Source: Solidesulfovibrio aerotolerans (GTDB taxonomy: Bacteria > Desulfobacterota > Desulfovibrionia > Desulfovibrionales > Desulfovibrionaceae). Taken from it: a DNA stretch of 64,000 nucleotides. The notes beneath the pieces were generated by a model. That model saw only the letters and a program-made list of their open reading frames with translations, searched no databases and was not told the origin of the DNA. How positions within the stretch are numbered: the first letter of the stretch is position 1; every line of letters begins with the position of its first letter. The DNA is taken from assembly GCF_009856865.1 (NCBI RefSeq), contig NZ_WVUD01000018.1:1-64000 (forward strand), read 5' to 3'. Shown here piece after piece: positions 1-64,000 of the stretch. The position numbers were made by a program, and so were the translations under genes.

Positions 1-242
1 TTGAACTTGATGTCATGGCAATTTATGCCATTTTTTCAAAATTGATCGCCTAAGTGGAAAGGCATCATGAGCTTGCACCAGTTGTCGCTTTCAGGCGTCA
101 AGCCTTTTCTTAGCCGGACAGTAATGATCAACAATATAGCTGTGAAAAGCGAGGCATCACTTTCAATAGAGTTTTTGGAGGAGATGCGTGCTCTATCCTA
201 TCGAATTCATCACATTATATAAATGGATTACGCCATGGGAAA

Positions 243-1904
243 GTGGCTGTGATCGGAAAGCACTTCCCTGGCCATATCGGCATATCTATCAGCCCTCACT
301 ACGGCCTACCAGTTAGCTATAAAGGCTACAGCGAATTAATCAAAGAAATTATTCCGTACCCCAGCTTGAAAGATTATCTAGATGGTATCATGACCGCGCA
401 CATTGTATTTCCTATAATAAAAAACGCTGCCCATCGATTCGTTACAACATCAAAACTGCTAGTCCATGATACTCTGCGCGGCGCAAATACTGTTTCTATA
501 GGCGACGACAGCTATCAGGCGCTTGGTTTTGATGATCATGTCGTTATGACAGATGACTTGAGTTCTATGACGGCTATTTCTGACTATATGCGCCAGGAAA
601 AAATTCCAAACCTTTCTGATTTAGTTTATCGTTCACTTCTCGCTGGGCATGATATGATCTTACTGTGCTCGGTAAGTGGAAACAAAAAAGATTCTTCGCT
701 ACACTTTGACGATATTGATAAAGTATACAACACATTAGTTTCAGCCTTTAAGGAAAAGGGCGCACCTGTATCTCAACTTAGAGACTCTGTAAAACGCATA
801 ATAAAACTGAAAGCTGAATTGTTTCACGAAGGGGGCAAACACTCCCTGTTTCCAAAAGCATTTACCTCAAATTATGATCCTGACTTTTTTATGCCCCAGT
901 TTCTTGTTGAAGAAAATTACGAAAGCATAGACAATTTTTACAAAGAAATAACACGCACAGCAATGACAAAAATTCATGAAACAAGCGACATAAAATCTAG
1001 ATATAAAATGGCAAAGAAGATATGCGTTGTAAATTTTATTGACAGTTGGGTTCCTCCGGCAAGAAAGAATAGTATTGAAACTTTTTATCGCAAAGAGCTA
1101 GTTGGCAAGGAAGTTTCTTTCATCACAGAAGTGCGCATGCAGCAGCCTCTAACCACCATAAAAAAGTTAATACAAGCAAAAATTGCTGACAATGACCTAG
1201 TCCTTATAAACTTAACATCACCACATGAGATTGGATTAGTTGCAGAAATAGCTAAGCTTGGAGAAAACGCAGCTGACCAGATTGTATTCTTCTTCCATTG
1301 TTCTCCTAAATTATTTCCTTGGGAATATTTAAACAGGTTCAATCTATTCGGATGCTTTTCAGAAATAGAACAAAGCTATTTTGCCGATATTGACTATTTA
1401 AAAGATGATATAAAGACTCTGCCTGTTTCAAAGCTCCCGCTAGCGCTTGGCGACAACGGTTCTTTTAACAGCATCTCCGAGGAATCAAGGAAACCGCCTG
1501 CAAATCCCATGAGTCCTCATTTTGGCACACCCTTTGAAAAAGAGGCCTTGTTTACGCTGAACAAGCAACTACGTGAACAAAATGAAAAATTAGAACAAAA
1601 AAATAATACACTCGAAAGCGACTACAGCAAAACGAAACGAGCCCTTTTGATATGTTATTGGTTAATATTTTTCGGCGGATGGGGGTATGCTGGACTTACA
1701 GTGTACAGATATTTGTCAGTTGTTGACACATCCTCGAATTCAAATGCGTGGCAAGGAGTAGTCGGATTTGTGCAGGCAAAAAAATTCTTTTTCCGGTTCC
1801 TCTTTGGCATTGGCGTAATCATTGTATCACTTGCTGTTGGCGAATTATCCGGCGTCCAGCCTTGGAAAACAATCAAAACCACGATAAGCTATCTCAAACT
1901 ATAG
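243..1904 (+). CDS. GH3 (NagZ-like) glycoside hydrolase remnant with C-terminal membrane segments
   Basis: Residues 6-11 read KHFPGH and a later MTDDLSSM segment matches the nucleophile-Asp motif of family 3 beta-N-acetylhexosaminidases. In NagZ the loop after KHFPGHG carries an Asp-Ser-His dyad; here it reads SPH, so the His is kept and the Asp is lost. The GTG at 243 is only a formal start. The same frame is open from 114 and its translation still looks like GH3 (GITFNRVFGGDA near 153-188), but no ATG, GTG or TTG lies between the stop at 111 and 243, and no barrel N-terminus is visible. The C-terminal half has a charged coiled coil (about residues 435-465) and two hydrophobic segments (about 470-490 and 520-540). 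Base composition is AT-rich, unlike everything downstream. Probably a truncated, acquired gene; activity doubtful. Confidence 0.6.
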   Translation: MAVIGKHFPGHIGISISPHYGLPVSYKGYSELIKEIIPYPSLKDYLDGIMTAHIVFPIIKNAAHRFVTTSKLLVHDTLRGANTVSIGDDSYQALGFDDHVVMTDDLSSMTAISDYMRQEKIPNLSDLVYRSLLAGHDMILLCSVSGNKKDSSLHFDDIDKVYNTLVSAFKEKGAPVSQLRDSVKRIIKLKAELFHEGGKHSLFPKAFTSNYDPDFFMPQFLVEENYESIDNFYKEITRTAMTKIHETSDIKSRYKMAKKICVVNFIDSWVPPARKNSIETFYRKELVGKEVSFITEVRMQQPLTTIKKLIQAKIADNDLVLINLTSPHEIGLVAEIAKLGENAADQIVFFFHCSPKLFPWEYLNRFNLFGCFSEIEQSYFADIDYLKDDIKTLPVSKLPLALGDNGSFNSISEESRKPPANPMSPHFGTPFEKEALFTLNKQLREQNEKLEQKNNTLESDYSKTKRALLICYWLIFFGGWGYAGLTVYRYLSVVDTSSNSNAWQGVVGFVQAKKFFFRFLFGIGVIIVSLAVGELSGVQPWKTIKTTISYLKL

Positions 1905-2112
1905 CATAATAAAATTATTTGTCTCGCCTGATTTTTGTTCTATTGAAAATGTGGTATTTAACTTTCCCTTACATTGAGCAACAATAATTTCAGAACCTAT
2001 TTCCTTGAGCGAGGCGTTCGGTCACGCATTTCCGGCAAGCCGGTTTCGTCTTCGCGTTTCATGCCCGCCAATATACAGAAACCTTTCATCAAAGACAATC
2101 ACCCGCCGCCCC

Positions 2113-2433
2113 CTACTGCAACACCACCCAGCGGTCGTCCACTTTTTTAAGCCGCAGCACCGTCTGTCTGGTCCCGCCCACGGATACCGGGCCGAGGTTG
2201 GCGGAGGCGACGATGGTCACCGTGGCTTCGTAGACGCCGTCGCCCTTGCTCTCTTTCTTGTCCACAATGAAGCGCTCGATGGGCACGGCGTTGCTCAAAA
2301 GACCAAGAATGTCGTTGCGCTGCACGGCGCTGCGAAAGGCCAGTTCCACGTCGGCGTCGGATGGGCCGAACAGCGAACAGCCCGGCAGCAGACACAGCGA
2401 GAACAGCAGACACAGGACAGGCAGGCGTTTCAT
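2113..2433 (-). CDS. small lipoprotein, function unknown
   Basis: The 106-residue product starts MKRLPVLCLLFSLCLLPGC, a type II signal peptide with lipobox LPGC, so the mature protein should be lipid-anchored. The ATG at 2433 was chosen over an upstream start because AGGAG lies 7 bases before it and it begins exactly at the signal peptide. The mature part is a small alpha/beta domain with a Lys-rich stretch and a strand-rich C-terminus ending in VDDRWVVLQ, similar in style to DUF4878/NTF2-like lipoproteins, but no family is assigned. It lies downstream of putA on the same strand, separated by a strong terminator, so it is probably transcribed on its own. Confidence 0.65.
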   Translation of the reverse strand: MKRLPVLCLLFSLCLLPGCSLFGPSDADVELAFRSAVQRNDILGLLSNAVPIERFIVDKKESKGDGVYEATVTIVASANLGPVSVGGTRQTVLRLKKVDDRWVVLQ

Positions 2434-2521
2434 GCGGCGACTCCTGAGGATGGATTGTGCTTCACATTGGGCCAAGGCCGACAGGAAAGTCAAGGCGCTG
2501 GCCGCTCCCCCTCCCCCAAAT

Positions 2522-2558
2522 AAAAAAAGCCGGGAGCGGTCCTCCGCCCCCGGCTTTT
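2522..2558 (-). terminator. Rho-independent terminator after putA
   Basis: An 11-bp G+C-rich stem with one mismatch (GCCGGGAGCGG opposite CCGCCCCCGGC) and a four-base loop. On the minus strand it is followed by seven T. It lies about 50 bases after the putA stop and should end the Lrp-putA transcript. A shorter T run on the plus strand could make it partly bidirectional. Confidence 0.85.
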
Positions 2559-2606
2559 CATTGTCTCATTATCGCAGCTTCACGGCTTCGCGCCGCGCGT
2601 CGCGCC

Positions 2607-5600
2607 CTACTCCACCCACTCGTCATCCGCATCAATGGGCGTAAAGCCGCGACGGATAGTATTTTCCGTCACCACGCGCGGATCGACGAATTGCAGCAGA
2701 TAATCCGGGCCGCCGGCCTTGGAACCCACGCCCGACATCTTGGAGCCGCCAAAGGGCTGGCGGCCGACCATGGCCCCGACGCTGTTGCGGTTGAGATACA
2801 GGTTGCCAACGCGAAACTCTTTGCGCGCCTTTTCCAGATGGCGCGGGCTGCGGCTGTAGACGCCGCCGGTCAGCGCATAGCGCGTGCCAACCGCCCAGGC
2901 GATGGCCTCGTCAAAGTCCTTGGCCCGCATGACCGACAGCACCGGCCCGAAAATCTCTTCCTGGGCCAGCCGGTGTTCCGGGCGGATGCCCTCCACCACC
3001 ACCAGCGGCGCGAAATAGCCCTTGCCGTCCACCGTACGCTCGACCAGCACTTTGCCTTCCTGGCGGGCCAGCGCCGCATATTCGCGCACCTTGGCCTGCT
3101 GCGAAGCGTCCACCACCGGTCCCATGGCGTTTTGCGGGTCTTCGGACGGCCCGATCTTCAAGCACTCGCAGGCCTCTTTGAGGCGCGCCGTGAAGCGCTC
3201 ATAGATGGAATCGACCACGATGACCCTTGAGCAGGCCGAGCACTTCTGGCCCTGGAAGCCAAAGGCCGAATAGGCAACGCCCAGGACCGCTTCGTCGAGG
3301 TCGGCGTCATCATCCACGATGATGGCGTTCTTGCCGCCCATCTCGGCGATGACCCGCTTGCAATACTCCTGGCCGGGCTGCACCTTGGCCGCCTTCTCGA
3401 TGATGCGAAGGCCCACGTCCATGGAGCCGGTGAAGGCAATGGTGCTGATCGCCGGATGCTCGACCAGATAGTCGCCCATGACCGAGCCGCGACCGGGGCA
3501 GAAGTTGAACACCCCGTCCGGCAGGCCCGCTTCCTTGAAAATGGCCACCATGCCGTGGCCGATGAGCGAGGCCAGACTTGAGGGCTTGAAAACAACGGTA
3601 TTGCCGGTGACGATGGCCGCCGAGGTCATGCCGAGCGAAATGGCCAGCGGGAAATTCCAGGGCGCGATGACAGCGGCCACGCCCTTGGCTTCGTAGAACA
3701 GGTGGTTCTTCTCGCCCGGCTCCCGGCCCATGCGGCGCGGCGTGCCCAGACGGATGGCCTCGCGGGCATAGTATTCCAGGAAATCAATGGCCTCGCCCAC
3801 GTCATTATAAGCCTGATCCCACTGCTTGCCGACTTCCAGGACCTGGACGGCAGACAAAGCCACGATCTCGCGCCGGGCGATGGCGGCGGCTTTGAGCAGC
3901 ACGTCGGCGCGCTCACGCGGCGTCTTGTCGCGCCAGGGACCATGAGCGGCCTTGGCCGCGGCAATGGCGGCGTCCACTTCGGCAATGCCGGCCTGACAAA
4001 CATTGGCCAGCACTTCGTCCGGGTCGGCCGGATTGACGGTGGGGATGCGGTCGCTCGTCTCGATCAGTTTGCCGCCGATGGCGAGCGGGATGGTCTGGCC
4101 GGCCTTGGCCCGCACGGCGGCAATGGCCGCCGGAAAGGCCGAGCGCAGATCGGCCAGGGTGAAATCGGCCAGCGGCTCGCCCCGAAAGGCGGTCAGACCG
4201 TCGATGGCCGCCGGCGTGGCCGGTTCGCGCATGGACTGGCGGGTCAGTTCGCGCGCCAGGGTCTTTTCCGGATTTTCCAGCAGCACGTCCTCGGCTTCGC
4301 CGTCGGCAAAGCTCAGGCGCAAAAACGATTCGTTGGCCGTGTTTTCCAGCAGCCGCCGCACCAGATAGGCCATGCCCGGCAGCAGTTCGCCGTAGGGGCA
4401 ATAGAGACGCACCCGGCCAGCGACTTTGAGCAGCCCTTTGCGCACCGGCTCGGCCATGCCGTAAAGCGCCTGGAACTCAAAGCGCGCATCGGCCACGCCC
4501 AGTTCCGAAGCCGTCTCCATGACGCTGGCAATGGTGCGGATGTTGTGGGAGGCGCACTGAAAATAAATCAGATCGCTGTTTTCCAGGATAATGCGCGAGA
4601 GCTTTTCATAGGCGATGTCGGACTCGGGCTTTTTGGTCCACACCGGCACGGGCCAGCCCATTTGCTTGGCCACCACTGTCTCGTAGTCCCAGTACGCGCC
4701 CTTGACGAGGCGAATGCCAAAGGGCAGCCCCTGGGCGCGGCCCCACTCGATCAGCCCGTTTAAATCATGCTCGGTGTCGCGCAGATAGGCCTGCAACACG
4801 ATGGACAGATGCGGATAGTCGCGAAATTCCGGTTCGCTGCGCAGGCGCTTAAACAGCTCAATGGTGATGTCTTTGTATTTGACCTGCTCCATGTCGATGC
4901 AAAACGCGCCGCCAAGGGCCACAATCTTGCGGTAGACCGGCCGCATGCGGGCCAGGATACCCTCGACAGACCCCTCGAAATCCATGGGCTTGGCCTGGGA
5001 AAAGAGTGCCGAAGGCTTGATCGACGCATTGACCCGGGGGGCGCTGCCCCAGTCGAGGCCCCCACCACCCGTGCCAAAGGGCTTCCAGGAGCCTTGCTCG
5101 GCGGCAATGCCGTCCAGTACTTCCAGATAGCCGTCGCGGTAGGCGTCGGATTCGCCCTCGGACACGGTCGCTTCGCCCAGCAGATCGACGGTGAAGGCAA
5201 AACCGTCCTTGCGGATCTTGGCAATATTTTTAACGGCTTCCTTGGTCTTTTCGCCCACGATAAACTGGCGCGCCATGCCCTCGATATTGGAGCGGATGGC
5301 CTTGCCCATGAGCTTGGCCGCCACCCCCCCGAACATGCCCGACTTTTCCGCCCCCCACTTGAGCACCGGCGGAATATCCCCGGCGTCGCCGCCGGAAAAA
5401 TATTCCTCGATGTGCCGCGAAAGGTTGTCCGAGGTGGTCAGATAGGGCAAAACATCCACGAACCGGAACAGCTGGACCTTAAAGGCCTCGTTCTGCATGG
5501 CCCAGTCCATGACCTTGCCGGTCCAGAAGCCCTTGTTGAAAATGGAAGGCGACTCACCCCGGATGCTGGCGAAAAAGGCCTTGCCGCGCTGGCGGATGGC

Positions 5601-5624
5601 CTCGTCGAGCTGCGATTGCATCAT
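2607..5624 (-). CDS. putA: bifunctional proline dehydrogenase / L-glutamate gamma-semialdehyde dehydrogenase (PutA type)
   Basis: The 1005-residue protein oxidises proline to glutamate in two steps. The N-terminal half (about 90-450) is the FAD-dependent proline dehydrogenase barrel, with FGIRLVKGAYWDYE typical of its active site. The C-terminal half (about 500-990) is an aldehyde dehydrogenase with the glycine motif IAFTGSMDVG and catalytic Cys in GFQGQKCSACS. There is no N-terminal ribbon-helix-helix domain, so unlike E. coli PutA it is not its own repressor. The length is typical for short PutA enzymes. The first ATG overlaps the stop of the upstream Lrp-type regulator by one base, so the two are translationally coupled. 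The regulator is the likely proline-responsive controller. Confidence 0.95.
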   Translation of the reverse strand: MMQSQLDEAIRQRGKAFFASIRGESPSIFNKGFWTGKVMDWAMQNEAFKVQLFRFVDVLPYLTTSDNLSRHIEEYFSGGDAGDIPPVLKWGAEKSGMFGGVAAKLMGKAIRSNIEGMARQFIVGEKTKEAVKNIAKIRKDGFAFTVDLLGEATVSEGESDAYRDGYLEVLDGIAAEQGSWKPFGTGGGGLDWGSAPRVNASIKPSALFSQAKPMDFEGSVEGILARMRPVYRKIVALGGAFCIDMEQVKYKDITIELFKRLRSEPEFRDYPHLSIVLQAYLRDTEHDLNGLIEWGRAQGLPFGIRLVKGAYWDYETVVAKQMGWPVPVWTKKPESDIAYEKLSRIILENSDLIYFQCASHNIRTIASVMETASELGVADARFEFQALYGMAEPVRKGLLKVAGRVRLYCPYGELLPGMAYLVRRLLENTANESFLRLSFADGEAEDVLLENPEKTLARELTRQSMREPATPAAIDGLTAFRGEPLADFTLADLRSAFPAAIAAVRAKAGQTIPLAIGGKLIETSDRIPTVNPADPDEVLANVCQAGIAEVDAAIAAAKAAHGPWRDKTPRERADVLLKAAAIARREIVALSAVQVLEVGKQWDQAYNDVGEAIDFLEYYAREAIRLGTPRRMGREPGEKNHLFYEAKGVAAVIAPWNFPLAISLGMTSAAIVTGNTVVFKPSSLASLIGHGMVAIFKEAGLPDGVFNFCPGRGSVMGDYLVEHPAISTIAFTGSMDVGLRIIEKAAKVQPGQEYCKRVIAEMGGKNAIIVDDDADLDEAVLGVAYSAFGFQGQKCSACSRVIVVDSIYERFTARLKEACECLKIGPSEDPQNAMGPVVDASQQAKVREYAALARQEGKVLVERTVDGKGYFAPLVVVEGIRPEHRLAQEEIFGPVLSVMRAKDFDEAIAWAVGTRYALTGGVYSRSPRHLEKARKEFRVGNLYLNRNSVGAMVGRQPFGGSKMSGVGSKAGGPDYLLQFVDPRVVTENTIRRGFTPIDADDEWVE

Positions 5625-6094
5625 TATTCTCCCGGTTGCGGCAGCGCGCCGAGCGGCAGCGCACCTGTTTCCTTGACGGTTTGCAGCACCACCGTGGTAT
5701 TGGTGTCGCGCACGGTGGAAAGCCGGCCAATAACCTTGAGCAGATCGGCCAGCGACCTGGTGTCCGGGGCGCGCACCTTGATCAGGTAAGCAGCCGTCCC
5801 GGCCACATAATGGACTTCCTGGACCCCGGGCACGCCGGCCAATTGCTGGCCGGTGTCGATGGCCCCCACCGGCTCGTCGGTCTTGACGAAAGTGAAGGCG
5901 GTCAGGTCCAATTCGACTTTGGACGGATCGATGCGGGCCTCGTAGCCGGTGATGACGCCCTTGCGCTCCAGCTTGCGCACCCGCTCCAGCACCGCCGAAG
6001 GGGCCATGGCCACAGCCCGGGCAATGTCGGCGTTGGACGTGCGCGCATTGTCCTGAAGGATCATCAGAATCCGGCGGTCGATTTCGTCGATCAT
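5624..6094 (-). CDS. Lrp/AsnC family transcriptional regulator of putA
   Basis: An N-terminal winged HTH (IDEIDRRILMILQDNARTS followed by the recognition helix VAMAPSAVLERVRKLE) precedes an AsnC/RAM ligand-binding domain. The start at 6094 (MIDEIDRRIL) was chosen because AGGAG sits 9 bases upstream and most Lrp proteins begin there; an upstream ATG at 6139 would add 15 residues and lies in the promoter region. The stop overlaps the putA start, so it is the first gene of a two-gene operon. By analogy with PutR/BkdR-type regulators it probably activates putA with proline as effector; the effector is inferred only from context. Confidence 0.9.
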   Translation of the reverse strand: MIDEIDRRILMILQDNARTSNADIARAVAMAPSAVLERVRKLERKGVITGYEARIDPSKVELDLTAFTFVKTDEPVGAIDTGQQLAGVPGVQEVHYVAGTAAYLIKVRAPDTRSLADLLKVIGRLSTVRDTNTTVVLQTVKETGALPLGALPQPGE

Positions 6095-6118
6095 TCTTGT
6101 TATCTCCTGATATCGAGT

Positions 6119-6147
6119 TAAAAATTCGATTTTGTCCATCTTGTCAA
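6119..6147 (-). promoter_or_regulatory. sigma70-type promoter for the Lrp-putA operon
   Basis: On the minus strand there is a perfect TTGACA (6147-6142), a 17-base spacer and an AT-rich -10 (TTTTTA, 6124-6119). This predicts a very short leader before the AGGAG and the ATG at 6094. The AT-rich stretch around the -10 is also where an Lrp-type protein could bind. Confidence 0.5.
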
Positions 6148-6202
6148 GTGGTTTCTTCTGTTTGGCCCGGTCAAAAACCGAACAACCTTCGGAGAGGAAA
6201 AC

Positions 6203-7810
6203 ATGCTGCTATTTAAGCGCGTTGGACCGTTTGTCGGGATGCTGCTCCTGGTGGCTGCAACCGCCCTGGCCGGGGACGACCTGACCCTGACCATCCTGCA
6301 CACCAACGACATCCACGCCCATCTGGCCTCCTTCGACGAATTCGGGGCGTTTTGCGACAAGGCCAAAGACGCGGCCGGCAAATGCCAGGGCGGCGCGGCC
6401 CGGCTGGCCACGGCAGTGGCCCGGCAGCGGGCCAAGGGCGGCAACATCCTGCTGCTCGACGCCGGCGACCAGTTCCAGGGGACGCTTTTTTTCACCAAAT
6501 ACAAAGGCGAAGCCTCGGCCTTTTTCATGAACCGCCTGGGCTACGATGCCATGACCCTGGGTAATCACGAATTCGACGACGGCCCGGCCACTTTGGCGAA
6601 TTTTATTCGGTCCCTCAAGTTCCCCATGCTCGGGGCAAACGTCGATGTCACGGCCTCGCCTGACCTCAAAGGCTTGATCGCGCCGTATAACGTTCGCGAA
6701 TTCGACGGGAAAAAAGTCGGGATCATCGGCCTGGGCCAGCCCAAAACCGCCCAGATGTCCAGCCCTGGCCCAAACGTGACCTTTGCCGCTGCGGCCGGGC
6801 CGGTCAAAAAAGCCCTGGCCGCGCTCAAAGCCCAGGGCGTCTCCAGCATCATTGTCCTGAGCCACCTGGGCCTTACGGGAGATAAAAAACTCGCCGCCGC
6901 CGTGCCCGGCATCGATATCATCGTCGGCGGCCACAGCCACGTGCTTCTGGCCAATGACGCCCCCGAAGCCGTCGGCCCCTGCCCTCTCGTTATCGACGGC
7001 CCGGACGGCGGCAAAACACGCATCGTCACCGCCGGCTCCTGGGGCCGCTACCTGGGCGTGGCCCACGCCTCCTTCGACGCCGACGGCCAGATCGCCTCCT
7101 TTGACGGCAACCCCGTGCGCCTTGACGCCGCCATGCCCGAAGATCCCGCCACGTTGGCCGAGGTGGACCGCTTCGCCAAACCCCTGGACGCGTTCCGGGC
7201 CACCGTCATCGGCCAGACCGACACCCCGCTGGGTGCCGCCATGTGCCGCCAGGAAGAATGCGCCGCCGGCGATGTGCTGGCCGAAGCCCTGCTGGCCGGC
7301 GGCCGCCGTTTCGGCGCAACCATCGCCCTGGCCAACGGCGGCAGCATCCGCGCCGGCATCGCCCCCGGCACAATAACCCTGGGCGACGCGCTCACCGCCT
7401 ACCCCTTCGCCAATACCCTCATCGTCCTCACCCTGACCGGGGCCGAGCTCAAAGCCGCCCTGGAACACGGCGTTGCCAACGTCGGTGCCACCGACGGCAC
7501 CGGCCGCTTCCCGCAAGTCGCCGGCTTGACTTATACCTATAATCCGGCCAACCCCGCCGGCAGCCGTATCGTCGCCATCGCCACCGCCGACGCCAACGGC
7601 ACCTTCTCTCCGTTAAACCCCGCCGCCGACTACCGCCTAGCCATCAGCGACTTCCTCTTTCGCGGCGGCGACGGCTACACAATGTTTCACAAAAACGGCC
7701 GCGACGTCGAAAACGACGGCCCGGCCACCGTCGATCTCGTGGCCTCATGGCTCGGCACCCACAGCCCGCTGCACCTGGAACTGGACGGCCGCATCGCTGT
7801 GGCAAAATAG
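6203..7810 (+). CDS. periplasmic 5'-nucleotidase / 2',3'-cyclic phosphodiesterase (UshA family)
   Basis: The 535-residue protein has a signal peptide (residues 1-23, cleaved near ALA-GD). The metallophosphatase motifs follow in order: LHTNDIHAHL, LLLDAGDQFQGT, MTLGNHEFDDG, IVLSHLGL and VGGHSHVL. The C-terminal substrate-binding domain carries ALANGGSIRAGI and RGGDGYTMF. It should hydrolyse extracellular nucleotides in the periplasm to nucleosides and phosphate. GGAGAGG lies 6 bases before the ATG. It is divergent from the Lrp-putA operon and followed by a hairpin-rich spacer, so it is probably monocistronic. Confidence 0.92.
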   Translation: MLLFKRVGPFVGMLLLVAATALAGDDLTLTILHTNDIHAHLASFDEFGAFCDKAKDAAGKCQGGAARLATAVARQRAKGGNILLLDAGDQFQGTLFFTKYKGEASAFFMNRLGYDAMTLGNHEFDDGPATLANFIRSLKFPMLGANVDVTASPDLKGLIAPYNVREFDGKKVGIIGLGQPKTAQMSSPGPNVTFAAAAGPVKKALAALKAQGVSSIIVLSHLGLTGDKKLAAAVPGIDIIVGGHSHVLLANDAPEAVGPCPLVIDGPDGGKTRIVTAGSWGRYLGVAHASFDADGQIASFDGNPVRLDAAMPEDPATLAEVDRFAKPLDAFRATVIGQTDTPLGAAMCRQEECAAGDVLAEALLAGGRRFGATIALANGGSIRAGIAPGTITLGDALTAYPFANTLIVLTLTGAELKAALEHGVANVGATDGTGRFPQVAGLTYTYNPANPAGSRIVAIATADANGTFSPLNPAADYRLAISDFLFRGGDGYTMFHKNGRDVENDGPATVDLVASWLGTHSPLHLELDGRIAVAK

Positions 7811-7818
7811 TTGGGCTT

Positions 7819-7920
7819 GGGGCTTTGCCCCAGACCCTGCCAAGAGAGGCACTGCCTTGGCCTCTCCGCCAGGGTTCTGTCCTGGACCCGGGAACCGTTT
7901 GGTCCAGGGCAAAACCCTGG
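7819..7920. repeat. hairpin-rich intergenic spacer with a nested perfect inverted repeat
   Basis: A small hairpin TGGGGC-TTT-GCCCCA (7819-7833) is followed by a larger nested one: CCAGGGTT (7869-7876) pairs with AACCCTGG (7913-7920), and inside a symmetric 4+4 base interruption CCTGGACC (7881-7888) pairs with GGTCCAGG (7901-7908). No T run follows, so it is not a classical terminator. It sits between the nucleotidase and the next regulator gene. Confidence 0.6.
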
Positions 7921-8051
7921 CAGGCTCCGGGCCAGCATCCCGGGGGAGCTTGCCGGCATTGACTTCCCGGCGGCAAAGCTGGAACAAAGGCCCCGACAAC
8001 GCGACTGTGCTGCGCTGCTCGCGCGGCGTTGCAGAAGGGAGAATTATCGCC

Positions 8052-9530
8052 ATGGATGCCGTGAGTTTCGCTGTGCTGCGTCGGGCTGTGGACGGCCTGG
8101 CCCTGGCCGAGGACACCGGACGCAGTCTGGACGCCTTGCTGGCCGGGCTTTTGGCCGCCCTGGCCGAAACGCCGGCCTTGCAGCATGCCGCCGTGGTGCT
8201 CATCGATGCCAATGACCGGCCGGCCATCCGGGCCAGCCTGGGTACCCCGGATATGAGCCTTATTCTATCGGCCTCGCTGGAGCGCGGTCGTCATGCCTTG
8301 CGGGCACGGGTCTTGCGGCGGGGGGCGGCGGCGATTGTGGCCGATGCCGACGGCGTCATCGACGCTTCCAGGGAGCAGGCGGCCATGTTGGCCGCGCCGG
8401 TGGTGGTCGGGGGGAGCGGTTGCGGCTGGTTTTTTGCCGATGCGCTGCTCGGCGGCGAGGCGACGCTGACCCAGGAGTTGCAGACAGCGGTGCTGATCGC
8501 CGGCTTGATCGGCGGCATGACCGATCTGGCCGGCACAGCCCTGGCCCAGAGCGCCGAACTGACCCGGGAGCTGGTTTTTCTGCGCTCCAAGGTTTCGCTG
8601 CGCTACCGCCATGTCTTTTCCGACGGCCAAGGGCCTGCCATGCGCCAACTTCGGGCCGAGGCGGACCGGGCAGCCCTGTCCGATGCGCCGGTGCTGCTTA
8701 TCGGCGAGCCTGGATCGGGGCGGGCGGTCCTGGCCCGGCTCATCCACGAACTCTCACCCCGGGCGGTGCATCCCTTTGCCGTGTTTGCTGCGGCCGGGGA
8801 AGAAACACCTCTCGCTGCCGGGCAGCGGCTTTTCGGCGGCGCCCAGGGTTTTGCCGGAGGCACAGGGCCGGGCCTTTTGGAAGAAACCGACGGCGGCATG
8901 CTGCTTATCGAGGACGCGCAACGGCTGCACCCGGATATCGCCGAACGCCTCGCCGGGTATCTGCGCACCGGGACGTTCACGCGCTTAGGCGGCGGCCGGC
9001 TGCGCCATTGCACCACGCGACTGGCTTTCCAGGCCCCGGCCAGCGGTTTGCCCCCGGAGTTGGCCCTGGCGGCTGTGCCGCTGGCCATCCGCACGCCAAG
9101 CCTGCGCGAGCGGCGCGAAGACATCCCGGCCCTGCTTGACCAACTGCTGTCCCAGGAAGCAGCCCGGGGCGGGCGGCGTATGACCCTGACCTCCAAGGCC
9201 CTGCGGGCGCTGGAAACCTACGACTGGCCCGGCAACATCAGCGAAATGCAACGCATGCTGGCCCGCCTGGCTGTGACCGCGCCGGAAGATCGCATCGACA
9301 TTGCCGACATTCCGCCCGAAGCGCTGACCGAAGGCGAACGCCCGCCGGTCCTGCCCGAGGACGCGGCCGAGCTGCGCGACATGGAACGCCAGCAGGTCTT
9401 AAACGCCCTGGAACGCCATGGCTGGGTGCAGTCCCGGGCGGCCCGGGAGTTGGGCCTGACCTTGCGCCAGATCGGCTACCGCATCCGCAAATACGGCCTG
9501 GCCCGCGACGAGGACGCCCCAGCGTCCTGA
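8052..9530 (+). CDS. NifA-like enhancer-binding regulator with degenerate AAA+ domain
   Basis: The order is a GAF-like sensor domain (about 1-170), an AAA+ domain (about 200-420) and a C-terminal Fis-type HTH. The last 45 residues (ALERHGWVQSRAARELGLT then LRQIGYRIRKYG) are close to those of NifA. The AAA+ core has decayed. The P-loop reads GEPGSGRA, where the Lys is replaced by Arg. The Walker B position reads LLIEDAQ instead of LFLDEI. The GAFTGA loop that contacts sigma54 is absent (GFAGGTG in its place). The sensor-II LRERREDIPAL is kept. The ATG at 8052 has GGGAGA upstream; longer in-frame starts run into the hairpin spacer. It may act without sigma54, or as a modulator of a true NifA. 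Confidence 0.8.
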   Translation: MDAVSFAVLRRAVDGLALAEDTGRSLDALLAGLLAALAETPALQHAAVVLIDANDRPAIRASLGTPDMSLILSASLERGRHALRARVLRRGAAAIVADADGVIDASREQAAMLAAPVVVGGSGCGWFFADALLGGEATLTQELQTAVLIAGLIGGMTDLAGTALAQSAELTRELVFLRSKVSLRYRHVFSDGQGPAMRQLRAEADRAALSDAPVLLIGEPGSGRAVLARLIHELSPRAVHPFAVFAAAGEETPLAAGQRLFGGAQGFAGGTGPGLLEETDGGMLLIEDAQRLHPDIAERLAGYLRTGTFTRLGGGRLRHCTTRLAFQAPASGLPPELALAAVPLAIRTPSLRERREDIPALLDQLLSQEAARGGRRMTLTSKALRALETYDWPGNISEMQRMLARLAVTAPEDRIDIADIPPEALTEGERPPVLPEDAAELRDMERQQVLNALERHGWVQSRAARELGLTLRQIGYRIRKYGLARDEDAPAS

Positions 9531-9549
9531 CCTGAGAGGAGTGCCTTTT

Positions 9550-9792
9550 ATGCCCCAAAGCCTTAAGGATTTTATCGACATCGCCTTCAAACTGGCCGTG
9601 CTGGCCGCCGTCGCCTGCTTTCTCTTCCTCTACGCCGAAGGCCGCAGCGTCGGCCGCTTCCAGTACATCGCCAACGGCGAACAGGAATACATCATGGATA
9701 CGGTGACCGGCGTCATCTACCAGGGCGGCTTTTCCATGAACCACATTACTGGCAAGGAAACGCTGTCCAGCACCGGCCAGAAGCCGCGCTAG
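9550..9792 (+). CDS. small membrane-anchored protein of unknown function
   Basis: 80 residues with one N-terminal transmembrane helix (about 12-30) and a short polar domain containing GRFQYIANGEQEYIMDTVTG. GAGAGGAG lies 8 bases before the ATG at 9550, 19 bases after the preceding regulator, so the two may be cotranscribed. An AT-only hairpin (AATAATA / TATTATT, 9806-9824) lies just downstream. No family was recognised. Confidence 0.65.
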   Translation: MPQSLKDFIDIAFKLAVLAAVACFLFLYAEGRSVGRFQYIANGEQEYIMDTVTGVIYQGGFSMNHITGKETLSSTGQKPR

Positions 9793-9910
9793 TTCTTGTG
9801 CCATAAATAATACAAGTTATTATTAACGGTTAAGATTGCCGCTACAGACAGCAGCGTGGTACAAGGCCCCTCCACCCGGCGAGAGCGTGCGGCTCGTCAA
9901 AGGAGGGGCC

Positions 9911-10654
9911 ATGACCCTACACGATGCAGGCTTTGTCTTCTATCTCGGCTTCGACGACACCGACACCAAAACTTCGCCCAAGGGCACAGGTCGCACCATC
10001 CGCGATTTCTGCGCCACCCTGCCCGAAACCTACCGCTTGCAGGCTGTGCTGCGCCACCAACTGCCCAAACGGCCGGAAATCCCCTTTACCAGCAACAACA
10101 GTTCGGCCTGCGCCGTCATCGAAACCGATGACCCGGCCCTCGGCCGGCCGCTGTTCGAGGCCGCCTGCAACTATCTGGTCCAGTTCGCGCCCCAAGGCAG
10201 CGATCCGGGCGTGTGCCTGGCCGAACGCCGGGCCGTTGCCGATGAACTGGTGGCCTTTGCCCTGGCCTGCAACGGCGGCGTCGTGCGCCAGGATCAGGCC
10301 ATGGCCGCCGCGTCGGGTATCCTGCTCGCCGGCGTCGGCGGCACCAACGACGGGCTTATCGGCGCGGCCGCGGCCGTGGGGCTGACCCGCCATGGCTGGT
10401 GCGGCCGGTTTATCGAGCTGGGCGACATGCGATCCTTGCCGGCCACCGTGACCGTGGGTGAGTTGCTGACGCGCGGCATCCAGGTGGCCTCGGTGGACCG
10501 CGATCCGCTGACTCCGCTGCCAAACGACCTGATCGCCACCGGCGGCTGGCTGCGGCCCTCGCTGCTGGCCGGCCAGGCCGTGCTGCAAGTGCGCGCCAAC
10601 GGCGACGGCCGCTGGATCGCCGCCCTCGGCAAACGCGGCGACAAAGCGGCATAG
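9911..10654 (+). CDS. TiaS-like protein (tRNA(Ile2) agmatinylcytidine synthetase-related domain)
   Basis: The 247-residue product begins with FYLGFDDTDTKTSPKGTGR, matching the Asp-Asp-Thr-Asp loop (IGIDDTD) of archaeal TiaS and related kinase-like domains, followed by a GGTNDGLIGA segment. Archaeal TiaS is about 400 residues and also has OB-fold and zinc domains that are absent here. Bacteria modify tRNA-Ile2 with TilS, so the native substrate here is unclear. The ATG at 9911 follows AAAGGAGG with a 4-base spacing and is preferred over an upstream start at 9836. The function is a family-level guess. Confidence 0.55.
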   Translation: MTLHDAGFVFYLGFDDTDTKTSPKGTGRTIRDFCATLPETYRLQAVLRHQLPKRPEIPFTSNNSSACAVIETDDPALGRPLFEAACNYLVQFAPQGSDPGVCLAERRAVADELVAFALACNGGVVRQDQAMAAASGILLAGVGGTNDGLIGAAAAVGLTRHGWCGRFIELGDMRSLPATVTVGELLTRGIQVASVDRDPLTPLPNDLIATGGWLRPSLLAGQAVLQVRANGDGRWIAALGKRGDKAA

Positions 10655-10701
10655 CGAGAAGCGGGGCGCTGCCCCGCTCCCCTGGGGGGAAGGCAGAAGA
10701 T

Positions 10702-10763
10702 GCCTCCGGCGGCCGGGGGGGATAATCCCCCCCGGACCCCCTTGATGGGAAAAGTTTTTCAAG
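10702..10763 (+). repeat. GCCTCCGGC repeat, copy R1 (unpaired)
   Basis: The head GCCTCCGGCGGCC is followed by a perfect palindromic hairpin (CCGGGGGGGAT-A-ATCCCCCCCGG minus strand symmetric) and the tail GGACCCCCTTGAT...AAAGTTTTTCAAG. A purine-rich leader (GAAGGCAGAAGAT) precedes it. It lies just after the stop of the TiaS-like gene. Confidence 0.85.
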
Positions 10764-10781
10764 TGCGCGAGTCCAAGTCCG

Positions 10782-11129
10782 TTAGCCGCGGCTGCGATAC
10801 CGCTCCACAAAGGCCAACAACCCTTTAGCCTGACGCTCCATATACCCCACCCAGGCGTCGAGCACCTCGCGGCCCGCGTCGGTCACGACATACACCCGCT
10901 TGGCCGGGCCTGACCCCGTCGCGTCCCACTCGGACGCCACCAGCCCCTCGTCTTCCATCTGGCGCAAATGCCGGTAGATCATGCCCGGCGGCGCATCGCC
11001 CTTTAAAAATCCATACTCTCCGATATGTTGCAACAGCTCATAGCCGTGCGACCGGCCATCTAAAAGCGCCATCAGAATCGAGGGCTGCATGTAGCGCTCC
11101 TGCTTGCCGCCGCCAATTTTCTCGGACAT
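10782..11129 (-). CDS. PadR family transcriptional regulator
   Basis: 115 residues with the PadR winged helix: MQPSILMALLDGRSHGYELLQHI, then GMIYRHLRQMEDEGLV as recognition helix and wing, and a C-terminal dimerisation helix (MERQAKGLLAFVERY). The ATG at 11129 follows GGAGT with 7-base spacing; an in-frame GTG at 11138 has no room for a ribosome binding site. It is divergent from the small protein at 11215 and probably controls that gene and itself from the shared 85-base region. Confidence 0.88.
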   Translation of the reverse strand: MSEKIGGGKQERYMQPSILMALLDGRSHGYELLQHIGEYGFLKGDAPPGMIYRHLRQMEDEGLVASEWDATGSGPAKRVYVVTDAGREVLDAWVGYMERQAKGLLAFVERYRSRG

Positions 11130-11141
11130 CGTTCCCACTCC

Positions 11142-11170
11142 TTGACATAGATACTACAAGCACATATGTT
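11142..11170 (+). promoter_or_regulatory. near-consensus sigma70 promoter between PadR gene and small protein gene
   Basis: TTGACA (11142-11147), a 17-base spacer and TATGTT (11165-11170) drive the small protein gene. An inverted pair ACATA (11145-11149) / TATGT (11165-11169) spans both boxes, and an ACATATGT palindrome overlaps the -10. PadR proteins often bind ATGT/ACAT dyads, so this is a candidate PadR operator. Confidence 0.6.
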
Positions 11171-11214
11171 AATCTCAACATCCCAACAGGGCAATCGGCC
11201 CATCGGAGGACGAC

Positions 11215-11424
11215 ATGGCGAAGATTTTTGCGCGTGAGCGCCGCAAGATCGAACAGGGTGAAAAAAAGCCTCGGTTCCGCGTGGTGGCCGCCACAGGCGA
11301 CATCAAGTTTTTTGCCGAGCATATCCGCAAGCGCGAACTGGAAGCCATTGCCAAGGAAATCGGCGCGGATATCGTCTATCTGCCCACCGACCCGGCCGGC
11401 ACCGGCGGCGGGAAGACCGCGTAA
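11215..11424 (+). CDS. small conserved-looking protein of unknown function, PadR partner
   Basis: 69 residues, Lys/Arg-rich N-terminus (MAKIFARERRKIEQGEKKPR), then an alpha/beta segment FRVVAATGDIKFFAEHIRK and IAKEIGADIVYLPTD and a Gly-rich end. There is no signal peptide or membrane helix, so it is probably cytosolic. CGGAGG is upstream of the ATG. The consensus promoter and the divergent PadR gene suggest an effector-induced response, but the trigger is not visible. No family is recognised. Confidence 0.65.
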   Translation: MAKIFARERRKIEQGEKKPRFRVVAATGDIKFFAEHIRKRELEAIAKEIGADIVYLPTDPAGTGGGKTA

Positions 11425-11481
11425 GGTTAGAGACGACAAGGCGAGAAGAGACGCGACAAGAAGAGACGAAAAGAAAAGAAT

Positions 11482-11526
11482 GCCTCCGGCGGCCGGGAGG
11501 GGGTAACCCCCTCCCGGACCCTCCCT
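11482..11526 (+). repeat. GCCTCCGGC repeat, copy R2 (pairs with R3)
   Basis: Head GCCTCCGGCGGCC, hairpin of the GGGAGGGGG type (stem CCGGGAGGGGGT with ACCCCCTCCCGG), tail GGACCCTCCC. A long purine-rich leader precedes it. Confidence 0.85.
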
Positions 11527-11532
11527 TTCGGG

Positions 11533-11579
11533 ACGGCGCATTTTCCGGCCACGCTCTGCTTGGCCGGAAAATGCGCCGT
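11533..11579. repeat. perfect 19-bp inverted repeat, 9-base loop
   Basis: Arm 1 (11533-11551) is ACGGCGCATTTTCCGGCCA and arm 2 (11561-11579) is its exact reverse complement; loop 11552-11560. There is no T run. It could be a Rho-independent-like stop without U tract, a protein-binding site or a structured RNA. Confidence 0.9.
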
Positions 11580-11773
11580 TGCACTAAGGGGACAGGCAAA
11601 TGATTCATTTTTGATGGGCTGGCGAAGAGGGTAAAGCTCCCAAGTGCTTGCCCTGCCGCTTCTGTCTTCCCGCCTGTTCGGCCCAACGCGCAGGCCCAGA
11701 CGCCATCGTCCACCCTGTCCTGTCGCTCTTTCGCAAACCTGTTCGGCCCCGTCTCCGGGGCCGAGGGCAGCTT

Positions 11774-11843
11774 GGGGGCGGCATTTTCGGGCATCGGGTT
11801 GCCGGGCTTTGACGGCAGTCCGATGCCCGAAAATGCCGCCCCC
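11774..11843. repeat. perfect 24-bp inverted repeat, 22-base loop
   Basis: Arm 1 (11774-11797) starts GGGGGCGGCATTTTCGGG; arm 2 (11820-11843) is its exact reverse complement. The inner motif GGC-n-CATTTTC resembles the hairpin at 11533, so the two may be relatives. Confidence 0.9.
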
Positions 11844-11901
11844 ATCTTCGACAGCCTCCCGCCGCCGACCACCCCGCTCCCCGCTCGCCCCGCCTTCCCG
11901 C

Positions 11902-11941
11902 TGGGGGGTCCGGGGGGATCATCCCCCCGGCCGCCGGAGGC
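11902..11941 (-). repeat. GCCTCCGGC repeat, copy R3 (pairs with R2)
   Basis: Minus-orientation copy: head at 11941, hairpin CCGGGGGGAT/ATCCCCCCGG, tail GGACCCCCC. A pyrimidine-rich flank follows on the plus strand, complementary in style to the leader of other copies. It lies just past the 3' end of the minus-strand gene at 12008. Confidence 0.85.
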
Positions 11942-12007
11942 CTCTTCTGCCTTCTCTTCTCTACGCTTCTCTACCCTTCTCCGCCTCTTCTCTTCTCACC
12001 TTCTCCC

Positions 12008-12862
12008 CTACGCGTCCTGGTAGATAATCGTGCCGACGTGTTCGCCGTTAAGCGCCGCCAGGATGTGCTCGGGATGACGCAGGGCGTCGATGACCTGGAA
12101 CTGTTTGATGGACTTGCTGTGTTTGAGGAAGCGCAGCACGGGCCGTTCGACGATGAGGTCGTCGAGATCAAGGGCTGTCAGTTCGGAGACGGAGAGGCGG
12201 CCGTAAAATTCGAGTTTCTCGTGATCTTTGGCCTTTTTGGGATCGCCGCTGTAGAGGCCTTTTTCGTCTTTCAAATAGATCAGCGATTTGGCACCGATGT
12301 TTTCGGCCAACAGGAATGCGCCGGAGTCGGTGCGGTGCGGCGGGATCATGCCTTCTTCGGCCGGGTGTTCGAAAAAGCCGTAGGGCGGGATGCCCGGGGT
12401 GATGGGCAGATAGCCGAGCTGGCAGAACATGGTGAGTTGTTCGAGGTGATCGCCGTGGCCGATGCGCACGCCGCCGTGTTTGGCCAGGAGCACGGACAGG
12501 ATTTCGGCGTTTTGCGAGGCCACCTTGTCGCCGAGTTTGGACAAAACGCCGGTCGGCATGCCGAGTTCCAGGCCGATGTTATAGATATGCCGGGCGCGGG
12601 TGCCGCCGCCGGTCATGAGGATGATTTTGTGTTCTTCCTTGGCCTTGAGCAGTTCGTCGAGGATCGGCAGCAACGCCTTGGCACCCCGGTCCATGATGGA
12701 CTGGCCGCCGATTTTGAGCACATTGACGTCGGGATGCATCCGAAAAACTTCCCGCTGGCCCTGGGTGGCGAGCAGTGCCCGGCTGACCAGGGATTCACCC
12801 ATCAGCGGCGAGTCGATATGCAGCCGTCCGGCTTCCTGTGCTTCTTTGATGAGCTTGCTCAT
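12008..12862 (-). CDS. molybdenum storage protein-like amino acid kinase family subunit
   Basis: 284 residues of the amino acid kinase / UMP kinase fold. VLKIGGQSIMDRGAKALLP, TGGGTRARHIYNIGLELGMP, IPPHRTDSGAFLLAENIGA and ALNGEHVGTIIY closely follow the molybdenum storage protein (MosA/MosB) subunits of Azotobacter, which bind ATP and pack polyoxomolybdate clusters. The start at 12862 has GAGGG upstream; the frame stays open far upstream but that part is antisense to the ferredoxin gene. A ModE-like gene, a NifX-like gene and a NifA-like gene occur in the same window, which fits molybdenum handling. A generic uridylate kinase is less likely because of the GEHVGT ending. Only one subunit gene is present, so a homo-oligomer or a distant partner is implied. 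Confidence 0.8.
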   Translation of the reverse strand: MSKLIKEAQEAGRLHIDSPLMGESLVSRALLATQGQREVFRMHPDVNVLKIGGQSIMDRGAKALLPILDELLKAKEEHKIILMTGGGTRARHIYNIGLELGMPTGVLSKLGDKVASQNAEILSVLLAKHGGVRIGHGDHLEQLTMFCQLGYLPITPGIPPYGFFEHPAEEGMIPPHRTDSGAFLLAENIGAKSLIYLKDEKGLYSGDPKKAKDHEKLEFYGRLSVSELTALDLDDLIVERPVLRFLKHSKSIKQFQVIDALRHPEHILAALNGEHVGTIIYQDA

Positions 12863-12889
12863 TGCGCCCTCTCTCTTGGATTTTTTTAA

Positions 12890-12934
12890 ATATAGGACTG
12901 TTTTCGCTATATCCTTGAAGAGCATAGGGCGCAA
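12890..12934 (-). promoter_or_regulatory. promoter with palindromic operator upstream of the molybdenum-storage-like gene
   Basis: On the minus strand TTGCGC (12934-12929), a 17-base spacer and TATAGC (12911-12906) form a plausible promoter. A perfect inverted repeat ATATAG-N11-CTATAT (12890-12895 / 12907-12912) overlaps the -10. ModE sites in enterobacteria are TATA-rich dyads, so this is a candidate ModE operator, unproven. Confidence 0.45.
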
Positions 12935-12963
12935 GTGAAAAGAGGTGCAGGCGGGGGGGGGCG

Positions 12964-13941
12964 TCAACCGCCCAGGGCCAGGGCGTAGAGGCGGGCCAGC
13001 ATGGCCGGCGGCAGGGAGGAATGCCACAGCCCCAGGGCGTGGGCGGCCAGCCAGGCCAGGAAGAAGAGGCTGCAGGCACCGACAGCCGTGGTCCACCAGG
13101 GCACGGGGCGGCCGGCGAAGGTGAAGCGCACGGCACTTGTGGGGCGCGGGCAGGCCACGACGCAGGAGGCGCAGCCGGTGCAGTCCATGGGTCTGGGGCT
13201 GGCCGTGAGGGGGATGTCCATGGGACAGGCTTTGCGGCAGCGGCCGCAGCCGGTGCAGCCGTCGGCGTCGCGGACAAGGGCAGTCGGGCCGATTTTGGCC
13301 AAAAGGCCGAGCAACGCGCCGTAGGGGCACAGCCAGCGGCAAAACGAGCCGCGAAAGACGAGGCCGAGCAGAGCCAGGACGGCCAGGACAGTGACGGCCG
13401 TGGCGCTGGGGTTGGTGAAAAACCGCAGCATCCGGGCGTCGGCGGTGATGTTGTAGGCCGAGCGCTGAAAGGCTTCGATGTCGGCAAGGCCCATACCGAA
13501 AAAGGTCGTCACGAGGAAAAAGGCCAGGAGCAGATACTTGGGCAGGCCCAGGACGGCATCCAGGCGCGGGGGCAGGCTGCGGGCCAGACCCAGGCGCTGC
13601 CCCAGCCGGCCCAGGCGCACGGTCACAAAGCCGACAGGGCAGATGTGGCCGCAAAAGCCCTTGCGAAGGGCAAGGCCCATGGCCATAGCGGCCAGCAGAA
13701 TCCACAGCCCGGCCGGATGCACCGGATCAAAGGTGCCGGTGGCCAGAAAACGGCGCAGGCCAAGCAGGGCGCTAATAGGCAAAAAGCCTTCCACCCCGGC
13801 CGGCCGGGCGACAGCCTCGGCGCGGCCGGCGGCGACAGCCAGGCAGAAGCGCACGAAGGCCACGCCGATGATCACGGTGGCCAGAAAGAAAAACCATTGG
13901 GGCAGACGCGACAGCGTCTTTGGCGAGAGGCGGTACGACAT
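12964..13941 (-). CDS. NapH/NosR-type membrane polyferredoxin (4Fe-4S)
   Basis: 325 residues with about five to six transmembrane helices, two membrane-proximal CxxxCP motifs (GHICPVG near residue 100, WLCPYGALLG near 210) and two classical 4Fe-4S motifs (CTGCGRCRKACP near 235 and CTGCASCVVACP near 258). This is the layout of NapH/MauN/RdxA-like proteins, which pass electrons from quinol or ferredoxin across the membrane to a periplasmic or cytoplasmic partner. No catalytic partner is adjacent. It lies 24 bases after the cheY-like gene and 101 bases before the molybdenum-storage-like gene, all on the minus strand. Confidence 0.88.
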   Translation of the reverse strand: MSYRLSPKTLSRLPQWFFFLATVIIGVAFVRFCLAVAAGRAEAVARPAGVEGFLPISALLGLRRFLATGTFDPVHPAGLWILLAAMAMGLALRKGFCGHICPVGFVTVRLGRLGQRLGLARSLPPRLDAVLGLPKYLLLAFFLVTTFFGMGLADIEAFQRSAYNITADARMLRFFTNPSATAVTVLAVLALLGLVFRGSFCRWLCPYGALLGLLAKIGPTALVRDADGCTGCGRCRKACPMDIPLTASPRPMDCTGCASCVVACPRPTSAVRFTFAGRPVPWWTTAVGACSLFFLAWLAAHALGLWHSSLPPAMLARLYALALGG

Positions 13942-13965
13942 GGGAAAAACCTTGGCGAAGGGCTA

Positions 13966-14364
13966 TCAGGCAGTGCGCGCAACGGCCAGACGGTCGGGCA
14001 GAACGCGGCGCAGGGTGCTCCAGAGGTCATCAGCGGTAAAGGGCTTGGTGAGATAGGAACTGACGTTGGCGGCATCGGCCTCGGCCAGATTGGAGGCCAT
14101 GGCCTCGGCTGTGACCATGATAAACGGGGTGTGGGCCAGGGCGGCGTCGCTGCGCACCCGACGCAGGAGGTCGATGCCTTTCATGCGTGGCATGTTCCAA
14201 TCGGAAATGATGCAGTCCACCGACTGACCGGCCAACACATCAAGGGCCTGCCTGCCGTCGCACGCCTCCACAACCTCGGTTCCGCCGGAACCGAGCATCT
14301 TGCGGATGATACCCCGCATGACTTTGGAGTCGTCAACGACCAGAACCTTGAGTCGGTTGTCCAT
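13966..14364 (-). CDS. CheY-like single-domain response regulator
   Basis: 132 residues, one receiver domain. Acidic pair DD in VLVVDDSKVMR, phospho-acceptor Asp in CIISDWNMPRM, Thr in FIMVTAEA and Lys in YLTKPF are all present. There is no output domain, so it acts by protein contact, as CheY does on the flagellar motor or in a phosphorelay. No cognate kinase is adjacent. Confidence 0.93.
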   Translation of the reverse strand: MDNRLKVLVVDDSKVMRGIIRKMLGSGGTEVVEACDGRQALDVLAGQSVDCIISDWNMPRMKGIDLLRRVRSDAALAHTPFIMVTAEAMASNLAEADAANVSSYLTKPFTADDLWSTLRRVLPDRLAVARTA

Positions 14365-14518
14365 GCCTGTCGCCGCGTCCGCCTTCTTTTAATTGCCGTG
14401 GTAACAACACCGAGCACCATTGTTTTTTTTATTGAAAAAGGCAAGCCCCAGCCGCACCGCAGTGCCGGCCCTGGTGGGAGGCCGGGCACTGCAGGCCGTG
14501 CTCCAGACGTCTTCGGAC

Positions 14519-15403
14519 TCACCCGGCCGGGGCCACTGAGACCTTGCATTTTTTGAGATACTGGCACGGATTGTACGACAGTTTGGCTTTGCGCAGCCCC
14601 TCGTCGCCCAAATCCTGCTCGCGGTTGACCAGGGCGTAGGGTGTGCCGGCGTCGGCCAAAAACTGTTGGTTGATGGCCTGATAGACGCCCTTAAAGCCCG
14701 GACGGCCCTTCTCGAAATGGATGACCAGCATTTCCGGGGTCAGTTCCTCGGCCACGGTATAGGCGATCATTTCGCCGTCCACCCGGATGGTGCCGCCAAC
14801 CAGCCCCGGCATGCGGTCCCAGGACTGCAACACCCGCACGATGGCCTTGTTTTCGGCGAGTAGTGCCCCGGAATCCTCGGGATCGCGCCAGGCGAACCAT
14901 TGGCGCTGGAGTTCCAGGGTCTCTTCCACGCAGTCCGGGGTCAGGGTCTTGTATTCGGCGTTGTAGGAACGCAGGAACTGGCTGAGCAGATTTTTTTTCT
15001 TGTGAAACTTGTTGCCGCGAAGCTCCACCAGTTCGGGCACGCTGTAGACGTAGTCGTCATGATCCCGGGCCTCTTCGGTGCGTACCCGGTCGGGCATGGC
15101 CGCGGACAGGATTTCGCACAGCTTCTCCGGCACCCGGATAAAATCCAAACCCTGGGCCAGACACGGGCACGCACTCCAGTCCACATCGGTCCACGGCCCA
15201 ACCGGTGCCCAGAACACTTCAAAGGGTTTGGTTTGCAAAATCCACACATGGCTTTCGCCAAAACGCCAGGACAAGCCGTATTCTTCGGCCCAACCCCAGA
15301 GATTGCCGAAGCTGTAGTCTGACACTTTCTGCGGGCATTTGGCGAGGCGCTCCAGATATTCGTCGCGCCGGGCCAGTGAAATCGCCTCAAATCCGTCTCG
15401 CAT
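14519..15403 (-). CDS. DUF2156 protein (phosphatidylglycerol lysyltransferase C-terminal-like, GNAT fold)
   Basis: 294 residues; the N-terminal part is Trp-rich (SFGNLWGWAEEYGLSWRF), the C-terminal part has GNAT features (GGTIRVDGEMIAYTVAEEL, then KGVYQAINQQFLAD and NREQDLGDEGLRKAKLSY), the pattern of DUF2156/LPG_synthase_C proteins. Those transfer an amino acid from aminoacyl-tRNA to a lipid or peptide; the membrane flippase half of MprF is missing here. The ATG at 15403 has GGAAG upstream and lies inside the end of the upstream MATE gene (17-base overlap), so the two are coupled. Confidence 0.8.
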   Translation of the reverse strand: MRDGFEAISLARRDEYLERLAKCPQKVSDYSFGNLWGWAEEYGLSWRFGESHVWILQTKPFEVFWAPVGPWTDVDWSACPCLAQGLDFIRVPEKLCEILSAAMPDRVRTEEARDHDDYVYSVPELVELRGNKFHKKKNLLSQFLRSYNAEYKTLTPDCVEETLELQRQWFAWRDPEDSGALLAENKAIVRVLQSWDRMPGLVGGTIRVDGEMIAYTVAEELTPEMLVIHFEKGRPGFKGVYQAINQQFLADAGTPYALVNREQDLGDEGLRKAKLSYNPCQYLKKCKVSVAPAG

Positions 15404-16787
15404 CTTCCTTCCTCGTCTTGCCGCCGCCCATGCCGAAACGTGCCCAATCGGCGTACCGGTACACCCCAAGGCATACCAACGCCTGCACGGCCTGGGAAAC
15501 GAACATGGAAATCCACACGCCCTCGGCCCGCCCCAGGAGGCTATGCCCCAGATAGAGCGCCAAGGGCAACCGCACGAGCCAGATAGAACCGCCTGTGACG
15601 AACATGGTGTACAGCGTCGCCCCGGCCCCGGTCATGGCCCCGATGAGTATAAGGCCGGATACGGTAAAGGGAATGGCTGCCACGTTATAGCGCAGATAGG
15701 AGACCGCCTGGGCCGCCGTTTCCGGGTCCGGCGACAAAAAGGCCGCCGCCTGCGGCAAAAACGGCCACAAGGCCAGCCCCATAAGCGTTATGGCCGCCAC
15801 GCCCACGGCCGCGATGCGGTAGCCCACGCGCCGGGCCGCCTCGGGCTGGCCAGCCCCGATCAGGTTGCCTACCAGGATCGAGGCCGTAAAATTAAAGGCC
15901 ATGGGCGGCAGAAAAAGAATCGATTCCAGGCGCATACCCGCCGACATGCCGGCCAGGGCGGCCACACTGCCGCTTGGCAGCGAACCGGTGATGGCAAACA
16001 ACACCAGATAGCCGGTATGCCACACGATCTGCATGAGTCCCGACGGCCAGGCCACCTTGATCAGATACGAACTGGCGCAGCGCACCCAGCGCCAGCGCGG
16101 AAACTGCTTGCGATCCAGCATGCCGACCCGGAGGAGGGCCGCAAAATTAAAAAGCATGCCGGCCGTCACCGAAACAAACGTGCTCCAGGCCACCCCGGCA
16201 TAGCCATAGTCCGGCAGGCCCCAAAGCCCCAGGCCAAAACCGAAATCGCCCACGGTATTAAGGATTGCCGCCAACCCCCAGGCCAAAAGCGGCACCATCA
16301 CCAGCCGGCGGGCGCGAAAAAGTGCGTTGGCAATGATGAAAAAGGACTGGATGGGCAGCAGCAGCAGCAGCACCGTCAGAAAATACCGGGCCATGGGCAC
16401 AATGGATTCAGGCACCTGGAGCAGACGCAAAAAAAGATCCCGGGTGAGCAGGCCAAAGAGCAGGATGGCCACCGAGGCCGCCACGCCGGCCAGCAGACAC
16501 AGCCAGACATAGCGGTTGGCCCGGGAATGGCGGCCCGCGCCTTCGGACTGGCTGACGGCGGCCACGGCCCCATTGGCCACGGCTGACGCCACCACCTGGA
16601 AAAAAAACATGGCCTGGGCCAAAACGCCAATGGCGGCTTGCGTTTCCCGATCAATGCGACCGCCGACCCACACGTCCACGAACCCGATCAAAAATGTCAG
16701 AAACATCATAAGGATCTGCGGCCAGGACAGGGACCAGATTTCGCGAAATCCCACCCCGGTGGCCAGCAGTCCGTTTTGTTTGTGCAT
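15387..16787 (-). CDS. MATE family cation-coupled efflux transporter
   Basis: 466 residues, about twelve predicted transmembrane helices in two homologous halves, typical for MATE/NorM-like exporters (FREIWSLSWPQILMMFLTF near the start, then LPIQSFFIIANALFRARR). They expel drugs or metabolites using Na+ or H+. The ATG at 16787 follows GGAGG with 4-base spacing; a long in-frame extension upstream is antisense to the ModE-like gene. Overlap with the DUF2156 gene suggests a joint role in envelope defence. The upstream neighbour is divergent. Confidence 0.9.
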   Translation of the reverse strand: MHKQNGLLATGVGFREIWSLSWPQILMMFLTFLIGFVDVWVGGRIDRETQAAIGVLAQAMFFFQVVASAVANGAVAAVSQSEGAGRHSRANRYVWLCLLAGVAASVAILLFGLLTRDLFLRLLQVPESIVPMARYFLTVLLLLLPIQSFFIIANALFRARRLVMVPLLAWGLAAILNTVGDFGFGLGLWGLPDYGYAGVAWSTFVSVTAGMLFNFAALLRVGMLDRKQFPRWRWVRCASSYLIKVAWPSGLMQIVWHTGYLVLFAITGSLPSGSVAALAGMSAGMRLESILFLPPMAFNFTASILVGNLIGAGQPEAARRVGYRIAAVGVAAITLMGLALWPFLPQAAAFLSPDPETAAQAVSYLRYNVAAIPFTVSGLILIGAMTGAGATLYTMFVTGGSIWLVRLPLALYLGHSLLGRAEGVWISMFVSQAVQALVCLGVYRYADWARFGMGGGKTRKEDARRI

Positions 16788-16928
16788 CCATCCTCCACGG
16801 CCGCAGGCAAAGCGTCTGGCGATACGGGACGCCGGGGCAACGGTCAACTCCCCCTTGGCATTTGCGGCCTGCAAAGGATAAGACATTGCCACCCGGACGC
16901 CAGGGGTCGGGCTGCACAGGGAGGGGAA

Positions 16929-17315
16929 ATGCGTAACATCAGGGCCGTACAACGGCTGCACATGTGGCTGGAAACCGAAGACGGCATGATGCTCGGGCTG
17001 GGCCGGATTCAACTGCTGGAGCTGGTCGAGGAACTTGGATCGCTCAATAAGGCCGCCTCGGCCATGGGCATGTCCTATCGCGCCGCCTGGGGGCGCATGA
17101 AACAGACCGAAACCGTCATTGGCCAGCCGCTGGTCGAGCGCTCGGGGCCGAAAAAGGGCTTTCGCCTGACGCCGCTTGGCCATGACATCGTCAGCATGTT
17201 TCGCACCTGGCACAAGGAAGTGGAAGCCTACGCCGTCAGCCGGGCCAAAGACATCTTCCCCTGGGCCACGGAGCCGTATGTCGAGGGGAAAGCCAAAATT
17301 TCCTCGTCCGCCTAG
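16929..17315 (+). CDS. ModE-like molybdate-responsive LysR-type HTH regulator (DNA-binding domain only)
   Basis: 128 residues matching the N-terminal DNA-binding domain of ModE: GRIQLLELVEELGSLNKAA, SAMGMSYRAAWGRMKQTE, then the wing RSGPKKGFRLTPLG. The C-terminal tandem Mop molybdate-binding domains of E. coli ModE are missing, as in many short ModE-type proteins. The ATG at 16929 follows GGGAGGGG. With the molybdenum-storage-like gene 4 kb away, a role in molybdenum-dependent control is plausible. The next gene starts 9 bases downstream. Confidence 0.85.
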   Translation: MRNIRAVQRLHMWLETEDGMMLGLGRIQLLELVEELGSLNKAASAMGMSYRAAWGRMKQTETVIGQPLVERSGPKKGFRLTPLGHDIVSMFRTWHKEVEAYAVSRAKDIFPWATEPYVEGKAKISSSA

Positions 17316-17324
17316 GCATCTGCC

Positions 17325-18548
17325 GTGTTACTCAGCCTTCGCATTGCGCTCAAAGCCCTGGCCACGCACAAGATGCGTACGGTGCTGGCCATGCTGGGCG
17401 TGTTTCTGGGGACGTTTGCCCTGACCGGCGTCCTGCATATCTCCCTGGCCATGGAACGCAAGGCCGTTCTCGAAACGGAAAAGCTCGGCCCCAATCTGCT
17501 CATGGCCATGACCGGCAACATCCGCTTCCGCCGGGGCGATATCCGGCCCGATGCCGGCAACACCAATTTGAAGCTTCCCGACGCCGTAGCCCTGCTGCGC
17601 GGCCTGCCCTCGGCCGTTGGCGGCGTGCCGTATTTAAGTTTTCCCATGCCCATCCGGGTGGGGGACAAAAAAATCATGTGCCAGGTCGTGGCCACCTGGC
17701 CCGACTATCCGTCCATTCGCGGCAACACGGCCCAATTCGGACGCTTTATCGACCAGACCGAGGAGGACGACAAAGCGCTGGTGTGCGCCCTGGGACCGGC
17801 CATCGCCACCCGGCTGTTCGGCTCGGCCGAGGCCGCCCTGGGCCAGTCGGTCTTTATCTTTCGGGCGCGGCTGCAAGTGGTTGGCGTCATGGAGGAAAAA
17901 GGCTCGGACATTTCTGGTGCCAACCAGGACGAACAGGTGTTCGTGCCGCTTTCCACCTACATGCGGCGCATGTCGAACAAAAACTACATCCACGGCGTGT
18001 ACGTGCGTCTGGCCGACGGCGCGGATTTTGACGCCTCCCGGGAGGCGGCGGTCCAGATTCTGCGCCGTCGCCACGAAATAAAGACCGAGGCCGGGCAGGC
18101 CGACGACTTCAAGGTGCTCACCGCCAAGGACACCATGGACGTCAAACAGCAGGCGCTGGATCTGGTGCAAACGCTGGGATTTATCAGCTCATCGCTGTCG
18201 TTTGGCATCGGCGGGCTGGGCATCCTGTCGATCATGATTTTGCTGGTGCGGGCCAGACGCCTGGAAATCGGCATCCGCCGGGCGGTCGGGGCCAGGCGCG
18301 GCGACATCATCCGCCAGTTTCTGATCGAATCGGGCCTCATGGCCACGGTCGGCGGCGCGGCCGGAACGCTTGTGTCCCTGCTGGTGCTGGCTTTGGTCTA
18401 TCGCATCGCCCAGTTCCCAAACGTTTTCAGCCCGGTGTTGATCGGCGGCGCGCTGATCGGCTCGACGGCACTCGGCATCCTGGCCGGCGCCTATCCGGCC
18501 TGGCAGGCGGCCAACGTGGAGGTGCTCAGCGTGCTGCGCGACGAGTAG
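17325..18548 (+). CDS. MacB/FtsX-type ABC transporter permease
   Basis: 407 residues: an N-terminal transmembrane helix, a periplasmic MacB-PCD-like domain (about 45-265), then FtsX segments with VRARRLEIGIRRAVGARRGDI, the cytoplasmic coupling motif. It ends with AYPAWQAANVEVLSVLRDE. Such proteins are mechanotransmission subunits for efflux or lipoprotein release and need an ATPase and often an adaptor; neither is next to it. The start is a GTG at 17325 with a weak ribosome binding site, 9 bases after the ModE-like gene, so it is likely coexpressed with it. Confidence 0.88.
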   Translation: MLLSLRIALKALATHKMRTVLAMLGVFLGTFALTGVLHISLAMERKAVLETEKLGPNLLMAMTGNIRFRRGDIRPDAGNTNLKLPDAVALLRGLPSAVGGVPYLSFPMPIRVGDKKIMCQVVATWPDYPSIRGNTAQFGRFIDQTEEDDKALVCALGPAIATRLFGSAEAALGQSVFIFRARLQVVGVMEEKGSDISGANQDEQVFVPLSTYMRRMSNKNYIHGVYVRLADGADFDASREAAVQILRRRHEIKTEAGQADDFKVLTAKDTMDVKQQALDLVQTLGFISSSLSFGIGGLGILSIMILLVRARRLEIGIRRAVGARRGDIIRQFLIESGLMATVGGAAGTLVSLLVLALVYRIAQFPNVFSPVLIGGALIGSTALGILAGAYPAWQAANVEVLSVLRDE

Positions 18549-18572
18549 GCCGGGCACCTTCGCCGTACTGCG

Positions 18573-19253
18573 TCAAAAACCGGCCTCAAGGGGCGGATTG
18601 ACCAGACAGGGCATGACGTCGCCAATGTCGGCAAGGGGTGTATCGGCCGGGGCGAGGCGGGTTTTGCGCCCATGGATGGTGAGGCGGCCGGTGGCCAGCC
18701 AGTTGACGGCCTGGGGGTAGATGCGGTGTTCAAGGGTCATGATGCGCTCGCCCAGGCTTTTCGCGTCGTCATCGGGTCGGGCCGGCACGGCGGCCTGGAT
18801 AACGATGGGGCCGTTGTCCATTATTTCGTCCACGAAATGGACCGTGGCCCCGGCGATGGTCACGCCATAGTCGGCAGCCGCGCCCTGGCCGTGCAGGCCC
18901 GGAAAGCTGGGCAGCAGGGCCGGGTGGATATTGAGGATGCGCCCCCGGTAGGCGGCCACGAACTCGGGACCAAGCAGACGCATGAAACCGGCCAGCACCA
19001 CGGCTTCGGCCCCGGAGTCGCGCACGGCGGCCAGCAGGGCCGCGTCGTAGGCGGCCCGGTCCGGGAAGGCGGCGTGGGGCAGGCCCACGGCGGCCAGACC
19101 GTGCTTTCGGGCGCGGGTCAGGCCATAGGCCTCGGGTTTGTTGGCCACCACCGCCGTGATGCGGGCCGGGAGGGTGCCGTCTTCGATGTGATCGATGAGG
19201 GCTTGCAGGTTGGAACCTGTCCCGGAGACGAGCACGGCGATGGGCAGGGTCAT
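18573..19253 (-). CDS. purN: phosphoribosylglycinamide formyltransferase
   Basis: 226 residues. LVSGTGSNLQALID binds the phosphoribosyl group; NIHPALLPSFPGLHG holds the catalytic His and HFVDEIMDNGPIVIQ the catalytic Asp of 10-formyl-THF-dependent GART enzymes, the third step of de novo purine synthesis. The ATG at 19253 overlaps the stop of cobA-hemD by ATGA, so purN is translated coupled to the tetrapyrrole gene. It converges on the FtsX-like gene with only 24 bases between stops. Confidence 0.95.
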   Translation of the reverse strand: MTLPIAVLVSGTGSNLQALIDHIEDGTLPARITAVVANKPEAYGLTRARKHGLAAVGLPHAAFPDRAAYDAALLAAVRDSGAEAVVLAGFMRLLGPEFVAAYRGRILNIHPALLPSFPGLHGQGAAADYGVTIAGATVHFVDEIMDNGPIVIQAAVPARPDDDAKSLGERIMTLEHRIYPQAVNWLATGRLTIHGRKTRLAPADTPLADIGDVMPCLVNPPLEAGF

Positions 19254-20764
19254 GACGTCGTTCTCGCGTCGGCGATGACGGCTTCGGCCAGGGCCGGCAC
19301 GGTGTAGGTGGCGGCGTTGACGTCCGGGGTAAAGCCGTATTCGGCCAGGGTGGCGGCGGTGATGGGGCCGATGCAGGCGGTTTTGACCTGGGAAGCCTTG
19401 AGCACCTCCGCCGGAATCTGGGCGAAGAAGTTTTTGACCGTGGAGGAACTCGTAAAGGTCACGTAGTGGATGTCGCCGGCTTTGATGGCCTCGATCAGTT
19501 CCTCGGGGTCCTGGTCCACGGGCCGGGTGTCGTAGACAGGCAGCACGGTCACGGCGCAACCGGCGGCGGCGAGCTTTTCCGGCAGCACGTCCCGGGCTTC
19601 CCGGGCGCGGGGGATGAGCACTTTTTTGCCTTGCACATCGCGGGCTAAAAGGCCCTCGACCACGGATTCGGCCACAAAACGTTCGGGCAGGAAATCGGCC
19701 CGCAGCCCGCGCTCGGCCAGTTTCTGGGCCGTGGCCGGTCCGATGGCCGCCACCTGGATGCCGGCAAAGGCCCGGGCGTCGAGATTGACGGCGTCCAACT
19801 GCTCAAAAAAGCAGTCCACGCCGTTGGCCGAGGTGAAAATCACCCAGTCATTTTCATAAAGCGTCTCGATGGCGGCGCGCACCGGGGCGGTATCGGCCAG
19901 GGGGGCGATTTCGATGGCCGGGAATTCGAAGCAGCAGGCCCCTTCTTCCGCCAGCAGGCGCGTTAAGTCGCTGGCCTGCTCGCGGCTGCGGGTGACAACC
20001 ACGCCCTTGCCGAGCAGCGGGCGCTTTTCATACCAGGAAAGGGTTTCGTGCAGTCCGACCACGCCGCCGACCACAAAGAGCGACGGCGGGGCAAAGCCGT
20101 GCTTTTGGGCTTCCTCGGGCATGGTGGCCACGGTGGCAATGAGGCTTTTATGGCGGCAGGTGGTGCCCCAGCGCACCAGGGCGGCCGGGGTGTCGCCGGA
20201 CATGCCGGCCTTCATGAGATTTTCGGTGATGTGCGGGAGGTTTTTGACCCCCATGAAAAAGACCAAGGTGGAGCCGGACTGGGCAAAGGCGGCCCAGTTG
20301 AGCGAGCTTTCGGCCTTGGTCGGGTCTTCGTGGCCGGTGATAAACGACACCGACGAGGTAAACGAGCGATGGGTGATGGGGATGCCGGCATAGGCCGGCG
20401 CGGCCACGGCCGAGGTCACGCCGGGGACAACCTCGAAATCGCAGCCCGCGGCAATGAGCTCTTCGGCTTCCTCGCCGCCGCGCCCGAAGACGAACGGATC
20501 GCCGCCCTTTAAGCGGGCCACCATCTTGCCGGACTTGGCCATGTCCACCAGCAGATCGTTGATCTTGTCCTGGGGCAGGGTGTGGTCGCCGCCCTTTTTG
20601 CCGACATAGTATATTTGCGCGTCTTTGCGGCAGAAATCGAGAAAAGCCTTGTTGGCCAGATAGTCGTAGACCACGACGTCGGCGCGCGACAGGAGCTCCT
20701 TGCCGCGAAGGGTTAAAAGCCCCGGATCGCCGGGACCGGCCCCGATGAGATACACTTTGGACAT
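19250..20764 (-). CDS. cobA-hemD: fused uroporphyrinogen-III C-methyltransferase / uroporphyrinogen-III synthase
   Basis: 504 residues. The N-terminal SUMT domain (1-245) has VYLIGAGPGDPGLLTLRG, the RLKGGDPFVFGRGGEE loop and VVPGVTSAVAAPAYAGIPITHR. The C-terminal HemD domain (about 250-500) has VVVTRSREQA and VTFTSSSTVKNFF. One chain closes uroporphyrinogen III and methylates it to precorrin-2, feeding siroheme, heme d1-type and cobalamin routes. This fusion is common in Desulfovibrionaceae, which lack classical heme synthesis. It is coupled to purN by an ATGA overlap. Confidence 0.95.
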   Translation of the reverse strand: MSKVYLIGAGPGDPGLLTLRGKELLSRADVVVYDYLANKAFLDFCRKDAQIYYVGKKGGDHTLPQDKINDLLVDMAKSGKMVARLKGGDPFVFGRGGEEAEELIAAGCDFEVVPGVTSAVAAPAYAGIPITHRSFTSSVSFITGHEDPTKAESSLNWAAFAQSGSTLVFFMGVKNLPHITENLMKAGMSGDTPAALVRWGTTCRHKSLIATVATMPEEAQKHGFAPPSLFVVGGVVGLHETLSWYEKRPLLGKGVVVTRSREQASDLTRLLAEEGACCFEFPAIEIAPLADTAPVRAAIETLYENDWVIFTSANGVDCFFEQLDAVNLDARAFAGIQVAAIGPATAQKLAERGLRADFLPERFVAESVVEGLLARDVQGKKVLIPRAREARDVLPEKLAAAGCAVTVLPVYDTRPVDQDPEELIEAIKAGDIHYVTFTSSSTVKNFFAQIPAEVLKASQVKTACIGPITAATLAEYGFTPDVNAATYTVPALAEAVIADARTTS

Positions 20765-20861
20765 GGATTCGCCTTTGGGTGGTTGGCTGTGTCGGTTCGG
20801 TCAAGCGGCATACCGGGGAACGGCCGCCGTTACAAGGGGGAGGCTGCCTCCGGTCGCGGGA

Positions 20862-21221
20862 TTACGGCCCGACGCGCCAGCCCGGGGCCGCGTCGCCACA
20901 CAGGCAGCGGTTGATGGCAAGATCCACCACACAGCTGTCGGCCAGCCGGTTTTCCGGGGTGACGAGCATGGCCGCCCGGCCCTGGTCCGGCACCATGCCG
21001 TTGTTATAGAGGTAGCGCACGGTCACTGTTTTCAGGCCATCGGGCCGGGGCGCAACAGACTCCACCCGGACCTCGTACAGCCCCCGGTTGGGACATGCGG
21101 CCCAGGCCGTGTTGAACAGATGCAGATACTTGGCTTCACCGCCGCCGGTTTCCCGGGTACAGCCGGCAACGCTAGCCAAAAGAAGAGCCAGGACCAGGGA
21201 CAAGAAGATCGAGCTTCGCAT
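20862..21221 (-). CDS. small lipoprotein, function unknown
   Basis: 119 residues; MRSSIFLSLVLALLLASVAGC is a lipoprotein signal with lipobox VAGC. The mature domain has four more Cys (WAACPNRG, ADSCVVDLAINRCLCGD), suggesting disulfides. The ATG at 21221 has GGAG 5 bases upstream; a longer in-frame start would hide the signal peptide. It lies 97 bases upstream of cobA-hemD on the same strand. No family is recognised. Confidence 0.65.
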   Translation of the reverse strand: MRSSIFLSLVLALLLASVAGCTRETGGGEAKYLHLFNTAWAACPNRGLYEVRVESVAPRPDGLKTVTVRYLYNNGMVPDQGRAAMLVTPENRLADSCVVDLAINRCLCGDAAPGWRVGP

Positions 21222-21347
21222 GCGCGCTCCATGGGAGTTGTTTTTCCCCGTTTCTTCCACGGATTGCCGAAAACGGCAACCCTGGCCGCCTTTGACTTCG
21301 GGCCGCTCTCGTAGCACAACAACCCCCGATTCCAAAGGAGGTCTGCC

Positions 21348-21716
21348 GTGCCGACGACCGTTGTGGCGCGCGTGTTGCTTTTGGCTCTGTGCTGCCTGCT
21401 GGTTGCCGCCCCGGCCTTGTCCCAGGACGACTACCGGGCCGTTTTAGGCAACGAGGCCGGGGTGTTTCCCGGAGCCGAGTTCAAGCGCGTGATCCGTTTT
21501 CCCAAGGCCACGGCTGTGCTGTTTGAGACCGGGGCCAGCCCGGCCGAGGTCAGCGCCTTTTACGCCAAGGACATGGTCGCCCGGGGCTGGACAATCGAAG
21601 TCAACGACGTCACCGACGCCGCCTCCTATCTGCTGGTCGTCAAAAACGGCCGCCGGGCCATTATCGAAGCCCAGCGCGGCCTGCCCGGACGCACGGGCTT
21701 AAACGTCAGCCTCTAG
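21348..21716 (+). CDS. small secreted protein, function unknown
   Basis: 122 residues starting at a GTG preceded by AAAGGAGG. A Sec signal peptide (about 1-26, cleavage near ALS-QD) precedes a mature domain with PGAEFKRVIRFPKATAVLFETG and FYAKDMVARGWTIEV, the pattern of small periplasmic domains that occur as repeats in some envelope proteins. It ends 21 bases before the AsmA gene and is probably in its operon. Confidence 0.7.
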   Translation: MPTTVVARVLLLALCCLLVAAPALSQDDYRAVLGNEAGVFPGAEFKRVIRFPKATAVLFETGASPAEVSAFYAKDMVARGWTIEVNDVTDAASYLLVVKNGRRAIIEAQRGLPGRTGLNVSL

Positions 21717-21737
21717 CTCGCCCCTATCCCTACACCT

Positions 21738-24700
21738 ATGCCGACGCCACCACCCGACGCCGCCCCGGCCCCACGCCGGTCCCGCCTGCCGCGACTGGCC
21801 GCCCTCCTGCTCGGGCTGGTCATCATCCTGGCCGTGGCCCTGCCCCTGGCCGCCCGGCAGATCATCGGCCCGACCCGGCTCAAGGCCCTCACCGAACAGG
21901 CCCTCACTGACGCCCTGGGCCGGCAGGTGACGGTTTCCGGCGGCGTATCCATCACGCTGACTCCCTGGCTCGGGCTGGCCATGGGACCGGTGAGCGTGGC
22001 CAATGCCCCGGGTTTTGACGACGAGCCCATGCTGACCGCCGGCCGGCTGGAAATGACCATTCGGATGCTGCCGCTCTTGGCCAAGGTGGTTTCGCCGGGT
22101 TCGGTGCGGGTCAACGATCTGGTCGTGCAGCTGGTCCGGACCGCCGACGGACGCACCAACTGGGGCGATCTCACTGCCCTCCAGGATTCGACCACCGGCT
22201 CGGGCTGGACCGTGGCCCCGCAACCCCGGGACATCCGTCTGGAAAACATTGCCGCACGCCTCACCGACGCGACCACCGGCCGGACCCTGGCCGTCACTGG
22301 CGCGCGCCTGCGCACCGGCCTTGGTCAGCCGTTTGCTTTTTCCGCCAGCTTTACCGCCGCCGGGGTGCTGCCGGACACCTCCCTGGAGTGCCATCTCCAA
22401 GGCCAGGCCTCCTTCGACGCCGCAACCGGACGCCTGGGGCTGCACCGGACCACGGTCGAATCCGGGCTGGTGACGAACACCCCGCTGCGGCCCGGCGGCG
22501 CAACCCCGGCCCGGCTGGTGTCGCGGTTTTTCCTCGACTACGACCCGGCCGGAGCCGTGCTGACGCTCACCGACATCGACTCCCGGGCACCGGGCCTGCG
22601 CCTGACCGGCCGGGCCACGGTGGCCGATCTGCCCGATGCACCGAAGCTCCAGTCCGAATTGGCCCTGTCCGCCGACATGGCCGGCAACTGGCTGGATATG
22701 CTGGGCCTTGTGCGCCCGGATACGCCGGAAAGCCTCGTGGCCCCGCCCGATGCCGGAAACCCGCGCCCATCCAGCCTCCCGGCCTCGGCCAGCCTGCGCC
22801 CGGCCCCGCCGGAACCGGGACAGGCCACGGCCGCCGTAACGGTCACGGCCGACGCCGCCGGCTGCACCCTTGAGCGCCTGGATCTGCGGCTGCCCGAAGG
22901 AACCGTGCAGGCCACGGGCCGGGCGACCTTTGGCGACGCGCCGACCATCGTTGCCGCTGTCACCGCCGCAGACATCCCCTTTGCCCGCCTGCCGCGACCG
23001 GTGGGGAACGGCGGCTGGGCCGCGCCCGGAGCGTGGCTTTTTAAGCCAACGCTCGACGTGCAGGCCGTCCTGCACCGGTGCAGCCTGGGCGGGCTCGTCA
23101 TCGCCGAAGCCGCCGCCAGCCTGCGCGGTGCGGGCGGGTTGGTGCGGCTCTATCCCGCTACGGCCACCCTGCCCGGCGGGAGTGTGGCCAGCCTGGACGC
23201 CCGGCTGACCGCCCCAGGCGGCCAGGACGGCGGCCCGGACTGCGACATCACTGCTGCGGTGGAGCCGGCCGGGGCCACGCTGCGTTTTTCCGGCCGCCTG
23301 GACGCCACCGGAGCCGCCGGCACCGTGTCCCTGGCCAGTCCCGACCCTGGCGCGGCCGCCAAGGCGCTGGGGCTGCCCGGCCTGCCCCCGGGGTTGGCGA
23401 CCCAGGCCAAGGGGCAGGTCACCTGGCTGCCCGGCCCCCCCGGCAAATGGGCCGTGACTGGCCTTGAGGCCAAGGTCGCCGAGACCGTCCTTCGCGGCCA
23501 GCTCGGCTACAACACGCTCCAGCCGGCCGGCCTGTCCTTTGATCTGAGCGCCGACAGCCTGGACTTCGACCGCTTCCCGCCAACGCCGCCAGCCCCCGAG
23601 CCGCAAACCGCAAGCGCTGGAACGCCCCAGGCTCGCGGCCGGCTGCGCCTGGACCAGATCGCCGGGCGCGGCCTGGAGGTCCGAAACGCTGTCCTGGAAT
23701 TGACCCTTGGCCACGGAAACATGGCCGCCGTCATCGACGCTGCCGAGCTTTTCGGCGGCAAACTGACCGGCACGGTGGAACGCCAGAACGCCGGCCGGCT
23801 GACGGCCGCCCTGCAACTGGCCGGGGCCGAGGCGAGCAAGCTCTTTGCCAAAACCGGCCTGCCCCTGGCCGGCCCGGTCACGGCCAAGGCGAGCCTGGAG
23901 GCCGGCGGCGCGGCTACGGGCCGGCTCGGGAACGTGGCCGCCAGCCTGGAGGCCGAATCCTCCCAGCTTTTCCTGACCCGAAACGGGAAGCGGTTGCCCG
24001 TGGCTGCGCCCAAGGCCATCCTGACCGTCAAAGGCCTGGACAACGCCGACGGCTTTGACGGCGACGCCGTCCTGACCCTGGCCACAGCCGGGGCCGACGG
24101 CGGCGTGGGAACCTTTGGCCTGCGCGATATCCGGCTCAATCTGGCCGCGCCGGTTTCGCTGGACCTTGCCGGCCGGCTCAAAGACGCCCTGCAAGGCAAG
24201 CTCGACGCCACAGCCCTGCTCCGGCCCTCGGGCACCACCCGGGATATCCGCCTCAGCCTGTCCGGGCCGGTCAGCGCCGACCCGGCCGGCGGCTTTTCAG
24301 TCGGGGATCTGGCCTGCAATCTCGGCGGCGCGCTGGCCACGGCCAAAATCTGGCGCAAGGCCGGCGACACCGCGCCGACCCAGTTCAGCCTGGATTGCGC
24401 CAACCTCCAGCCCCGCCAGGTGCTGCCGGCCTGGGGCGTGGCCCTGCCGGCCGACACGCCGGCCGACAAGCTGGCCAAGGCTTCGCTCACCGCCTCGGGA
24501 ACCGTCGATGACAAGGCCATCGCCATCCAAAAGCTGGCCGCCAGCCTGGACGACACCCATGTCACCGGCCATGGCGTCATGGACCGCTACGACCCCACGC
24601 GCGGCAAATGGGAACTGTCCGTGGACAGCCTGGACCTCGACGCCTATGCCCCGCAAAAACCGGCCGCCGCACCACCTGCCGTCGCCGCCGCCGAGCGCCG

Positions 24701-25478
24701 CAAACCGCTTGATTTCAAGACGCTTCGCGAGATGGCCCTGGAGGCCAAAATCCATTTTGGCTGGCTCAAAAAAGGCAACGTGACCTTTGACGCCAGCAAC
24801 GCCACATTTCTGGCCAAAAACGGCCTTTTTACCTTCCGCCAGGAATCGTCGCACTTTTACAGCGGCCGTCTCTTCACCGAAGTGCGCGGCGACGTCCGGG
24901 ACACGGCACTCAAGACCGTCATCGAACTCAAACTCGAAGGCATCGAGATCGCCCGGTTCCTCAAGGACTGGGCCGAGGGCGACACCCTGGCCTCGGGAAC
25001 CGGCACCTTCGTCGTGGCCGCGCGCACCAGCGGGGCCAATGAAGAAGAACTGCGCGGCAATCTGGCCGGCAACGGCAGCCTGCAAGTCACCCGGGGCGAA
25101 CTCAAAGTTCGCGACAACGACCACAAAACCGGGGGGCAACCCAGCGAGGAACGCATCCCTTTCGATATTTTCTCATCCACCTGGACGGCCCGGGGCGGCG
25201 TGGCCCACAGCGACGACTTTCGCATCGAAAGCCCGCGCATGCTGGTGGCCGGCAAAGGACAGGTGGATCTGCGCGAGGAGACGATAAACCTGTCGCTGAC
25301 GGCCTCCCTCACTGGCGGTGGGCAAGTGCCGGCCACCATCATCGGTCCCCTCGACGGCCCCAAACTCACTATCGATCGCAGCCGCATCATCGGCGATATG
25401 CTCTATCGGGTGCTCCAAGGCATCGTCAGCATCCCCGGCAAAGCCGTCACCCGCATTCTGCAACTGCCGTTGCAGTAA
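21738..25478 (+). CDS. AsmA family envelope protein
   Basis: 1246 residues. A single N-terminal transmembrane helix (about 22-42) is followed by the AsmA N-terminal pattern (LKALTEQALTDALGRQVTVSGGVSITLTP is split around residue 55) and a very long beta-rich, low-Lys periplasmic region with repeated SLDLDAY-like strands. The C-terminal AsmA_2-like part (about 950-1200) contains FRQESSHFYSGRLF and DFRIESPRMLVAGKGQVDL. AsmA/TamB proteins are thought to bridge the periplasm and move phospholipids to the outer membrane. Length is larger than E. coli AsmA (617). Confidence 0.9.
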   Translation: MPTPPPDAAPAPRRSRLPRLAALLLGLVIILAVALPLAARQIIGPTRLKALTEQALTDALGRQVTVSGGVSITLTPWLGLAMGPVSVANAPGFDDEPMLTAGRLEMTIRMLPLLAKVVSPGSVRVNDLVVQLVRTADGRTNWGDLTALQDSTTGSGWTVAPQPRDIRLENIAARLTDATTGRTLAVTGARLRTGLGQPFAFSASFTAAGVLPDTSLECHLQGQASFDAATGRLGLHRTTVESGLVTNTPLRPGGATPARLVSRFFLDYDPAGAVLTLTDIDSRAPGLRLTGRATVADLPDAPKLQSELALSADMAGNWLDMLGLVRPDTPESLVAPPDAGNPRPSSLPASASLRPAPPEPGQATAAVTVTADAAGCTLERLDLRLPEGTVQATGRATFGDAPTIVAAVTAADIPFARLPRPVGNGGWAAPGAWLFKPTLDVQAVLHRCSLGGLVIAEAAASLRGAGGLVRLYPATATLPGGSVASLDARLTAPGGQDGGPDCDITAAVEPAGATLRFSGRLDATGAAGTVSLASPDPGAAAKALGLPGLPPGLATQAKGQVTWLPGPPGKWAVTGLEAKVAETVLRGQLGYNTLQPAGLSFDLSADSLDFDRFPPTPPAPEPQTASAGTPQARGRLRLDQIAGRGLEVRNAVLELTLGHGNMAAVIDAAELFGGKLTGTVERQNAGRLTAALQLAGAEASKLFAKTGLPLAGPVTAKASLEAGGAATGRLGNVAASLEAESSQLFLTRNGKRLPVAAPKAILTVKGLDNADGFDGDAVLTLATAGADGGVGTFGLRDIRLNLAAPVSLDLAGRLKDALQGKLDATALLRPSGTTRDIRLSLSGPVSADPAGGFSVGDLACNLGGALATAKIWRKAGDTAPTQFSLDCANLQPRQVLPAWGVALPADTPADKLAKASLTASGTVDDKAIAIQKLAASLDDTHVTGHGVMDRYDPTRGKWELSVDSLDLDAYAPQKPAAAPPAVAAAERRKPLDFKTLREMALEAKIHFGWLKKGNVTFDASNATFLAKNGLFTFRQESSHFYSGRLFTEVRGDVRDTALKTVIELKLEGIEIARFLKDWAEGDTLASGTGTFVVAARTSGANEEELRGNLAGNGSLQVTRGELKVRDNDHKTGGQPSEERIPFDIFSSTWTARGGVAHSDDFRIESPRMLVAGKGQVDLREETINLSLTASLTGGGQVPATIIGPLDGPKLTIDRSRIIGDMLYRVLQGIVSIPGKAVTRILQLPLQ

Positions 25479-25523
25479 GGGGAGTGGGCGAAGAGAGAAG
25501 ACAGAAGGCAGAAGACAGAAGAG

Positions 25524-25588
25524 GCCTCCGGCGGCCGGGGGGATGATCCCCCCGGACCCCCCAACTGGAGAAGTTTATTAAGGGGGTT
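25524..25588 (+). repeat. GCCTCCGGC repeat, copy R4 (unpaired)
   Basis: Head GCCTCCGGCGGCC, hairpin CCGGGGGGAT-G-ATCCCCCCGG, tail with GGAGAAGTTTATTAAGGGGG, preceded by a purine leader of repeated AGAAGACAGAAGGC. It lies directly after the AsmA stop. Confidence 0.85.
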
Positions 25589-25768
25589 GCGGCGCGGGTT
25601 GGTGCTGCGGTCGGCTCAAGACTGAGGCAGCCGGAGGAGGCGTTTAATGCGAGTCACCGTTGCTGCGGCGACCAATTGAAACAGGCTTATTGAGAAAAAA
25701 AGTGGTTTTCTCGATGTTGCTTTGAAAACTGCACTGAAACTTTCCAGCACACGATGAGGCCCTGCTTC

Positions 25769-27610
25769 ATGCCAACGCCGCCCTGCCCTGAGTACGCCGC
25801 CACGGCCATCCTGGCCCCGGATGGGTCCGTGGCCGACGTGCGCCTGGAGGTTGCCGGCAAGGTCCGCCATCTGGCCGGCCGGGGCGGGGCGGCGGCCGAG
25901 GCCGGCAAGGCCCTGGCCGCCGTGGCGGCCTGTGAGGGCGTGGCGACCGAGGCCGGGGTGGCCGACAGGACCGGTTTCGCCGGGAGGGCTGGCCACGCCG
26001 ACAGGAAAGACGCGGGGGGCACTGGCGTCGCCAGTCCGCACCCGGCTCCCCGGGCCGAGGGGACTGGCGCAGGCCAGCCGTGCCTGCCGGTCTTTGTGGG
26101 GGCGGGCCTTGGTGCCGGCATCGAGGCCGTGCGCCAGGCCGGCTTCGCCCCGGTTTTCGTCCTGGACCGGGAAACGGCCCTTGAGGCGGCGACAAACGTG
26201 CGGGCGCGCTTTGCCAACGACCCGGACGTGCGCTTTTGCGACGCTCCCGACCCGCTGGCCGCTGCCGCCGTGGTGGCCGACGCCGCCCGGGCAGCCGGCT
26301 TTGCCAAACTGTGCGTCATCGCCCACCCGGCCTACCCGCGCCTGGACCCGGGCTGGTACGGGCCGGCCACGGCCGGGCTTACCCGCTACGAAACCCTACG
26401 CCGCAGCATCGGCTACCGCCGCTTCACCACCGCCAAGCCCCGCGTGCTGCTCCTGTGGCGGCCGTACTTTCTCTATGCGGAAATTGAAGCGGCGCTGACC
26501 CGGCTGGAGGTGCCCTTTTTGCGCCTGGACATGGGGCAGGGCCAGCGCGGCCAAACCGCGACGATTGAAGCGCTGCTGGCCGCCGTGGCCGCCTTTCGCC
26601 CGGATTTTGCCCTGACCGTCAACCACCTGGGCCTGGACCGCGACGGCCGTCTGACCGGCCTTTTGGCCGAACTCGGCCTGCCGCTGGCCTCCTGGTTTGT
26701 GGACAGCCCGCGGCTGGTGCTCCACGATTACGCCGGTTTGGCCTCCCCGGGGCTGATGCTTTTTTCCTACGACGCCGACACCGTGGCCGAGATGCAGGAA
26801 CTGGGCTTTTCCCAGGTGTCCTGGCTGCCCCTGGCCACGGACCCGGACCGGTTTACGCCCGGCCCGCCGGTTGCCGGCCACCGCTGGCGCACCGAGGCGT
26901 CCTTTGTGGGCGCGTCCATGGCGTCCCAGGCGGCCGAGGCCCTGGCCAGACTGGCCCATAGCCCGGCCCTGGCGGCAGCTTTGCCCGAGGCAGCGGCCGG
27001 CTTTGCCGCCGCGCCGGAAAAAAGCGCCCGGCGCTTCCTGCTGGCCCACGCTGTCTGCGGCCCGGCCTATGCCGCCCTGGCTTCCCCGGAAGAAAAACTC
27101 GCGGCCGAGCTGGCCCTGACCTGGGAGGCCACCCGGCGCAGCCGTCAGGCCTGTGTGGCCGGGCTGTTGCCGTTTGCCCCGATCATTGCCGGGGACGCGG
27201 CCTGGGATGGCGTATTTCCCGGCGTCGGGCGCGACTGGCGGCGCATCCCCCCCCTGGCCTATTACGACGAACTGCCCCACTTCTACCGGCAAAGCGATAT
27301 CAGCCTCAACACCACCAGCCAGCAGATGAAGGGGGCGGTCAACCAGCGGGTCTTTGACGTGCCGGCCTGCGGCGGCTTTGTCCTCACCGACGCCCGGGAG
27401 CAACTCGGCCGGCTTTTCGATCTGGGGCGCGAGACGGCCGTTTACAGCCATCCCGGCGAAATCGGGGACATGGTGCGCCACTATCTGGCCCACCCGGCCG
27501 AGCGAACGCGCCTGAGCCAGGCAGCCCGCCAGCGCATCCTGGCCGAGCATACCTATGTGCGGCGACTGGCCGAACTGCTGTCGGCCATGCAAAAGGCCTT
27601 CGGCGGGTAG
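25769..27610 (+). CDS. CgeB-like glycosyltransferase
   Basis: About 613 residues. The first 110 residues are a poorly conserved, Ala/Gly-rich stretch. From about 230 the DUF3880-type N-terminal Rossmann domain appears ([19 protein letters not shown], then [13 protein letters not shown]). The C-terminal CgeB/Glyco_trans_1_2 domain has [38 protein letters not shown] and [12 protein letters not shown]. Such enzymes glycosylate flagellin or surface polysaccharide; the acceptor is unknown. The start at 25769 has GAGG 9 bases upstream; an ATG 15 bases earlier (25754) is possible. A second glycosyltransferase lies 0.9 kb downstream. Confidence 0.85.
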
Positions 27611-27648
27611 CCGAAGGCCTTGGCAAAAGACGTGGTGGCACGCCCCGG

Positions 27649-28359
27649 TCAGGGGGCCGGGATGGTCAGGGACTTTCCGGCGGCGAGTTTGCGCGGATCG
27701 GTGATGCCGTTGGCGTCCATGAGACGCTTTTCACTGAGGCCATGCAGCTTGGCAATGGACGCCAGGGTGTCGCCGGGTTGGACGAGGTAGCTGCCGGGCC
27801 CGGCGGCAACGACAGCCCCCGATTTGGCTGACTTGGCCGGGCGGCCGGCCGGGGCGGCCTGTTCTGCCTCCGGTGCCGGCTTGGCCGACTTGGCCGGGTC
27901 GGTCAACGTGCGGCCGGCCGGTCCGGGCAGATCGCCGCCGGGTGTCGTCGGCGTGGCCGGCTCGGCCTTGGGCGCGGCAAGCGGCACGGCCATGCCCGGG
28001 GGGGGCGGCGGCAGGGCGTCGGTGGCGGCACGCAGGCGCCCAGCGTAACTGGGCTTGTCCTGACGATCCCAGAGTTCGTTGTAACTGACGGCGTAGCGGG
28101 CGTAGGCGTCCTGGTACACGATAAAGGCCGGGTCGGCCTTGTCGTGGCTGGCCCCGGCTTTGATCCAGGCGGCGTGTGCCTCGTTCACCTGCCGCCAGGT
28201 GATTTCGGCGTCCTTGCGTACCAGATCGTTGGAGACGTATTGCACATTGCGCTCCTGCTGGTCGTACTTGCTGCACCCTGGAGCGAGCGCCACAGCCAGC
28301 CCGATCAGCAGGACGGCCAGGAGAAGCCCGGATTTTCCTCGGAACATGGGAATCCTCAT
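27649..28359 (-). CDS. LysM-domain lipoprotein
   Basis: 236 residues from the ATG at 28359 (an ATG 12 bases downstream with GAGGA in front is equally plausible). The signal ends in ALAPGC, a lipobox. The mature N-terminus is a helical domain, the middle is a Pro/Ala/Lys linker, and the last 45 residues form a LysM domain (YLVQPGDTLASIAKLHGL, then MDANGITDPRKLAAGKSLTIP) that binds peptidoglycan glycan strands. It is probably an outer-membrane lipoprotein tethered to the wall. Confidence 0.85.
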   Translation of the reverse strand: MRIPMFRGKSGLLLAVLLIGLAVALAPGCSKYDQQERNVQYVSNDLVRKDAEITWRQVNEAHAAWIKAGASHDKADPAFIVYQDAYARYAVSYNELWDRQDKPSYAGRLRAATDALPPPPPGMAVPLAAPKAEPATPTTPGGDLPGPAGRTLTDPAKSAKPAPEAEQAAPAGRPAKSAKSGAVVAAGPGSYLVQPGDTLASIAKLHGLSEKRLMDANGITDPRKLAAGKSLTIPAP

Positions 28360-28485
28360 AGGCCACGCCACCTTTTCGCTGCGGCGCGGCATGATATTGT
28401 GCTGGGAAGTGGTCGTTACATGCCCTGTAACGCGGCTCCCGTCAAATTACGAAACGTCCAGACCGTCAGACCGCAGGTTGGAGAC

Positions 28486-30141
28486 ATGACCCGACAAACA
28501 CCCCTGACACTCCATCCCGGTCCGGCCAGCCTGCGGGAAATATTACCGTTGTGGGCGTTTGGCCTGGAAGGCCCCTGGCTGTGCCGCCATCTGGCCACCC
28601 GGCTGGCTGCCCTGGCCGTGGCCCGGCCGAAGTTTTCGGGTATTGCCGCCCGGCTGGCTGCCTGGAATTTCGAGCGCGTCCCCCTTGATCCGGTCTTTGC
28701 CGCCGACGCCCGCACCGCCGGGCGCGTGCTGGCCGACGCCCCGGCCCGCCGGGCCATGCTGCGCGAACTCGGCCGCCGCCTGCGCCGCCCCAACCAGCCC
28801 GAAGCCTTCGCCGCCCTGGCCGAGACCCCGGACGCCTCCCCGGCCACGGCCTTCCTGCGCCGGGCCATGGACGATCCCGGGGAGGGTCTTTACTGGTGCG
28901 GCCGGGCCTTTGCCTTTGCCCTGGCCCGGGGACTGGCCGATCTGGCCCGGGAAGTCGTCGGGCGCCTGGGGCGCGATCCACTTTTGGCCCCTGCCGGGGC
29001 GCGTCTGGCGGCCGAGGCCGCCCTGGCCTGGGACGGACCCCACGAGGCCCTGGCCGCCCTGGCCCAGGTGGACGCGGCCTGTTTTCCCCGCTTTGGCGCG
29101 CTGGCTACGGCCCAACTCCTCGGGCAACTCGGCCAGACCGACGACGCCCTGCGCCTGCTCGCAACACTGTGGCGCACCGAAAACTGGCATCCCGACCTGA
29201 CCCAGCGCCTGCACGCCCTGCTCTGCCCGCCGCCGGCCGTGGACCTGGACAGGCTGCCCGGCCGGCTCCACGTCTTTCTCTACACCTGGAACCGTTCGGG
29301 GTTGCTCCAAAAAACCTTGCGCAGTCTGGCCGCAAGCCGCTTGGGGCCGGCCCGGGTCACGGTGCTGGACAACGGGAGCAGCGACGACACCGCTGCCGTG
29401 TGCCAGGCCATGGCCGGGCGGTTTGGCCCGGACCGGCTGCGCAGCATCCGCCTGCCGGTCAACGTGGGCGCGCCGGCCGCCCGCAACTGGCTGGCCCGCA
29501 CCGCCGGCCTCGGTCCCAACGATCTGGCCGCCTACGTGGACGACGACGTGACCCTGCCGCCGCACTGGCTGGAAACGCTGGCCGCAGCCCTTTTGGCCGA
29601 CGCCGACGCCGATGTGGCCGGGGCGCGCATCCTGGCCGCTGCTTCTGGAGCCGCCCGGGTGGTCCAGGCCGCCGATGTGCGCCTGCTGCCCCCTGACGCG
29701 GCGCATACCGTGCGTCCACTGGTCAATTACGGTCCGGGGCCGGATCTGGGTCTTTTGGCCAGCCACCGGCCGTGCCCCTCGGTGTCGGGCTGCTGCCATC
29801 TTTTGCGCAGCCGGGCGCTGACTGGCGGCGCGCCGTTTGATATCCGCTTTTCGCCCAGCCAGTTCGACGATCTGGCCCGGGATTTAAGCAATTTTATCGG
29901 CGGTCGCCGGGCCGTCTATGCCGGCACCCTGGCCGTGGCCCATCACCAGCACGCCGGCCCGGGACAAGCCCGCAGCCAGGCCGCCGTGGGCCAGCTCCTC
30001 GGGGCCAGGACCAAACTCGACGGACTTTTTTCCCGGGACGAAATGGAAGTCGCGGCCGCGCGCGACCTGGATACCGCCTGGACGACTTTGGAAACGGCCT
30101 GGACCGCCGTGCGCCTGCGGCTGGGCACGGACGCGGCCTAA
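28486..30141 (+). CDS. family 2 glycosyltransferase with N-terminal helical extension
   Basis: 551 residues. Residues 1-245 are an Ala/Leu-rich, TPR-like helical region. The GT2 domain follows: LHVFLYTWNRSGLLQKTL, VTVLDNGSSDDTAAVC, GAPAARNWL and the metal-binding AAYVDDDVTLPPHWLE. The C-terminal part ends in a helical tail. Together with the CgeB-like enzyme it suggests a surface-glycan or flagellin glycosylation locus. The ATG at 28486 is preceded by GGAG at short distance. Its stop overlaps the stop of the convergent M23 gene by three bases, so neither has its own terminator between them. Confidence 0.85.
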   Translation: MTRQTPLTLHPGPASLREILPLWAFGLEGPWLCRHLATRLAALAVARPKFSGIAARLAAWNFERVPLDPVFAADARTAGRVLADAPARRAMLRELGRRLRRPNQPEAFAALAETPDASPATAFLRRAMDDPGEGLYWCGRAFAFALARGLADLAREVVGRLGRDPLLAPAGARLAAEAALAWDGPHEALAALAQVDAACFPRFGALATAQLLGQLGQTDDALRLLATLWRTENWHPDLTQRLHALLCPPPAVDLDRLPGRLHVFLYTWNRSGLLQKTLRSLAASRLGPARVTVLDNGSSDDTAAVCQAMAGRFGPDRLRSIRLPVNVGAPAARNWLARTAGLGPNDLAAYVDDDVTLPPHWLETLAAALLADADADVAGARILAAASGAARVVQAADVRLLPPDAAHTVRPLVNYGPGPDLGLLASHRPCPSVSGCCHLLRSRALTGGAPFDIRFSPSQFDDLARDLSNFIGGRRAVYAGTLAVAHHQHAGPGQARSQAAVGQLLGARTKLDGLFSRDEMEVAAARDLDTAWTTLETAWTAVRLRLGTDAA

Positions 30142-31016
30142 TCAAGCATATACTGCCGGGGATTGACCGGCGTGTCGCCGGCATGCACCTCGTAGTGCAG
30201 ATGGGCTCCGGTGGTGCGCCCGGAATTGCCGGACTGGGCGATGATCTGGCCGCGTTTGACCTGCTGGCCGGGCTTGACCTCGGCCTTTTTGAGGTGGGCG
30301 TAGACGGTTTCCAGGCCATAATCGTGGCTGATAACCACGCGCAGGCCATACCCGCTCATCGTGTCGGCCTCGATGACCCGGCCGGCCCCGGCGGCAAAGA
30401 CCGGACTGCCGATGGGGGCCTTTATATCCACGCCGTTGTGGAAATCGCCGCCCCGGCCAAAAGGCGACGGCCGGGCACCAAACCCGGAGGTGATAAATCC
30501 CCGCACCGGCCACAGGCTGGGCTTGGCCAGAAATTCCAGTTTGCGCGCAAACAGGCTGCGGGCCAGATCCTGCTGGGCCACTTCCGCAACAGCCAGCCTG
30601 CGGCCAAGGCCGTCGAGAAAATCAAACAGCCGCCGCCCCAGGTCGCCGTCCAACGCCGTTGCCGGCAGGCGGGGAGCGGTTGCCCCACCCGGAACGTCCG
30701 TCGCGGCCGGGCTGTCGAGCATGACGCCGAGCTTGGTATTAAATGAGGTGATGCGGCCGGTTTCTTCGGTTAAAAGCCGCACCCGGTCGCGCAGGCGCAG
30801 GGCCGCCGCCTTCTGCCCGGCCAATTCCCCCAACGCCGCCTGACGCCGCAAGGCCAGTTCCTCGTAGCCGGACTGAAAACGCCACAGCCACGCCCCGCCG
30901 GAAGCCAGAACAGCCAGCACCCCCAGCGGCAACAGGAACATCCAGCGGCGATAGACGAAAAGCCGTCGGATGCCACCTGGACCGTGGACGAATATTTCGA
31001 GTTCGCGTTCAAGCAT
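30138..31016 (-). CDS. M23 family (LytM) metallopeptidase, membrane-anchored
   Basis: 292 residues: short cytosolic N-terminus, a transmembrane helix (about 26-46), a coiled coil (about 48-95), then the LytM domain with HNGVDIKAPIGSPVFAAGAG, a gly-rich GYGLRVVISHDYGLETVYAHL and HLHYEVHAGDTPVNP. The zinc ligands (HxxxD and HLH) are intact, so it should cut peptidoglycan peptide bridges or, like EnvC/NlpD relatives, regulate other hydrolases. The ATG at 31016 begins MLERELEIFVHG; an upstream in-frame start is poorly supported. Confidence 0.9.
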   Translation of the reverse strand: MLERELEIFVHGPGGIRRLFVYRRWMFLLPLGVLAVLASGGAWLWRFQSGYEELALRRQAALGELAGQKAAALRLRDRVRLLTEETGRITSFNTKLGVMLDSPAATDVPGGATAPRLPATALDGDLGRRLFDFLDGLGRRLAVAEVAQQDLARSLFARKLEFLAKPSLWPVRGFITSGFGARPSPFGRGGDFHNGVDIKAPIGSPVFAAGAGRVIEADTMSGYGLRVVISHDYGLETVYAHLKKAEVKPGQQVKRGQIIAQSGNSGRTTGAHLHYEVHAGDTPVNPRQYMLD

Positions 31017-31212
31017 GGGGGGTCCGGGCGTTCGTCGGCTGGACCGGCAGGTCTGCCAGCCCTTGCCTTGGCTATAAGATGCCAAACGCCCCTGTCAACT
31101 GTCCGCGCCTGACCCGTCAAAGACGTGAACGCATTTACACCACCCCGCGACTCGTTTACTGTCACACAGTTCTTTTCTGTAAACCCTCTGCCGTAAAGCC
31201 CCGGGAGCCCCT

Positions 31213-32118
31213 ATGGCCCAGTCGGAAATCCTGCTCGAAGCCGGGACCAACGAGCTCGAGATCATCGAATTTTTCATCGACGAAGGCCCTGAGCGGGGGC
31301 TGACCTCCTACGGCGTCAATGTGGCCAAGGTCCTCGAAGTCATCGAGTCCCCGGGGCTGGTTCCCATCCCGGGTGCCCCGCATCCGTGTTTCATGGGCAC
31401 GATCCCCTTGCGCGAATTGGTGCTGCCGGTGCTGGATCTGGCCGTCTGGCTGGGGCTGCCCCGGGTGCGCCGCCCCCACGAGATCATCCTGGTGACGCGG
31501 TTTAACAGCCGCACCACCGGCTTTCTGGCCTCAGGCGTCACCAACATCCATCGCTTCCACTGGCGCGACGTGGAACCGCCCCACCGCTCCATCACCAGTC
31601 TGCCCAGCAACTCCATCACCGGCCTCGTGCGCCAGGAAGGCCGCTTTATTTTGCTGCTGGATCTGGAAAAAATCATCTTCGAACTCGACACCCCCCTGGA
31701 CGGGGATACGCCGCCGCCCTCAACCAGACGCTTAAGCGCCCTGGTGGTGGAGGATTCCGGCGTCATGCGCCACATGATCCGTGAACGCCTGGAGGCCGCC
31801 AATTTCGAGGTGTCCCTGGCCGGCAACGGCCAGCAGGCCCTGGATGCCCTGCTTGCGTCCGGGCAAAAGCAGCCCGACATCGTCATTTCCGACATTGAGA
31901 TGCCACTCCTGGACGGCTATACCCTGACCCGGCGCATCCGCGAGACCCCGGCCCTGGCCAATCTGCCGGTGGTGCTGTTCTCGTCGCTGATTACCGACGA
32001 ACTGCGCCACAAGGGCCAATCCGTCGGAGCCGACGCCCAGATTTCCAAACCCCAGTTCGGCGATCTGGCCCGCATGGCCATGGAACTTATCGAAAAACGC
32101 CGAGGCCCGGCCGACTGA
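31213..32118 (+). CDS. cheV: chemotaxis coupling protein CheV
   Basis: 301 residues: CheW-like domain (about 15-165; FFIDEGPERGLTSYGVNVAKVLEV, then MGTIPLRELVLPVLDLAVWLG) and a C-terminal receiver domain (about 178-298; VVEDSGVMRHMI, phospho-Asp in IVISDIEMPLLDG, Lys in ISKPQF). CheV links chemoreceptors to CheA and tunes the array through phosphorylation. No other chemotaxis gene is adjacent except the orphan cheY far away. It is followed after 61 bases by the ABC exporter gene. Confidence 0.95.
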   Translation: MAQSEILLEAGTNELEIIEFFIDEGPERGLTSYGVNVAKVLEVIESPGLVPIPGAPHPCFMGTIPLRELVLPVLDLAVWLGLPRVRRPHEIILVTRFNSRTTGFLASGVTNIHRFHWRDVEPPHRSITSLPSNSITGLVRQEGRFILLLDLEKIIFELDTPLDGDTPPPSTRRLSALVVEDSGVMRHMIRERLEAANFEVSLAGNGQQALDALLASGQKQPDIVISDIEMPLLDGYTLTRRIRETPALANLPVVLFSSLITDELRHKGQSVGADAQISKPQFGDLARMAMELIEKRRGPAD

Positions 32119-32179
32119 TTGCCTTTGCCGACAGTTCGCGGCAACATGCCCCCAATTCATTGAAAAGGCGGACCGCCGC

Positions 32180-34720
32180 ATGAAGCTTCGTCCCGACATC
32201 CCCGACGCCCTCTACAAACGGTCCCTGTTTTCCTGGGTCTGGACCAGCAATTTAAAACTCCAGGGCATCCTGCTCATCATCATTGTGGTCACCGTGGCCG
32301 TGCGCGTCCTGCCGCTGGAGATGCAGAAAAAAATCATCAACGAGGCCATCGCCCTTAAACGCGTCGATCTGCTGCTCACCTACTGCGGCTATTATCTGGC
32401 CTGCGTGGTGTCGGCCTCGGGCTTAAAACTGGCCATCAACGCCCTGCAAAACTACATCGGCCAGGAGTCCCTGACCGATCTGCGCAAGCAGCTTTACGCC
32501 CACATCCTAAAGCTCCCCATGTCGTTTTTCCGCCAGGCCTCGCCCGGCATGGTGGTGACCTCGCTGGTGACCGAGGTGGCCAACACCGGCGAATTTGTGG
32601 GCCAGGCCATTGCCGTGCCGGTCACCAATCTGCTCACACTGCTCGCCTTTGCCGCCTATCTCTTCTATCTCAATCCGCTGATGGCCGTGATCAGCATGGC
32701 GCTCTATCCCATTGCCATCATCGTCATCCCGGCCCTGCAAAAGCGGGCCAACGCCGCCAACAAGCAGCGCGTGGACACCGGGCGCAAACTCTCGACCCTG
32801 ATCGGCGAAACCATTTCCGGCATCCACGAAATCCATGGCAACGCCAGCTTCCGCCTGGAAAACGACCGTTTCGGCGTCATGGCCGACAAGCTTTTCAAAG
32901 TCCGGGTGATCTGGAACCTGTACAAGTTCGCCATCAAGGTTTCCAACAACTTCTTTCAAAATCTCGGCCCCTTCGTGCTCTTTCTCGTGGGCGGCTATCT
33001 GGCCATCAACGGCCGTTTCGACCTTGGTGCCCTGGTGGCCTTTCTCTCGGCCAACGAAAAGCTCTACGACCCCTGGAAGGAACTGATGGATTTTTATCAG
33101 ACCTACCAGGATGCTTCGGTCAGCTACGAACGGATTATGGAATACTTCCAAGGCGATCCCGAATTTACGGCCGAGCCGGCCGATCCCCGGCCGGCCCTGG
33201 CCCTGACCGGCGCGCTTGCGGCCAAGGATCTGGTGCTGGAGGTGCCGGGCGGCATCCAGCTCCTCAAAGGTGTGTCCTTGGACATCGCACCCGGCGAACT
33301 GGTGGCCCTGGTCGGCTTTTCCGGCTCAGGCAAGTCCACCCTGGCCCTTTGTCTGTGCCAGATTCTCAAATACAACGCCGGCAAGGCCACCTTTGACGGC
33401 AATGATATCGACGCCCTGCCCAAATCCGACATTGCCGACAACATGGGCATCGTTTCCCAGCATCCGTTTATTTTCGAAGGTTCCATCAAGGACAATCTGC
33501 TCTATTCCATAAACGCCCGACGTGCGGCCCACAATCTCACCGGCGACGACCAGTTGCCAAGTTTGGACGAGATCATCGCCGTGGTGCAGCAGGTGGGCCT
33601 TTTCGCCGATATCCTGCGCTTTGCGCTCAATTCGGTCTTTAAGGAAGGGCGCAAGGAGAATCTGGTTAAAAAAGTGGTGCGGGTGCGCGAGGCCTACCAC
33701 GCCGGACACGCCGAATCCCTGGCCGACTGGGTCGAATTTTTCGACCCCACCCAATACCTCTACTACAGCACCGTGGCGGAAAACATCATCTTCGGCACCC
33801 CGGGCCGCGACGATCTGACCCCGGAAAACCTGCCGGCCAATCCGTTCTTCGTCAGCTTCCTCCACGACGCGGGCTTGAAAATGCTGCTGGTCCAGACCGG
33901 CGCGGAACTGACCGCCCGCACCGTGGACATCTTAAAAGACGTGCCCTCCCCTGATTCCACCTTTTTTGAGCAAACGCCCATCACCATGGACGAATTCGAC
34001 ACCTACCGGGAACTGGCCGGTCGCCTTGGCCGGGTGCGGCTGCACAAGCTCTCCCCGGAGGACGAACGCCTGCTGCTGACCCTGGCCCTGCGCTTTACCC
34101 CGGGCCGGCACACCATCGTCGGCCTGTCCCACATCCTGGAAGGCCTGCTCCTCCAGGGTCGGGCCATGTTTGCCGAGCGCGTGACCGCCGACATGCCCGG
34201 AGCCGTGACGTTTTTCAGGCGTGACGACTATCTCTATTCCATGACCGTCATGGACAACATTCTCTTTGGGCGGCTCAAAACCACCAGCCCGAAATTCATC
34301 GACCAGATTCAAAAGACCATTGTCAGCCTGCTCATCGAAGAGGACATGCTGGAGCGGGTCTTGGAAATCGGCCTGGACTTCCAGGTCGGGTCCATGGGTG
34401 ACCGCCTCTCGGGCGGCCAGCGGCAAAAGGTGGCCCTGGCCCGGGCGTTTCTCAAGGAACCGCCGGTCCTTATTCTCGATGAGGCCACGGCGGCCCTGGA
34501 CAACGCGTCCCAGACCCGCATCCAGAATCTGCTGGAGAACAAATGGCGGGGCCGTTCCACGGTCATTGCCGTGGTGCATCGCCTGGACACCATCAAAAAT
34601 TACGACAAGGTGGCGGTCATGAAGGCCGGCCGCATCGTCGAGGTCGGTTCGTATACCGCCCTCATGGAAAAAAAGGGGATGCTCTATGAGCTCGTCTACG
34701 GGACTGCGGGAAGGGCTTAG
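32180..34720 (+). CDS. ABC exporter (TMD-NBD fusion) with a giant insertion in the ATPase domain
   Basis: 846 residues. Residues 1-325 form a six-helix exporter domain. The NBD has Walker A GFSGSGKST (about 378), Q-loop VSQHPF (about 424), signature LSGGQRQKVALARAF (about 742), Walker B VLILDEATAALD (about 763) and the switch His in VVHRLD. The Q-loop to signature distance is about 318 residues; usual ABC exporters have about 55-60. The extra part repeats the sequence that normally follows the Q-loop: FIFEGSIKDNLLYS (about 430), YLYYSTVAENIIFG (about 526) and YLYSMTVMDNILFG (about 684). The gene overlaps the next gene, a cNMP-binding protein, by 35 bases. The substrate is unknown. Confidence 0.88.
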   Translation: MKLRPDIPDALYKRSLFSWVWTSNLKLQGILLIIIVVTVAVRVLPLEMQKKIINEAIALKRVDLLLTYCGYYLACVVSASGLKLAINALQNYIGQESLTDLRKQLYAHILKLPMSFFRQASPGMVVTSLVTEVANTGEFVGQAIAVPVTNLLTLLAFAAYLFYLNPLMAVISMALYPIAIIVIPALQKRANAANKQRVDTGRKLSTLIGETISGIHEIHGNASFRLENDRFGVMADKLFKVRVIWNLYKFAIKVSNNFFQNLGPFVLFLVGGYLAINGRFDLGALVAFLSANEKLYDPWKELMDFYQTYQDASVSYERIMEYFQGDPEFTAEPADPRPALALTGALAAKDLVLEVPGGIQLLKGVSLDIAPGELVALVGFSGSGKSTLALCLCQILKYNAGKATFDGNDIDALPKSDIADNMGIVSQHPFIFEGSIKDNLLYSINARRAAHNLTGDDQLPSLDEIIAVVQQVGLFADILRFALNSVFKEGRKENLVKKVVRVREAYHAGHAESLADWVEFFDPTQYLYYSTVAENIIFGTPGRDDLTPENLPANPFFVSFLHDAGLKMLLVQTGAELTARTVDILKDVPSPDSTFFEQTPITMDEFDTYRELAGRLGRVRLHKLSPEDERLLLTLALRFTPGRHTIVGLSHILEGLLLQGRAMFAERVTADMPGAVTFFRRDDYLYSMTVMDNILFGRLKTTSPKFIDQIQKTIVSLLIEEDMLERVLEIGLDFQVGSMGDRLSGGQRQKVALARAFLKEPPVLILDEATAALDNASQTRIQNLLENKWRGRSTVIAVVHRLDTIKNYDKVAVMKAGRIVEVGSYTALMEKKGMLYELVYGTAGRA

Positions 34721-35219
34721 CGGCAAGGCGTGCGGGTTTAACGACCACCTGGAGATCCTGCGCGAACTGCCGATCTTTAACGGCGTCCCGCTGGATGTGG
34801 TCAAGGTGTTGGCCTATCTGTCCTCGGTGGAGTCATTTGCCGCCGGCGAGGCGCTTTGCGAACAGGGCGACCCCCTGGAGCGCTGCGTGTACGTGCTGTG
34901 CGGCGACGTGGAGATCGTGCGCCACGCCGGGGAGTGCGCCAACATCATGCTGACGCGCGGGAGTGGCTATTTCTTCGGCGGCCTGGGCCTACTCGCCGCA
35001 GCCAAGGCGCTTTATACCGTGCGCGCCGTGACGCCAACCCAGTGCCTGACCCTTGGCAAGGAAAAATTCCTCAAGACGGCCCAGCGCTTCCCGGACATCC
35101 TGCCCAAAATCCTCGGCAACGTGGTGGAACACGTCTTTCGCTGGGAAGAGGCCTTTTTGACCGCCCACGCCGAAGAGTGCGCCAGCCGGGGCGGCGAGAT
35201 GGGACTGAGCCTGTTTTAA
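34686..35219 (+). CDS. cyclic nucleotide-binding domain protein, partner of the ABC exporter
   Basis: 177 residues; the cNMP-binding/cupin fold runs from LRELPIFNGVPLDVVKVLAYL to about residue 140. AGEALCEQGDPLERCVYVLCGDVEIV is the usual double-stranded beta-helix start. The phosphate-binding cassette normally containing GE-x-x-x-L...RxA is altered (GSGYFFGGLGLLAAAKALYTVRA), so nucleotide binding is uncertain. No HTH or catalytic domain follows. It begins inside the last codons of the exporter gene (overlap 34686-34720), implying translational coupling and a shared complex or regulation. Confidence 0.8.
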   Translation: MSSSTGLREGLSGKACGFNDHLEILRELPIFNGVPLDVVKVLAYLSSVESFAAGEALCEQGDPLERCVYVLCGDVEIVRHAGECANIMLTRGSGYFFGGLGLLAAAKALYTVRAVTPTQCLTLGKEKFLKTAQRFPDILPKILGNVVEHVFRWEEAFLTAHAEECASRGGEMGLSLF

Positions 35220-35291
35220 AGGGCCAGCCGAGAGCTGGCCGGGCAGACCGCAAACCGCCGCCGGAAATCCGGACCGGCATCATGAAAGGCG

Positions 35292-35326
35292 GCGCTAATC
35301 GCTTCACATCCTGAAGCGATTAGCGC
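35292..35326. terminator. perfect 15-bp hairpin between convergent genes
   Basis: GCGCTAATCGCTTCA (35292-35306), loop CATCC, exact reverse complement (35312-35326), then TCTT. A third partial copy of the arm (TTAATCGCTTCA) follows. The tail has few T, so it may be a weak bidirectional terminator. Confidence 0.55.
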
Positions 35327-35372
35327 TCTTAATCGCTTCACTCCAGCCCGCCTCCACCGCTTTGCCGCCCTC

Positions 35373-36221
35373 TCAGGCCGGCTTCTCCGTCACGAACACC
35401 ACGGAATTGTAGCGCAAAAACCCCGCCTTTTCGCCGGCTTGCCAGGCTTTGACATAAAGCTCGTGCAGATCGCCCTCGATGATGCCCGGCATCTCGGACG
35501 GCTTGTAAAAGGCCACGTGGCTGGCCACAATGGTCGGTTGCCCCCGGTGGGTGAGCAATTTGGGCAGATCGTCGCCGAAATCCGTCACCACCAGGGAGCC
35601 GCCCTGGCGCACCGGATCGCCGTGGTGCACCGGCGGCAGCACGTCGCGCCGGCCTCCCTTGTCGTAGCGGACCCGCACGGTGGTGGCGTGCCCTTCGTGC
35701 ATGGGCACGGTAAAGATATGGCGGCCGCCCGGGGCCAGCACGCGCCACACCTCGTCAAAGGCCTGCCAGGGGTCGGCCACATGCTCCAAAATGTCCTGGG
35801 TGACGATCAGATCGAAGGCGGCGTCGGCAAAGCTCAAGCTTTCCAAATCCTCACAGCGAAGCCCGGCCTGGGAGCAGGTTCCCGGTTGGGCCAGTTCAGG
35901 CACGTATTCCGAACTCACATAGCCCGGCAGGCAGCGCAATTTGTCATGCAGCGGTCCGGCGGCCTGGGCCTCGAACACCCGCCAGCCGGCCATGGGCACC
36001 AGCGCCTCGGGCAGATGCCGCACGCCGGTTCCAACTGCCATCTGGGCCAGCACCCGGGCCACGTCGCGGGTGCGCCGACTGGCCTGGCACGCGGAACAGC
36101 GCGTTTCGCGCAGGCTGAATCCCGGCTTGATCGGCGCAAAGACGGCCTTTTTGCCGCACACCGCACACTGGCCGTCGGTCTCGAACACATCCCATTCCCG
36201 GCATTTGGCCTCGGCTTCCAC
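35373..36221 (-). CDS. SAM-dependent methyltransferase with N-terminal zinc ribbon
   Basis: 282 residues. The N-terminus has CAVCGKKAVF...TRCSACQASRRTRD, a four-Cys zinc ribbon as in polysaccharide-linked methyltransferases. The class I methyltransferase core has a motif DLIVTQDILEHVADPWQAFDEVWRVLAPGGRHIFTVP split over residues 170-205. The substrate is unknown. The start is GTG at 36221, chosen because AGGAGG lies 8 bases upstream and because the frame further upstream runs through a repeat element. Confidence 0.82.
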   Translation of the reverse strand: MEAEAKCREWDVFETDGQCAVCGKKAVFAPIKPGFSLRETRCSACQASRRTRDVARVLAQMAVGTGVRHLPEALVPMAGWRVFEAQAAGPLHDKLRCLPGYVSSEYVPELAQPGTCSQAGLRCEDLESLSFADAAFDLIVTQDILEHVADPWQAFDEVWRVLAPGGRHIFTVPMHEGHATTVRVRYDKGGRRDVLPPVHHGDPVRQGGSLVVTDFGDDLPKLLTHRGQPTIVASHVAFYKPSEMPGIIEGDLHELYVKAWQAGEKAGFLRYNSVVFVTEKPA

Positions 36222-36263
36222 GTCCGTCCCTCCTGGCCGCGCCCGGGCCGACCTTATTTTTTT

Positions 36264-36320
36264 GCCTCCGGCGGCCAAAGGGGTGGCCCCTTTGGAATCC
36301 CTCCTGGAAGGCAAGGGCTT
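36264..36320 (+). repeat. GCCTCCGGC repeat, copy R5, variant B (pairs with R6)
   Basis: Same head GCCTCCGGCGGCC but a different hairpin, CCAAAGGGG-TGG-CCCCTTTGG, and a tail GAATCCCTCCTGGAAGGCAAGGG. Shows that the head is fixed while the hairpin module is exchanged. Confidence 0.8.
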
Positions 36321-36370
36321 ACAGGGGCTGTCCGGTCCACAACCGACCACAGTACCAGCCAGCACCGATA

Positions 36371-36439
36371 CCCCTTAAAAAACTTTCCCCAGTCAGGGAG
36401 GGTCCGGGAGGGGGTTACCCCCTCCCGGCCGCCGGAGGC
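36371..36439 (-). repeat. GCCTCCGGC repeat, copy R6 (pairs with R5)
   Basis: Minus-orientation copy with the GGGAGGGGG-type hairpin and tail CTGGGGAAAGTTTTTTAAGGGG read on the minus strand. The head lies next to the proB 3' end. R5 and R6 delimit a 176-base unit with terminal inverted repeats. Confidence 0.85.
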
Positions 36440-36484
36440 ATCTTCTGCCTTCTCTTCTCCGCTTCTCCCGCTCCCGACGCGACG

Positions 36485-37636
36485 CTAAATCGCCGGATCG
36501 AGCAGCAGGTTGTCGCGGTGCACGGCTTCGGCGTAGGCGGCTTCGCCGAGCACCTGGGCGATGCGGGAGCTTTTAAGCCCCATGATTTTGCGCACATCGG
36601 CGGCGGCGTAGTTGGAAAGCCCAACGCCAATGACCTCGCCGGCAACCGTCGCCACCCGGACCATGGCCGCCACCGGAAAATCGCCGGCAACATCCACGAT
36701 GCCGGCCGGCAGCAGGCTTTTGCCGCCGTCGCGCAGCGCCCGCACCGCCCCGTCGTCTATGGTCAGCGTGCCTTGGGGGTCGTGGTGGTAGGCCAGCCAG
36801 AACTTGCGCCGGGGGATGGGCTTGCAGCCCGACAGCACAAAGGTGCCCAGGGCTTCGCCGGCCAGGGCGCGGGTGAGCGCCCCTTCTTCGCGCCCGGCGA
36901 GAATCAGCGTCGGCACACCCAGCTGGGCCACCCGCCGGGCCGAGAGCAGCTTGGAATACATGCCGCCGGTGCCAAGGGTGGTCTTGGCCCCGCACAGGGC
37001 GTCCAGGTCGAGCTCGCCGATGTTGTCGATGCACTCCATGGGCGCGGCGGCCGGGTTGTCGTCGGGGTTCCCGGCGAAAACGCCCCGGGCCGAGGTCAGA
37101 TTGACGAAGAGTTCCGCGCCGATTGTGCCGACCAGCAGGCCGGCCAGACAGTCGTTATCGCCGTAGACCAGTTCGGCAATGGCCACGCAGTCGTTTTCGT
37201 TGACCACCGGCACGGCCCCGAGATCGAAAAGCGTGGCCAGGGCGTTGCGCAGATTGAGATAGCGCTCGCGGTTGTCCAGGTCGTCCCGGGTTAAAAGCAC
37301 CTGGGCGGCAATGCGGCCGTGGCGGGCGAACTCCTGATCGTAGGCGTGCATGATGCGGCTTTGCCCGATGGCCGAAGCGGCCTGCCGATGGGGCAGAAAG
37401 GTCGGATCGTAGCGTTCGCCCAAAACGGCCCGGCCGGCGGCCACGGCCCCGCTGGAGACCAGCAGCACCTGATAGCCGGCTGCGGCCAATTCGGAAATCT
37501 GGCGGGCCAGGGAGGCGATGACGGCCGGGTTGATGCCGTCCGGTCCGGCCAGCACGGCGCTGCCGACCTTGACGACCACCCGGCGGGCCTGGGACATGAC
37601 TTGCTGACGTTTTTCGCGCCAGTCGCACTGGGCCAT
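36485..37636 (-). CDS. proB: glutamate 5-kinase
   Basis: 383 residues: amino acid kinase domain (1-270; VVVKVGSAVL, VSSGAVAAGRAVL, NENDCVA, GTGGMYSKLLSAR) and a C-terminal PUA domain (about 285-375; GTLTIDDGAVRALRDGGKSLLPAGI). Phosphorylates glutamate in the first step of proline synthesis. The ATG at 37636 follows GGAGGAGG. proA is not next to it. The window thus has both proline synthesis (proB) and degradation (putA) genes, 31 kb apart. Confidence 0.95.
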   Translation of the reverse strand: MAQCDWREKRQQVMSQARRVVVKVGSAVLAGPDGINPAVIASLARQISELAAAGYQVLLVSSGAVAAGRAVLGERYDPTFLPHRQAASAIGQSRIMHAYDQEFARHGRIAAQVLLTRDDLDNRERYLNLRNALATLFDLGAVPVVNENDCVAIAELVYGDNDCLAGLLVGTIGAELFVNLTSARGVFAGNPDDNPAAAPMECIDNIGELDLDALCGAKTTLGTGGMYSKLLSARRVAQLGVPTLILAGREEGALTRALAGEALGTFVLSGCKPIPRRKFWLAYHHDPQGTLTIDDGAVRALRDGGKSLLPAGIVDVAGDFPVAAMVRVATVAGEVIGVGLSNYAAADVRKIMGLKSSRIAQVLGEAAYAEAVHRDNLLLDPAI

Positions 37637-37680
37637 CGGCCCTCCTCCTCGCCTTGCGGCGTTTTATTGCGAGAATCCGG

Positions 37681-37917
37681 TCAGGCGGTCTCGTCGGCTA
37701 TGGCCCCGCGCGGGTGCTCCGCCGGGCTGGCCGCAGGACTGACGGCAACCCTGGCCACAATGCCGTCTGGACCGCTCAGCGCCCCATGGCGAACGGCAAA
37801 GCCGGCATCGGCAACCGTTGCGTCGGCTGCCGTTTCCTTGATCACCCGGTCAAGCCAGGGCTTGTACTCGGGGATGACCGGCAAAAGCGGCGGCGACTGT
37901 TCGGGCGCGTTGGCCAT
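37681..37917 (-). CDS. small protein of unknown function upstream of proB
   Basis: 78 residues from the ATG at 37917 (GGGAG 7 bases upstream). The sequence has a Pro-rich start (APEQSPPLLPVIPEYKPW) followed by an acidic/Ala segment and shows no family. It lies 44 bases upstream of proB on the same strand and may be cotranscribed. Confidence 0.5.
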   Translation of the reverse strand: MANAPEQSPPLLPVIPEYKPWLDRVIKETAADATVADAGFAVRHGALSGPDGIVARVAVSPAASPAEHPRGAIADETA

Positions 37918-38127
37918 GGGACGACTCCCGACCGATACGGGTTTGTATGTCCCAAGAGAATACAACCTCGCCTCCCCGGCGGCAAGGCGGGTGTCGCCAG
38001 CGTCGCGCAGACCGGGAGCATGGCCGGGTGGGGCAGAGCTGCCGCCGCTACACCGCGATCCGGCGGGGAGGGCGGCTTTTCAAACCGGCCCGGCGCTGGT
38101 ACTGACACAGGCAGCGGAGGATATGTC

Positions 38128-38859
38128 GTGCGCATCAAGATGTTGGAACTGCTTTCCGGCGCAGCCCAGGCGACCGGCACGGCTGTGGTCATTGACGTGT
38201 TTCGGGCCTGCTCTGTGGCCTGCTACGCCTTTGCCGGCGGGGTGGCGCGCATTTTGCCCGTGGACAGCGTTGAAGAGGCGCTGGCCCTGAAAGCCGCGCA
38301 TCCCGAGTATCTGCTGGCCGGGGAACGCCAGTGTCTCAAACCCGAAGGCTTTGATTTCGGCAACTCGCCAAGCGAAGTGGCGGCCGCCGATCTGGCCGGC
38401 CGCACCCTGGTCCATACCACCAGCGCCGGCACCCGGGGCCTGGTGGCCGCCATGGGCAGCGCCGAGCGGGTGCTGACCTGTTCCTTTGCCAACATGTCGG
38501 CCACGGCCGCCGCCCTTGCGGCCGCCGCGCCGGCCGAAATTTCCATTGTAGCCATGGGCAAGGCCGGGCTGCATTCCGCCCCGGAAGACCGTATGTGCGC
38601 CATGTTTCTGGCCAATCTGCTCCAGGATGTGCCCAACGCCTTTCAAGTCATCCCGGAGTTTTTGCGAAAAACGGCCAGCGCCGAGATCTTTTTCGGGGAC
38701 ACCGCCATTGTCCCGCAGGCCGATTTCGGACTCTGCCTGACCCTTGACGCCTTTGATTTCTTTTTGGAGGCCACCCGCGACCCCAAGGGGCGCCTGACCC
38801 TCCTGCGGCACGATGCCCCAACACCTTCGCCCCAGGCGGCTGTATCGTCCCCAGCCTGA
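38128..38859 (+). CDS. ComB-like 2-phosphosulfolactate phosphatase family protein
   Basis: 243 residues. VVIDVFRACSVACYAFAGG, LAGERQCLKPEGFDFGNSPSE split near residue 65-90, and VHTTSAGTRGLVAA match the ComB family (PF04029), magnesium-dependent acid phosphatases that remove phosphate from 2-phosphosulfolactate in coenzyme M synthesis. Nothing else in the window belongs to that pathway, and the relation may be to sulfolactate metabolism. The GTG at 38128 follows GGAGG with 7-base spacing. It is divergent from the proB side. Confidence 0.85.
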   Translation: MRIKMLELLSGAAQATGTAVVIDVFRACSVACYAFAGGVARILPVDSVEEALALKAAHPEYLLAGERQCLKPEGFDFGNSPSEVAAADLAGRTLVHTTSAGTRGLVAAMGSAERVLTCSFANMSATAAALAAAAPAEISIVAMGKAGLHSAPEDRMCAMFLANLLQDVPNAFQVIPEFLRKTASAEIFFGDTAIVPQADFGLCLTLDAFDFFLEATRDPKGRLTLLRHDAPTPSPQAAVSSPA

Positions 38860-38933
38860 CCGGGACCAGACGAGAGCGTTTCATGCGGCCCAGAGGCGGG
38901 CCGCGACCGGACAGCTATCAAGGAGCGGACGGC

Positions 38934-39917
38934 ATGTTAAGCAAGGGCACGGCCCCGATTCAGGAAGACCAGTATTTCGCCATTTCGCCGTTGATGATTT
39001 TTCCCAAAGCCTTCGGGCGCTTTCGGGTCTACATCCGTCAGGCCGGACGGTTTGTGCTCTATGCCGCCGAAAACGAGCAGTTCACGCCGCGCCATCGGCA
39101 AAAGCTCCATGACGCCGGGGTGACCGAGGTCTATATCCGGGGCGAGCAACGGCCCGATTTCGACCGCTACATCGAAAAGAACTTGCCGGAAATCCTCATC
39201 GACACGGCCATCCCGGCACCGCAACGGGCCAAAGTGCTCTACATTGCGGCCGAAGCCGTGGTGCGCGACGTCTTTGAGACCAAGCTCCCCCGGGGCATCG
39301 GCAAACGCGAGTATACCCGCATAACCACCCTGGTGGAAAAATCTTTACAGTTTTTGGCCTCCAACGAGTCGTTGCGGTGTCTGGCCGCTTTGGCCTCCCA
39401 CGATTACTCCGTGCAAACCCACAGCATGCAGGTGTTCGTCTACACCGCCGCCATCCTGCAAGCCGCCAAGGCCGACGAGTACGTCCAGGTCCAGGCCGGC
39501 ATCGGTGCCCTGCTGCACGATATCGGCAAGGCCCGCATCCCCACCGCGATTCTGTCCAAACCCGGCCCGCTGACCCCGGAGGAACGGTGTGTTATAAACA
39601 CCCATCCGGCCAAGGGCATGGCCCTGTGCCAGGACGTCGAACTGACGCCCACAGCCAGCCAGTGCATCCTCATGCACCATGAGCGCATGGACGGCTCGGG
39701 CTATCCGGGCGGCCTGTCCGGGGCGCTGATCCCGGATCATGTGCGCGCCCTGTGCGTGGCCGACGTCTACGACGCCCTGACCAGCGCGCGCCCCTACGCG
39801 CCGGCCATGCCGGCGTTTCAGGCCCTGCGGCTCATGCGCGAGGAGATGACCCACCATTTCGATCTCGACGCCTACAAGCGGCTGGTGCTCATTTTAAGCG
39901 ACGCCAAAATGGTATAA
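38934..39917 (+). CDS. HD-GYP domain protein (cyclic-di-GMP phosphodiesterase type)
   Basis: 327 residues. A DUF3391-like N-terminal domain (about 1-120) precedes the HD-GYP domain: HDYSVQTHSMQVFVYTAA, LLHDIGKARIP, INTHPAKGMAL, MHHERMDGSGYPGGL and VADVYDALTSARPY. The HD and GYP residues are present, so c-di-GMP hydrolysis to GMP/pGpG is expected. There is no receiver domain. The ATG at 38934 follows AAGGAG. Confidence 0.92.
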   Translation: MLSKGTAPIQEDQYFAISPLMIFPKAFGRFRVYIRQAGRFVLYAAENEQFTPRHRQKLHDAGVTEVYIRGEQRPDFDRYIEKNLPEILIDTAIPAPQRAKVLYIAAEAVVRDVFETKLPRGIGKREYTRITTLVEKSLQFLASNESLRCLAALASHDYSVQTHSMQVFVYTAAILQAAKADEYVQVQAGIGALLHDIGKARIPTAILSKPGPLTPEERCVINTHPAKGMALCQDVELTPTASQCILMHHERMDGSGYPGGLSGALIPDHVRALCVADVYDALTSARPYAPAMPAFQALRLMREEMTHHFDLDAYKRLVLILSDAKMV

Positions 39918-39927
39918 GGAGTTTGCA

Positions 39928-40143
39928 ATGGCCTTTTTTTCGCGCCTGCGGTTCGAGCCGACCACGGCCAAAAAGCTGGTCTGCCCGACCTGCAACGGAC
40001 CGCTCACCTACGACCGCACCTGCCTGGCCGTGATGCTCACCTGCCAGGGCTGCGGTGCCAGCTTCGATCCGGCCCGCTTCGTGGCCGAACTCGATGAGGA
40101 TTTCGACGAAGCCTACGCCAACGTGCCGCTCAACCGGATGTAG
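39928..40143 (+). CDS. small zinc-ribbon protein
   Basis: 71 residues with two CxxC pairs (LVCPTCNGPL and LTCQGCGASFD), a single zinc ribbon of the Trm112/UPF0434 type in size and spacing, and an acidic tail. AAGGAG lies 7 bases before the ATG; it begins 11 bases after the HD-GYP gene, so they are one operon. Function unknown. Confidence 0.75.
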   Translation: MAFFSRLRFEPTTAKKLVCPTCNGPLTYDRTCLAVMLTCQGCGASFDPARFVAELDEDFDEAYANVPLNRM

Positions 40144-40191
40144 ACGGCGCAGCGAAGAAAAGAAGATGCGAAGAAGAGAAGCATAAAGAGT

Positions 40192-40255
40192 GCCTCCGGC
40201 GGCTGGGGGGGATAATCCCCCCCAGACCCCCTTGAAGGGAGGGTTTTTTTCAAGG
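40192..40255 (+). repeat. GCCTCCGGC repeat, copy R7 (pairs with R8)
   Basis: Head GCCTCCGGCGGC then CTGGGGGGGAT-A-ATCCCCCCCAG. Compared with R1 the outer C-G pair is changed to T-A on both arms, a compensatory change. Tail CCCCCTTGAAGGGAGGG...TTTCAAGG. Confidence 0.85.
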
Positions 40256-40314
40256 CACCCCTGGCGTCGGCCGGCAATAAGGGGACGAGTGGACGGCGCG
40301 CCAGCTCCACTTGC

Positions 40315-40365
40315 CCCGTCAGGGAGGGTCCGGGAGGGGGTTACCCCCTCCCGGCCGCCGGAGGC
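40315..40365 (-). repeat. GCCTCCGGC repeat, copy R8 (pairs with R7)
   Basis: Minus-orientation copy with GGGAGGGGG-type hairpin; head ends at 40365, just before the ribosome binding site of the next gene. R7 and R8 bound a 174-base unit. Confidence 0.85.
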
Positions 40366-40390
40366 ATCCTATTTCATAGGGAGAAATACT

Positions 40391-40654
40391 ATGGCAGCGG
40401 GCGTTTGGGACGGCATCGACAAGGAACGCGTGGCCAAGGCCATGGTCACGGCCTATTTGAGCGACGAATATCTGGAAGCATTGGCGGCGATCAACAACGC
40501 CGAGACCCTGGCCGAACTGGTTGCGGCCCGGGAACAAATCAAAGAGCTTATGGCTTTGTGGCGCGAGGAAGCGCCGGAATACGCCTTTGTCATCGACGCA
40601 CTCTATCTCTTTTCGGACAAGATCCAGCTGCAACTGACAGGGGAGACGGAGTGA
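40391..40654 (+). CDS. small helical protein of unknown function
   Basis: 87 residues, acidic, all-helical (VAKAMVTAYLSDEYLEALAAI, LVAAREQIKELMALWREEAPE). GGGAGAA precedes the ATG at 40391; the frame continues upstream only through repeat R8. No family is recognised. It sits upstream of the Mn2+ riboswitch. Confidence 0.6.
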   Translation: MAAGVWDGIDKERVAKAMVTAYLSDEYLEALAAINNAETLAELVAAREQIKELMALWREEAPEYAFVIDALYLFSDKIQLQLTGETE

Positions 40655-40673
40655 TCAGCAGCGAGCGCGACAG

Positions 40674-40702
40674 TTGACAGCCCCCGCCCCAGCGACTACC
40701 TT
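40674..40702 (+). promoter_or_regulatory. sigma70 promoter of the Mn2+ riboswitch transcript
   Basis: TTGACA (40674-40679), 17-base spacer, TACCTT (40697-40702). The expected start falls about at the first base of the riboswitch P1 stem, supporting both calls. Confidence 0.55.
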
Positions 40703-40710
40703 TATCTCTC

Positions 40711-40813
40711 CCAAAGGGGAGTAGCTGTTTCGGATCAGGGTCAACATCACTGCGGCGCGTCTGCCGCCTGGCCCTGTCGTCGGTTCCTTGGAACCGGCCA
40801 GCGAGACCTTTGG
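40711..40813 (+). promoter_or_regulatory. yybP-ykoY (Mn2+) riboswitch
   Basis: P1 is formed by CCAAAGG (40711-40717) and CCTTTGG (40807-40813). The 5' side continues with the conserved loop AAGGGGAGTAGC and the 3' side with GCGAGACCTTT, both diagnostic for this class. Two internal hairpins lie between. A terminator that reuses the 3' P1 strand follows, so Mn2+ binding should block termination and switch the gene on. The downstream gene is a cation exchanger, in line with known targets. Confidence 0.9.
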
Positions 40814-40846
40814 CATGCTTCTGCGCGTGCCAAGGTCTTTTTTTTT
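40805..40846 (+). terminator. riboswitch-controlled intrinsic terminator
   Basis: GACCTTTGGCATGC (40805-40818) pairs with GCGTGCCAAGGTC (40825-40837) and is followed by nine T. Its 5' arm contains the 3' strand of P1, giving mutually exclusive structures. Confidence 0.9.
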
Positions 40847-40872
40847 GGCCGCGACAACCCCCAGGAGACCTC

Positions 40873-42096
40873 ATGAAAAAACTGCTTCCCCTGTATCTGG
40901 CCCTGGCCGCCACCCTGCCCGGCCTGGCTTGCTTTCTCTTCTCCGTCCATCCCTCGCCACCTGCCACCGCCGCCCTGGCCGGTCTGGCCATTCTCGGAGC
41001 CTCCTTTTTGCTCCTGTGGGCCTGCGATGTGGCCCAGACCGACATCCCGCAAGCCCTGGCCCTGGCCGTGGTGGCGCTTATCGCCGTTTTGCCGGAATAC
41101 GCCGTGGACATGTATTTCACCTGGATGGCCGGCCAGCAGCCTGACTCCAACTACGCCCACTACGCCATCGCCAACATGACCGGGGCCAATCGCCTGCTCA
41201 TCGGCGTGGCCTGGACCCTGGTCGCCTTCCTGGTCTGGTGGCGCACCCGCAAACCCGTCATCCTGGAGGGCGAACGCCGCACCGAGGTGCTCTTCCTCGG
41301 TCTGGCCACGGCCTACGCCATCTCCATCCCGCTGTCCGGGTCGCTGACCTGGGTGGACGGCGTGGTGCTTATGAGCCTCTACGTCGTCTATATCGTCATC
41401 GCCGCCCGGCGCGAGTGTGAAGAGCCGGAACTGGAAGGCGTGGCCTGCGTCATCGGTACCCTGCCCAAGGGGCTGCGCCGCCTGTCCACGTTGGGTCTGT
41501 TTCTCTTTGCCGCCGCCGTCATCGTGGCCAATGCCGAGGCCTTTAGCGAAGGGCTGGTCGCCACGGGCCGGATTTTCGGGGTCAATGAATTCCTGCTGGT
41601 GCAGTGGCTGGCCCCCATCGCCTCGGAAGCCCCGGAAGTCATCGTGGCCGTCATGTTTGCCCTGCGCGGCATGGGCGGCATGGCTCTTGGCAGCCTCATC
41701 TCCTCCAAGCTCAACCAGTGGACGCTGCTTGTCGGCATGATCCCGGCCGTCTACGGCGTGTCTTCGGGCAGCTTCAGCGTGCCCATTCCCTTGGACGGCG
41801 TGCAGATGCACGAAATCATGCTCACCGCCGCCCAGTCGCTTTTGGCTGTCGGCCTGCTGGCCGGCCTGCGCCTGGATATTCGCGGCGCGTTGCTGCTGTT
41901 CGGCCTGTTTCTCGGCCAGTTCCTGGCCCCGGCCGTACCGGAAAGTGTGTGGGCGCTGTTGCCGGGCCATCTCTCCGGCAGCCAGGTCCATTTCTTTTTC
42001 AGCTTCCTCTACGTCGGCCTTTTCATCATCATGCTGCCGCGCATCGGGCCGCAACTCGTGGCCCTTATCCGCCCGCACCGCCGCGCCGCCTCTTGA
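40873..42096 (+). CDS. CaCA-family cation antiporter, Mn2+ riboswitch-controlled
   Basis: 407 residues, about ten transmembrane helices. Two alpha repeats are visible: LAVVALIAVLPEYAVDMYF...NMTGANRLLIG and LAPIASEAPEVIVAVMFALRG...LGSLISSKLNQWTLL, the ion-binding motifs of Na+/Ca2+ exchangers. CAGGAG lies 5 bases before the ATG at 40873. The riboswitch in the leader argues for Mn2+ (and perhaps Ca2+) export rather than a housekeeping Ca2+ role. Confidence 0.88.
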   Translation: MKKLLPLYLALAATLPGLACFLFSVHPSPPATAALAGLAILGASFLLLWACDVAQTDIPQALALAVVALIAVLPEYAVDMYFTWMAGQQPDSNYAHYAIANMTGANRLLIGVAWTLVAFLVWWRTRKPVILEGERRTEVLFLGLATAYAISIPLSGSLTWVDGVVLMSLYVVYIVIAARRECEEPELEGVACVIGTLPKGLRRLSTLGLFLFAAAVIVANAEAFSEGLVATGRIFGVNEFLLVQWLAPIASEAPEVIVAVMFALRGMGGMALGSLISSKLNQWTLLVGMIPAVYGVSSGSFSVPIPLDGVQMHEIMLTAAQSLLAVGLLAGLRLDIRGALLLFGLFLGQFLAPAVPESVWALLPGHLSGSQVHFFFSFLYVGLFIIMLPRIGPQLVALIRPHRRAAS

Positions 42097-42183
42097 CGCC
42101 AGGGAGCCCCGGCCCTACAAACCGCCCCCGCCCCGGGAAATCACCCCGGGGCGGATCGCCTGCCGCCAAGGAGGTCCGCCGCC

Positions 42184-42912
42184 ATGGACCAGGGTTTTGA
42201 ACTCCCCCTTTACCTGGATCTCTTCGCCGTCTTTTTGATGGCCGCCACCGGGGCCATTGAGGCCATCCGCCGGAAATTCGACCTCGTGGGCCTCCTTGGC
42301 CTGTCCCTGGCCACCGGCCTGGGCGGGGCGCTCATTCGCGACGGCATCTTCCTGCAATCCGGCGTTCCGGCTGTGGTGCGAAACCCGCAGTACCTGTACG
42401 CCGTGGCCGGCGCGGCCCTGGCCTGCCTGGTTTTCGGCCGCCGGGCGCTGCTCTCCGAACGGCTGGTGGCCCTGGTCGATGCCGCAGCACTTGGGGCCTA
42501 TGCCGTGGTCGGCATGGAAAAGTCCCTGGCTTTCGGCCTGGATTTCGCGGCAGCCGTGCTGGTCGGCACGGTCAACGCCTGCGGCGGCGGCATCCTGCGC
42601 GACGTGCTCATGCGTGAGGAGCCCATGGTCTTTCGGCCGGGGCAGTTTTACGGTCTGGCCGCCCTGCTCGGCTGCCTGACCTACCCCTTTTTACGCCAAA
42701 GCCTGGGACTTCCCCCGCTGTCGGCCGCCCTTGGCACCATCCTTTTCACATTTTGCCTGCGCGTTCTCGCCATCACGCGCAACTGGCGCACGGCCCCGGT
42801 GCGCGACACGGGCCTGTTTCGCCGCCGCCGCCCGTCCGTCCACGTCTTGACGGCCCGGGGCAAAACGGGTCTACCCAAGGCAGGCTCGCCCCCAGGCGGC
42901 CACGACCTCTAG
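42184..42912 (+). CDS. TRIC-type (UPF0126) membrane channel protein
   Basis: 242 residues, about seven transmembrane helices with two inverted repeats bearing GLGGALIRDGIF and NACGGGILRDVLM, the pattern of UPF0126/YadS proteins, prokaryotic relatives of TRIC cation channels. The last 40 residues are a positive cytosolic tail. AAGGAGG precedes the ATG. Following the Mn2+-regulated exchanger by 87 bases, it may be in the same transcript. Confidence 0.9.
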   Translation: MDQGFELPLYLDLFAVFLMAATGAIEAIRRKFDLVGLLGLSLATGLGGALIRDGIFLQSGVPAVVRNPQYLYAVAGAALACLVFGRRALLSERLVALVDAAALGAYAVVGMEKSLAFGLDFAAAVLVGTVNACGGGILRDVLMREEPMVFRPGQFYGLAALLGCLTYPFLRQSLGLPPLSAALGTILFTFCLRVLAITRNWRTAPVRDTGLFRRRRPSVHVLTARGKTGLPKAGSPPGGHDL

Positions 42913-42928
42913 CAAGGGGAATTAAGCC

Positions 42929-43567
42929 GTGACCCGTCCCATCTCCACGCTTTTTTGCGATGTCGGCGGCGTCCTTTTGACCAACGGCTGGGACCGTCAA
43001 GCCCGGGCCGAGGCCGCCCGCGTCTTTCATCTGGACGCCGCCGAAACCGACGAACGCCACCACCTGACCTTCGACGCTTACGAGGAAGGCAAGCTCTCTC
43101 TGGACGATTATCTCGACCGCACGGTCTTTTACGTGCCGCGCTCCTTTACCAAAGACGCCTTCCGCGACTTCATGCTGTCGCGCTCCAAACCCCTGCCCGA
43201 GATGTTTGGCTATGTGCGCGATTTAAAAGCCCGCCACGGCATAAAGATCGTCATCGTCAACAACGAGGGCCGCGAACTCAACCAATACCGCATCAAGGCC
43301 TTTGGCCTGGGCTGTTTCGTGGACGCCTTTGTCTCTTCCTGCTTTGTCCACATGCGCAAACCCGACGCCGATATCTTCCGGGTGGCCCTGGACATCGCCC
43401 AGACCGATCCGGCCGACGCCGCCTATATTGATGACCGGGCCATGTTCGTGGACGTGGCAGCCACCCTGGGCATCCGGGGCGTGGTCCACCGCGACGCGGC
43501 CACCACGGCCAGGGAACTTATGGCCCACGGCGGCTTTGCCGCCTCCTGCCCGGGCGGCCTCGGCTGA
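42929..43567 (+). CDS. HAD superfamily hydrolase
   Basis: 212 residues. Motif I LFCDVGGVLL has the nucleophile Asp, but the second Asp is Gly, as in HAD-IA proteins of the epoxide-hydrolase N-terminal type. Motif II IVIVNNEG and motif III/IV KPDADIFRVAL...YIDDRAMFVD are present. The start is a GTG at 42929. It is a general phosphatase-like fold; substrate unknown. The next 190 bases are very GC-rich and carry short tandem CGGGG-type words but no gene. Confidence 0.85.
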   Translation: MTRPISTLFCDVGGVLLTNGWDRQARAEAARVFHLDAAETDERHHLTFDAYEEGKLSLDDYLDRTVFYVPRSFTKDAFRDFMLSRSKPLPEMFGYVRDLKARHGIKIVIVNNEGRELNQYRIKAFGLGCFVDAFVSSCFVHMRKPDADIFRVALDIAQTDPADAAYIDDRAMFVDVAATLGIRGVVHRDAATTARELMAHGGFAASCPGGLG

Positions 43568-43757
43568 GCCTGCGGGGCGACGCGCCGGGGCCGGGTATCG
43601 GGGTGAGGAGTCGGGGCGGCGCGCCGGGGGCGGTGGAGCCAGGGCGACATGGCGGCCGGCGGGATATCGGGGCGGGGGTTCCAAGGCCGGCCTCTTTCCG
43701 GTACGGTGCGGGGGTAAATCAAACGGAGAGCCTACGGCCTCTCCAAGGAGTCGGTGC

Positions 43758-44123
43758 ATGACCAAGATCGCCATTCCCTCCCGCGACGGCCAGGTGGACG
43801 AACACTTCGGCCATTGCGGCTATTTTACCGTGCTGACCATTGGCCCGGACAAGACCGTGACGGCCGAAGAGACCTTTGCCCCGCCGGCGGAATGCGGCTG
43901 CAAGTCCAATCTGGTCAACGATCTGCTCGGCATGGGCGTGACCACGCTCATTGCCGGCAACATGGGCCAGGGCGCGGCCAACAAGCTGCGCCAGGCCGGC
44001 ATGACGGTCATTCGCGGTGCCGCCGGCCCGGTCCATGAGGCTGCTGCGGCCTATCTGGCCGGCAATCTGGCCGACCGCGACGAACTGTGCATGGCCCACG
44101 GCCACAACTGCCTCGACGACTAG
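43758..44123 (+). CDS. NifX/NafY-like iron-molybdenum cofactor-binding family protein
   Basis: 121 residues of the dinitrogenase iron-molybdenum cofactor family (PF02579): IAIPSRDGQVDEHFGHCGYF, ECGCKSNLVNDLLGMGV and IAGNMGQGAANKLRQAGM, with a Cys/His-rich end (CMAHGHNC). Members carry FeMo-co or related clusters, and short stand-alone ones also occur in organisms without nitrogenase. AAGGAG precedes the ATG at 43758. No nif structural genes are in the window. Confidence 0.88.
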   Translation: MTKIAIPSRDGQVDEHFGHCGYFTVLTIGPDKTVTAEETFAPPAECGCKSNLVNDLLGMGVTTLIAGNMGQGAANKLRQAGMTVIRGAAGPVHEAAAAYLAGNLADRDELCMAHGHNCLDD

Positions 44124-44162
44124 TTGGCCGGCGCAGCGCGCCAACCACTGCCTTGATTGCCT

Positions 44163-44192
44163 GGGAGCCATGGAAGCATGGCTCCCTTTTTT
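44163..44192 (+). terminator. Rho-independent terminator after the NifX-like gene
   Basis: GGGAGCCATG, loop GAAG, CATGGCTCCC, then six T. A perfect 10-bp stem. Confidence 0.92.
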
Positions 44193-44388
44193 GAGTTGTC
44201 TGGCCGCCGCCTTTGGCATCGAACCGGAACAGTTGCGGCTGTAATTTCTTACACTCCCGGCACACTTCCAGACACATTAAAAATCCCCATAAAACCAGCA
44301 CGTTGCCCGTAAATGCGTCAGCCGGGATTCTCCTCAAACCGTTCCTAATTCCTCCAAACCACCTTGATCCCACTTCTTTTTGCCGCAG
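44193..44388 (+). other. intergenic region, nothing recognised
   Basis: Between the NifX terminator and the cobalamin-riboswitch promoter. AT-richer than average; no reading frame with a ribosome binding site and no clear structure. Confidence 0.6.
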
Positions 44389-44419
44389 TTGACACAAGAC
44401 GCGCATGCTCCCATATAAC
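44389..44419 (+). promoter_or_regulatory. promoter of the nrdD transcript
   Basis: TTGACA (44389-44394) and an AT-rich CATATAAC (44412-44419). With CATATA as -10 the spacer is 17 bases; the expected start then coincides with the first base of riboswitch P1. Confidence 0.6.
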
Positions 44420-44424
44420 ACGAA

Positions 44425-44629
44425 GCGTTGGTGTCCGCCCCCGACAGCCCGTCGGGCGGCGGAACCGAAAGAGGGAATACCGGTGCGAGTCCGGAACTGC
44501 CCCGCAGCGGTGAGCGAAAACGAACCCCGCAACAAAGCACTGGACGCGCGGCGTCCGGGAAGCGACGGGTAGTAGATACGCGGCCCGCATACGGCCGAAA
44601 TGTTCGCCAGTCCGAAGACCTGCCAACGC
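44425..44629 (+). promoter_or_regulatory. cobalamin (AdoCbl) riboswitch
   Basis: P1 GCGTTGG (44425-44431) pairs with CCAACGC (44623-44629). The conserved core GGGAATACCGGTGCGAGTCCGG is split around 44474-44495, followed by the B12 box-like ACTGCCCCGCAGCGGTGA and the 3' AGTCCGAAGACCTGCC. An expression platform lies between 44630 and 44764; a terminator with T run (GCGCGCGTTTTTT) is suggested at about 44695-44710. Confidence 0.95.
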
Positions 44630-44764
44630 CCGTCGGGACCAATCCGACGTCAGTCCAGGGAGCCTCGAGGGAGGGTTGCCCGGTCCAGCCAGGACGCCGC
44701 GCGCGTTTTTTGGCTGCCGTTGCCCTTCCCACTATCGCTAATGGTCTCGCCAGGGAGAACTCGC

Positions 44765-46960
44765 ATGTCCGAGCCGATGGAACACGGCAATTTGGCCCTT
44801 TATCCCGATTCCGACCCCACCGCCAAGGCCGCCGCCGCCACTCCGGCCGAGCAGCCCGCCGTTGCCGCCGTGCCGTCGCGCATCCGCAAACGCCACGGGG
44901 AAATCGTCGCCTTCGACGCCGACAAAATCCTCTCCGCCATGCGCCGCGCCGGTGCAGTCACCGGCGAATTCGGCGACGACGAAGCCTGGCTGTTAACCGC
45001 CCAGGCCGTCAAAGTCCTCTCCCACCGCTTTGTGGGCCAGATCCCGGATATCGAGCGCATCCAGGACATCGTGGAGCAAGTGCTCGTCTCGGCCAACCAC
45101 TTCCGCACCATGCGCGCCTATTCCGTCTACCGCGAACAGCGCGCCCGGCTTCGCGAAGACAAAAAAACCGTGGTGGACGTGGCCGCCTCCATCAACGAAT
45201 ACCTCGACCGCCAGGATTGGCGCGTCTCGGCCAACGCCAACCAGGGCTATTCACTCGGCGGCCTGATCCTGAACGTCTCGGGCAAAGTGGTGGCCAACTA
45301 CTGGCTTTCCCACGTCTATCCGCCCGAAGTCGGCGCTGCCCACCGCGACGGCGATGTCCATATCCACGACCTCGACATGCTGTGCGGCTACTGCGCCGGC
45401 TGGTCGTTGCGCATGCTGTTGACCGAAGGCTTAAACGGCGTGCCCGGCAAGGTCGAAGCCAAACCGCCCAAACACCTCTCCAGCGCCGTGGGCCAGATCG
45501 TCAATTTTCTCGGCACGCTGCAAAACGAATGGGCCGGTGCCCAGGCCTTTTCCTCCTTTGACACCTACATGGCCCCGTTTATCCGCAAGGACAATCTGGG
45601 CTATGACGAAGTGCGCCAGTGCATCCAGGAACTGATCTACAACCTGAATGTGCCGTCGCGCTGGGGCACCCAGACGCCCTTTACCAACCTGACCTTCGAC
45701 TGGACCTGCCCTGAGGATCTGGCCAAGGATCATCCCCTCATCGGCGGCGTAGAGATGCCGTTCACCTACGGCGAACTGCAAGTCGAAATGGACATGATCA
45801 ACCGGGCCTACATCGAAGTTATGACCGCCGGCGACGCCAAGGGGCGCGTTTTCACCTTCCCCATTCCGACCTACAATATCACCAAGGATTTCCCCTGGCA
45901 GTCGCCCAATGTGGACATCCTGTTTGAAATGACGGCCAAATATGGGCTGCCCTACTTCCAGAATTTCCTCAATTCCGACCTCACCCCCAACATGGTGCGG
46001 TCCATGTGCTGCCGTTTGCAGCTCGATTTGCGCGAACTGCTCAAGCGCGGCAACGGCCTTTTCGGCAGCGCCGAACAGACCGGGTCCGTGGGCGTGGTCA
46101 CCATCAACTGCGCCCGCCTGGGCTTCACCCATCGCGGCGACGAGGCCGGTCTGCTCGCCCGGCTCGACACCCTGCTCGACATCGCCCGCACCAGCCTGGA
46201 GATCAAACGCAAGGAGATCACCCGCCGCATGGACGCCGGGCTGTTCCCCTACACCAAGCGCTATCTGGGGTCGCTGCGCAACCACTTCTCGACCATCGGT
46301 GTCAACGGCATCAACGAAATGATCCGCAACTTCACCGGCGGCACCGAAGATATCACTTCGGCAAACGGCCACGCCATGGCCGTACGGCTGCTCGACCACG
46401 TGCGCGAACGCATGACCGAGTTCCAGGAAGAGACCGGCCACCTCTATAACCTCGAAGCAACGCCGGCCGAAGGCACCACCTACCGCTTCGCCCGCGAAGA
46501 CAAAAAACGCTTCCCGGCCATCCTCCAGGCCGGTACGCCGGAAAAGCCGTATTATACGAACTCCTCCCAACTGCCGGTGGGTTTTACCGACGACCCCTTC
46601 GAGGCCCTTTCCCGCCAGGAGGAACTCCAGCGCAAATACACCGGCGGCACGGTGCTCCACCTCTACATGGGCGAACGCGTCACCAGCGCCGAAGCCTGCA
46701 AAAAGCTGGTCCAGCGCTCCCTGTCCGGCTTTGCCCTGCCCTACGTCACCGTGACGCCGACGTTTTCCATCTGCGACGTTCACGGCTACCTCGACGGTGA
46801 ACACATCACCTGCCCGACCTGCGCCGCCGAAGGGCGCGAACAGGCCTGCGAAATCTGGACCCGCGTCATGGGCTACTACCGGCCCAAATCGGCCTTTAAC
46901 GTCGGCAAACAGGGCGAATACGACGACCGGGTGTGCTTTAGCGAACCAGTTGCGATGTAA
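44765..46960 (+). CDS. nrdD: anaerobic (class III) ribonucleoside-triphosphate reductase
   Basis: 731 residues. An ATP-cone allosteric domain (about 38-130; RIRKRHGEIVAFDADKILSAM) precedes the catalytic barrel (HRDGDVHIHDLDMLCGYC, GSVGVVTINCARLGF). Near the C-terminus lies the four-Cys zinc site region (ICDVHGYLDGEHITCPTC) and the glycyl radical motif RVMGYY with Gly about residue 703. It makes dNTPs without O2. The cobalamin riboswitch in its leader should shut it off when B12 is plentiful, presumably because a B12-dependent class II enzyme exists elsewhere. GGGAG lies 8 bases before the ATG. Confidence 0.95.
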   Translation: MSEPMEHGNLALYPDSDPTAKAAAATPAEQPAVAAVPSRIRKRHGEIVAFDADKILSAMRRAGAVTGEFGDDEAWLLTAQAVKVLSHRFVGQIPDIERIQDIVEQVLVSANHFRTMRAYSVYREQRARLREDKKTVVDVAASINEYLDRQDWRVSANANQGYSLGGLILNVSGKVVANYWLSHVYPPEVGAAHRDGDVHIHDLDMLCGYCAGWSLRMLLTEGLNGVPGKVEAKPPKHLSSAVGQIVNFLGTLQNEWAGAQAFSSFDTYMAPFIRKDNLGYDEVRQCIQELIYNLNVPSRWGTQTPFTNLTFDWTCPEDLAKDHPLIGGVEMPFTYGELQVEMDMINRAYIEVMTAGDAKGRVFTFPIPTYNITKDFPWQSPNVDILFEMTAKYGLPYFQNFLNSDLTPNMVRSMCCRLQLDLRELLKRGNGLFGSAEQTGSVGVVTINCARLGFTHRGDEAGLLARLDTLLDIARTSLEIKRKEITRRMDAGLFPYTKRYLGSLRNHFSTIGVNGINEMIRNFTGGTEDITSANGHAMAVRLLDHVRERMTEFQEETGHLYNLEATPAEGTTYRFAREDKKRFPAILQAGTPEKPYYTNSSQLPVGFTDDPFEALSRQEELQRKYTGGTVLHLYMGERVTSAEACKKLVQRSLSGFALPYVTVTPTFSICDVHGYLDGEHITCPTCAAEGREQACEIWTRVMGYYRPKSAFNVGKQGEYDDRVCFSEPVAM

Positions 46961-46980
46961 GAAGAACGGAAGGCGAAGAG

Positions 46981-47042
46981 GCCTCCGGCGGCCGGGGGCC
47001 TGAGGCCCCCGGACCCCCCATCGAGAGAAGCTTTTCAAGGGT
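46981..47042 (+). repeat. GCCTCCGGC repeat, copy R9 (unpaired)
   Basis: Head GCCTCCGGCGG then CCGGGGGCCT-GAGGCCCCCGG hairpin (stem differs from R1 on both arms), tail GGACCCCCCATCGAGAGAAG...TTTCAAGGG. Purine leader GAAGAACGGAAGGCGAAGAG. Directly after nrdD. Confidence 0.85.
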
Positions 47043-47051
47043 TTTACGCAT

Positions 47052-47100
47052 AGGCCGGCATGGCGACGACACGGGGTCGTGCCATACCGGCCTTTTCTTT
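47052..47100 (+). terminator. terminator between nrdD and nrdG
   Basis: AGGCCGGCATGGC pairs with GCCATACCGGCCT (one mismatch), inner ACGAC/GTCGT extends it, followed by TTTTCTTT. It lies after repeat R9. The nrdG gene therefore depends on read-through or its own promoter. Confidence 0.75.
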
Positions 47101-47161
47101 ATCGGGACGGCGGTCTGCCGCCCACTTGCCCCCGGTCGCCGGGAACGCTAAGGGACGCCCC

Positions 47162-47860
47162 ATGAACGGACTGATTATCGGCGGCGTAACGCCCCTTTCC
47201 ACCCTCGATTTCCCCGACGCCCTGGCCGCTGTCGTCTATTGCCAGGGCTGCCCCTGGGGCTGCCCCTACTGCCACAACGAACCCTTGCGCGAAATAACCG
47301 ACCAGGCCGAGCGCGACGGAGCCTCGGTGCTCACCTGGCTCAAAGGCCGACGGGGACTCCTGGACGCGGTCGTTTTCTCCGGCGGCGAACCCACCCTCCA
47401 GGACGGGCTTGGCCCCATGCTCGACGCCGTGCGCGCCCTGGGCTTCAAAGTCGGCCTGCATACCACCGGCATGTACCCCGACGCCCTGGCCGCAATCCTG
47501 CCGCTGTGCGACTGGGTGGGCCTCGACGTCAAAGCCCCCCGCGCCGCCTACGATCGCATCACCGGCGTGGCCCGCAGCGGCGAGGCGGCGTTTGCCAGCC
47601 TCACCCTGCTCCTGCAAAGCGGCGTGCCCTGCGAAACGCGCACCACCTGGCACCCGGGCCTTTTGACCGAAGCCGAACTGGCGGAACTGGCCGGCGAACT
47701 GGCCGCAGCCGACGCCGGACGCTGGGTCATCCAGGGCTTTCGTCCCGATGGCTGCACCGACACCACCCTCTCGGCCGCCGGACCAACCGTCTTTCCGCCC
47801 GATCTCATAGCCCGACTCCAAACCGCCGCCCCGCGCCTGACCATCACCGCGAGAGTGTAG
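47162..47860 (+). CDS. nrdG: anaerobic ribonucleotide reductase activating protein (radical SAM)
   Basis: 232 residues. The radical SAM cluster motif is Cys30-x3-Cys34-x2-Cys37 inside YCQGCPWGCPYCHN, followed by FSGGEPTLQDGLGPML and LDVKAPRAAYDRITG. It installs the glycyl radical in NrdD. The sequence is of the longer anaerobic NrdG subtype rather than the 154-residue E. coli form. The ATG at 47162 was chosen over a 34-residue upstream extension that crosses the terminator. Confidence 0.92.
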   Translation: MNGLIIGGVTPLSTLDFPDALAAVVYCQGCPWGCPYCHNEPLREITDQAERDGASVLTWLKGRRGLLDAVVFSGGEPTLQDGLGPMLDAVRALGFKVGLHTTGMYPDALAAILPLCDWVGLDVKAPRAAYDRITGVARSGEAAFASLTLLLQSGVPCETRTTWHPGLLTEAELAELAGELAAADAGRWVIQGFRPDGCTDTTLSAAGPTVFPPDLIARLQTAAPRLTITARV

Positions 47861-47879
47861 GAGGGGGAAGGCAGAAGAG

Positions 47880-47941
47880 GCCTCCGGCGGCCGGGGGGAT
47901 GATCCCCCCGGACCCCCATCGGGAAAAGTTTTTAAGGGGGT
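47880..47941 (+). repeat. GCCTCCGGC repeat, copy R10 (pairs with R11)
   Basis: Head GCCTCCGGCGGCC, hairpin CCGGGGGGAT-G-ATCCCCCCGG, tail ATCGGGAAAAGTTTTTAAGGGGG. Purine leader GAGGGGGAAGGCAGAAGAG. Confidence 0.85.
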
Positions 47942-48033
47942 TGTGCTCGTCGCAACAGGCCCCTTTGTCCCTGGCAGGGAGGGGCCGGGAGGGACTCCCC
48001 CCTCCCGCCTCGCGGCAACGCCGTCCCCCTATA

Positions 48034-48089
48034 ACCCCTTGCCTTCCAGGAGGGATTCCAAAGGGGCCACCCCTTTGGCCGCCGGAGGC
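48034..48089 (-). repeat. GCCTCCGGC repeat, copy R11, variant B (pairs with R10)
   Basis: Minus-orientation copy with the CCAAAGGGG/CCCCTTTGG hairpin and GAATCCCTCCTGGAAGGCAAGGGG tail, as in R5. R10 and R11 bound a 210-base unit; a degenerate G/C-run hairpin lies between (about 47975-48015). Confidence 0.8.
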
Positions 48090-48116
48090 ACTCTTCAATT
48101 CAATAAAGGGGACGAC

Positions 48117-48542
48117 ATGGACACGCTGACCATCACCGCCCGGGTGGCCATTCCCTTGGCCGAAATTTCGTTTATTGCGGCCCGCAGCGGCGGTCCCGGC
48201 GGCCAGCACGTCAACACCACCAGCACCAAGGTGACGCTGCTTTTTGATGTGCAGGCCTCGCCGAGCCTGACCGAATACGACAAGGCCCGCATCGGCCAGG
48301 CTCTCGAAGGTCGCATCGGCAAGGACGGGGTGCTGCGCGTGGTGTCCCAGTCCACCCGCAGCCAGTTCGCCAACAAGGAACTCGCCCTGGAGCGGTTTGC
48401 CGCCTTGCTGCGCGCCGCCCTGACCCCGGTCGCCCCTCGCAAGAAAACCCGCGTCTCCCTGGCTGCCAAACGCCGCCGGGTGGATGACAAGAAGCGCCAG
48501 GGCGCGCGCAAACGCCAGCGCAGCGTCAGCACGGACGATTGA
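48117..48542 (+). CDS. arfB: alternative ribosome-rescue factor B (peptidyl-tRNA hydrolase)
   Basis: 141 residues. The catalytic GGQ lies in AARSGGPGGQHVNTTSTKV, and the C-terminus is a Lys/Arg-rich tail (RKKTRVSLAAKRRRVDDKKRQGARKRQR) that threads into the mRNA channel of stalled ribosomes. The length and lack of the RF2 codon-recognition domain separate it from release factors. The ATG at 48117 was chosen; the frame continues upstream through repeats. Confidence 0.93.
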   Translation: MDTLTITARVAIPLAEISFIAARSGGPGGQHVNTTSTKVTLLFDVQASPSLTEYDKARIGQALEGRIGKDGVLRVVSQSTRSQFANKELALERFAALLRAALTPVAPRKKTRVSLAAKRRRVDDKKRQGARKRQRSVSTDD

Positions 48543-48695
48543 CCCGAGGGCGTAACACCGCAGCCGGCACTGACGCACAAGACCGCTCGTAGAATGGGGC
48601 ACGCCTTGACGCCCTCCACCGCCCCGGGCTAGGTGAACCCAGTTTCCGGCCTCGGGCCGGTACGACGGCAACGCCCGATCCGGAGCACCCAACAC

Positions 48696-49112
48696 ATGTC
48701 CTCACTGGAACACAAACGGCAGAAAAGCGCGTTCTGGCTCTCCGCCAGCCGCGATCAGGCCCGCGACACCGGCATGGCCCTGGTGCTGGTCAGCCTCATC
48801 GTCTTTTTCATCACCCGCGAAATCCGCTACGTGACCATTGCCACAGGACTTTTGCTCCTGGACATGATCGCCCCGGCCCTGTTCAAACCGGCGGCCAAGG
48901 TCTGGTTTGGCCTGTCCCATGTTCTGGGCACGGTGATGTCCAAGGTGATCCTGGCCCTGGTCTTTTTTGTTGTGCTCACGCCCATGGGCCTGCTGCGGGG
49001 CCTGCTTGGCAAAGACCCCATGCGCGTGCGGCAGTTCAAACAGGGGACGGACTCGGTTTTCCGGGTGCGCGACCACGCCTTTGGCCCGGCCGACATCGAA
49101 CAGCCCTTTTAA
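48696..49112 (+). CDS. SxtJ-family membrane protein
   Basis: 138 residues with three to four hydrophobic helices (MALVLVSLIVFFI, VTIATGLLLLDMIAPALF, VILALVFFVVLTPMGLL), matching SxtJ, a small membrane protein found next to carbamoyltransferases. The ATG at 48696 follows GGAG with 9-base spacing. It is the first gene of a three-gene cassette with the 49-residue protein and the carbamoyltransferase. Its role is unknown. Confidence 0.85.
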   Translation: MSSLEHKRQKSAFWLSASRDQARDTGMALVLVSLIVFFITREIRYVTIATGLLLLDMIAPALFKPAAKVWFGLSHVLGTVMSKVILALVFFVVLTPMGLLRGLLGKDPMRVRQFKQGTDSVFRVRDHAFGPADIEQPF

Positions 49113-49187
49113 GGCAACGCCCGGGATATCCGACATTTCCGCCGTCCGCGCCCGCAACCACCGGACTGGACGGCATCTGGAGGCATA

Positions 49188-49337
49188 ATGGAATTTATAA
49201 GCGAACTTTGGGGCTTTTTGCGCGCACGGAAAAAATTCTGGCTGCTGCCCATCATCCTGGTGCTGCTGCTGTTCGGCGTGCTGGTTGTCCTGACCAGCGG
49301 CTCGGCCGTGGCCCCCTTCATCTATACGCTGTTTTAG
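49188..49337 (+). CDS. DUF5989-type small membrane protein (49 aa)
   Basis: Starts MEFISELWGFLRARKKFWLL and continues with one transmembrane helix and the end GSAVAPFIYTLF, the pattern of DUF5989 proteins that sit between SxtJ and carbamoyltransferase genes. Ribosome binding site TGGAGG lies 6 bases before the ATG. It is easy to miss because of its size. 75 bases separate it from SxtJ and 12 from the carbamoyltransferase start. Confidence 0.9.
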   Translation: MEFISELWGFLRARKKFWLLPIILVLLLFGVLVVLTSGSAVAPFIYTLF

Positions 49338-49349
49338 CCGGTCCCGCCC

Positions 49350-51215
49350 ATGCCCGAATACATCCTGGGGATCTCCGCCTATTACCACGACTCCGCCGCT
49401 GCGCTTTTGCGCGACGGCGTGGTCGTGGCCGCCGCCCACGAGGAACGTTTCACCCGCGTCAAGCACGACGCCGGGTTTCCCCGCAAGGCTGCGGCCTATG
49501 TGCTGGCCGAGGCCGGCATTGAACTGGCGGAACTGGCGGCCGTCGTTTTTTACGACAAGCCCTATCTCAAGTTCGAGCGGTTGCTCGAAACCTACCACGG
49601 CTTTGCCCCACGCGGCCTTCGCAGCTTCCTGTCGGCCATTCCGGTCTGGATCAAGGAAAAGCTGTTCATGAAAAAGATGCTGCGCGAGGAGCTGGCCGAA
49701 CTCGGCCCGGGCAGGCCGCGCATCCTTTTTCCCGAACACCACCTTTCCCACGCCGCCTCGGCCTTTTATCCCTCGCCCTTTGACGAGGCCGCCATCCTCA
49801 CCATCGACGGCGTGGGCGAATGGTCCACCACCACCATCGGCCTTGGGCGCGGCAAGGATATCACCTTCCTGCGCGAGCTGGATTTCCCCCATTCCGTGGG
49901 CCTGCTCTATTCCGCCTTCACCTACTACTGCGGTTTTAAAGTCAATTCCGGCGAATACAAGCTCATGGGCCTGGCTCCCTACGGCATCGACGGCTCGGCG
50001 CGGGTGGAGGAATTTAAGGCCAAGATCCTCGAAACCCTGGTGGATCTGCGCCCGGACGGCTCGCTGCTGCTCAACATGGCCTATTTCAACTTCGCCACCG
50101 GCCTGACCATGTGCCGCGACGCCAAGTGGGAGGCCCTTTTCGGCCTGCCCCGCCGGGCCGCCGAGTCCGAACTCGGCCAGGAGCACATGGACCTCGCCTT
50201 GGCCATCCAGCAGATCACCGAAGAGGTGGTGCTGCGGCTGGCCAAAACGGCCCGGGAACTGACGGGTTGCAAGAACCTCGTCATGGCCGGCGGCGTGGCT
50301 TTAAACTGCGTGGCCAACGGCAAACTGCTGCGCGCCGGCATTTTCGATGACGTGTGGATTCAGCCGGCGGCCGGCGATGCCGGCGGTGCCCTCGGGGCCG
50401 CCCTGGCCGCCTGGCATATCTGGGGCGAAAACGACCGCACGCCCTTGCCGGCCGGGGCGCTGGACCGCATGGCCGGTTCCTACCTCGGACCGCAGTTCAC
50501 CCGGGCCGACGCCCTGCGTCTGGCCGCCCGCCGGGATGCGCCGTATACGCTTTATGAAGATTTCGGCGCGTTGTGCGACGCTGTGGCCGATCTGCTGGCC
50601 GACGGCAAGGTCGTTGGCTGGTTCCAGGGCCGCATGGAATACGGCCCGCGCGCCCTTGGCGGCCGCTCCATCCTGGGTGATCCGCGAAACCCGGAGATGC
50701 AGAAAAAGCTCAATCTCAAAATCAAATACCGCGAAGGCTTTCGGCCCTTTGCCCCGTCGGTTGCAGCCGAGGCGGTGTCCGACTATTTCATCCAGGACCG
50801 CCCCTCGCCCTACATGCTGCTGGTGGCCCCGGTGGCCGACGCCCTGCGCCATCCCCTGCCCCAGGGCTACTGGCAGATGCCCATGTTCGAGCGGCTATAT
50901 GTCAACCGCTCCACCCTCCCGGCCATCACCCACGTGGACTTCTCCGCCCGCATCCAGACCGTCCACGCCGATACCAACCCGCGCTACCACCAGCTCATCA
51001 CCACCTTCGGCGCGCGCCACGGCTGCCCCATGGTGGTCAACACGAGCTTTAACGTGCGCGGCGAGCCTATCGTATGCACCCCCGAGGACGCCTACCGCTG
51101 CTTTATGCGCACGGAAATGGACTACCTTGTCATCGGCGACTGCCTCTTCTGTAAAGACGGCCAGCCCGCGTACCCCGAAACCGGCGACTGGCGCGGCGAA
51201 TACGAACTCGACTGA
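49350..51215 (+). CDS. NodU/CmcH-family carbamoyltransferase
   Basis: 621 residues. ISAYYHDSAAALLRDG, FPEHHLSHAASAFYPSPF, ILTIDGVGEWSTTT and NSGEYKLMGLAPYG are the Kae1-like and metal/ATP-binding motifs; the C-terminal YrdC-like part has GPRALGGRSILGDPRNP and MVVNTSFNVRGEPIVCTP. These enzymes carbamoylate a hydroxyl group of a glycan or natural product with carbamoyl phosphate. Together with SxtJ and the 49-residue protein it forms a widespread cassette, most likely acting on surface polysaccharide. No biosynthetic cluster surrounds it. Confidence 0.9.
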   Translation: MPEYILGISAYYHDSAAALLRDGVVVAAAHEERFTRVKHDAGFPRKAAAYVLAEAGIELAELAAVVFYDKPYLKFERLLETYHGFAPRGLRSFLSAIPVWIKEKLFMKKMLREELAELGPGRPRILFPEHHLSHAASAFYPSPFDEAAILTIDGVGEWSTTTIGLGRGKDITFLRELDFPHSVGLLYSAFTYYCGFKVNSGEYKLMGLAPYGIDGSARVEEFKAKILETLVDLRPDGSLLLNMAYFNFATGLTMCRDAKWEALFGLPRRAAESELGQEHMDLALAIQQITEEVVLRLAKTARELTGCKNLVMAGGVALNCVANGKLLRAGIFDDVWIQPAAGDAGGALGAALAAWHIWGENDRTPLPAGALDRMAGSYLGPQFTRADALRLAARRDAPYTLYEDFGALCDAVADLLADGKVVGWFQGRMEYGPRALGGRSILGDPRNPEMQKKLNLKIKYREGFRPFAPSVAAEAVSDYFIQDRPSPYMLLVAPVADALRHPLPQGYWQMPMFERLYVNRSTLPAITHVDFSARIQTVHADTNPRYHQLITTFGARHGCPMVVNTSFNVRGEPIVCTPEDAYRCFMRTEMDYLVIGDCLFCKDGQPAYPETGDWRGEYELD

Positions 51216-51228
51216 TAGAATTAAGAAT

Positions 51229-51295
51229 GCCTCCGGCGGCCGGGGGGGATAATCCCCCCCGGACCCCCTTGATAGGAGAAGTTTTTCAAGGGGTT
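51229..51295 (+). repeat. GCCTCCGGC repeat, copy R12 (pairs with R13)
   Basis: Head GCCTCCGGCGGCC, hairpin identical to R1, tail CCCCCTTGATAGGAGAAGTTTTTCAAGGGG whose ends CCCCTTGA and TCAAGGGG can pair as a second stem. Confidence 0.85.
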
Positions 51296-51340
51296 ATTGG
51301 GGCTGGCGAGGCGGCCCCGACGAATGTCCCGTTCCCCTTA

Positions 51341-51395
51341 ACCCCTTGCCTTCAGGTGGGATTCCAAAGGGCTCAGCCCTTTGGCCGCCGGAGGC
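51341..51395 (-). repeat. GCCTCCGGC repeat, copy R13, variant B (pairs with R12)
   Basis: Minus-orientation copy with hairpin AAAGGGCTGAGCCCTTT; again both arms are changed relative to R5/R11. R12 and R13 bound a 167-base unit after the carbamoyltransferase gene. Confidence 0.8.
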
Positions 51396-51435
51396 ACTCT
51401 TCTGTCTTCAATCACCTTCCAGCTCAGGCTGGCCT

Positions 51436-54400
51436 TTACCCAGGCGTTGTCGCCGGGTCGTGGCGTCTTGCGTCGAGAAAATACAGAACCGGCACCACCA
51501 TGCGCGAAAAAATGGTGGCTGCCACTTCTCCGGCCATAAGCGAGATGGCCAAGCCTTGAAAGATGGGGTCAAAGAGAATCACAAAGGCCCCGGCCACCAC
51601 GCTGACTGCTGTGAGCAGCATGGGCCGAAAGCGCACCGCGCCGGCCTCTTCCACGGCCTGGGCCAGGGGGATGCCCTCGCTCCGGCGCAGCTCGATAAAA
51701 TCCACCAGGATGATGGAATTGCGCACCACGATGCCGGCCCCGGCGATAAAGCCGATCATGGACGTGGCCGTGAAAAACGCCCCGGCTGCGGCATGGGCCG
51801 GGATGATGCCAATGAGCGAGAGAGGAATGGGAGCCATAATCGCCAACGGGATGGTGTAGGAGCCAAACCAGCTGACCACCAGCACGTAGATAAGCACCAT
51901 GACCACGGCAAAGGCCAAGCCCATGTCGCGAAAGACTTCGTAGGTGATCTGCCATTCGCCGTCCCACTTGAGACTATAGCCCAGCGTATCGGCCGGCGTG
52001 CCGCTCCACAGGATGGGGAGAGGCGCTTTGGAGGCCGTCTGCCAGGCCCCCTCGCCGCGTGCGGCCAAGGCGGCCAGGGTGTCGTTGACCTTGCCGATGG
52101 CGTAGATGGGGCTTTCCTCGCGTCCGGCCACATCGCCGGTCACATAGACCACGGGCAAAAGATTTTTGTGATAGATGCGCCCGGGCTGCTCGGTTGCGGT
52201 GATGCCCGCGATCTGGGCCAGGGACACGAGTTTGCCGTCGGTGCCGGCCACGGTCACCGATTCCAGGCTGGCCGCATCGGGCCGGGAACGCTTGGGCAGG
52301 CGCACCACAATGGGCGCGTCTTCCCGGGCCGCCTCGTCGTGGAGCAGGCCGGCCACGGTGCCGGAAAACGAAGCGGCCACGTCGCGCAAGGCCCGGTCCG
52401 GGTCGATGCCGGCCGTTAAGGCCTTGTCGCGCTCGATGCGGATGACCCGCTCGGGCCGGGGATCGTCCACATACCAGTCCACATCCACCACGTCCGGGGT
52501 GGCGGTCATGACCGCTTTGACCTGTTCGGCCACGCTTTGGCGGCCGGCGTCGGTGGGGCCGTAGATTTCGGCCACCAGCGTTTGCAGCACCGGCGGTCCG
52601 GGCGGGGCTTCCACCACCTTGATCCTGGCTCCATGGCGCTGCGCGATGGGGACCAGCCGCTCGCGCACGGCCTTGGCAATGGCGTGGCTTTGCAGGCTGC
52701 GCTCGCCCTTGGGACGCAGATTGACGGCGATTTCCGCCTCGTTTTGGGCGGTGCGCAGATAGTAATGCCGGATAAGCCCGTTAAAGGTCATGGGCGCGGC
52801 CGTGCCGGCGTAGATGACGGCATTGACGGTCTCAGGGCGGGTAAGCGCCGCGTCGGCCAGTTCCCGGGCCACGGCCGTGGTCGTTTCCAGGGTCGTGCCA
52901 CGCGGCATGTCCACGATGACGGCGAATTCGCTTTTGTTGTCAAAGGGCAGCATCTTGACCAGCACGGCCTTGGCCGGAAAAAGGGCGCAGGCCCCAAGAA
53001 AAAGCATCCCCACCAGACCCAGAAAACCCCAGCGCCAGACCGGGCGTTTGAGCAGCCGGTCCATGAGCTTTAAATACAGGCGCGTGCCCAGGTCGTTGGG
53101 GATGGCGGCGTGGTCCGTGGTGGACGGACGCAGGGTGCGCTTGGCCGTCCAGGGCGTGATTAAAAAGGCCACCAGCATGGACAGCAGCATGGCGACCGAC
53201 GCGCCAATGGGCATGGGCCGCATGTACGGTCCCATAAGCCCGCCGACATAGGCCATGGGGGCTATGGCGGCGATGACCGTGAAGGTGGCCAGGACCAGGG
53301 GCGCACGCACTTCGCCAACCGCTTCGACGATGACGGTGGACAGGGATTTTTGCCGCGCGCCCGGCAGACCCAGGTGGCGCACGATGTTTTCCACGTCAAC
53401 GATAGGATCATCGACCAGGATGCCGATGCAAAAGATAAGCGCAAACAGGGTGACGCGGTTGAGCGTATAGCCCATGAGCCAATACGTGGCCAAGGTCACG
53501 GCCAGGGTGACGGGCACGGCCACCATGACCACCAGGGAGGCCCGCAACCCGAGAAAGAGAGCCACCACGCCACCCACGGTCACGGCCGCCAGGATAAGGT
53601 GCATAAGCAGCTCGTCCACCTTGTGCTTGGCCGTCTCGCCGTGGTTGCGCGTGACCGTGAGGCTGACATCGCCCGGCAGGACCGTGCCGCGAAGGGCCTC
53701 AATGCTTACCAGGGCCGCATCCGCTATGCGGGCGGCATTTTCGCCAGCCCGTTTGGCCACGGCCAGGGTGACGGCCGGATGGGCCTCGCCCGGCCGCACC
53801 TCGGGCGCGGCCATGGCCGGGCCGGGCACAAAAAGGACATAGTCGAGGGGGTCGTCAAAAGCGTCGCGCACCGTGGCCACGTCGGTTAAATAGACCGGCC
53901 GGCCATCGCGCACGGCCAGGACCGCCCGGGACAGTTCTTTTTGGCTGCGGAAAAAATTATCCAGCCGCACGGCCAGGGCCGCACCGAGTTCGTATGTCTC
54001 GCCCACGGAACGGGCGGCATTTTGCTCGCCAAGGGCCGTTATGACATCCACGGCGTCCAGGCCCCGGGAGCGCAGCCTGTCGGCGTCAAGGTCCACCATG
54101 ACCGCCCGCTTGCGCCCGCCGGTGATGGTGGTTTCCCCCACGCCCGGGATGCGGCGCACGTTTTCGTTAATGGCTGCTGCCATGGTGCGCAGTTGGCGCG
54201 CGTCATAGGGACCGCCCCACAGGGTCACGGCCAGGACCGGCACGTCGTCGATGGAGCGCGGTTTGAGGATCGGCTGGCTGCACCCGGGCGGAATCCAGTC
54301 CAGGTGCTGGTAGAGCTTGGCATAGGCGGCCACCACGCTGCGCTCGACATCGGCCCCCACGGCAAAGCGCACCACGGTCAGGGCCTCGCCGTCGCCGGCC

Positions 54401-54690
54401 GTGGAATAGACGTATTCCACCCCCGGGATTTCCCACAGGATGCGCTCCATGGGCGTGACCACGCGGTTTTCCATCTCCTTGGGCGTGGCCCCGGGCATGG
54501 AGACGTGGACATCGATCATGGGCACGATAATCTGCGGCTCTTCTTCGCTGGGCGTGGCCAAAACGGCCATGACGCCGGTGAGAAGGGCCGCCAGGACCAG
54601 CAGCGGGGCCAGCTTGGAATCGACGAAAAGGGCCGTTATGCGGGTCAGCCAGTCGCCGTGGCGGCCATGGGGGGCCTCGGGGCCGGTCAC
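51436..54690 (-). CDS. RND-type efflux pump inner-membrane transporter
   Basis: 1084 residues, AcrB/AcrD/AcrF family, two halves of six transmembrane helices and large periplasmic loops. FCIGILVDDPIVDVENI holds the proton-relay Asp pair of helix 4; ATPSEEEPQI and GATPKEMENRVVTPMER open the pore domain. Exports drugs, metabolites or ions across both membranes with an adaptor and an outer-membrane channel. Its ATG overlaps the adaptor stop by four bases (ATGA). No TolC-like gene follows. Confidence 0.93.
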   Translation of the reverse strand: MTGPEAPHGRHGDWLTRITALFVDSKLAPLLVLAALLTGVMAVLATPSEEEPQIIVPMIDVHVSMPGATPKEMENRVVTPMERILWEIPGVEYVYSTAGDGEALTVVRFAVGADVERSVVAAYAKLYQHLDWIPPGCSQPILKPRSIDDVPVLAVTLWGGPYDARQLRTMAAAINENVRRIPGVGETTITGGRKRAVMVDLDADRLRSRGLDAVDVITALGEQNAARSVGETYELGAALAVRLDNFFRSQKELSRAVLAVRDGRPVYLTDVATVRDAFDDPLDYVLFVPGPAMAAPEVRPGEAHPAVTLAVAKRAGENAARIADAALVSIEALRGTVLPGDVSLTVTRNHGETAKHKVDELLMHLILAAVTVGGVVALFLGLRASLVVMVAVPVTLAVTLATYWLMGYTLNRVTLFALIFCIGILVDDPIVDVENIVRHLGLPGARQKSLSTVIVEAVGEVRAPLVLATFTVIAAIAPMAYVGGLMGPYMRPMPIGASVAMLLSMLVAFLITPWTAKRTLRPSTTDHAAIPNDLGTRLYLKLMDRLLKRPVWRWGFLGLVGMLFLGACALFPAKAVLVKMLPFDNKSEFAVIVDMPRGTTLETTTAVARELADAALTRPETVNAVIYAGTAAPMTFNGLIRHYYLRTAQNEAEIAVNLRPKGERSLQSHAIAKAVRERLVPIAQRHGARIKVVEAPPGPPVLQTLVAEIYGPTDAGRQSVAEQVKAVMTATPDVVDVDWYVDDPRPERVIRIERDKALTAGIDPDRALRDVAASFSGTVAGLLHDEAAREDAPIVVRLPKRSRPDAASLESVTVAGTDGKLVSLAQIAGITATEQPGRIYHKNLLPVVYVTGDVAGREESPIYAIGKVNDTLAALAARGEGAWQTASKAPLPILWSGTPADTLGYSLKWDGEWQITYEVFRDMGLAFAVVMVLIYVLVVSWFGSYTIPLAIMAPIPLSLIGIIPAHAAAGAFFTATSMIGFIAGAGIVVRNSIILVDFIELRRSEGIPLAQAVEEAGAVRFRPMLLTAVSVVAGAFVILFDPIFQGLAISLMAGEVAATIFSRMVVPVLYFLDARRHDPATTPG

Positions 54691-55889
54691 TTTGGCGCTC
54701 CGGCGAGGCTATCCCCGTCACGCAGGGTGGCCCCGGTGTCGCAGGCCAGTTTTTCGCCGTCGTTTAACCCACTGAGGACTTCGACAAAGCGTTCCCGGCC
54801 AGCCGGGTCAAAGGCTTCGGAGTCGGTTAAATACGTGGCCCCGCCAAAGGCCACAGCCAAAAAGGTGCCGCCGGTCTTGACCAGGCGCAGATGGAGCGTC
54901 CCGGTCGCGTCAACGGTAAAGGCCGTGGGCAGATCGCCGCGAAGGGCCAGGCAGTTGGTCGGGACAAGGAGTTTATTGACGGTGCGGGCCGGGACGAACA
55001 CCCGGCCGAACATGCCGGCCCGGGGCGGCCCCACCGCTTCGGGCACCGTGGCCGGCAGGGCGCATTTGAGCTTGAAGGTGCGATTTTGGGGATCGACCCG
55101 GCCAACGATGGCCGAGACGGTCACGGCAAAGGGAGCGGCGGCCAGGGACGGCACGGCGGCGATGATGGTCTGGCCCAGGCGCAGATCGGCCAACAGCGAT
55201 TCGTCCACCTGGGCGGTTATTTCAAAGCCGCCGGAAGCGGCGTCAATGAGCGCCAGTTGGGCACCAGCCGCGACAAAAGCGCCCTGGTCCACATAGCGTC
55301 GGGCCAGGATGCCGTCGAAGGGGGCGGTGATGCGGGTGTAGGCCCGAAGGGCGGCCAGTTCGCCCAGTTTGGCGGTGACGGCCTGTTCCTTGGCCGTTAA
55401 CGCGTCGATCTGGCGCGAGGCGGCGTCAAACTCGGCCTTGGCCCTGTCGAAATCCTCCTGGCTGACGGCCCGTTGGACCAGCAGCCGGGACATGCGGTCC
55501 ATGGTGGTCCGGGCCAGACCGGCCCGGGCGGCCAGACCCTGCTTTTCCCGCACGACCTGTTCGCGGTCGGCAATAAGGCCCCGTTCCTGGCTGATCAGAT
55601 CCTTGTCGTCGATGCGCAGAATCGGCGCGCCGGCTGCCAGCCGGTCGCCTTCCCGGGCCATGACCGCCTCCACCGTGCCCGAGAGCTTGCTGGCCAGGAC
55701 CACGCTTTGCTCGGACTCCACCTGGGCCGGGAAGGAGCGGCATTCCACCACTTCGCTGCGCCCCACCGGGCGCACCGGCACGGAAACGGTCCGTGAGGCG
55801 CGTGACGCCGGGGATGCGGGCGGTTTTTCTTCGGAACAACCGGCCAGACAGACCAGGACAAGACACAACGGCATAAGAAAGTATCGCAT
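54687..55889 (-). CDS. RND efflux adaptor (membrane fusion) lipoprotein
   Basis: 400 residues. MRYFLMPLCLVLVCLAGC is a lipoprotein signal (lipobox CLAGC). Then come a lipoyl domain half (LASKLSGTVEAVMAREGDRLAAGAPILRID), an alpha-helical hairpin (about 95-165), the second lipoyl half (ITAPFDGILARRYVDQGAFV) and beta-barrel/membrane-proximal domains. It joins the RND transporter to the outer-membrane channel. The ATG at 55889 begins the signal peptide; it is coupled to the transporter by an ATGA overlap. Confidence 0.92.
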   Translation of the reverse strand: MRYFLMPLCLVLVCLAGCSEEKPPASPASRASRTVSVPVRPVGRSEVVECRSFPAQVESEQSVVLASKLSGTVEAVMAREGDRLAAGAPILRIDDKDLISQERGLIADREQVVREKQGLAARAGLARTTMDRMSRLLVQRAVSQEDFDRAKAEFDAASRQIDALTAKEQAVTAKLGELAALRAYTRITAPFDGILARRYVDQGAFVAAGAQLALIDAASGGFEITAQVDESLLADLRLGQTIIAAVPSLAAAPFAVTVSAIVGRVDPQNRTFKLKCALPATVPEAVGPPRAGMFGRVFVPARTVNKLLVPTNCLALRGDLPTAFTVDATGTLHLRLVKTGGTFLAVAFGGATYLTDSEAFDPAGRERFVEVLSGLNDGEKLACDTGATLRDGDSLAGAPK

Positions 55890-56003
55890 GATCCATGCAA
55901 TTTCATCCCAGGCCGGGCTTGTCAATGTGGTGTGCGTCGTTTTTTTGCGCTGCCTGGCCCGTTTTCCGGCGCATTTCACAGTCTGGCAATAGGAAATGCC
56001 GCG

Positions 56004-56621
56004 TCAGGGACCGGGAAAGCGCCAGGGCACAACAGGGGCCAGATTGATGGCATCCACCCGCCAGCAGTCCGGGCCAAGCTCCAGGATATTGAGGCGGCAG
56101 TAGTCCTGGCCCAGGCGGAACAGGCAGGCCAGATCGATGCCGAGGGCATGGCACAGGATGGTGCGGTTGACCCCGCCGTGGGCCACGGCCAACACGTTGC
56201 CGGGCAGCTCGGCCAATTCGGCCACGGTAGCCACGGCCCGGTCCTGGACCTCGCTAAAGCTCTCGCCGCCCTGGGGACAGAATCCGGCAATGTCGCAGCC
56301 CCGGCGTTCGTAGGCCCCGGGGAAGCGGTGACGGACTTCCTCGACGGTGAGGCCCTCAAACGCGCCCAGGGCGATTTCCCGCAGGCGCGGTTCCAGGCGG
56401 ATGGGCACATCGCGCCCGCCCAGGACAAGGGCGGCGGTCTCCTGGCAGCGGGTCAGATCCGAGGCCACGACGGCGGTAAAGGGAATGTCGGCCAAAACAT
56501 CGCACCACAAGGCGGCCTGCCGACGGCCGTCGTCGGTGAGGGGATGATCGGTCTGGCCGATAAACCGGCGCGGGGCATGTTGGAAGATCGCCCCGTGGCG
56601 CAGCAAAAAAAGCGTGCTCAT
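56004..56621 (-). CDS. histidine phosphatase family protein (CobC/phosphoglycerate mutase-like)
   Basis: 205 residues. FLLRHGAIFQHAPRRFIGQTDHPLT contains the catalytic RHG, EIALGAFEGLTVEEV the general acid Glu region, and VLAVAHGGVNRTIL the second His. Similar proteins dephosphorylate alpha-ribazole phosphate (CobC) or sugar phosphates. Its ATG overlaps the stop of the nucleotidyltransferase-HD gene by four bases, so the two act in one pathway, possibly nucleotide or cofactor related. Confidence 0.88.
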   Translation of the reverse strand: MSTLFLLRHGAIFQHAPRRFIGQTDHPLTDDGRRQAALWCDVLADIPFTAVVASDLTRCQETAALVLGGRDVPIRLEPRLREIALGAFEGLTVEEVRHRFPGAYERRGCDIAGFCPQGGESFSEVQDRAVATVAELAELPGNVLAVAHGGVNRTILCHALGIDLACLFRLGQDYCRLNILELGPDCWRVDAINLAPVVPWRFPGP

Positions 56622-57796
56622 GGCTGTCTCGCGGGTGTGAGGCCGGTTGTGGCCAGGATGTCGGCCAGGGGGCGGGGGAGCGCCCGTTCCACCCGGGCCA
56701 GGATGGCCAGGGCGTTGCTGCGGCGCCGGGTGATGGCGGCCACTGCCTCGGGATCATGGGCAAAAAGCGCCAGTTTTTGGCCGAACCGCTCGGGCACGGA
56801 CACCAGCCGGCTGCCGTGGACGAACTTGTCGGCCAGATAAACGATTTCGCGTTCGGTGACAGGGGCCTGCGGTGGCAGATCGATGTCGCGATGGGCGGCA
56901 ACGATGGCCCCGGCCCGGGAAAAGCCCAGGGCGTCGAGGAGCCGGCCGCCGGCAGCCTCGTGGTGGGGCTGGCCCTTGGCCACGTCGTGAAGCAGGGCCG
57001 CGGCCTCAATCAGTTCGCAATCCAGGCCGGCCCCGGCAGCATTAAGGCCCCGGGTCAGAGCCACGGCCACGGCAGCCACACCGCGGGCATGGGCCAGCCC
57101 CTGGGGCGGCACGGCCTCGATGGCCAGCAACGCCTCAGCCTCGGCCGGGGTGGGAATGTCCAGCCGCCCGGCCAGGACGTCCAAGACGGCGTAATCGTCC
57201 GGGGTGTCCATGTCGGCCAGGGTCAGGGCGTCGGCCACGGGAAGTTCTTCAAAAGGATAAGGGGCCAGGGCGGCGCGCAGGCCGCCGTCGCCGTCGTAGG
57301 CCAGGATGGCCGGGGCAAGGGTCGCGTCCAGGCAGGGCGGATGGCCGCGCTCCCCGGCAAAGCTCGGATAGAGCACGGGCGGCGCGTCGGGCGCACCGGC
57401 CCGGCCCAGGAGCCGGACCACGGTGGCCGGGCGAAACAGCGGCACATCGGCCGGGGTGATAAGCACCTGGGCGGCTGTGGGCGGCAGGACGGCCAGGGCG
57501 GCCCGGACTGTCGAAAACATGCCGGTTTCGTAATACGGATTGTAAACGAAACGCAGTCCCAGGCGCGCGGCTTCGGCCGCAATTTCGTCGTGGCGGTGGC
57601 CGCCGGCCACGACAATGTCCGTCACCCCGGCGTGGCGCAAGGTGGCGGCCAGTCGGGCCAGGGCGGTCTGTCCGGCCAGGGGGAGCAGGGGTTTGAGCGG
57701 TCCCAGCATGCGCGAGGACAGGCCGCCGGCTAAAATGACGGCGGCAGTGCCGACGGCCCAGGGGTCGGGCCGGGAAGGATCGGTCGTGTCGGGCAT
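56618..57796 (-). CDS. MobA/MocA-like nucleotidyltransferase fused to an HD domain
   Basis: 392 residues. N-terminal NTP-transferase domain (about 15-200): VILAGGLSSRMLGPLKPLLPLAG and the metal site ITPADVPLF, the pattern of MocA/MobA cytidylyl/guanylyl transferases. The C-terminal HD domain (about 225-385): RGVAAVAVALTRGL, ALLHDVAKGQPHHE and IVYLADKFVHGSRLV, with His-Asp pairs kept. The unusual fusion suggests synthesis and turnover of a nucleotide-modified compound, perhaps molybdenum cofactor. The ATG at 57796 was chosen; the longer frame upstream overlaps the kinase gene's end. Confidence 0.85.
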   Translation of the reverse strand: MPDTTDPSRPDPWAVGTAAVILAGGLSSRMLGPLKPLLPLAGQTALARLAATLRHAGVTDIVVAGGHRHDEIAAEAARLGLRFVYNPYYETGMFSTVRAALAVLPPTAAQVLITPADVPLFRPATVVRLLGRAGAPDAPPVLYPSFAGERGHPPCLDATLAPAILAYDGDGGLRAALAPYPFEELPVADALTLADMDTPDDYAVLDVLAGRLDIPTPAEAEALLAIEAVPPQGLAHARGVAAVAVALTRGLNAAGAGLDCELIEAAALLHDVAKGQPHHEAAGGRLLDALGFSRAGAIVAAHRDIDLPPQAPVTEREIVYLADKFVHGSRLVSVPERFGQKLALFAHDPEAVAAITRRRSNALAILARVERALPRPLADILATTGLTPARQP

Positions 57797-57827
57797 GGGC
57801 CAAGTGTCGGGGCTGGCGGGCCGGCTG

Positions 57828-59939
57828 TCAAGACCGGCTGGCCCCTGTGTCGTCGGCTTTGGGGAAGCGCAGGATGAAGGTCGCGCCGCTGTCATTTCGG
57901 GCGTTGATGCTGCCGCCGAGCTGGCGGGCCAGATTGAGTACGAGCTGCATGCCCAGCGTCCCGGTTTGCTCAAGGTCGAAATCAGTTGGCAGACCAGGGC
58001 CGTCGTCGGCGATGGTGATGGTGATGGCGTCGTCGGTCTGGGCCAGGGTCACGGTCAGGACAGGGTTTTCCCGGCCGAAAAAGGCATGCTTGTGGGCGTT
58101 GGTGAGCAATTCATTGACGGCCAGGCCGGCCGGCACGGCCTGTTCGATGGGCACGGTGACCGGGGCCAGGATGCAGCGGAGGTCCAAGGGCGAGTCCTTG
58201 GGGCCTTGGCCGAAAATTTTGGGCAGCAGATCCGTTATATAGGTGTCCAGCCGAATGTGGGAGAGGTCGGCGGAGCGGTAGATCTCCTCGTGGACCAGGG
58301 CCATGGAGGCAATACGGTTGCGGCTGACCCGAAAGCTTTCCAGGGCGATGGGGTCTTTGACCTGTTCGGACTGGAGGTAGAGCAGGCTGGAGATGATCTG
58401 CAGGTTGTTTTTCACCCGGTGGTGGATTTCCTTGAGCAGAATTTCCTTTTCGGCCAGGGAAGCCCGGATGGCCCGGTCGGCTTCCACGCGTTCGGTGACG
58501 TCCTTGTCCACGCCCCGGTAGCCGCGAAAAGAACCGGTCTCATCGTGCCAGGCCACGCCGCTGGTCATAAGGCACCGCCTTTTGCCCTCCACGGTCAGGC
58601 GCCAGTTGATCAGGTCGATCAGGGGTGAGCGCTCCGCTTTGGCTGCCTCGATGACCGGGCGCAGGGTGGCTTCCTCGCCCGGGGCCAGGAAGCTGTAATA
58701 GGACTTGCCCACCAACTGCGCCGGTTCGTAGCCAAGGGCCAGCCGCACCTTGTCTCCGAGATGGACGTAGCAGTCGTTTTCATCGATTTCCCAGATCCAG
58801 TCGGCCATGGAGGCCGTTATGTGGGCCATGCGTTCCTGGCTTTGGCGCAGGGCGGCCAGGGCGTGTTCCCGGGCCTCGTCATTGGCGGCCAGCAGCTCGG
58901 CCATGGCGTCGAGGTTGCCGGCCACTTTGGCGATGCCGGCACCTCCGTGGGGCAGGCCGGTGCGGGCGGAGCGTTGGCCCTGGCCGATGCGGGCAGCGGT
59001 GTCGGCGATGCGGTCCAGGCGGGCGGCGATGACACCCCCGCCGATAAACCAGGCCACGCCAAGGGCCAGTCCGGTGGTGGCGGCCAGCAGGATCAGGTTG
59101 TGGAAAAGAGCCTGTCGGGCCGGCCCCAGAATGGTTTCTTCGGGCACGCCCACCACAAAGGCCATATAGGCCGGGGCTATCGGCGACAGGCGCAGCTTGT
59201 GGAAGGCATACTGGCGTCTGACGCCATCGGAACCGGGCTTGAGGAACACGCCCTGGTTGCCGCCGGAATCAATGGCCTGCCATATTTCGCCCCGGATCGG
59301 GCTGCCGAGAGGGTTGGTGGCGGTTGGGGGCAGATAATACAGGCGCACGCCCTTGTGGTCGGTGATGCCAAATGTGGTGCCGGCCGGCATGCGCAGAGCC
59401 GCGTAGGCGGTGTCGAAGGAACTCATGTCCACGGCGACCGCCAATACGCCGAGAAGCGCGCCGCTCGAGTCGTAAAGAGGCAGGGCAAAGGGGAAGACGG
59501 GCTGGCCGCTGGTGCTGCTGATGATATATTCGCCGGTCATGAACTGCTTTAAGGCCATGGCGTCGCGAAAATGTTTGCGGTCGCTCAAATTGACCCGGAC
59601 CAAGGGACGACCCGAGGCGATGACGTCGCCCTGGGTATCGATTATCACTATATTGGCATAGATGGGATTTTGTCCCAGCAGGGCGGCAAACAGGGAGGTG
59701 CAGACAGCGCTGTCGAGTTGGCGCAGTTCGGGCATGGCGGCCAGGGCGGTCAGCAGCAGGCGGGTACTCTCGGTAATGCGCTCCTGGACCTGGGCCATGG
59801 CGGCCGCGGCCTGGGACGCTTTGGTCGAGGCGTCGGCCACGAGGTGGCGGCGCTGCTGCACGCCGTCATAGACCTGGAGGGCCAAAGACGGCAACACGGC
59901 CAAAAGGACCAACAAAACAAGGCCGCCACGGATCGACAT
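57828..59939 (-). CDS. sensor histidine kinase (Cache, HAMP, PAS, HisKA_2)
   Basis: 703 residues from the ATG at 59939; a GTG at 59957 is an alternative. A transmembrane helix (about 5-25) precedes a periplasmic dCache domain (about 30-290; VRVNLSDRKHFRDAMALKQF), a second helix (about 290-315), HAMP, a PAS domain (about 385-510; WIWEIDENDCYVHLGDKV) and the kinase core EKEILLKEIHHRVKNNLQI with ATPase NELLTNAHKHAFFG and IADDGPGLP. The HisKA_2 type usually partners with a separate response regulator; none is adjacent. Confidence 0.9.
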   Translation of the reverse strand: MSIRGGLVLLVLLAVLPSLALQVYDGVQQRRHLVADASTKASQAAAAMAQVQERITESTRLLLTALAAMPELRQLDSAVCTSLFAALLGQNPIYANIVIIDTQGDVIASGRPLVRVNLSDRKHFRDAMALKQFMTGEYIISSTSGQPVFPFALPLYDSSGALLGVLAVAVDMSSFDTAYAALRMPAGTTFGITDHKGVRLYYLPPTATNPLGSPIRGEIWQAIDSGGNQGVFLKPGSDGVRRQYAFHKLRLSPIAPAYMAFVVGVPEETILGPARQALFHNLILLAATTGLALGVAWFIGGGVIAARLDRIADTAARIGQGQRSARTGLPHGGAGIAKVAGNLDAMAELLAANDEAREHALAALRQSQERMAHITASMADWIWEIDENDCYVHLGDKVRLALGYEPAQLVGKSYYSFLAPGEEATLRPVIEAAKAERSPLIDLINWRLTVEGKRRCLMTSGVAWHDETGSFRGYRGVDKDVTERVEADRAIRASLAEKEILLKEIHHRVKNNLQIISSLLYLQSEQVKDPIALESFRVSRNRIASMALVHEEIYRSADLSHIRLDTYITDLLPKIFGQGPKDSPLDLRCILAPVTVPIEQAVPAGLAVNELLTNAHKHAFFGRENPVLTVTLAQTDDAITITIADDGPGLPTDFDLEQTGTLGMQLVLNLARQLGGSINARNDSGATFILRFPKADDTGASRS

Positions 59940-60000
59940 CGTGGAAATTGCCTTCACCAGGTCTGCCTTTTTTTTCGTCGTGCCGCCCCGGTCGGGCGGA

Positions 60001-60204
60001 TCAGCGGCGCAGCCCACGCCCGCCGAGGTGCCCGAGGAGCCATTTGGCCAGACCCAGGCCCAGGGTCAGGTCGCGCAGCCGACGGCGCACCACAGCCTGG
60101 GCCAGGGCTGTTTCCAGACCCATGAGGCGTCGGGAGATTTCCCCCCGCAGGGCGATGCTGCGCCGGGCTTCGGCCAGGGCGCGCAACTGTCCGTCTAAAA
60201 ACAT
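60001..60204 (-). CDS. YqjK-like small protein
   Basis: 67 residues, basic, helical (GQLRALAEARRSIALRGEISRR, then VVRRRLRDLTLGLGLAKWLLG). It corresponds in size and position to YqjK in the yqjD-yqjE-yqjK operon. AAGGA lies 7 bases before the ATG at 60204, which overlaps the stop of the upstream yqjE-like gene by ten bases. Confidence 0.65.
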   Translation of the reverse strand: MFLDGQLRALAEARRSIALRGEISRRLMGLETALAQAVVRRRLRDLTLGLGLAKWLLGHLGGRGLRR

Positions 60205-60572
60205 GCCTGATCCTTTTTCAGTTCCGCCACGGTCTGGGAAAAGGCCAGGGGCAACCGGGCCAGCCGGCGACGCAGCCGCCACAGGGCCAACGTCCCGGCT
60301 CCCAGAAAGAGCGCCGCCCCGCCGCCCGCCACTGCCAGCCGCCACGGCGGCGGCACGGCCAGCAGCACCGCCACCACGGCCAAGGCCAGGCCAAAAAGCA
60401 GCAGGGCGGCACCGGCAACCGCCAGCAGCACCAGTTGGATACAGCGGATTTTGACCTCGCGGGCCTCAAGGCCGAGCAGCTCCAGCCGATCAACGGCCAC
60501 GTCAAGGATCAGGCCGGCCAGGCGCTGGCCCGCAGCGGTCAGTTCCGACAGGGCGGCAAACGCGTCAGCCAC
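60195..60572 (-). CDS. YqjE-like phage holin family membrane protein
   Basis: 125 residues with two long adjacent transmembrane helices (CIQLVLLAVAGAALLLFGLALAVVAVLL split, and LAVAGGGAALFLGAGTLALW), the pattern of YqjE/Holin-X domain proteins. It is a membrane protein of cell-envelope stress operons, not a lysis gene. It starts 1 base after the yqjD-like gene stop region, and overlaps the next gene. Confidence 0.8.
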   Translation of the reverse strand: MADAFAALSELTAAGQRLAGLILDVAVDRLELLGLEAREVKIRCIQLVLLAVAGAALLLFGLALAVVAVLLAVPPPWRLAVAGGGAALFLGAGTLALWRLRRRLARLPLAFSQTVAELKKDQACF

Positions 60573-60573
60573 G

Positions 60574-60870
60574 CTATTTACGACTCATAAACCAGCCCAG
60601 CAGCAGCCCGAAAAGAAACGAGCCGCCCACGGCGTGGTAGGGTTTTTCATGGATGATACGGTCGGCGGCCTGGAGCTTCTCGTCGAGCAGGCCGTCGAGA
60701 TCGGCGTATTGCCGTTTGGCGGCCTCAAGCCGTTGTTCCAGTGTGTCCCGGGCTTTTTTGACCCGTTCGTCGGCTTCGCCGGCAGTGGCCTCGATCAGGG
60801 CACCGGCGTGGCGGATGATGTCGCGCAGTTCGTCGGCCATGGCTTCGGTCTGGGTGGATTTCGCGGCCAT
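60574..60870 (-). CDS. YqjD/ElaB (DUF883) ribosome/membrane-associated protein
   Basis: 98 residues: a long charged helix (DELRDIIRHAGALIEATAGEADERVKK) then a C-terminal hydrophobic tail anchor (PYHAVGGSFLFGLLLGWFMSRK), typical of DUF883. E. coli YqjD binds ribosomes in stationary phase via the membrane. AAGGAGG precedes the ATG at 60870. It begins 42 bases after the hybrid kinase gene, so the kinase and the yqj-like trio may be one transcript. Confidence 0.9.
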   Translation of the reverse strand: MAAKSTQTEAMADELRDIIRHAGALIEATAGEADERVKKARDTLEQRLEAAKRQYADLDGLLDEKLQAADRIIHEKPYHAVGGSFLFGLLLGWFMSRK

Positions 60871-60912
60871 TGGTGCGCCTCCTTGGCGGTGATCGATAAG
60901 ATAGAAACCACC

Positions 60913-63861
60913 CTAGCGCGAATCGTCGGGTGTTGTCCATGCGGCCCGACTATCCGGGGCCTGCCCGGGGGAAGATTGGCCAAATACATGGCGCAGGGCC
61001 TCTAGAAAGCGATTTTTCTGGAGGGGCTTGGTGAGCAGGGCGCTGGCTCCGGCGGCCTTGGCCCGGCCCTTTTCCTCGCGGAAGGCATAGGCAGTGACCA
61101 CCAGGATGGGCGTGGCGGGCCGGCCGGCGGCGGCTTCGCGCCGGCGGATTTCCGCAATGACGGTGTAGCCGTCGATGTCGGGCAAGGCAATATCCATGAC
61201 CACGGCGTCAAAGGCCCGGGCCTCGACCATTTCCAAGGCTTGTTCCCCGGTGACGGCGTAGGTGACGGTCAGGGGCAGGTTTTCGAGCAGATCGCCGTAG
61301 AGCAGGCGATTGGACTCGCTGTCTTCGACGATGAGCAGGGAGCGCCGGCCGGCCAGGGCCTGGGGCGCGGCCGGGGCCTTGGCCGGGGGCAGGCTGGACG
61401 GGTTGCACCCGTTGACGGGGATGGCGCAGTAAAAGGTGCTGCCGGCTCCGGGGGTGGATTCCAGCCACAGTCGGCCGCCCAGGCCGTCGGCGAGGAGCGT
61501 GCTGATGGTCAGGCCAAGGCCCGTGCCGCCGTAGGCCCTGGTGGTTGAGGAATCGACCTGGGTGAAGGGTTCAAAGATGGTTTCCTGCTTGTCTGGCGCG
61601 ATGCCGATGCCGGTGTCGGACACGGAAAAGAGCAGTTCCTCCCGGGGCGGGCTGGCCGGGAGCCGGGACAGGGTCAGCACGACTTCGCCGCAGGTGGTGA
61701 ACTTGACGGCGTTGCCGGCCAGATTGCGCAGGATTTGGCGCAGGCGGGCCGGATCGCCGCAGGCCTGGCGCGGCACGTCCGGGGCGGTCTCCAGGCGAAG
61801 GACAAGCCCCTTGGCCAGCGCCTGGGCGTCCAGCAAGGCCGAGGCCTCATGCAGCACCACCACCGGATCATAGGGGATTTTGGCCAGTTCCAGGCCGCCG
61901 GATTCAATTTTGGCCAATTCCAGGATGTCGGACAACAGCGTCATGAGGGATTCGCCGGCCAGTTCCAGGGTGCGCAGGAATTCCTGCTGCCGCCCGGTGA
62001 GGGCGGTGCCGCGCAACACATCCACCATGCCGAGGATGGTGTTCATGGGCGTGCGGATCTCATGGCTCATGGTGGAGAGGAACCGGCTCTTGGCCTGGTT
62101 GGCTGCCTCGGCCGAATCCTTGGCCAGACGCAGGGCCTGTTCCATGGATTTGCGGCCGGTGATGTCCACCAGCACCGAGAGCAGGCAGTCCTGGCCATAG
62201 GCCTCGATGGGGGTGCAGGAGAGCAGCACCGTGAGGTCCTGGCCGTCGCGCAGATGCAGGGCCAATTCCATGTTGCGAACCACGCCGTCGCGCTCAAGAA
62301 TCCGCAACATGTTGTCCCGGTCGGTATCGCGCAAAAAGAGGCTGATTTCCTGGGGGGTGCGGTTGACGACCTCTTCCCGGGCATAGCCGGTGACAGCGGT
62401 AAAGGCCTCGTTGACCTCCAGGAAACGGCCTTCGGCCCGGGTGGCGACGCTGACGATCACCGGCGAAAGGCGAAATATCGTGTCCAGCCGCTCCCGGCTT
62501 TCGCCCAGGGCCGCATCGGCGGCAAGCTGTTCGGTCATGTCCCGGGCGTAGATGGCCAGATGGGGCCGGCCGCCGGTGGGGTTTGGGATGGGGTAGACGG
62601 CGTTTTCGTAGACGCGTCCGGCCCGCTGGTCGGTAAAGCGCAGCGGACGGCCGGTTTCCTGGACCTGCCGGTAGCGTTCCCGGCGAGTGGCGGCCACCGG
62701 AGCGTCGATAAGCTCCAGGAGGCCCTGTCCCCGCAAGGCTTCGGCCGCCAGTCCGAATCGGGCCGCCCCTGTCTCGTTGACCATGATGACACGGTAGAAA
62801 TCGTCAATGACCAACACGGCATCACTGGTGGCGTTTAACACCGCTTCGAGCATATCCTTGTGGCCGATGCAGTCGTTTTCCAGGGCCTTTCGCCGGGACA
62901 TCCCGACGCGTCGGCGCTGCCAGCCCCAGCCGGCGGCCAGGAGGAGGACGGCCAGCCCGCCGGCCCACAGCAGTGGCCGGGGCCAGACGTTTTGGCTCCT
63001 GGCCGGCTGGCGGGCGGCGTCGAACCAGCGCTCTGCCAGGGCGGTCCTGCGGTCCTGGGGAAGGGCATCCAGGGCTTTTTGCAGGCTGGAGGCCAGCAGG
63101 GGAAAGGGGGAACCCATGCAGACGTCGTTGTTGGGCCAGGGCATGACCGACGCGATGGTGAGGTTGTCGTAGCCAAGGTCCCGGATGATGCCGGTGGCTG
63201 CGGCCAGGTTGAGAAAGGTGGCGTCGGCCTGGCCCTCGGCCACGGCAGCCACGGCGTTTCGGGCGTTGCGCTTGAAATCAAAGCGGATGCTGCGGTCGGG
63301 GTAGGCAGCTTGCAGGCGCTCGTAGGCAAAAAAGGTGGGGGCCACAGCCACGATCTTGCCGGTCAGGTCGGCGATATTCCAGACGGGGTTGTCGGAGTGC
63401 CGGGCGATCATGACATAGGGAAGGCTGGAATAGGGCCGGGTCAGGTGCAGGAAGGTTCGCCTGGCGGGCGTGTCGGTGATGCAGGCGAAGACATCGATGC
63501 CGCCGCCGGTCTGGGCCAGTTCCAGGGCGCGGGTATACGTGATGTCAAAGGCCGGCTCGAACGTGACCCCGAGCAGGGGGGCCAGGGCGTCGAGGTAGTC
63601 GGCGGCCAGCCCCATATAGCGGGACGCACCGTCCGGGCCGGGCACGATGTCCTGGAAAGGATTCTGTCCGGCGGAAACACCCACGCGTAGCACAGGATGT
63701 TCGGCCAGAAACTGCCGTTCGGCTGCGGTAAAATCCGGGCCGGCGGTCTGGGCAACGGCCGTGGACACGGTCAGCAGCCAGGCCAACCAGACCAGCCAGA
63801 TCCGCCAGACCGGCCGGAGTTGGCTACCACGCCGCGCGAACCGCCGCCCTCCCCGGCTCAT
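60913..63861 (-). CDS. hybrid sensor histidine kinase with periplasmic solute-binding domain and receiver
   Basis: 982 residues: signal/anchor (about 20-38), SBP_bac_3 domain (about 50-290; LRVGVSAGQNPFQDIV, GGGIDVFACITDTPAR, FFAYERLQAAYP), transmembrane helix (about 300-318), PAS domains (about 345-450, 470-590), HisKA (LSTMSHEIRTPMNTILGM), HATPase (GNAVKFTTCGEV, DTGIGIAPDKQETIFEPF, GGTGLGLTIS) and a receiver (LLIVEDSESNR, phospho-Asp MDIALPDIDG, Lys LLTKPL). It is a BvgS-like hybrid kinase sensing a small molecule in the periplasm. The partner for the phosphoryl group is not adjacent. Start ATG 63861 precedes the signal peptide directly. Confidence 0.92.
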   Translation of the reverse strand: MSRGGRRFARRGSQLRPVWRIWLVWLAWLLTVSTAVAQTAGPDFTAAERQFLAEHPVLRVGVSAGQNPFQDIVPGPDGASRYMGLAADYLDALAPLLGVTFEPAFDITYTRALELAQTGGGIDVFACITDTPARRTFLHLTRPYSSLPYVMIARHSDNPVWNIADLTGKIVAVAPTFFAYERLQAAYPDRSIRFDFKRNARNAVAAVAEGQADATFLNLAAATGIIRDLGYDNLTIASVMPWPNNDVCMGSPFPLLASSLQKALDALPQDRRTALAERWFDAARQPARSQNVWPRPLLWAGGLAVLLLAAGWGWQRRRVGMSRRKALENDCIGHKDMLEAVLNATSDAVLVIDDFYRVIMVNETGAARFGLAAEALRGQGLLELIDAPVAATRRERYRQVQETGRPLRFTDQRAGRVYENAVYPIPNPTGGRPHLAIYARDMTEQLAADAALGESRERLDTIFRLSPVIVSVATRAEGRFLEVNEAFTAVTGYAREEVVNRTPQEISLFLRDTDRDNMLRILERDGVVRNMELALHLRDGQDLTVLLSCTPIEAYGQDCLLSVLVDITGRKSMEQALRLAKDSAEAANQAKSRFLSTMSHEIRTPMNTILGMVDVLRGTALTGRQQEFLRTLELAGESLMTLLSDILELAKIESGGLELAKIPYDPVVVLHEASALLDAQALAKGLVLRLETAPDVPRQACGDPARLRQILRNLAGNAVKFTTCGEVVLTLSRLPASPPREELLFSVSDTGIGIAPDKQETIFEPFTQVDSSTTRAYGGTGLGLTISTLLADGLGGRLWLESTPGAGSTFYCAIPVNGCNPSSLPPAKAPAAPQALAGRRSLLIVEDSESNRLLYGDLLENLPLTVTYAVTGEQALEMVEARAFDAVVMDIALPDIDGYTVIAEIRRREAAAGRPATPILVVTAYAFREEKGRAKAAGASALLTKPLQKNRFLEALRHVFGQSSPGQAPDSRAAWTTPDDSR

Positions 63862-64000
63862 GGGAGGCGGCTCCGGTTGCTCCAGGCCGTCCCAGCAGGC
63901 ATCGCCGCCCAGGCAGGCAACGAACCCTTGGCCACGTTTCTGCGGCAGGTCGTGGTCCTTCCCGCCGGGGCGCGGGGGGAAACAGCCTGGGGTGGTCCGG
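63862..64000. other. window end, no gene recognised
   Basis: The minus frame of the hybrid kinase stays open to the window edge but the translation has no domain features and the kinase signal peptide begins at 63861. Nothing else can be supported in 139 bases. Confidence 0.5.

Follow-up and report, generated by a model that had tools for sequence, protein, structure and literature searches.

A short palindromic repeat occurs at thirteen places in the 64,000-nucleotide stretch of the Solidesulfovibrio aerotolerans genome analyzed here (the window), and we conclude that it probably constitutes a family of short, non-autonomous, MITE-like mobile elements. We favor this reading because whole units recur at unrelated loci, because their homology ends at the heads, and because one site is near-empty in relatives. 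The observations that we regard as established are the size of the family, where its copies lie, the borders of the units, the near-empty sites, the regularity of stems and loops, and the pairing of unlike ends.

Each element end consists of a fixed head of 11–12 nt (GCCTCCGGCGGC), a hairpin directly behind it, and a C-rich tail. The initial annotation listed thirteen copies, and all 13 were recovered (heads at 10702+, 11482+, 11941-, 25524+, 36264+, 36439-, 40192+, 40365-, 46981+, 47880+, 48089-, 51229+, and 51395-), 12 of them with the exact head and the 40192+ copy with a head ending in T; for minus-strand copies, the coordinates in that annotation corresponded to the opposite end of the copy. 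At up to two mismatches, the window contained 40 head matches, compared with a mean of 16.2 and a maximum of 25 in shuffled sequences. All copies had been described as sharing a purine-rich leader in addition to the head and a hairpin. The common head was borne out, but the leader, exemplified by the stretch from stop codon to head at 11426..11481 (+), was not universal: a T-run lies before 36264, and only a short purine stretch before 40365. At gathering cut-offs, the sole Rfam match was a cobalamin riboswitch.

Three copies stand alone, as proposed, each in the sense orientation after a stop codon according to our own gene calls. These are 10702..10740 (+, subtype A1, ~48 bp 3' of the stop codon), in which the head GCCTCCGGCGG is followed by the stem CCGGGGGGGA with the loop TAA; 25524..25560 (+, subtype A2, ~46 bp 3' of the stop codon); and 46981..47020 (+, subtype A3, ~21 bp 3' of the stop codon that ends an anaerobic ribonucleotide reductase gene). 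The others form five inverted pairs, and the measured lengths (460, 176, 174, 210, and 167 bp) match the one unit of 460 and four of 167–210 bases reported before. The 460-bp unit (11482..11941; ends B on the plus and A2 on the minus strand) and the 167-bp unit (51229..51395; A1 + and C -) each have convergent genes on both sides, the 176-bp unit (36264..36439; C + and B -) is flanked by two minus-strand genes, and the 174-bp unit (40192..40365; A1 + and B -, the A1 end carrying a T-A variant at the second stem pair) by two plus-strand genes; the 210-bp unit (47880..48089) has ends A2 (+) and C (-). The interior of the 460-bp unit contains two long palindromes.

The repeat occurs throughout the genome, in favor of the initial annotation, with 305 exact 13-mer heads in 4.6 Mb and none for the reversed control, and every one of 14 genomes of the genus carries 117–363 heads. 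Among the matches listed, heads with a hairpin in the same layout were also found in Bacillota and in one Alphaproteobacteria metagenome-assembled genome (MAG). The carriers richest in heads were the genus member G003 (363 exact 13-mers) and the Bacillota MAG G411, an Oscillibacter (403 exact 12-mers). A T-form of the pattern for gut Firmicutes gave 0 matches in genome contigs; in plasmids and phages, elements matched weakly at a single Novosphingobium place and nowhere else; and searches of an open-licence library, judged by titles and abstract openings, listed no paper on this repeat.

The hairpins are highly regular. Among 201 stems from the genus, 198 were perfect and none contained a G.U pair, a count that covers copies with a stem score of at least 6 and in which end mismatches may be hidden in about a dozen short stems; 177 of the 198 had 3-nt loops. 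Oscillibacter was less regular (58/69 perfect stems; 4-nt loops in 36 and 3-nt loops in 31). The hairpins sort into subtypes, and all five window pairs join two unlike ones. Identical end hairpins (first 20 nt) were found in 0 of 55 units against 6.2 expected (P 0.0013), where the few-contig assemblies G003 and G005 supply only 7 of the 55 pairs. For one G003 unit, the two end hairpins were both assigned to the catch-all class 'A?', yet their sequences are not identical. In the predicted single-strand DNA fold, the heads pair in 54/55 units; both end hairpins are also kept in 32/55, and neither is kept in 20/55.

Of the 125 copies that do not lie in called genes, 97 come after a stop codon, at a median distance of 31 bp; the remaining 8 of the 133 copies lie within called genes and are left out of this count. 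Among 127 convergent gene gaps sampled in this genome, 39 contain family hairpins. Such placement could mean that every copy serves the preceding gene as a functional 3'-end element, either a terminator or an mRNA-stabilizing hairpin, with convergent genes yielding inverted pairs. Consistent with this, single copies in co-directional gaps are mostly in the sense orientation (sense:antisense 24:6 in this genome, 14:4 in G002, 3:2 in G003, and 7:2 in G005), and a U-tract terminator was found at 4/96 gene ends with a copy versus 91/517 without one. Within 16 kb of window sequence, we detected 24 terminator-like sites (shuffles 14.9, sd 3.6). Six of them overlap copies or units, and three of these six (40229, 47907, and 36399) are weaker hairpins with a T-run in sense-copy tails; moreover, the subtype at one gene end can differ between species. 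However, no T-tract follows the main stem (a mean of 1.4 T in 10 nt on the sense strand), and on the opposite strand it is the head itself that comes after the stem. In 14/47 occupied co-directional gaps a head-outward ('><') pair is present, its second copy lying antisense before a start codon, and units with common internal sequence occur at unrelated loci. The absence of G.U pairs, here from 201 stems, is unusual for selected RNA. We regard a 3'-end function as an unlikely explanation. In Oscillibacter, the stop-codon bias is weaker (43/68, a count leaving out 1 of 70 copies as lying within a called gene), and single copies in co-directional gaps are divided into 19 sense and 14 antisense.

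An excess of inverted pairs, as expected from the initial annotation, was evident: among neighbors within 700 bp, the '><' orientation was found in 37/44 cases in this genome, 6/6 in G003, 1/1 in G005, and 11/11 in Oscillibacter, where the pairs likewise have unlike end hairpins. Pairs are scarce in G002, where 220 kb with 22 copies contained none, and in G005, which has one. Unit length in this genome varies from 144 to 509 bp and tracks gap length (r 0.75), as it also would for gene-anchored elements. A homologue covering more than 80% of the length was found at an unrelated locus for 23 of 44 units and was lacking for 21. In the window, near full-length homologues were found for 36264..36439 (C41:24818-24989, 81%) and 51229..51395 (C72:61002-61148, 78%). 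Of 11 Oscillibacter units, five were chosen because they share both end types; these align over their full length within unlike flanks. In comparisons of 49 pairs of homologous units (98 ends), identity in the head is 0.89–1.00 and drops outside it to the level of unrelated leaders; leaders resemble each other no more between homologous units than between unrelated ones. The units are thus discrete, with terminal inverted repeats, as the initial annotation suggested, and have homologous copies at unrelated loci whose homology ends at the heads.

Some unit bodies are homologous while their end hairpins differ. This observation, together with perfect stems showing compensated changes and unlike subtypes at one gene end in different species, would fit a process in which intergenic palindromes undergo template switching and gene conversion at the DNA level, events that would keep the hairpins perfect and account for most of their spread, with little true transposition. 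Such a process alone leaves unexplained both whole-unit homology with unrelated flanks and the contrast between occupied and near-empty sites, and we consider it improbable as the main cause.

The contrast is seen at window site 47860/48116, where the orthologous gap is near-empty (14–18 bp) in four of nine comparable relatives (G001, G010, G012, and G013), in keeping with the expectation of empty sites; four further relatives were not comparable. Three relatives carry a single copy there, G008 a pair, and G009 a pair with one degenerate end. Between G005 and G002, which are 95% identical, 7 of 16 G005 clusters were comparable and 7/7 were occupied in both, with no recent movement seen; usable clusters were few (6/22 from one side and 7/16 from the other) because synteny broke. 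Gene-internal copies were tried as a guide to exact insertion borders and set aside, since nearly every relative shared the insert in the most promising gene, a sigma-54 activator. Inspection by eye of the flanks of occupied sites revealed no constant direct repeat.

The earlier statement that the window has no transposase holds for Y1_Tnp (PF01797), the one family to which our search applies; both matches in this genome lie on other contigs, and neither adjoins a head. A RAYT-type (Y1) gene flanked by the repeat, which the initial annotation suggested looking for, did not turn up: a head with a hairpin was found at 0 of 26 Y1_Tnp loci (2 in this genome and 24 in others, up to ~1–1.6 kb per side, with locus L091 partly masked by 660 N), and 12 of 25 carriers have no Y1_Tnp match. 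Nor was a parent transposon with the same ends found in the sampled part of each genome, where 25 head-bounded ORF candidates for autonomous copies resembled, by eye, host genes or spurious frames. We also consider it improbable that the repeats are genuine REPINs whose mobilizing RAYT has diverged, been lost, or escaped assembly. Perfect palindromes, 3-nt loops, and a fixed tag do recall the group 3 REPs of Stenotrophomonas maltophilia, the hetero-pairs recall the y-z1 and y-z2 BIMEs of Escherichia coli, both as described in PMC8266576, and one of the two Y1_Tnp matches in this genome is an intact protein of 140 aa. However, the two carriers richest in heads are among those devoid of Y1_Tnp, none of the 26 Y1 loci has a head with a hairpin, and the GTAG tag is absent.

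In the proposed MITE-like mobile family, two ends in inverted orientation bound one unit, and the heads can pair within a single DNA strand, giving a clover-leaf in which each end hairpin forms a leaf. This folded form may be recognized by an enzyme acting in trans, which need not be of the Y1/RAYT kind and which would copy or move the unit. Its target would be purine-rich sequence, mostly right after stop codons, where insertion may do little harm. Unlike end hairpins would allow each to fold on itself and not with its partner across the unit, and recombination may swap ends between units. Single copies could be elements in their own right or remnants. More tentatively, the family may belong to a third superfamily of tagged palindromes (GCCTCCGGCGG tag) beside the GTAG and CGTC REPs, with head-bounded units, end hairpins that must differ, and non-Y1 machinery, shared by Thermodesulfobacteriota, Bacillota, and Alphaproteobacteria via horizontal transfer, with bursts in individual lineages, for example one Oscillibacter. 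If so, bacterial palindromic mobile repeats extend past the RAYT world, and the enzyme moving them in several phyla awaits discovery. The unlike-hairpin rule offers a testable tie between DNA folding and mobility, and the frequency of these hairpins in convergent gaps bears on how 3' ends are read.

MITEs such as Correia or ERIC are short, intergenic elements with inverted ends and no coding capacity, and the present family resembles them in all these respects; it differs in having strong local hairpins at both ends, and neither a target-site duplication nor a parent transposon was found. Of the two terms initially offered, MITE-like is nevertheless better than REPIN, a label that is not supported for a repeat with no RAYT found beside it, with carriers lacking a Y1_Tnp match, and with units of no fixed length. 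No GTAG or CGTC tetranucleotide is present at the hairpin, where GCCTCCGGCGG directly precedes the stem, and the two ends are not of the same group, as those of a REPIN are, only the heads being common to both. According to Bertels and Rainey 2011 (PMC3116915), REPINs are doublets in which two copies of an intergenic palindromic repeat stand in inverted orientation and which spread as a unit, singlets being remnants, with a predicted closing hairpin and 'clover' form. The present family shares the inverted doublets and, as proposed here, the doublet as the spreading unit, single copies that may be remnants, and the predicted closing hairpin and 'clover' form; however, GI doublets are set at 71 bp between 16-mers, whereas our units vary in length, have unlike end hairpins, and were not found next to a RAYT. 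In PMC8266576, E. coli BIMEs are mosaics that combine two kinds of REP in opposite orientations (y-z1, y-z2), with two unlike ends as here, and group 3 REPs of S. maltophilia are perfect palindromes with 3–4 nt loops and a fixed tag ahead, again as here. In our family, however, the tag is GCCTCCGGCGG and not GTAG, a RAYT was not found, and the units hold extra internal sequence and hairpins. The main text of Di Nocera 2013 (PMC3733652), figures and longer printed sequences excluded, contains no word starting with Desulfovibrio, Clostridi, or GCCTCC. The CGTC-tagged REPs it describes have a different tag but, like the present family, are tagged palindromes that occur in distant species with no transposase dedicated to them.

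All 13 window positions at which the initial annotation had placed the repeat (an 11-13 nt head directly followed by a hairpin and a C-rich tail) held a copy, and the family proved to be genome-wide, as it had proposed: the 13-mer head occurred 305 times in the 4.6-Mb genome (G000), against 0 for the reversed control. Exact heads numbered 117 to 363 per genome in all 14 genus genomes searched. A survey of 395 genomes from the phylum showed strong amplification of the 12-mer head in three genera belonging to the window's family (g1, g2 and g4) and, outside that family, in one genome (G047, 76 vs 5 in the control); a mild excess was seen in a few further genomes, for instance in members of f14, and the majority stood near the control level.

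The five inverted units described in the window, each consisting of two head-outward copies, are real and measure 167-460 bp. The expected excess of this orientation was found in 37 of 44 neighbours no more than 700 bp apart in G000; no such pair was present in 220 kb of the relative G002. For 23 of 44 units, another unit was homologous over >80% of the length, and some homologous units differ in an end hairpin, for example window 36264-36439 (hairpin subtypes C and B) and 24818-24989 of contig C41 (A2 and C). Across 49 homologous unit pairs, head identity was 0.89-1.00, and outside the head it fell to the level of unrelated leaders, the purine-rich stretches before the head. Judged from these alignments, the drop indicates that the copied block extends no further than the head, and the leader resembles either target or local DNA. 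In the predicted single-strand DNA fold, 54 of 55 units had their heads paired; both end hairpins were also retained in 32 of the 55 folds and neither in 20. Within the 460-bp unit (window 11530-11850) there are two near-perfect palindromes, long and different from the end hairpins, and similar long ones follow several other B-type copies.

The same subtype stood at both ends in none of the 32 intergenic G000 pairs (expected 6.7, P = 0.0003), and end hairpins identical over their first 20 nt were found in 0 of 55 pooled pairs (expected 6.2, P = 0.0013). Identical-hairpin pairs could be hidden by short-read assembly: a head lay within 400 bp of the contig end at 2 of the 15 ends reached, compared with 4% of windows placed at random. 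In G003 and G005, whose assemblies have few contigs, 0 of 7 pairs were of this kind, a sample too small to settle the question of an artefact.

The hairpins form several subtypes with different stems. Stems were perfect in 198 of 201 copies from G000 and its relatives, G.U pairs were absent from all 201, and the loop had three bases in 177 of 198 copies, most commonly TGA (98) and then TAA (38). Between two 95% identical species, the basal stem pair of one orthologous copy has changed (C-G/T-A). From this we infer that DNA-level copying or selection fits better than RNA pairing. In the genus members G004 and G011 (stretches L111, L110 and L109), some of the gene ends that carry headed copies in other genomes instead have long headless hairpins, in which the inner stem is T- or A-rich and a C-rich tail follows. 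A Desulfovibrio Ct408 MAG, with 171 heads in a 1.5-Mb assembly, shows the head followed by tandem hairpin modules of stem and C-rich linker (L176, L195 and L230), resembling some G000 copies.

Placement was evaluated in 1.24 Mb of G000 using home-made gene calls. The 11-nt head GCCTCCGGCGG was present in 133 copies, 8 of them within called genes. Among the other 125, 97 come after a stop codon (median distance 31 bp), 24 are antisense in co-directional gaps, 3 lie in divergent gaps, and behind the remaining copy no gene was called. Counted against all gaps of at least 60 bp, copies occupied 39 of 127 convergent, 47 of 350 co-directional and 2 of 147 divergent gaps. After stop codons, the bases from -20 to -2 before the head were purines in 76-100% of copies, except at -8 (51%); before start codons, the purine run was clear (85-96%) at -7 to -2 only.

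A U-tract terminator was detected at 4 of 96 gene ends with a copy vs 91 of 517 without (shuffled, 16 of 517), in a 130-base search window that favours a low count if the insert pushes the terminator away. The repeat may take the place of a terminator, or may be tolerated at ends that do not need one. No T-tract follows the main stem; window 36000-52000 held 24 terminator-like sites vs 14.9 in shuffles, 6 of them overlapping copies or units, including 3 in sense-copy tails. Within a sigma-54 activator gene (L079:2219-3364, contig C41), two tandem copies lie in frame in the linker before the DNA-binding domain and encode PPEAS motifs. PPEA occurs at this position in 13 of 14 genus orthologues, and linker length varies across the genus.

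Reduced sites, anticipated by the initial annotation, were found in relatives. At 47860/48116, the gap measured 14-18 bp in four of the nine comparable relatives (of 13); three had a single copy, and a pair was present in G008 and in G009, where one of its ends is degenerate. At the 46960/47161 site, one and the same stop codon is followed by an A3 copy in G000, an A1 copy in G003 and a B copy in G002, G005 and G007; the gap was 40 bp in G013, and G001, G006, G008 and G010 carried different, longer sequence. This site separates the anaerobic ribonucleotide reductase gene NRDD (44765-46960) from a radical-SAM gene (47162-47860). A cobalamin riboswitch (44412-44641) places B12 sensing just upstream of NRDD, an enzyme of a B12-independent class. 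Seven of 16 G005 clusters were comparable with G002, where all seven were occupied, one with a head mismatch. Turnover is real, yet slow at the G005-G002 scale. The G009 gap orthologous to window 40143-40390 (L096) holds 955 bp of other, possibly coding, sequence instead of the repeat.

A cross-phylum scan of named genomes for the head plus an AAGGG-stem matched at least 107 stretches. Among the 80 listed, 62 bore Desulfovibrionales or Deltaproteobacteria titles, 4 came from a single Alphaproteobacteria MAG, 3 from MAGs named Proteobacteria, and 11 were Bacillota by title (Oscillibacter 1, Neglectibacter 1, bacterium D16-76 2, a Selenomonadaceae MAG 7). The phyla of Oscillibacter, Selenomonadaceae and Solidesulfovibrio were looked up; Neglectibacter we take to be Bacillota, and D16-76 was so assigned because it sits in the order of the Oscillibacter MAG (G411). 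Heads ranged from 11 vs 0 in the control to 403 vs 11 in 14 carriers, which were chosen for having matched and so demonstrate amplification, not prevalence. Among 295 genomes of the Oscillibacter order, counts were high only in G411 (403 vs 11) and D16-76 (57 vs 1); six more had 16-24 heads vs 0-9, and the remaining genomes at 16-24 heads had comparable controls. The distribution in this order is patchy.

In 334 kb of G411 we found 70 copies, mostly with other hairpins, whose stems were perfect in 58 of 69 and whose loops usually had four (36) or three (31) bases. Copies followed a stop codon in 43 of 68 cases, and all 11 close pairs were head-outward; in none of them did the two ends share a hairpin class (expected 2.4, P = 0.07). 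Five units sharing both end types (~260-278 bp) aligned over their entire length, with differing flanks, and one subtype is a ~95 bp repeat with two hairpins. Stray contigs are possible in the Oscillibacter, Selenomonadaceae and Alphaproteobacteria records, all of them MAGs, but hairpins and leaders vary by host, and Neglectibacter X58 and D16-76 carry no MAG label.

The Y1_Tnp domain (PF01797) matched in 13 of 25 carrier genome entries and not in the other 12, including the two richest in heads; two of the 25, G009 and G408, are probably one genome (same match place and score). A RAYT, the Y1-type transposase of REPINs, had been expected beside the repeat, and none of the 26 fetched Y1 loci carried a head followed by a hairpin, some showing a head-like 11-mer. 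Twenty-five head-bounded ORFs (up to 3.5 kb), considered as autonomous copies, resembled host genes or spurious frames on visual inspection.

The initial REPIN/MITE reading is retained in part: the repeat works like REPINs and BIMEs and its borders are like those of MITEs, but the tag and same-group ends of REPINs were not found, nor was a RAYT beside the repeat at the loci fetched. REPINs, BIMEs, group 3 REPs and CGTC REPs are its known relatives.
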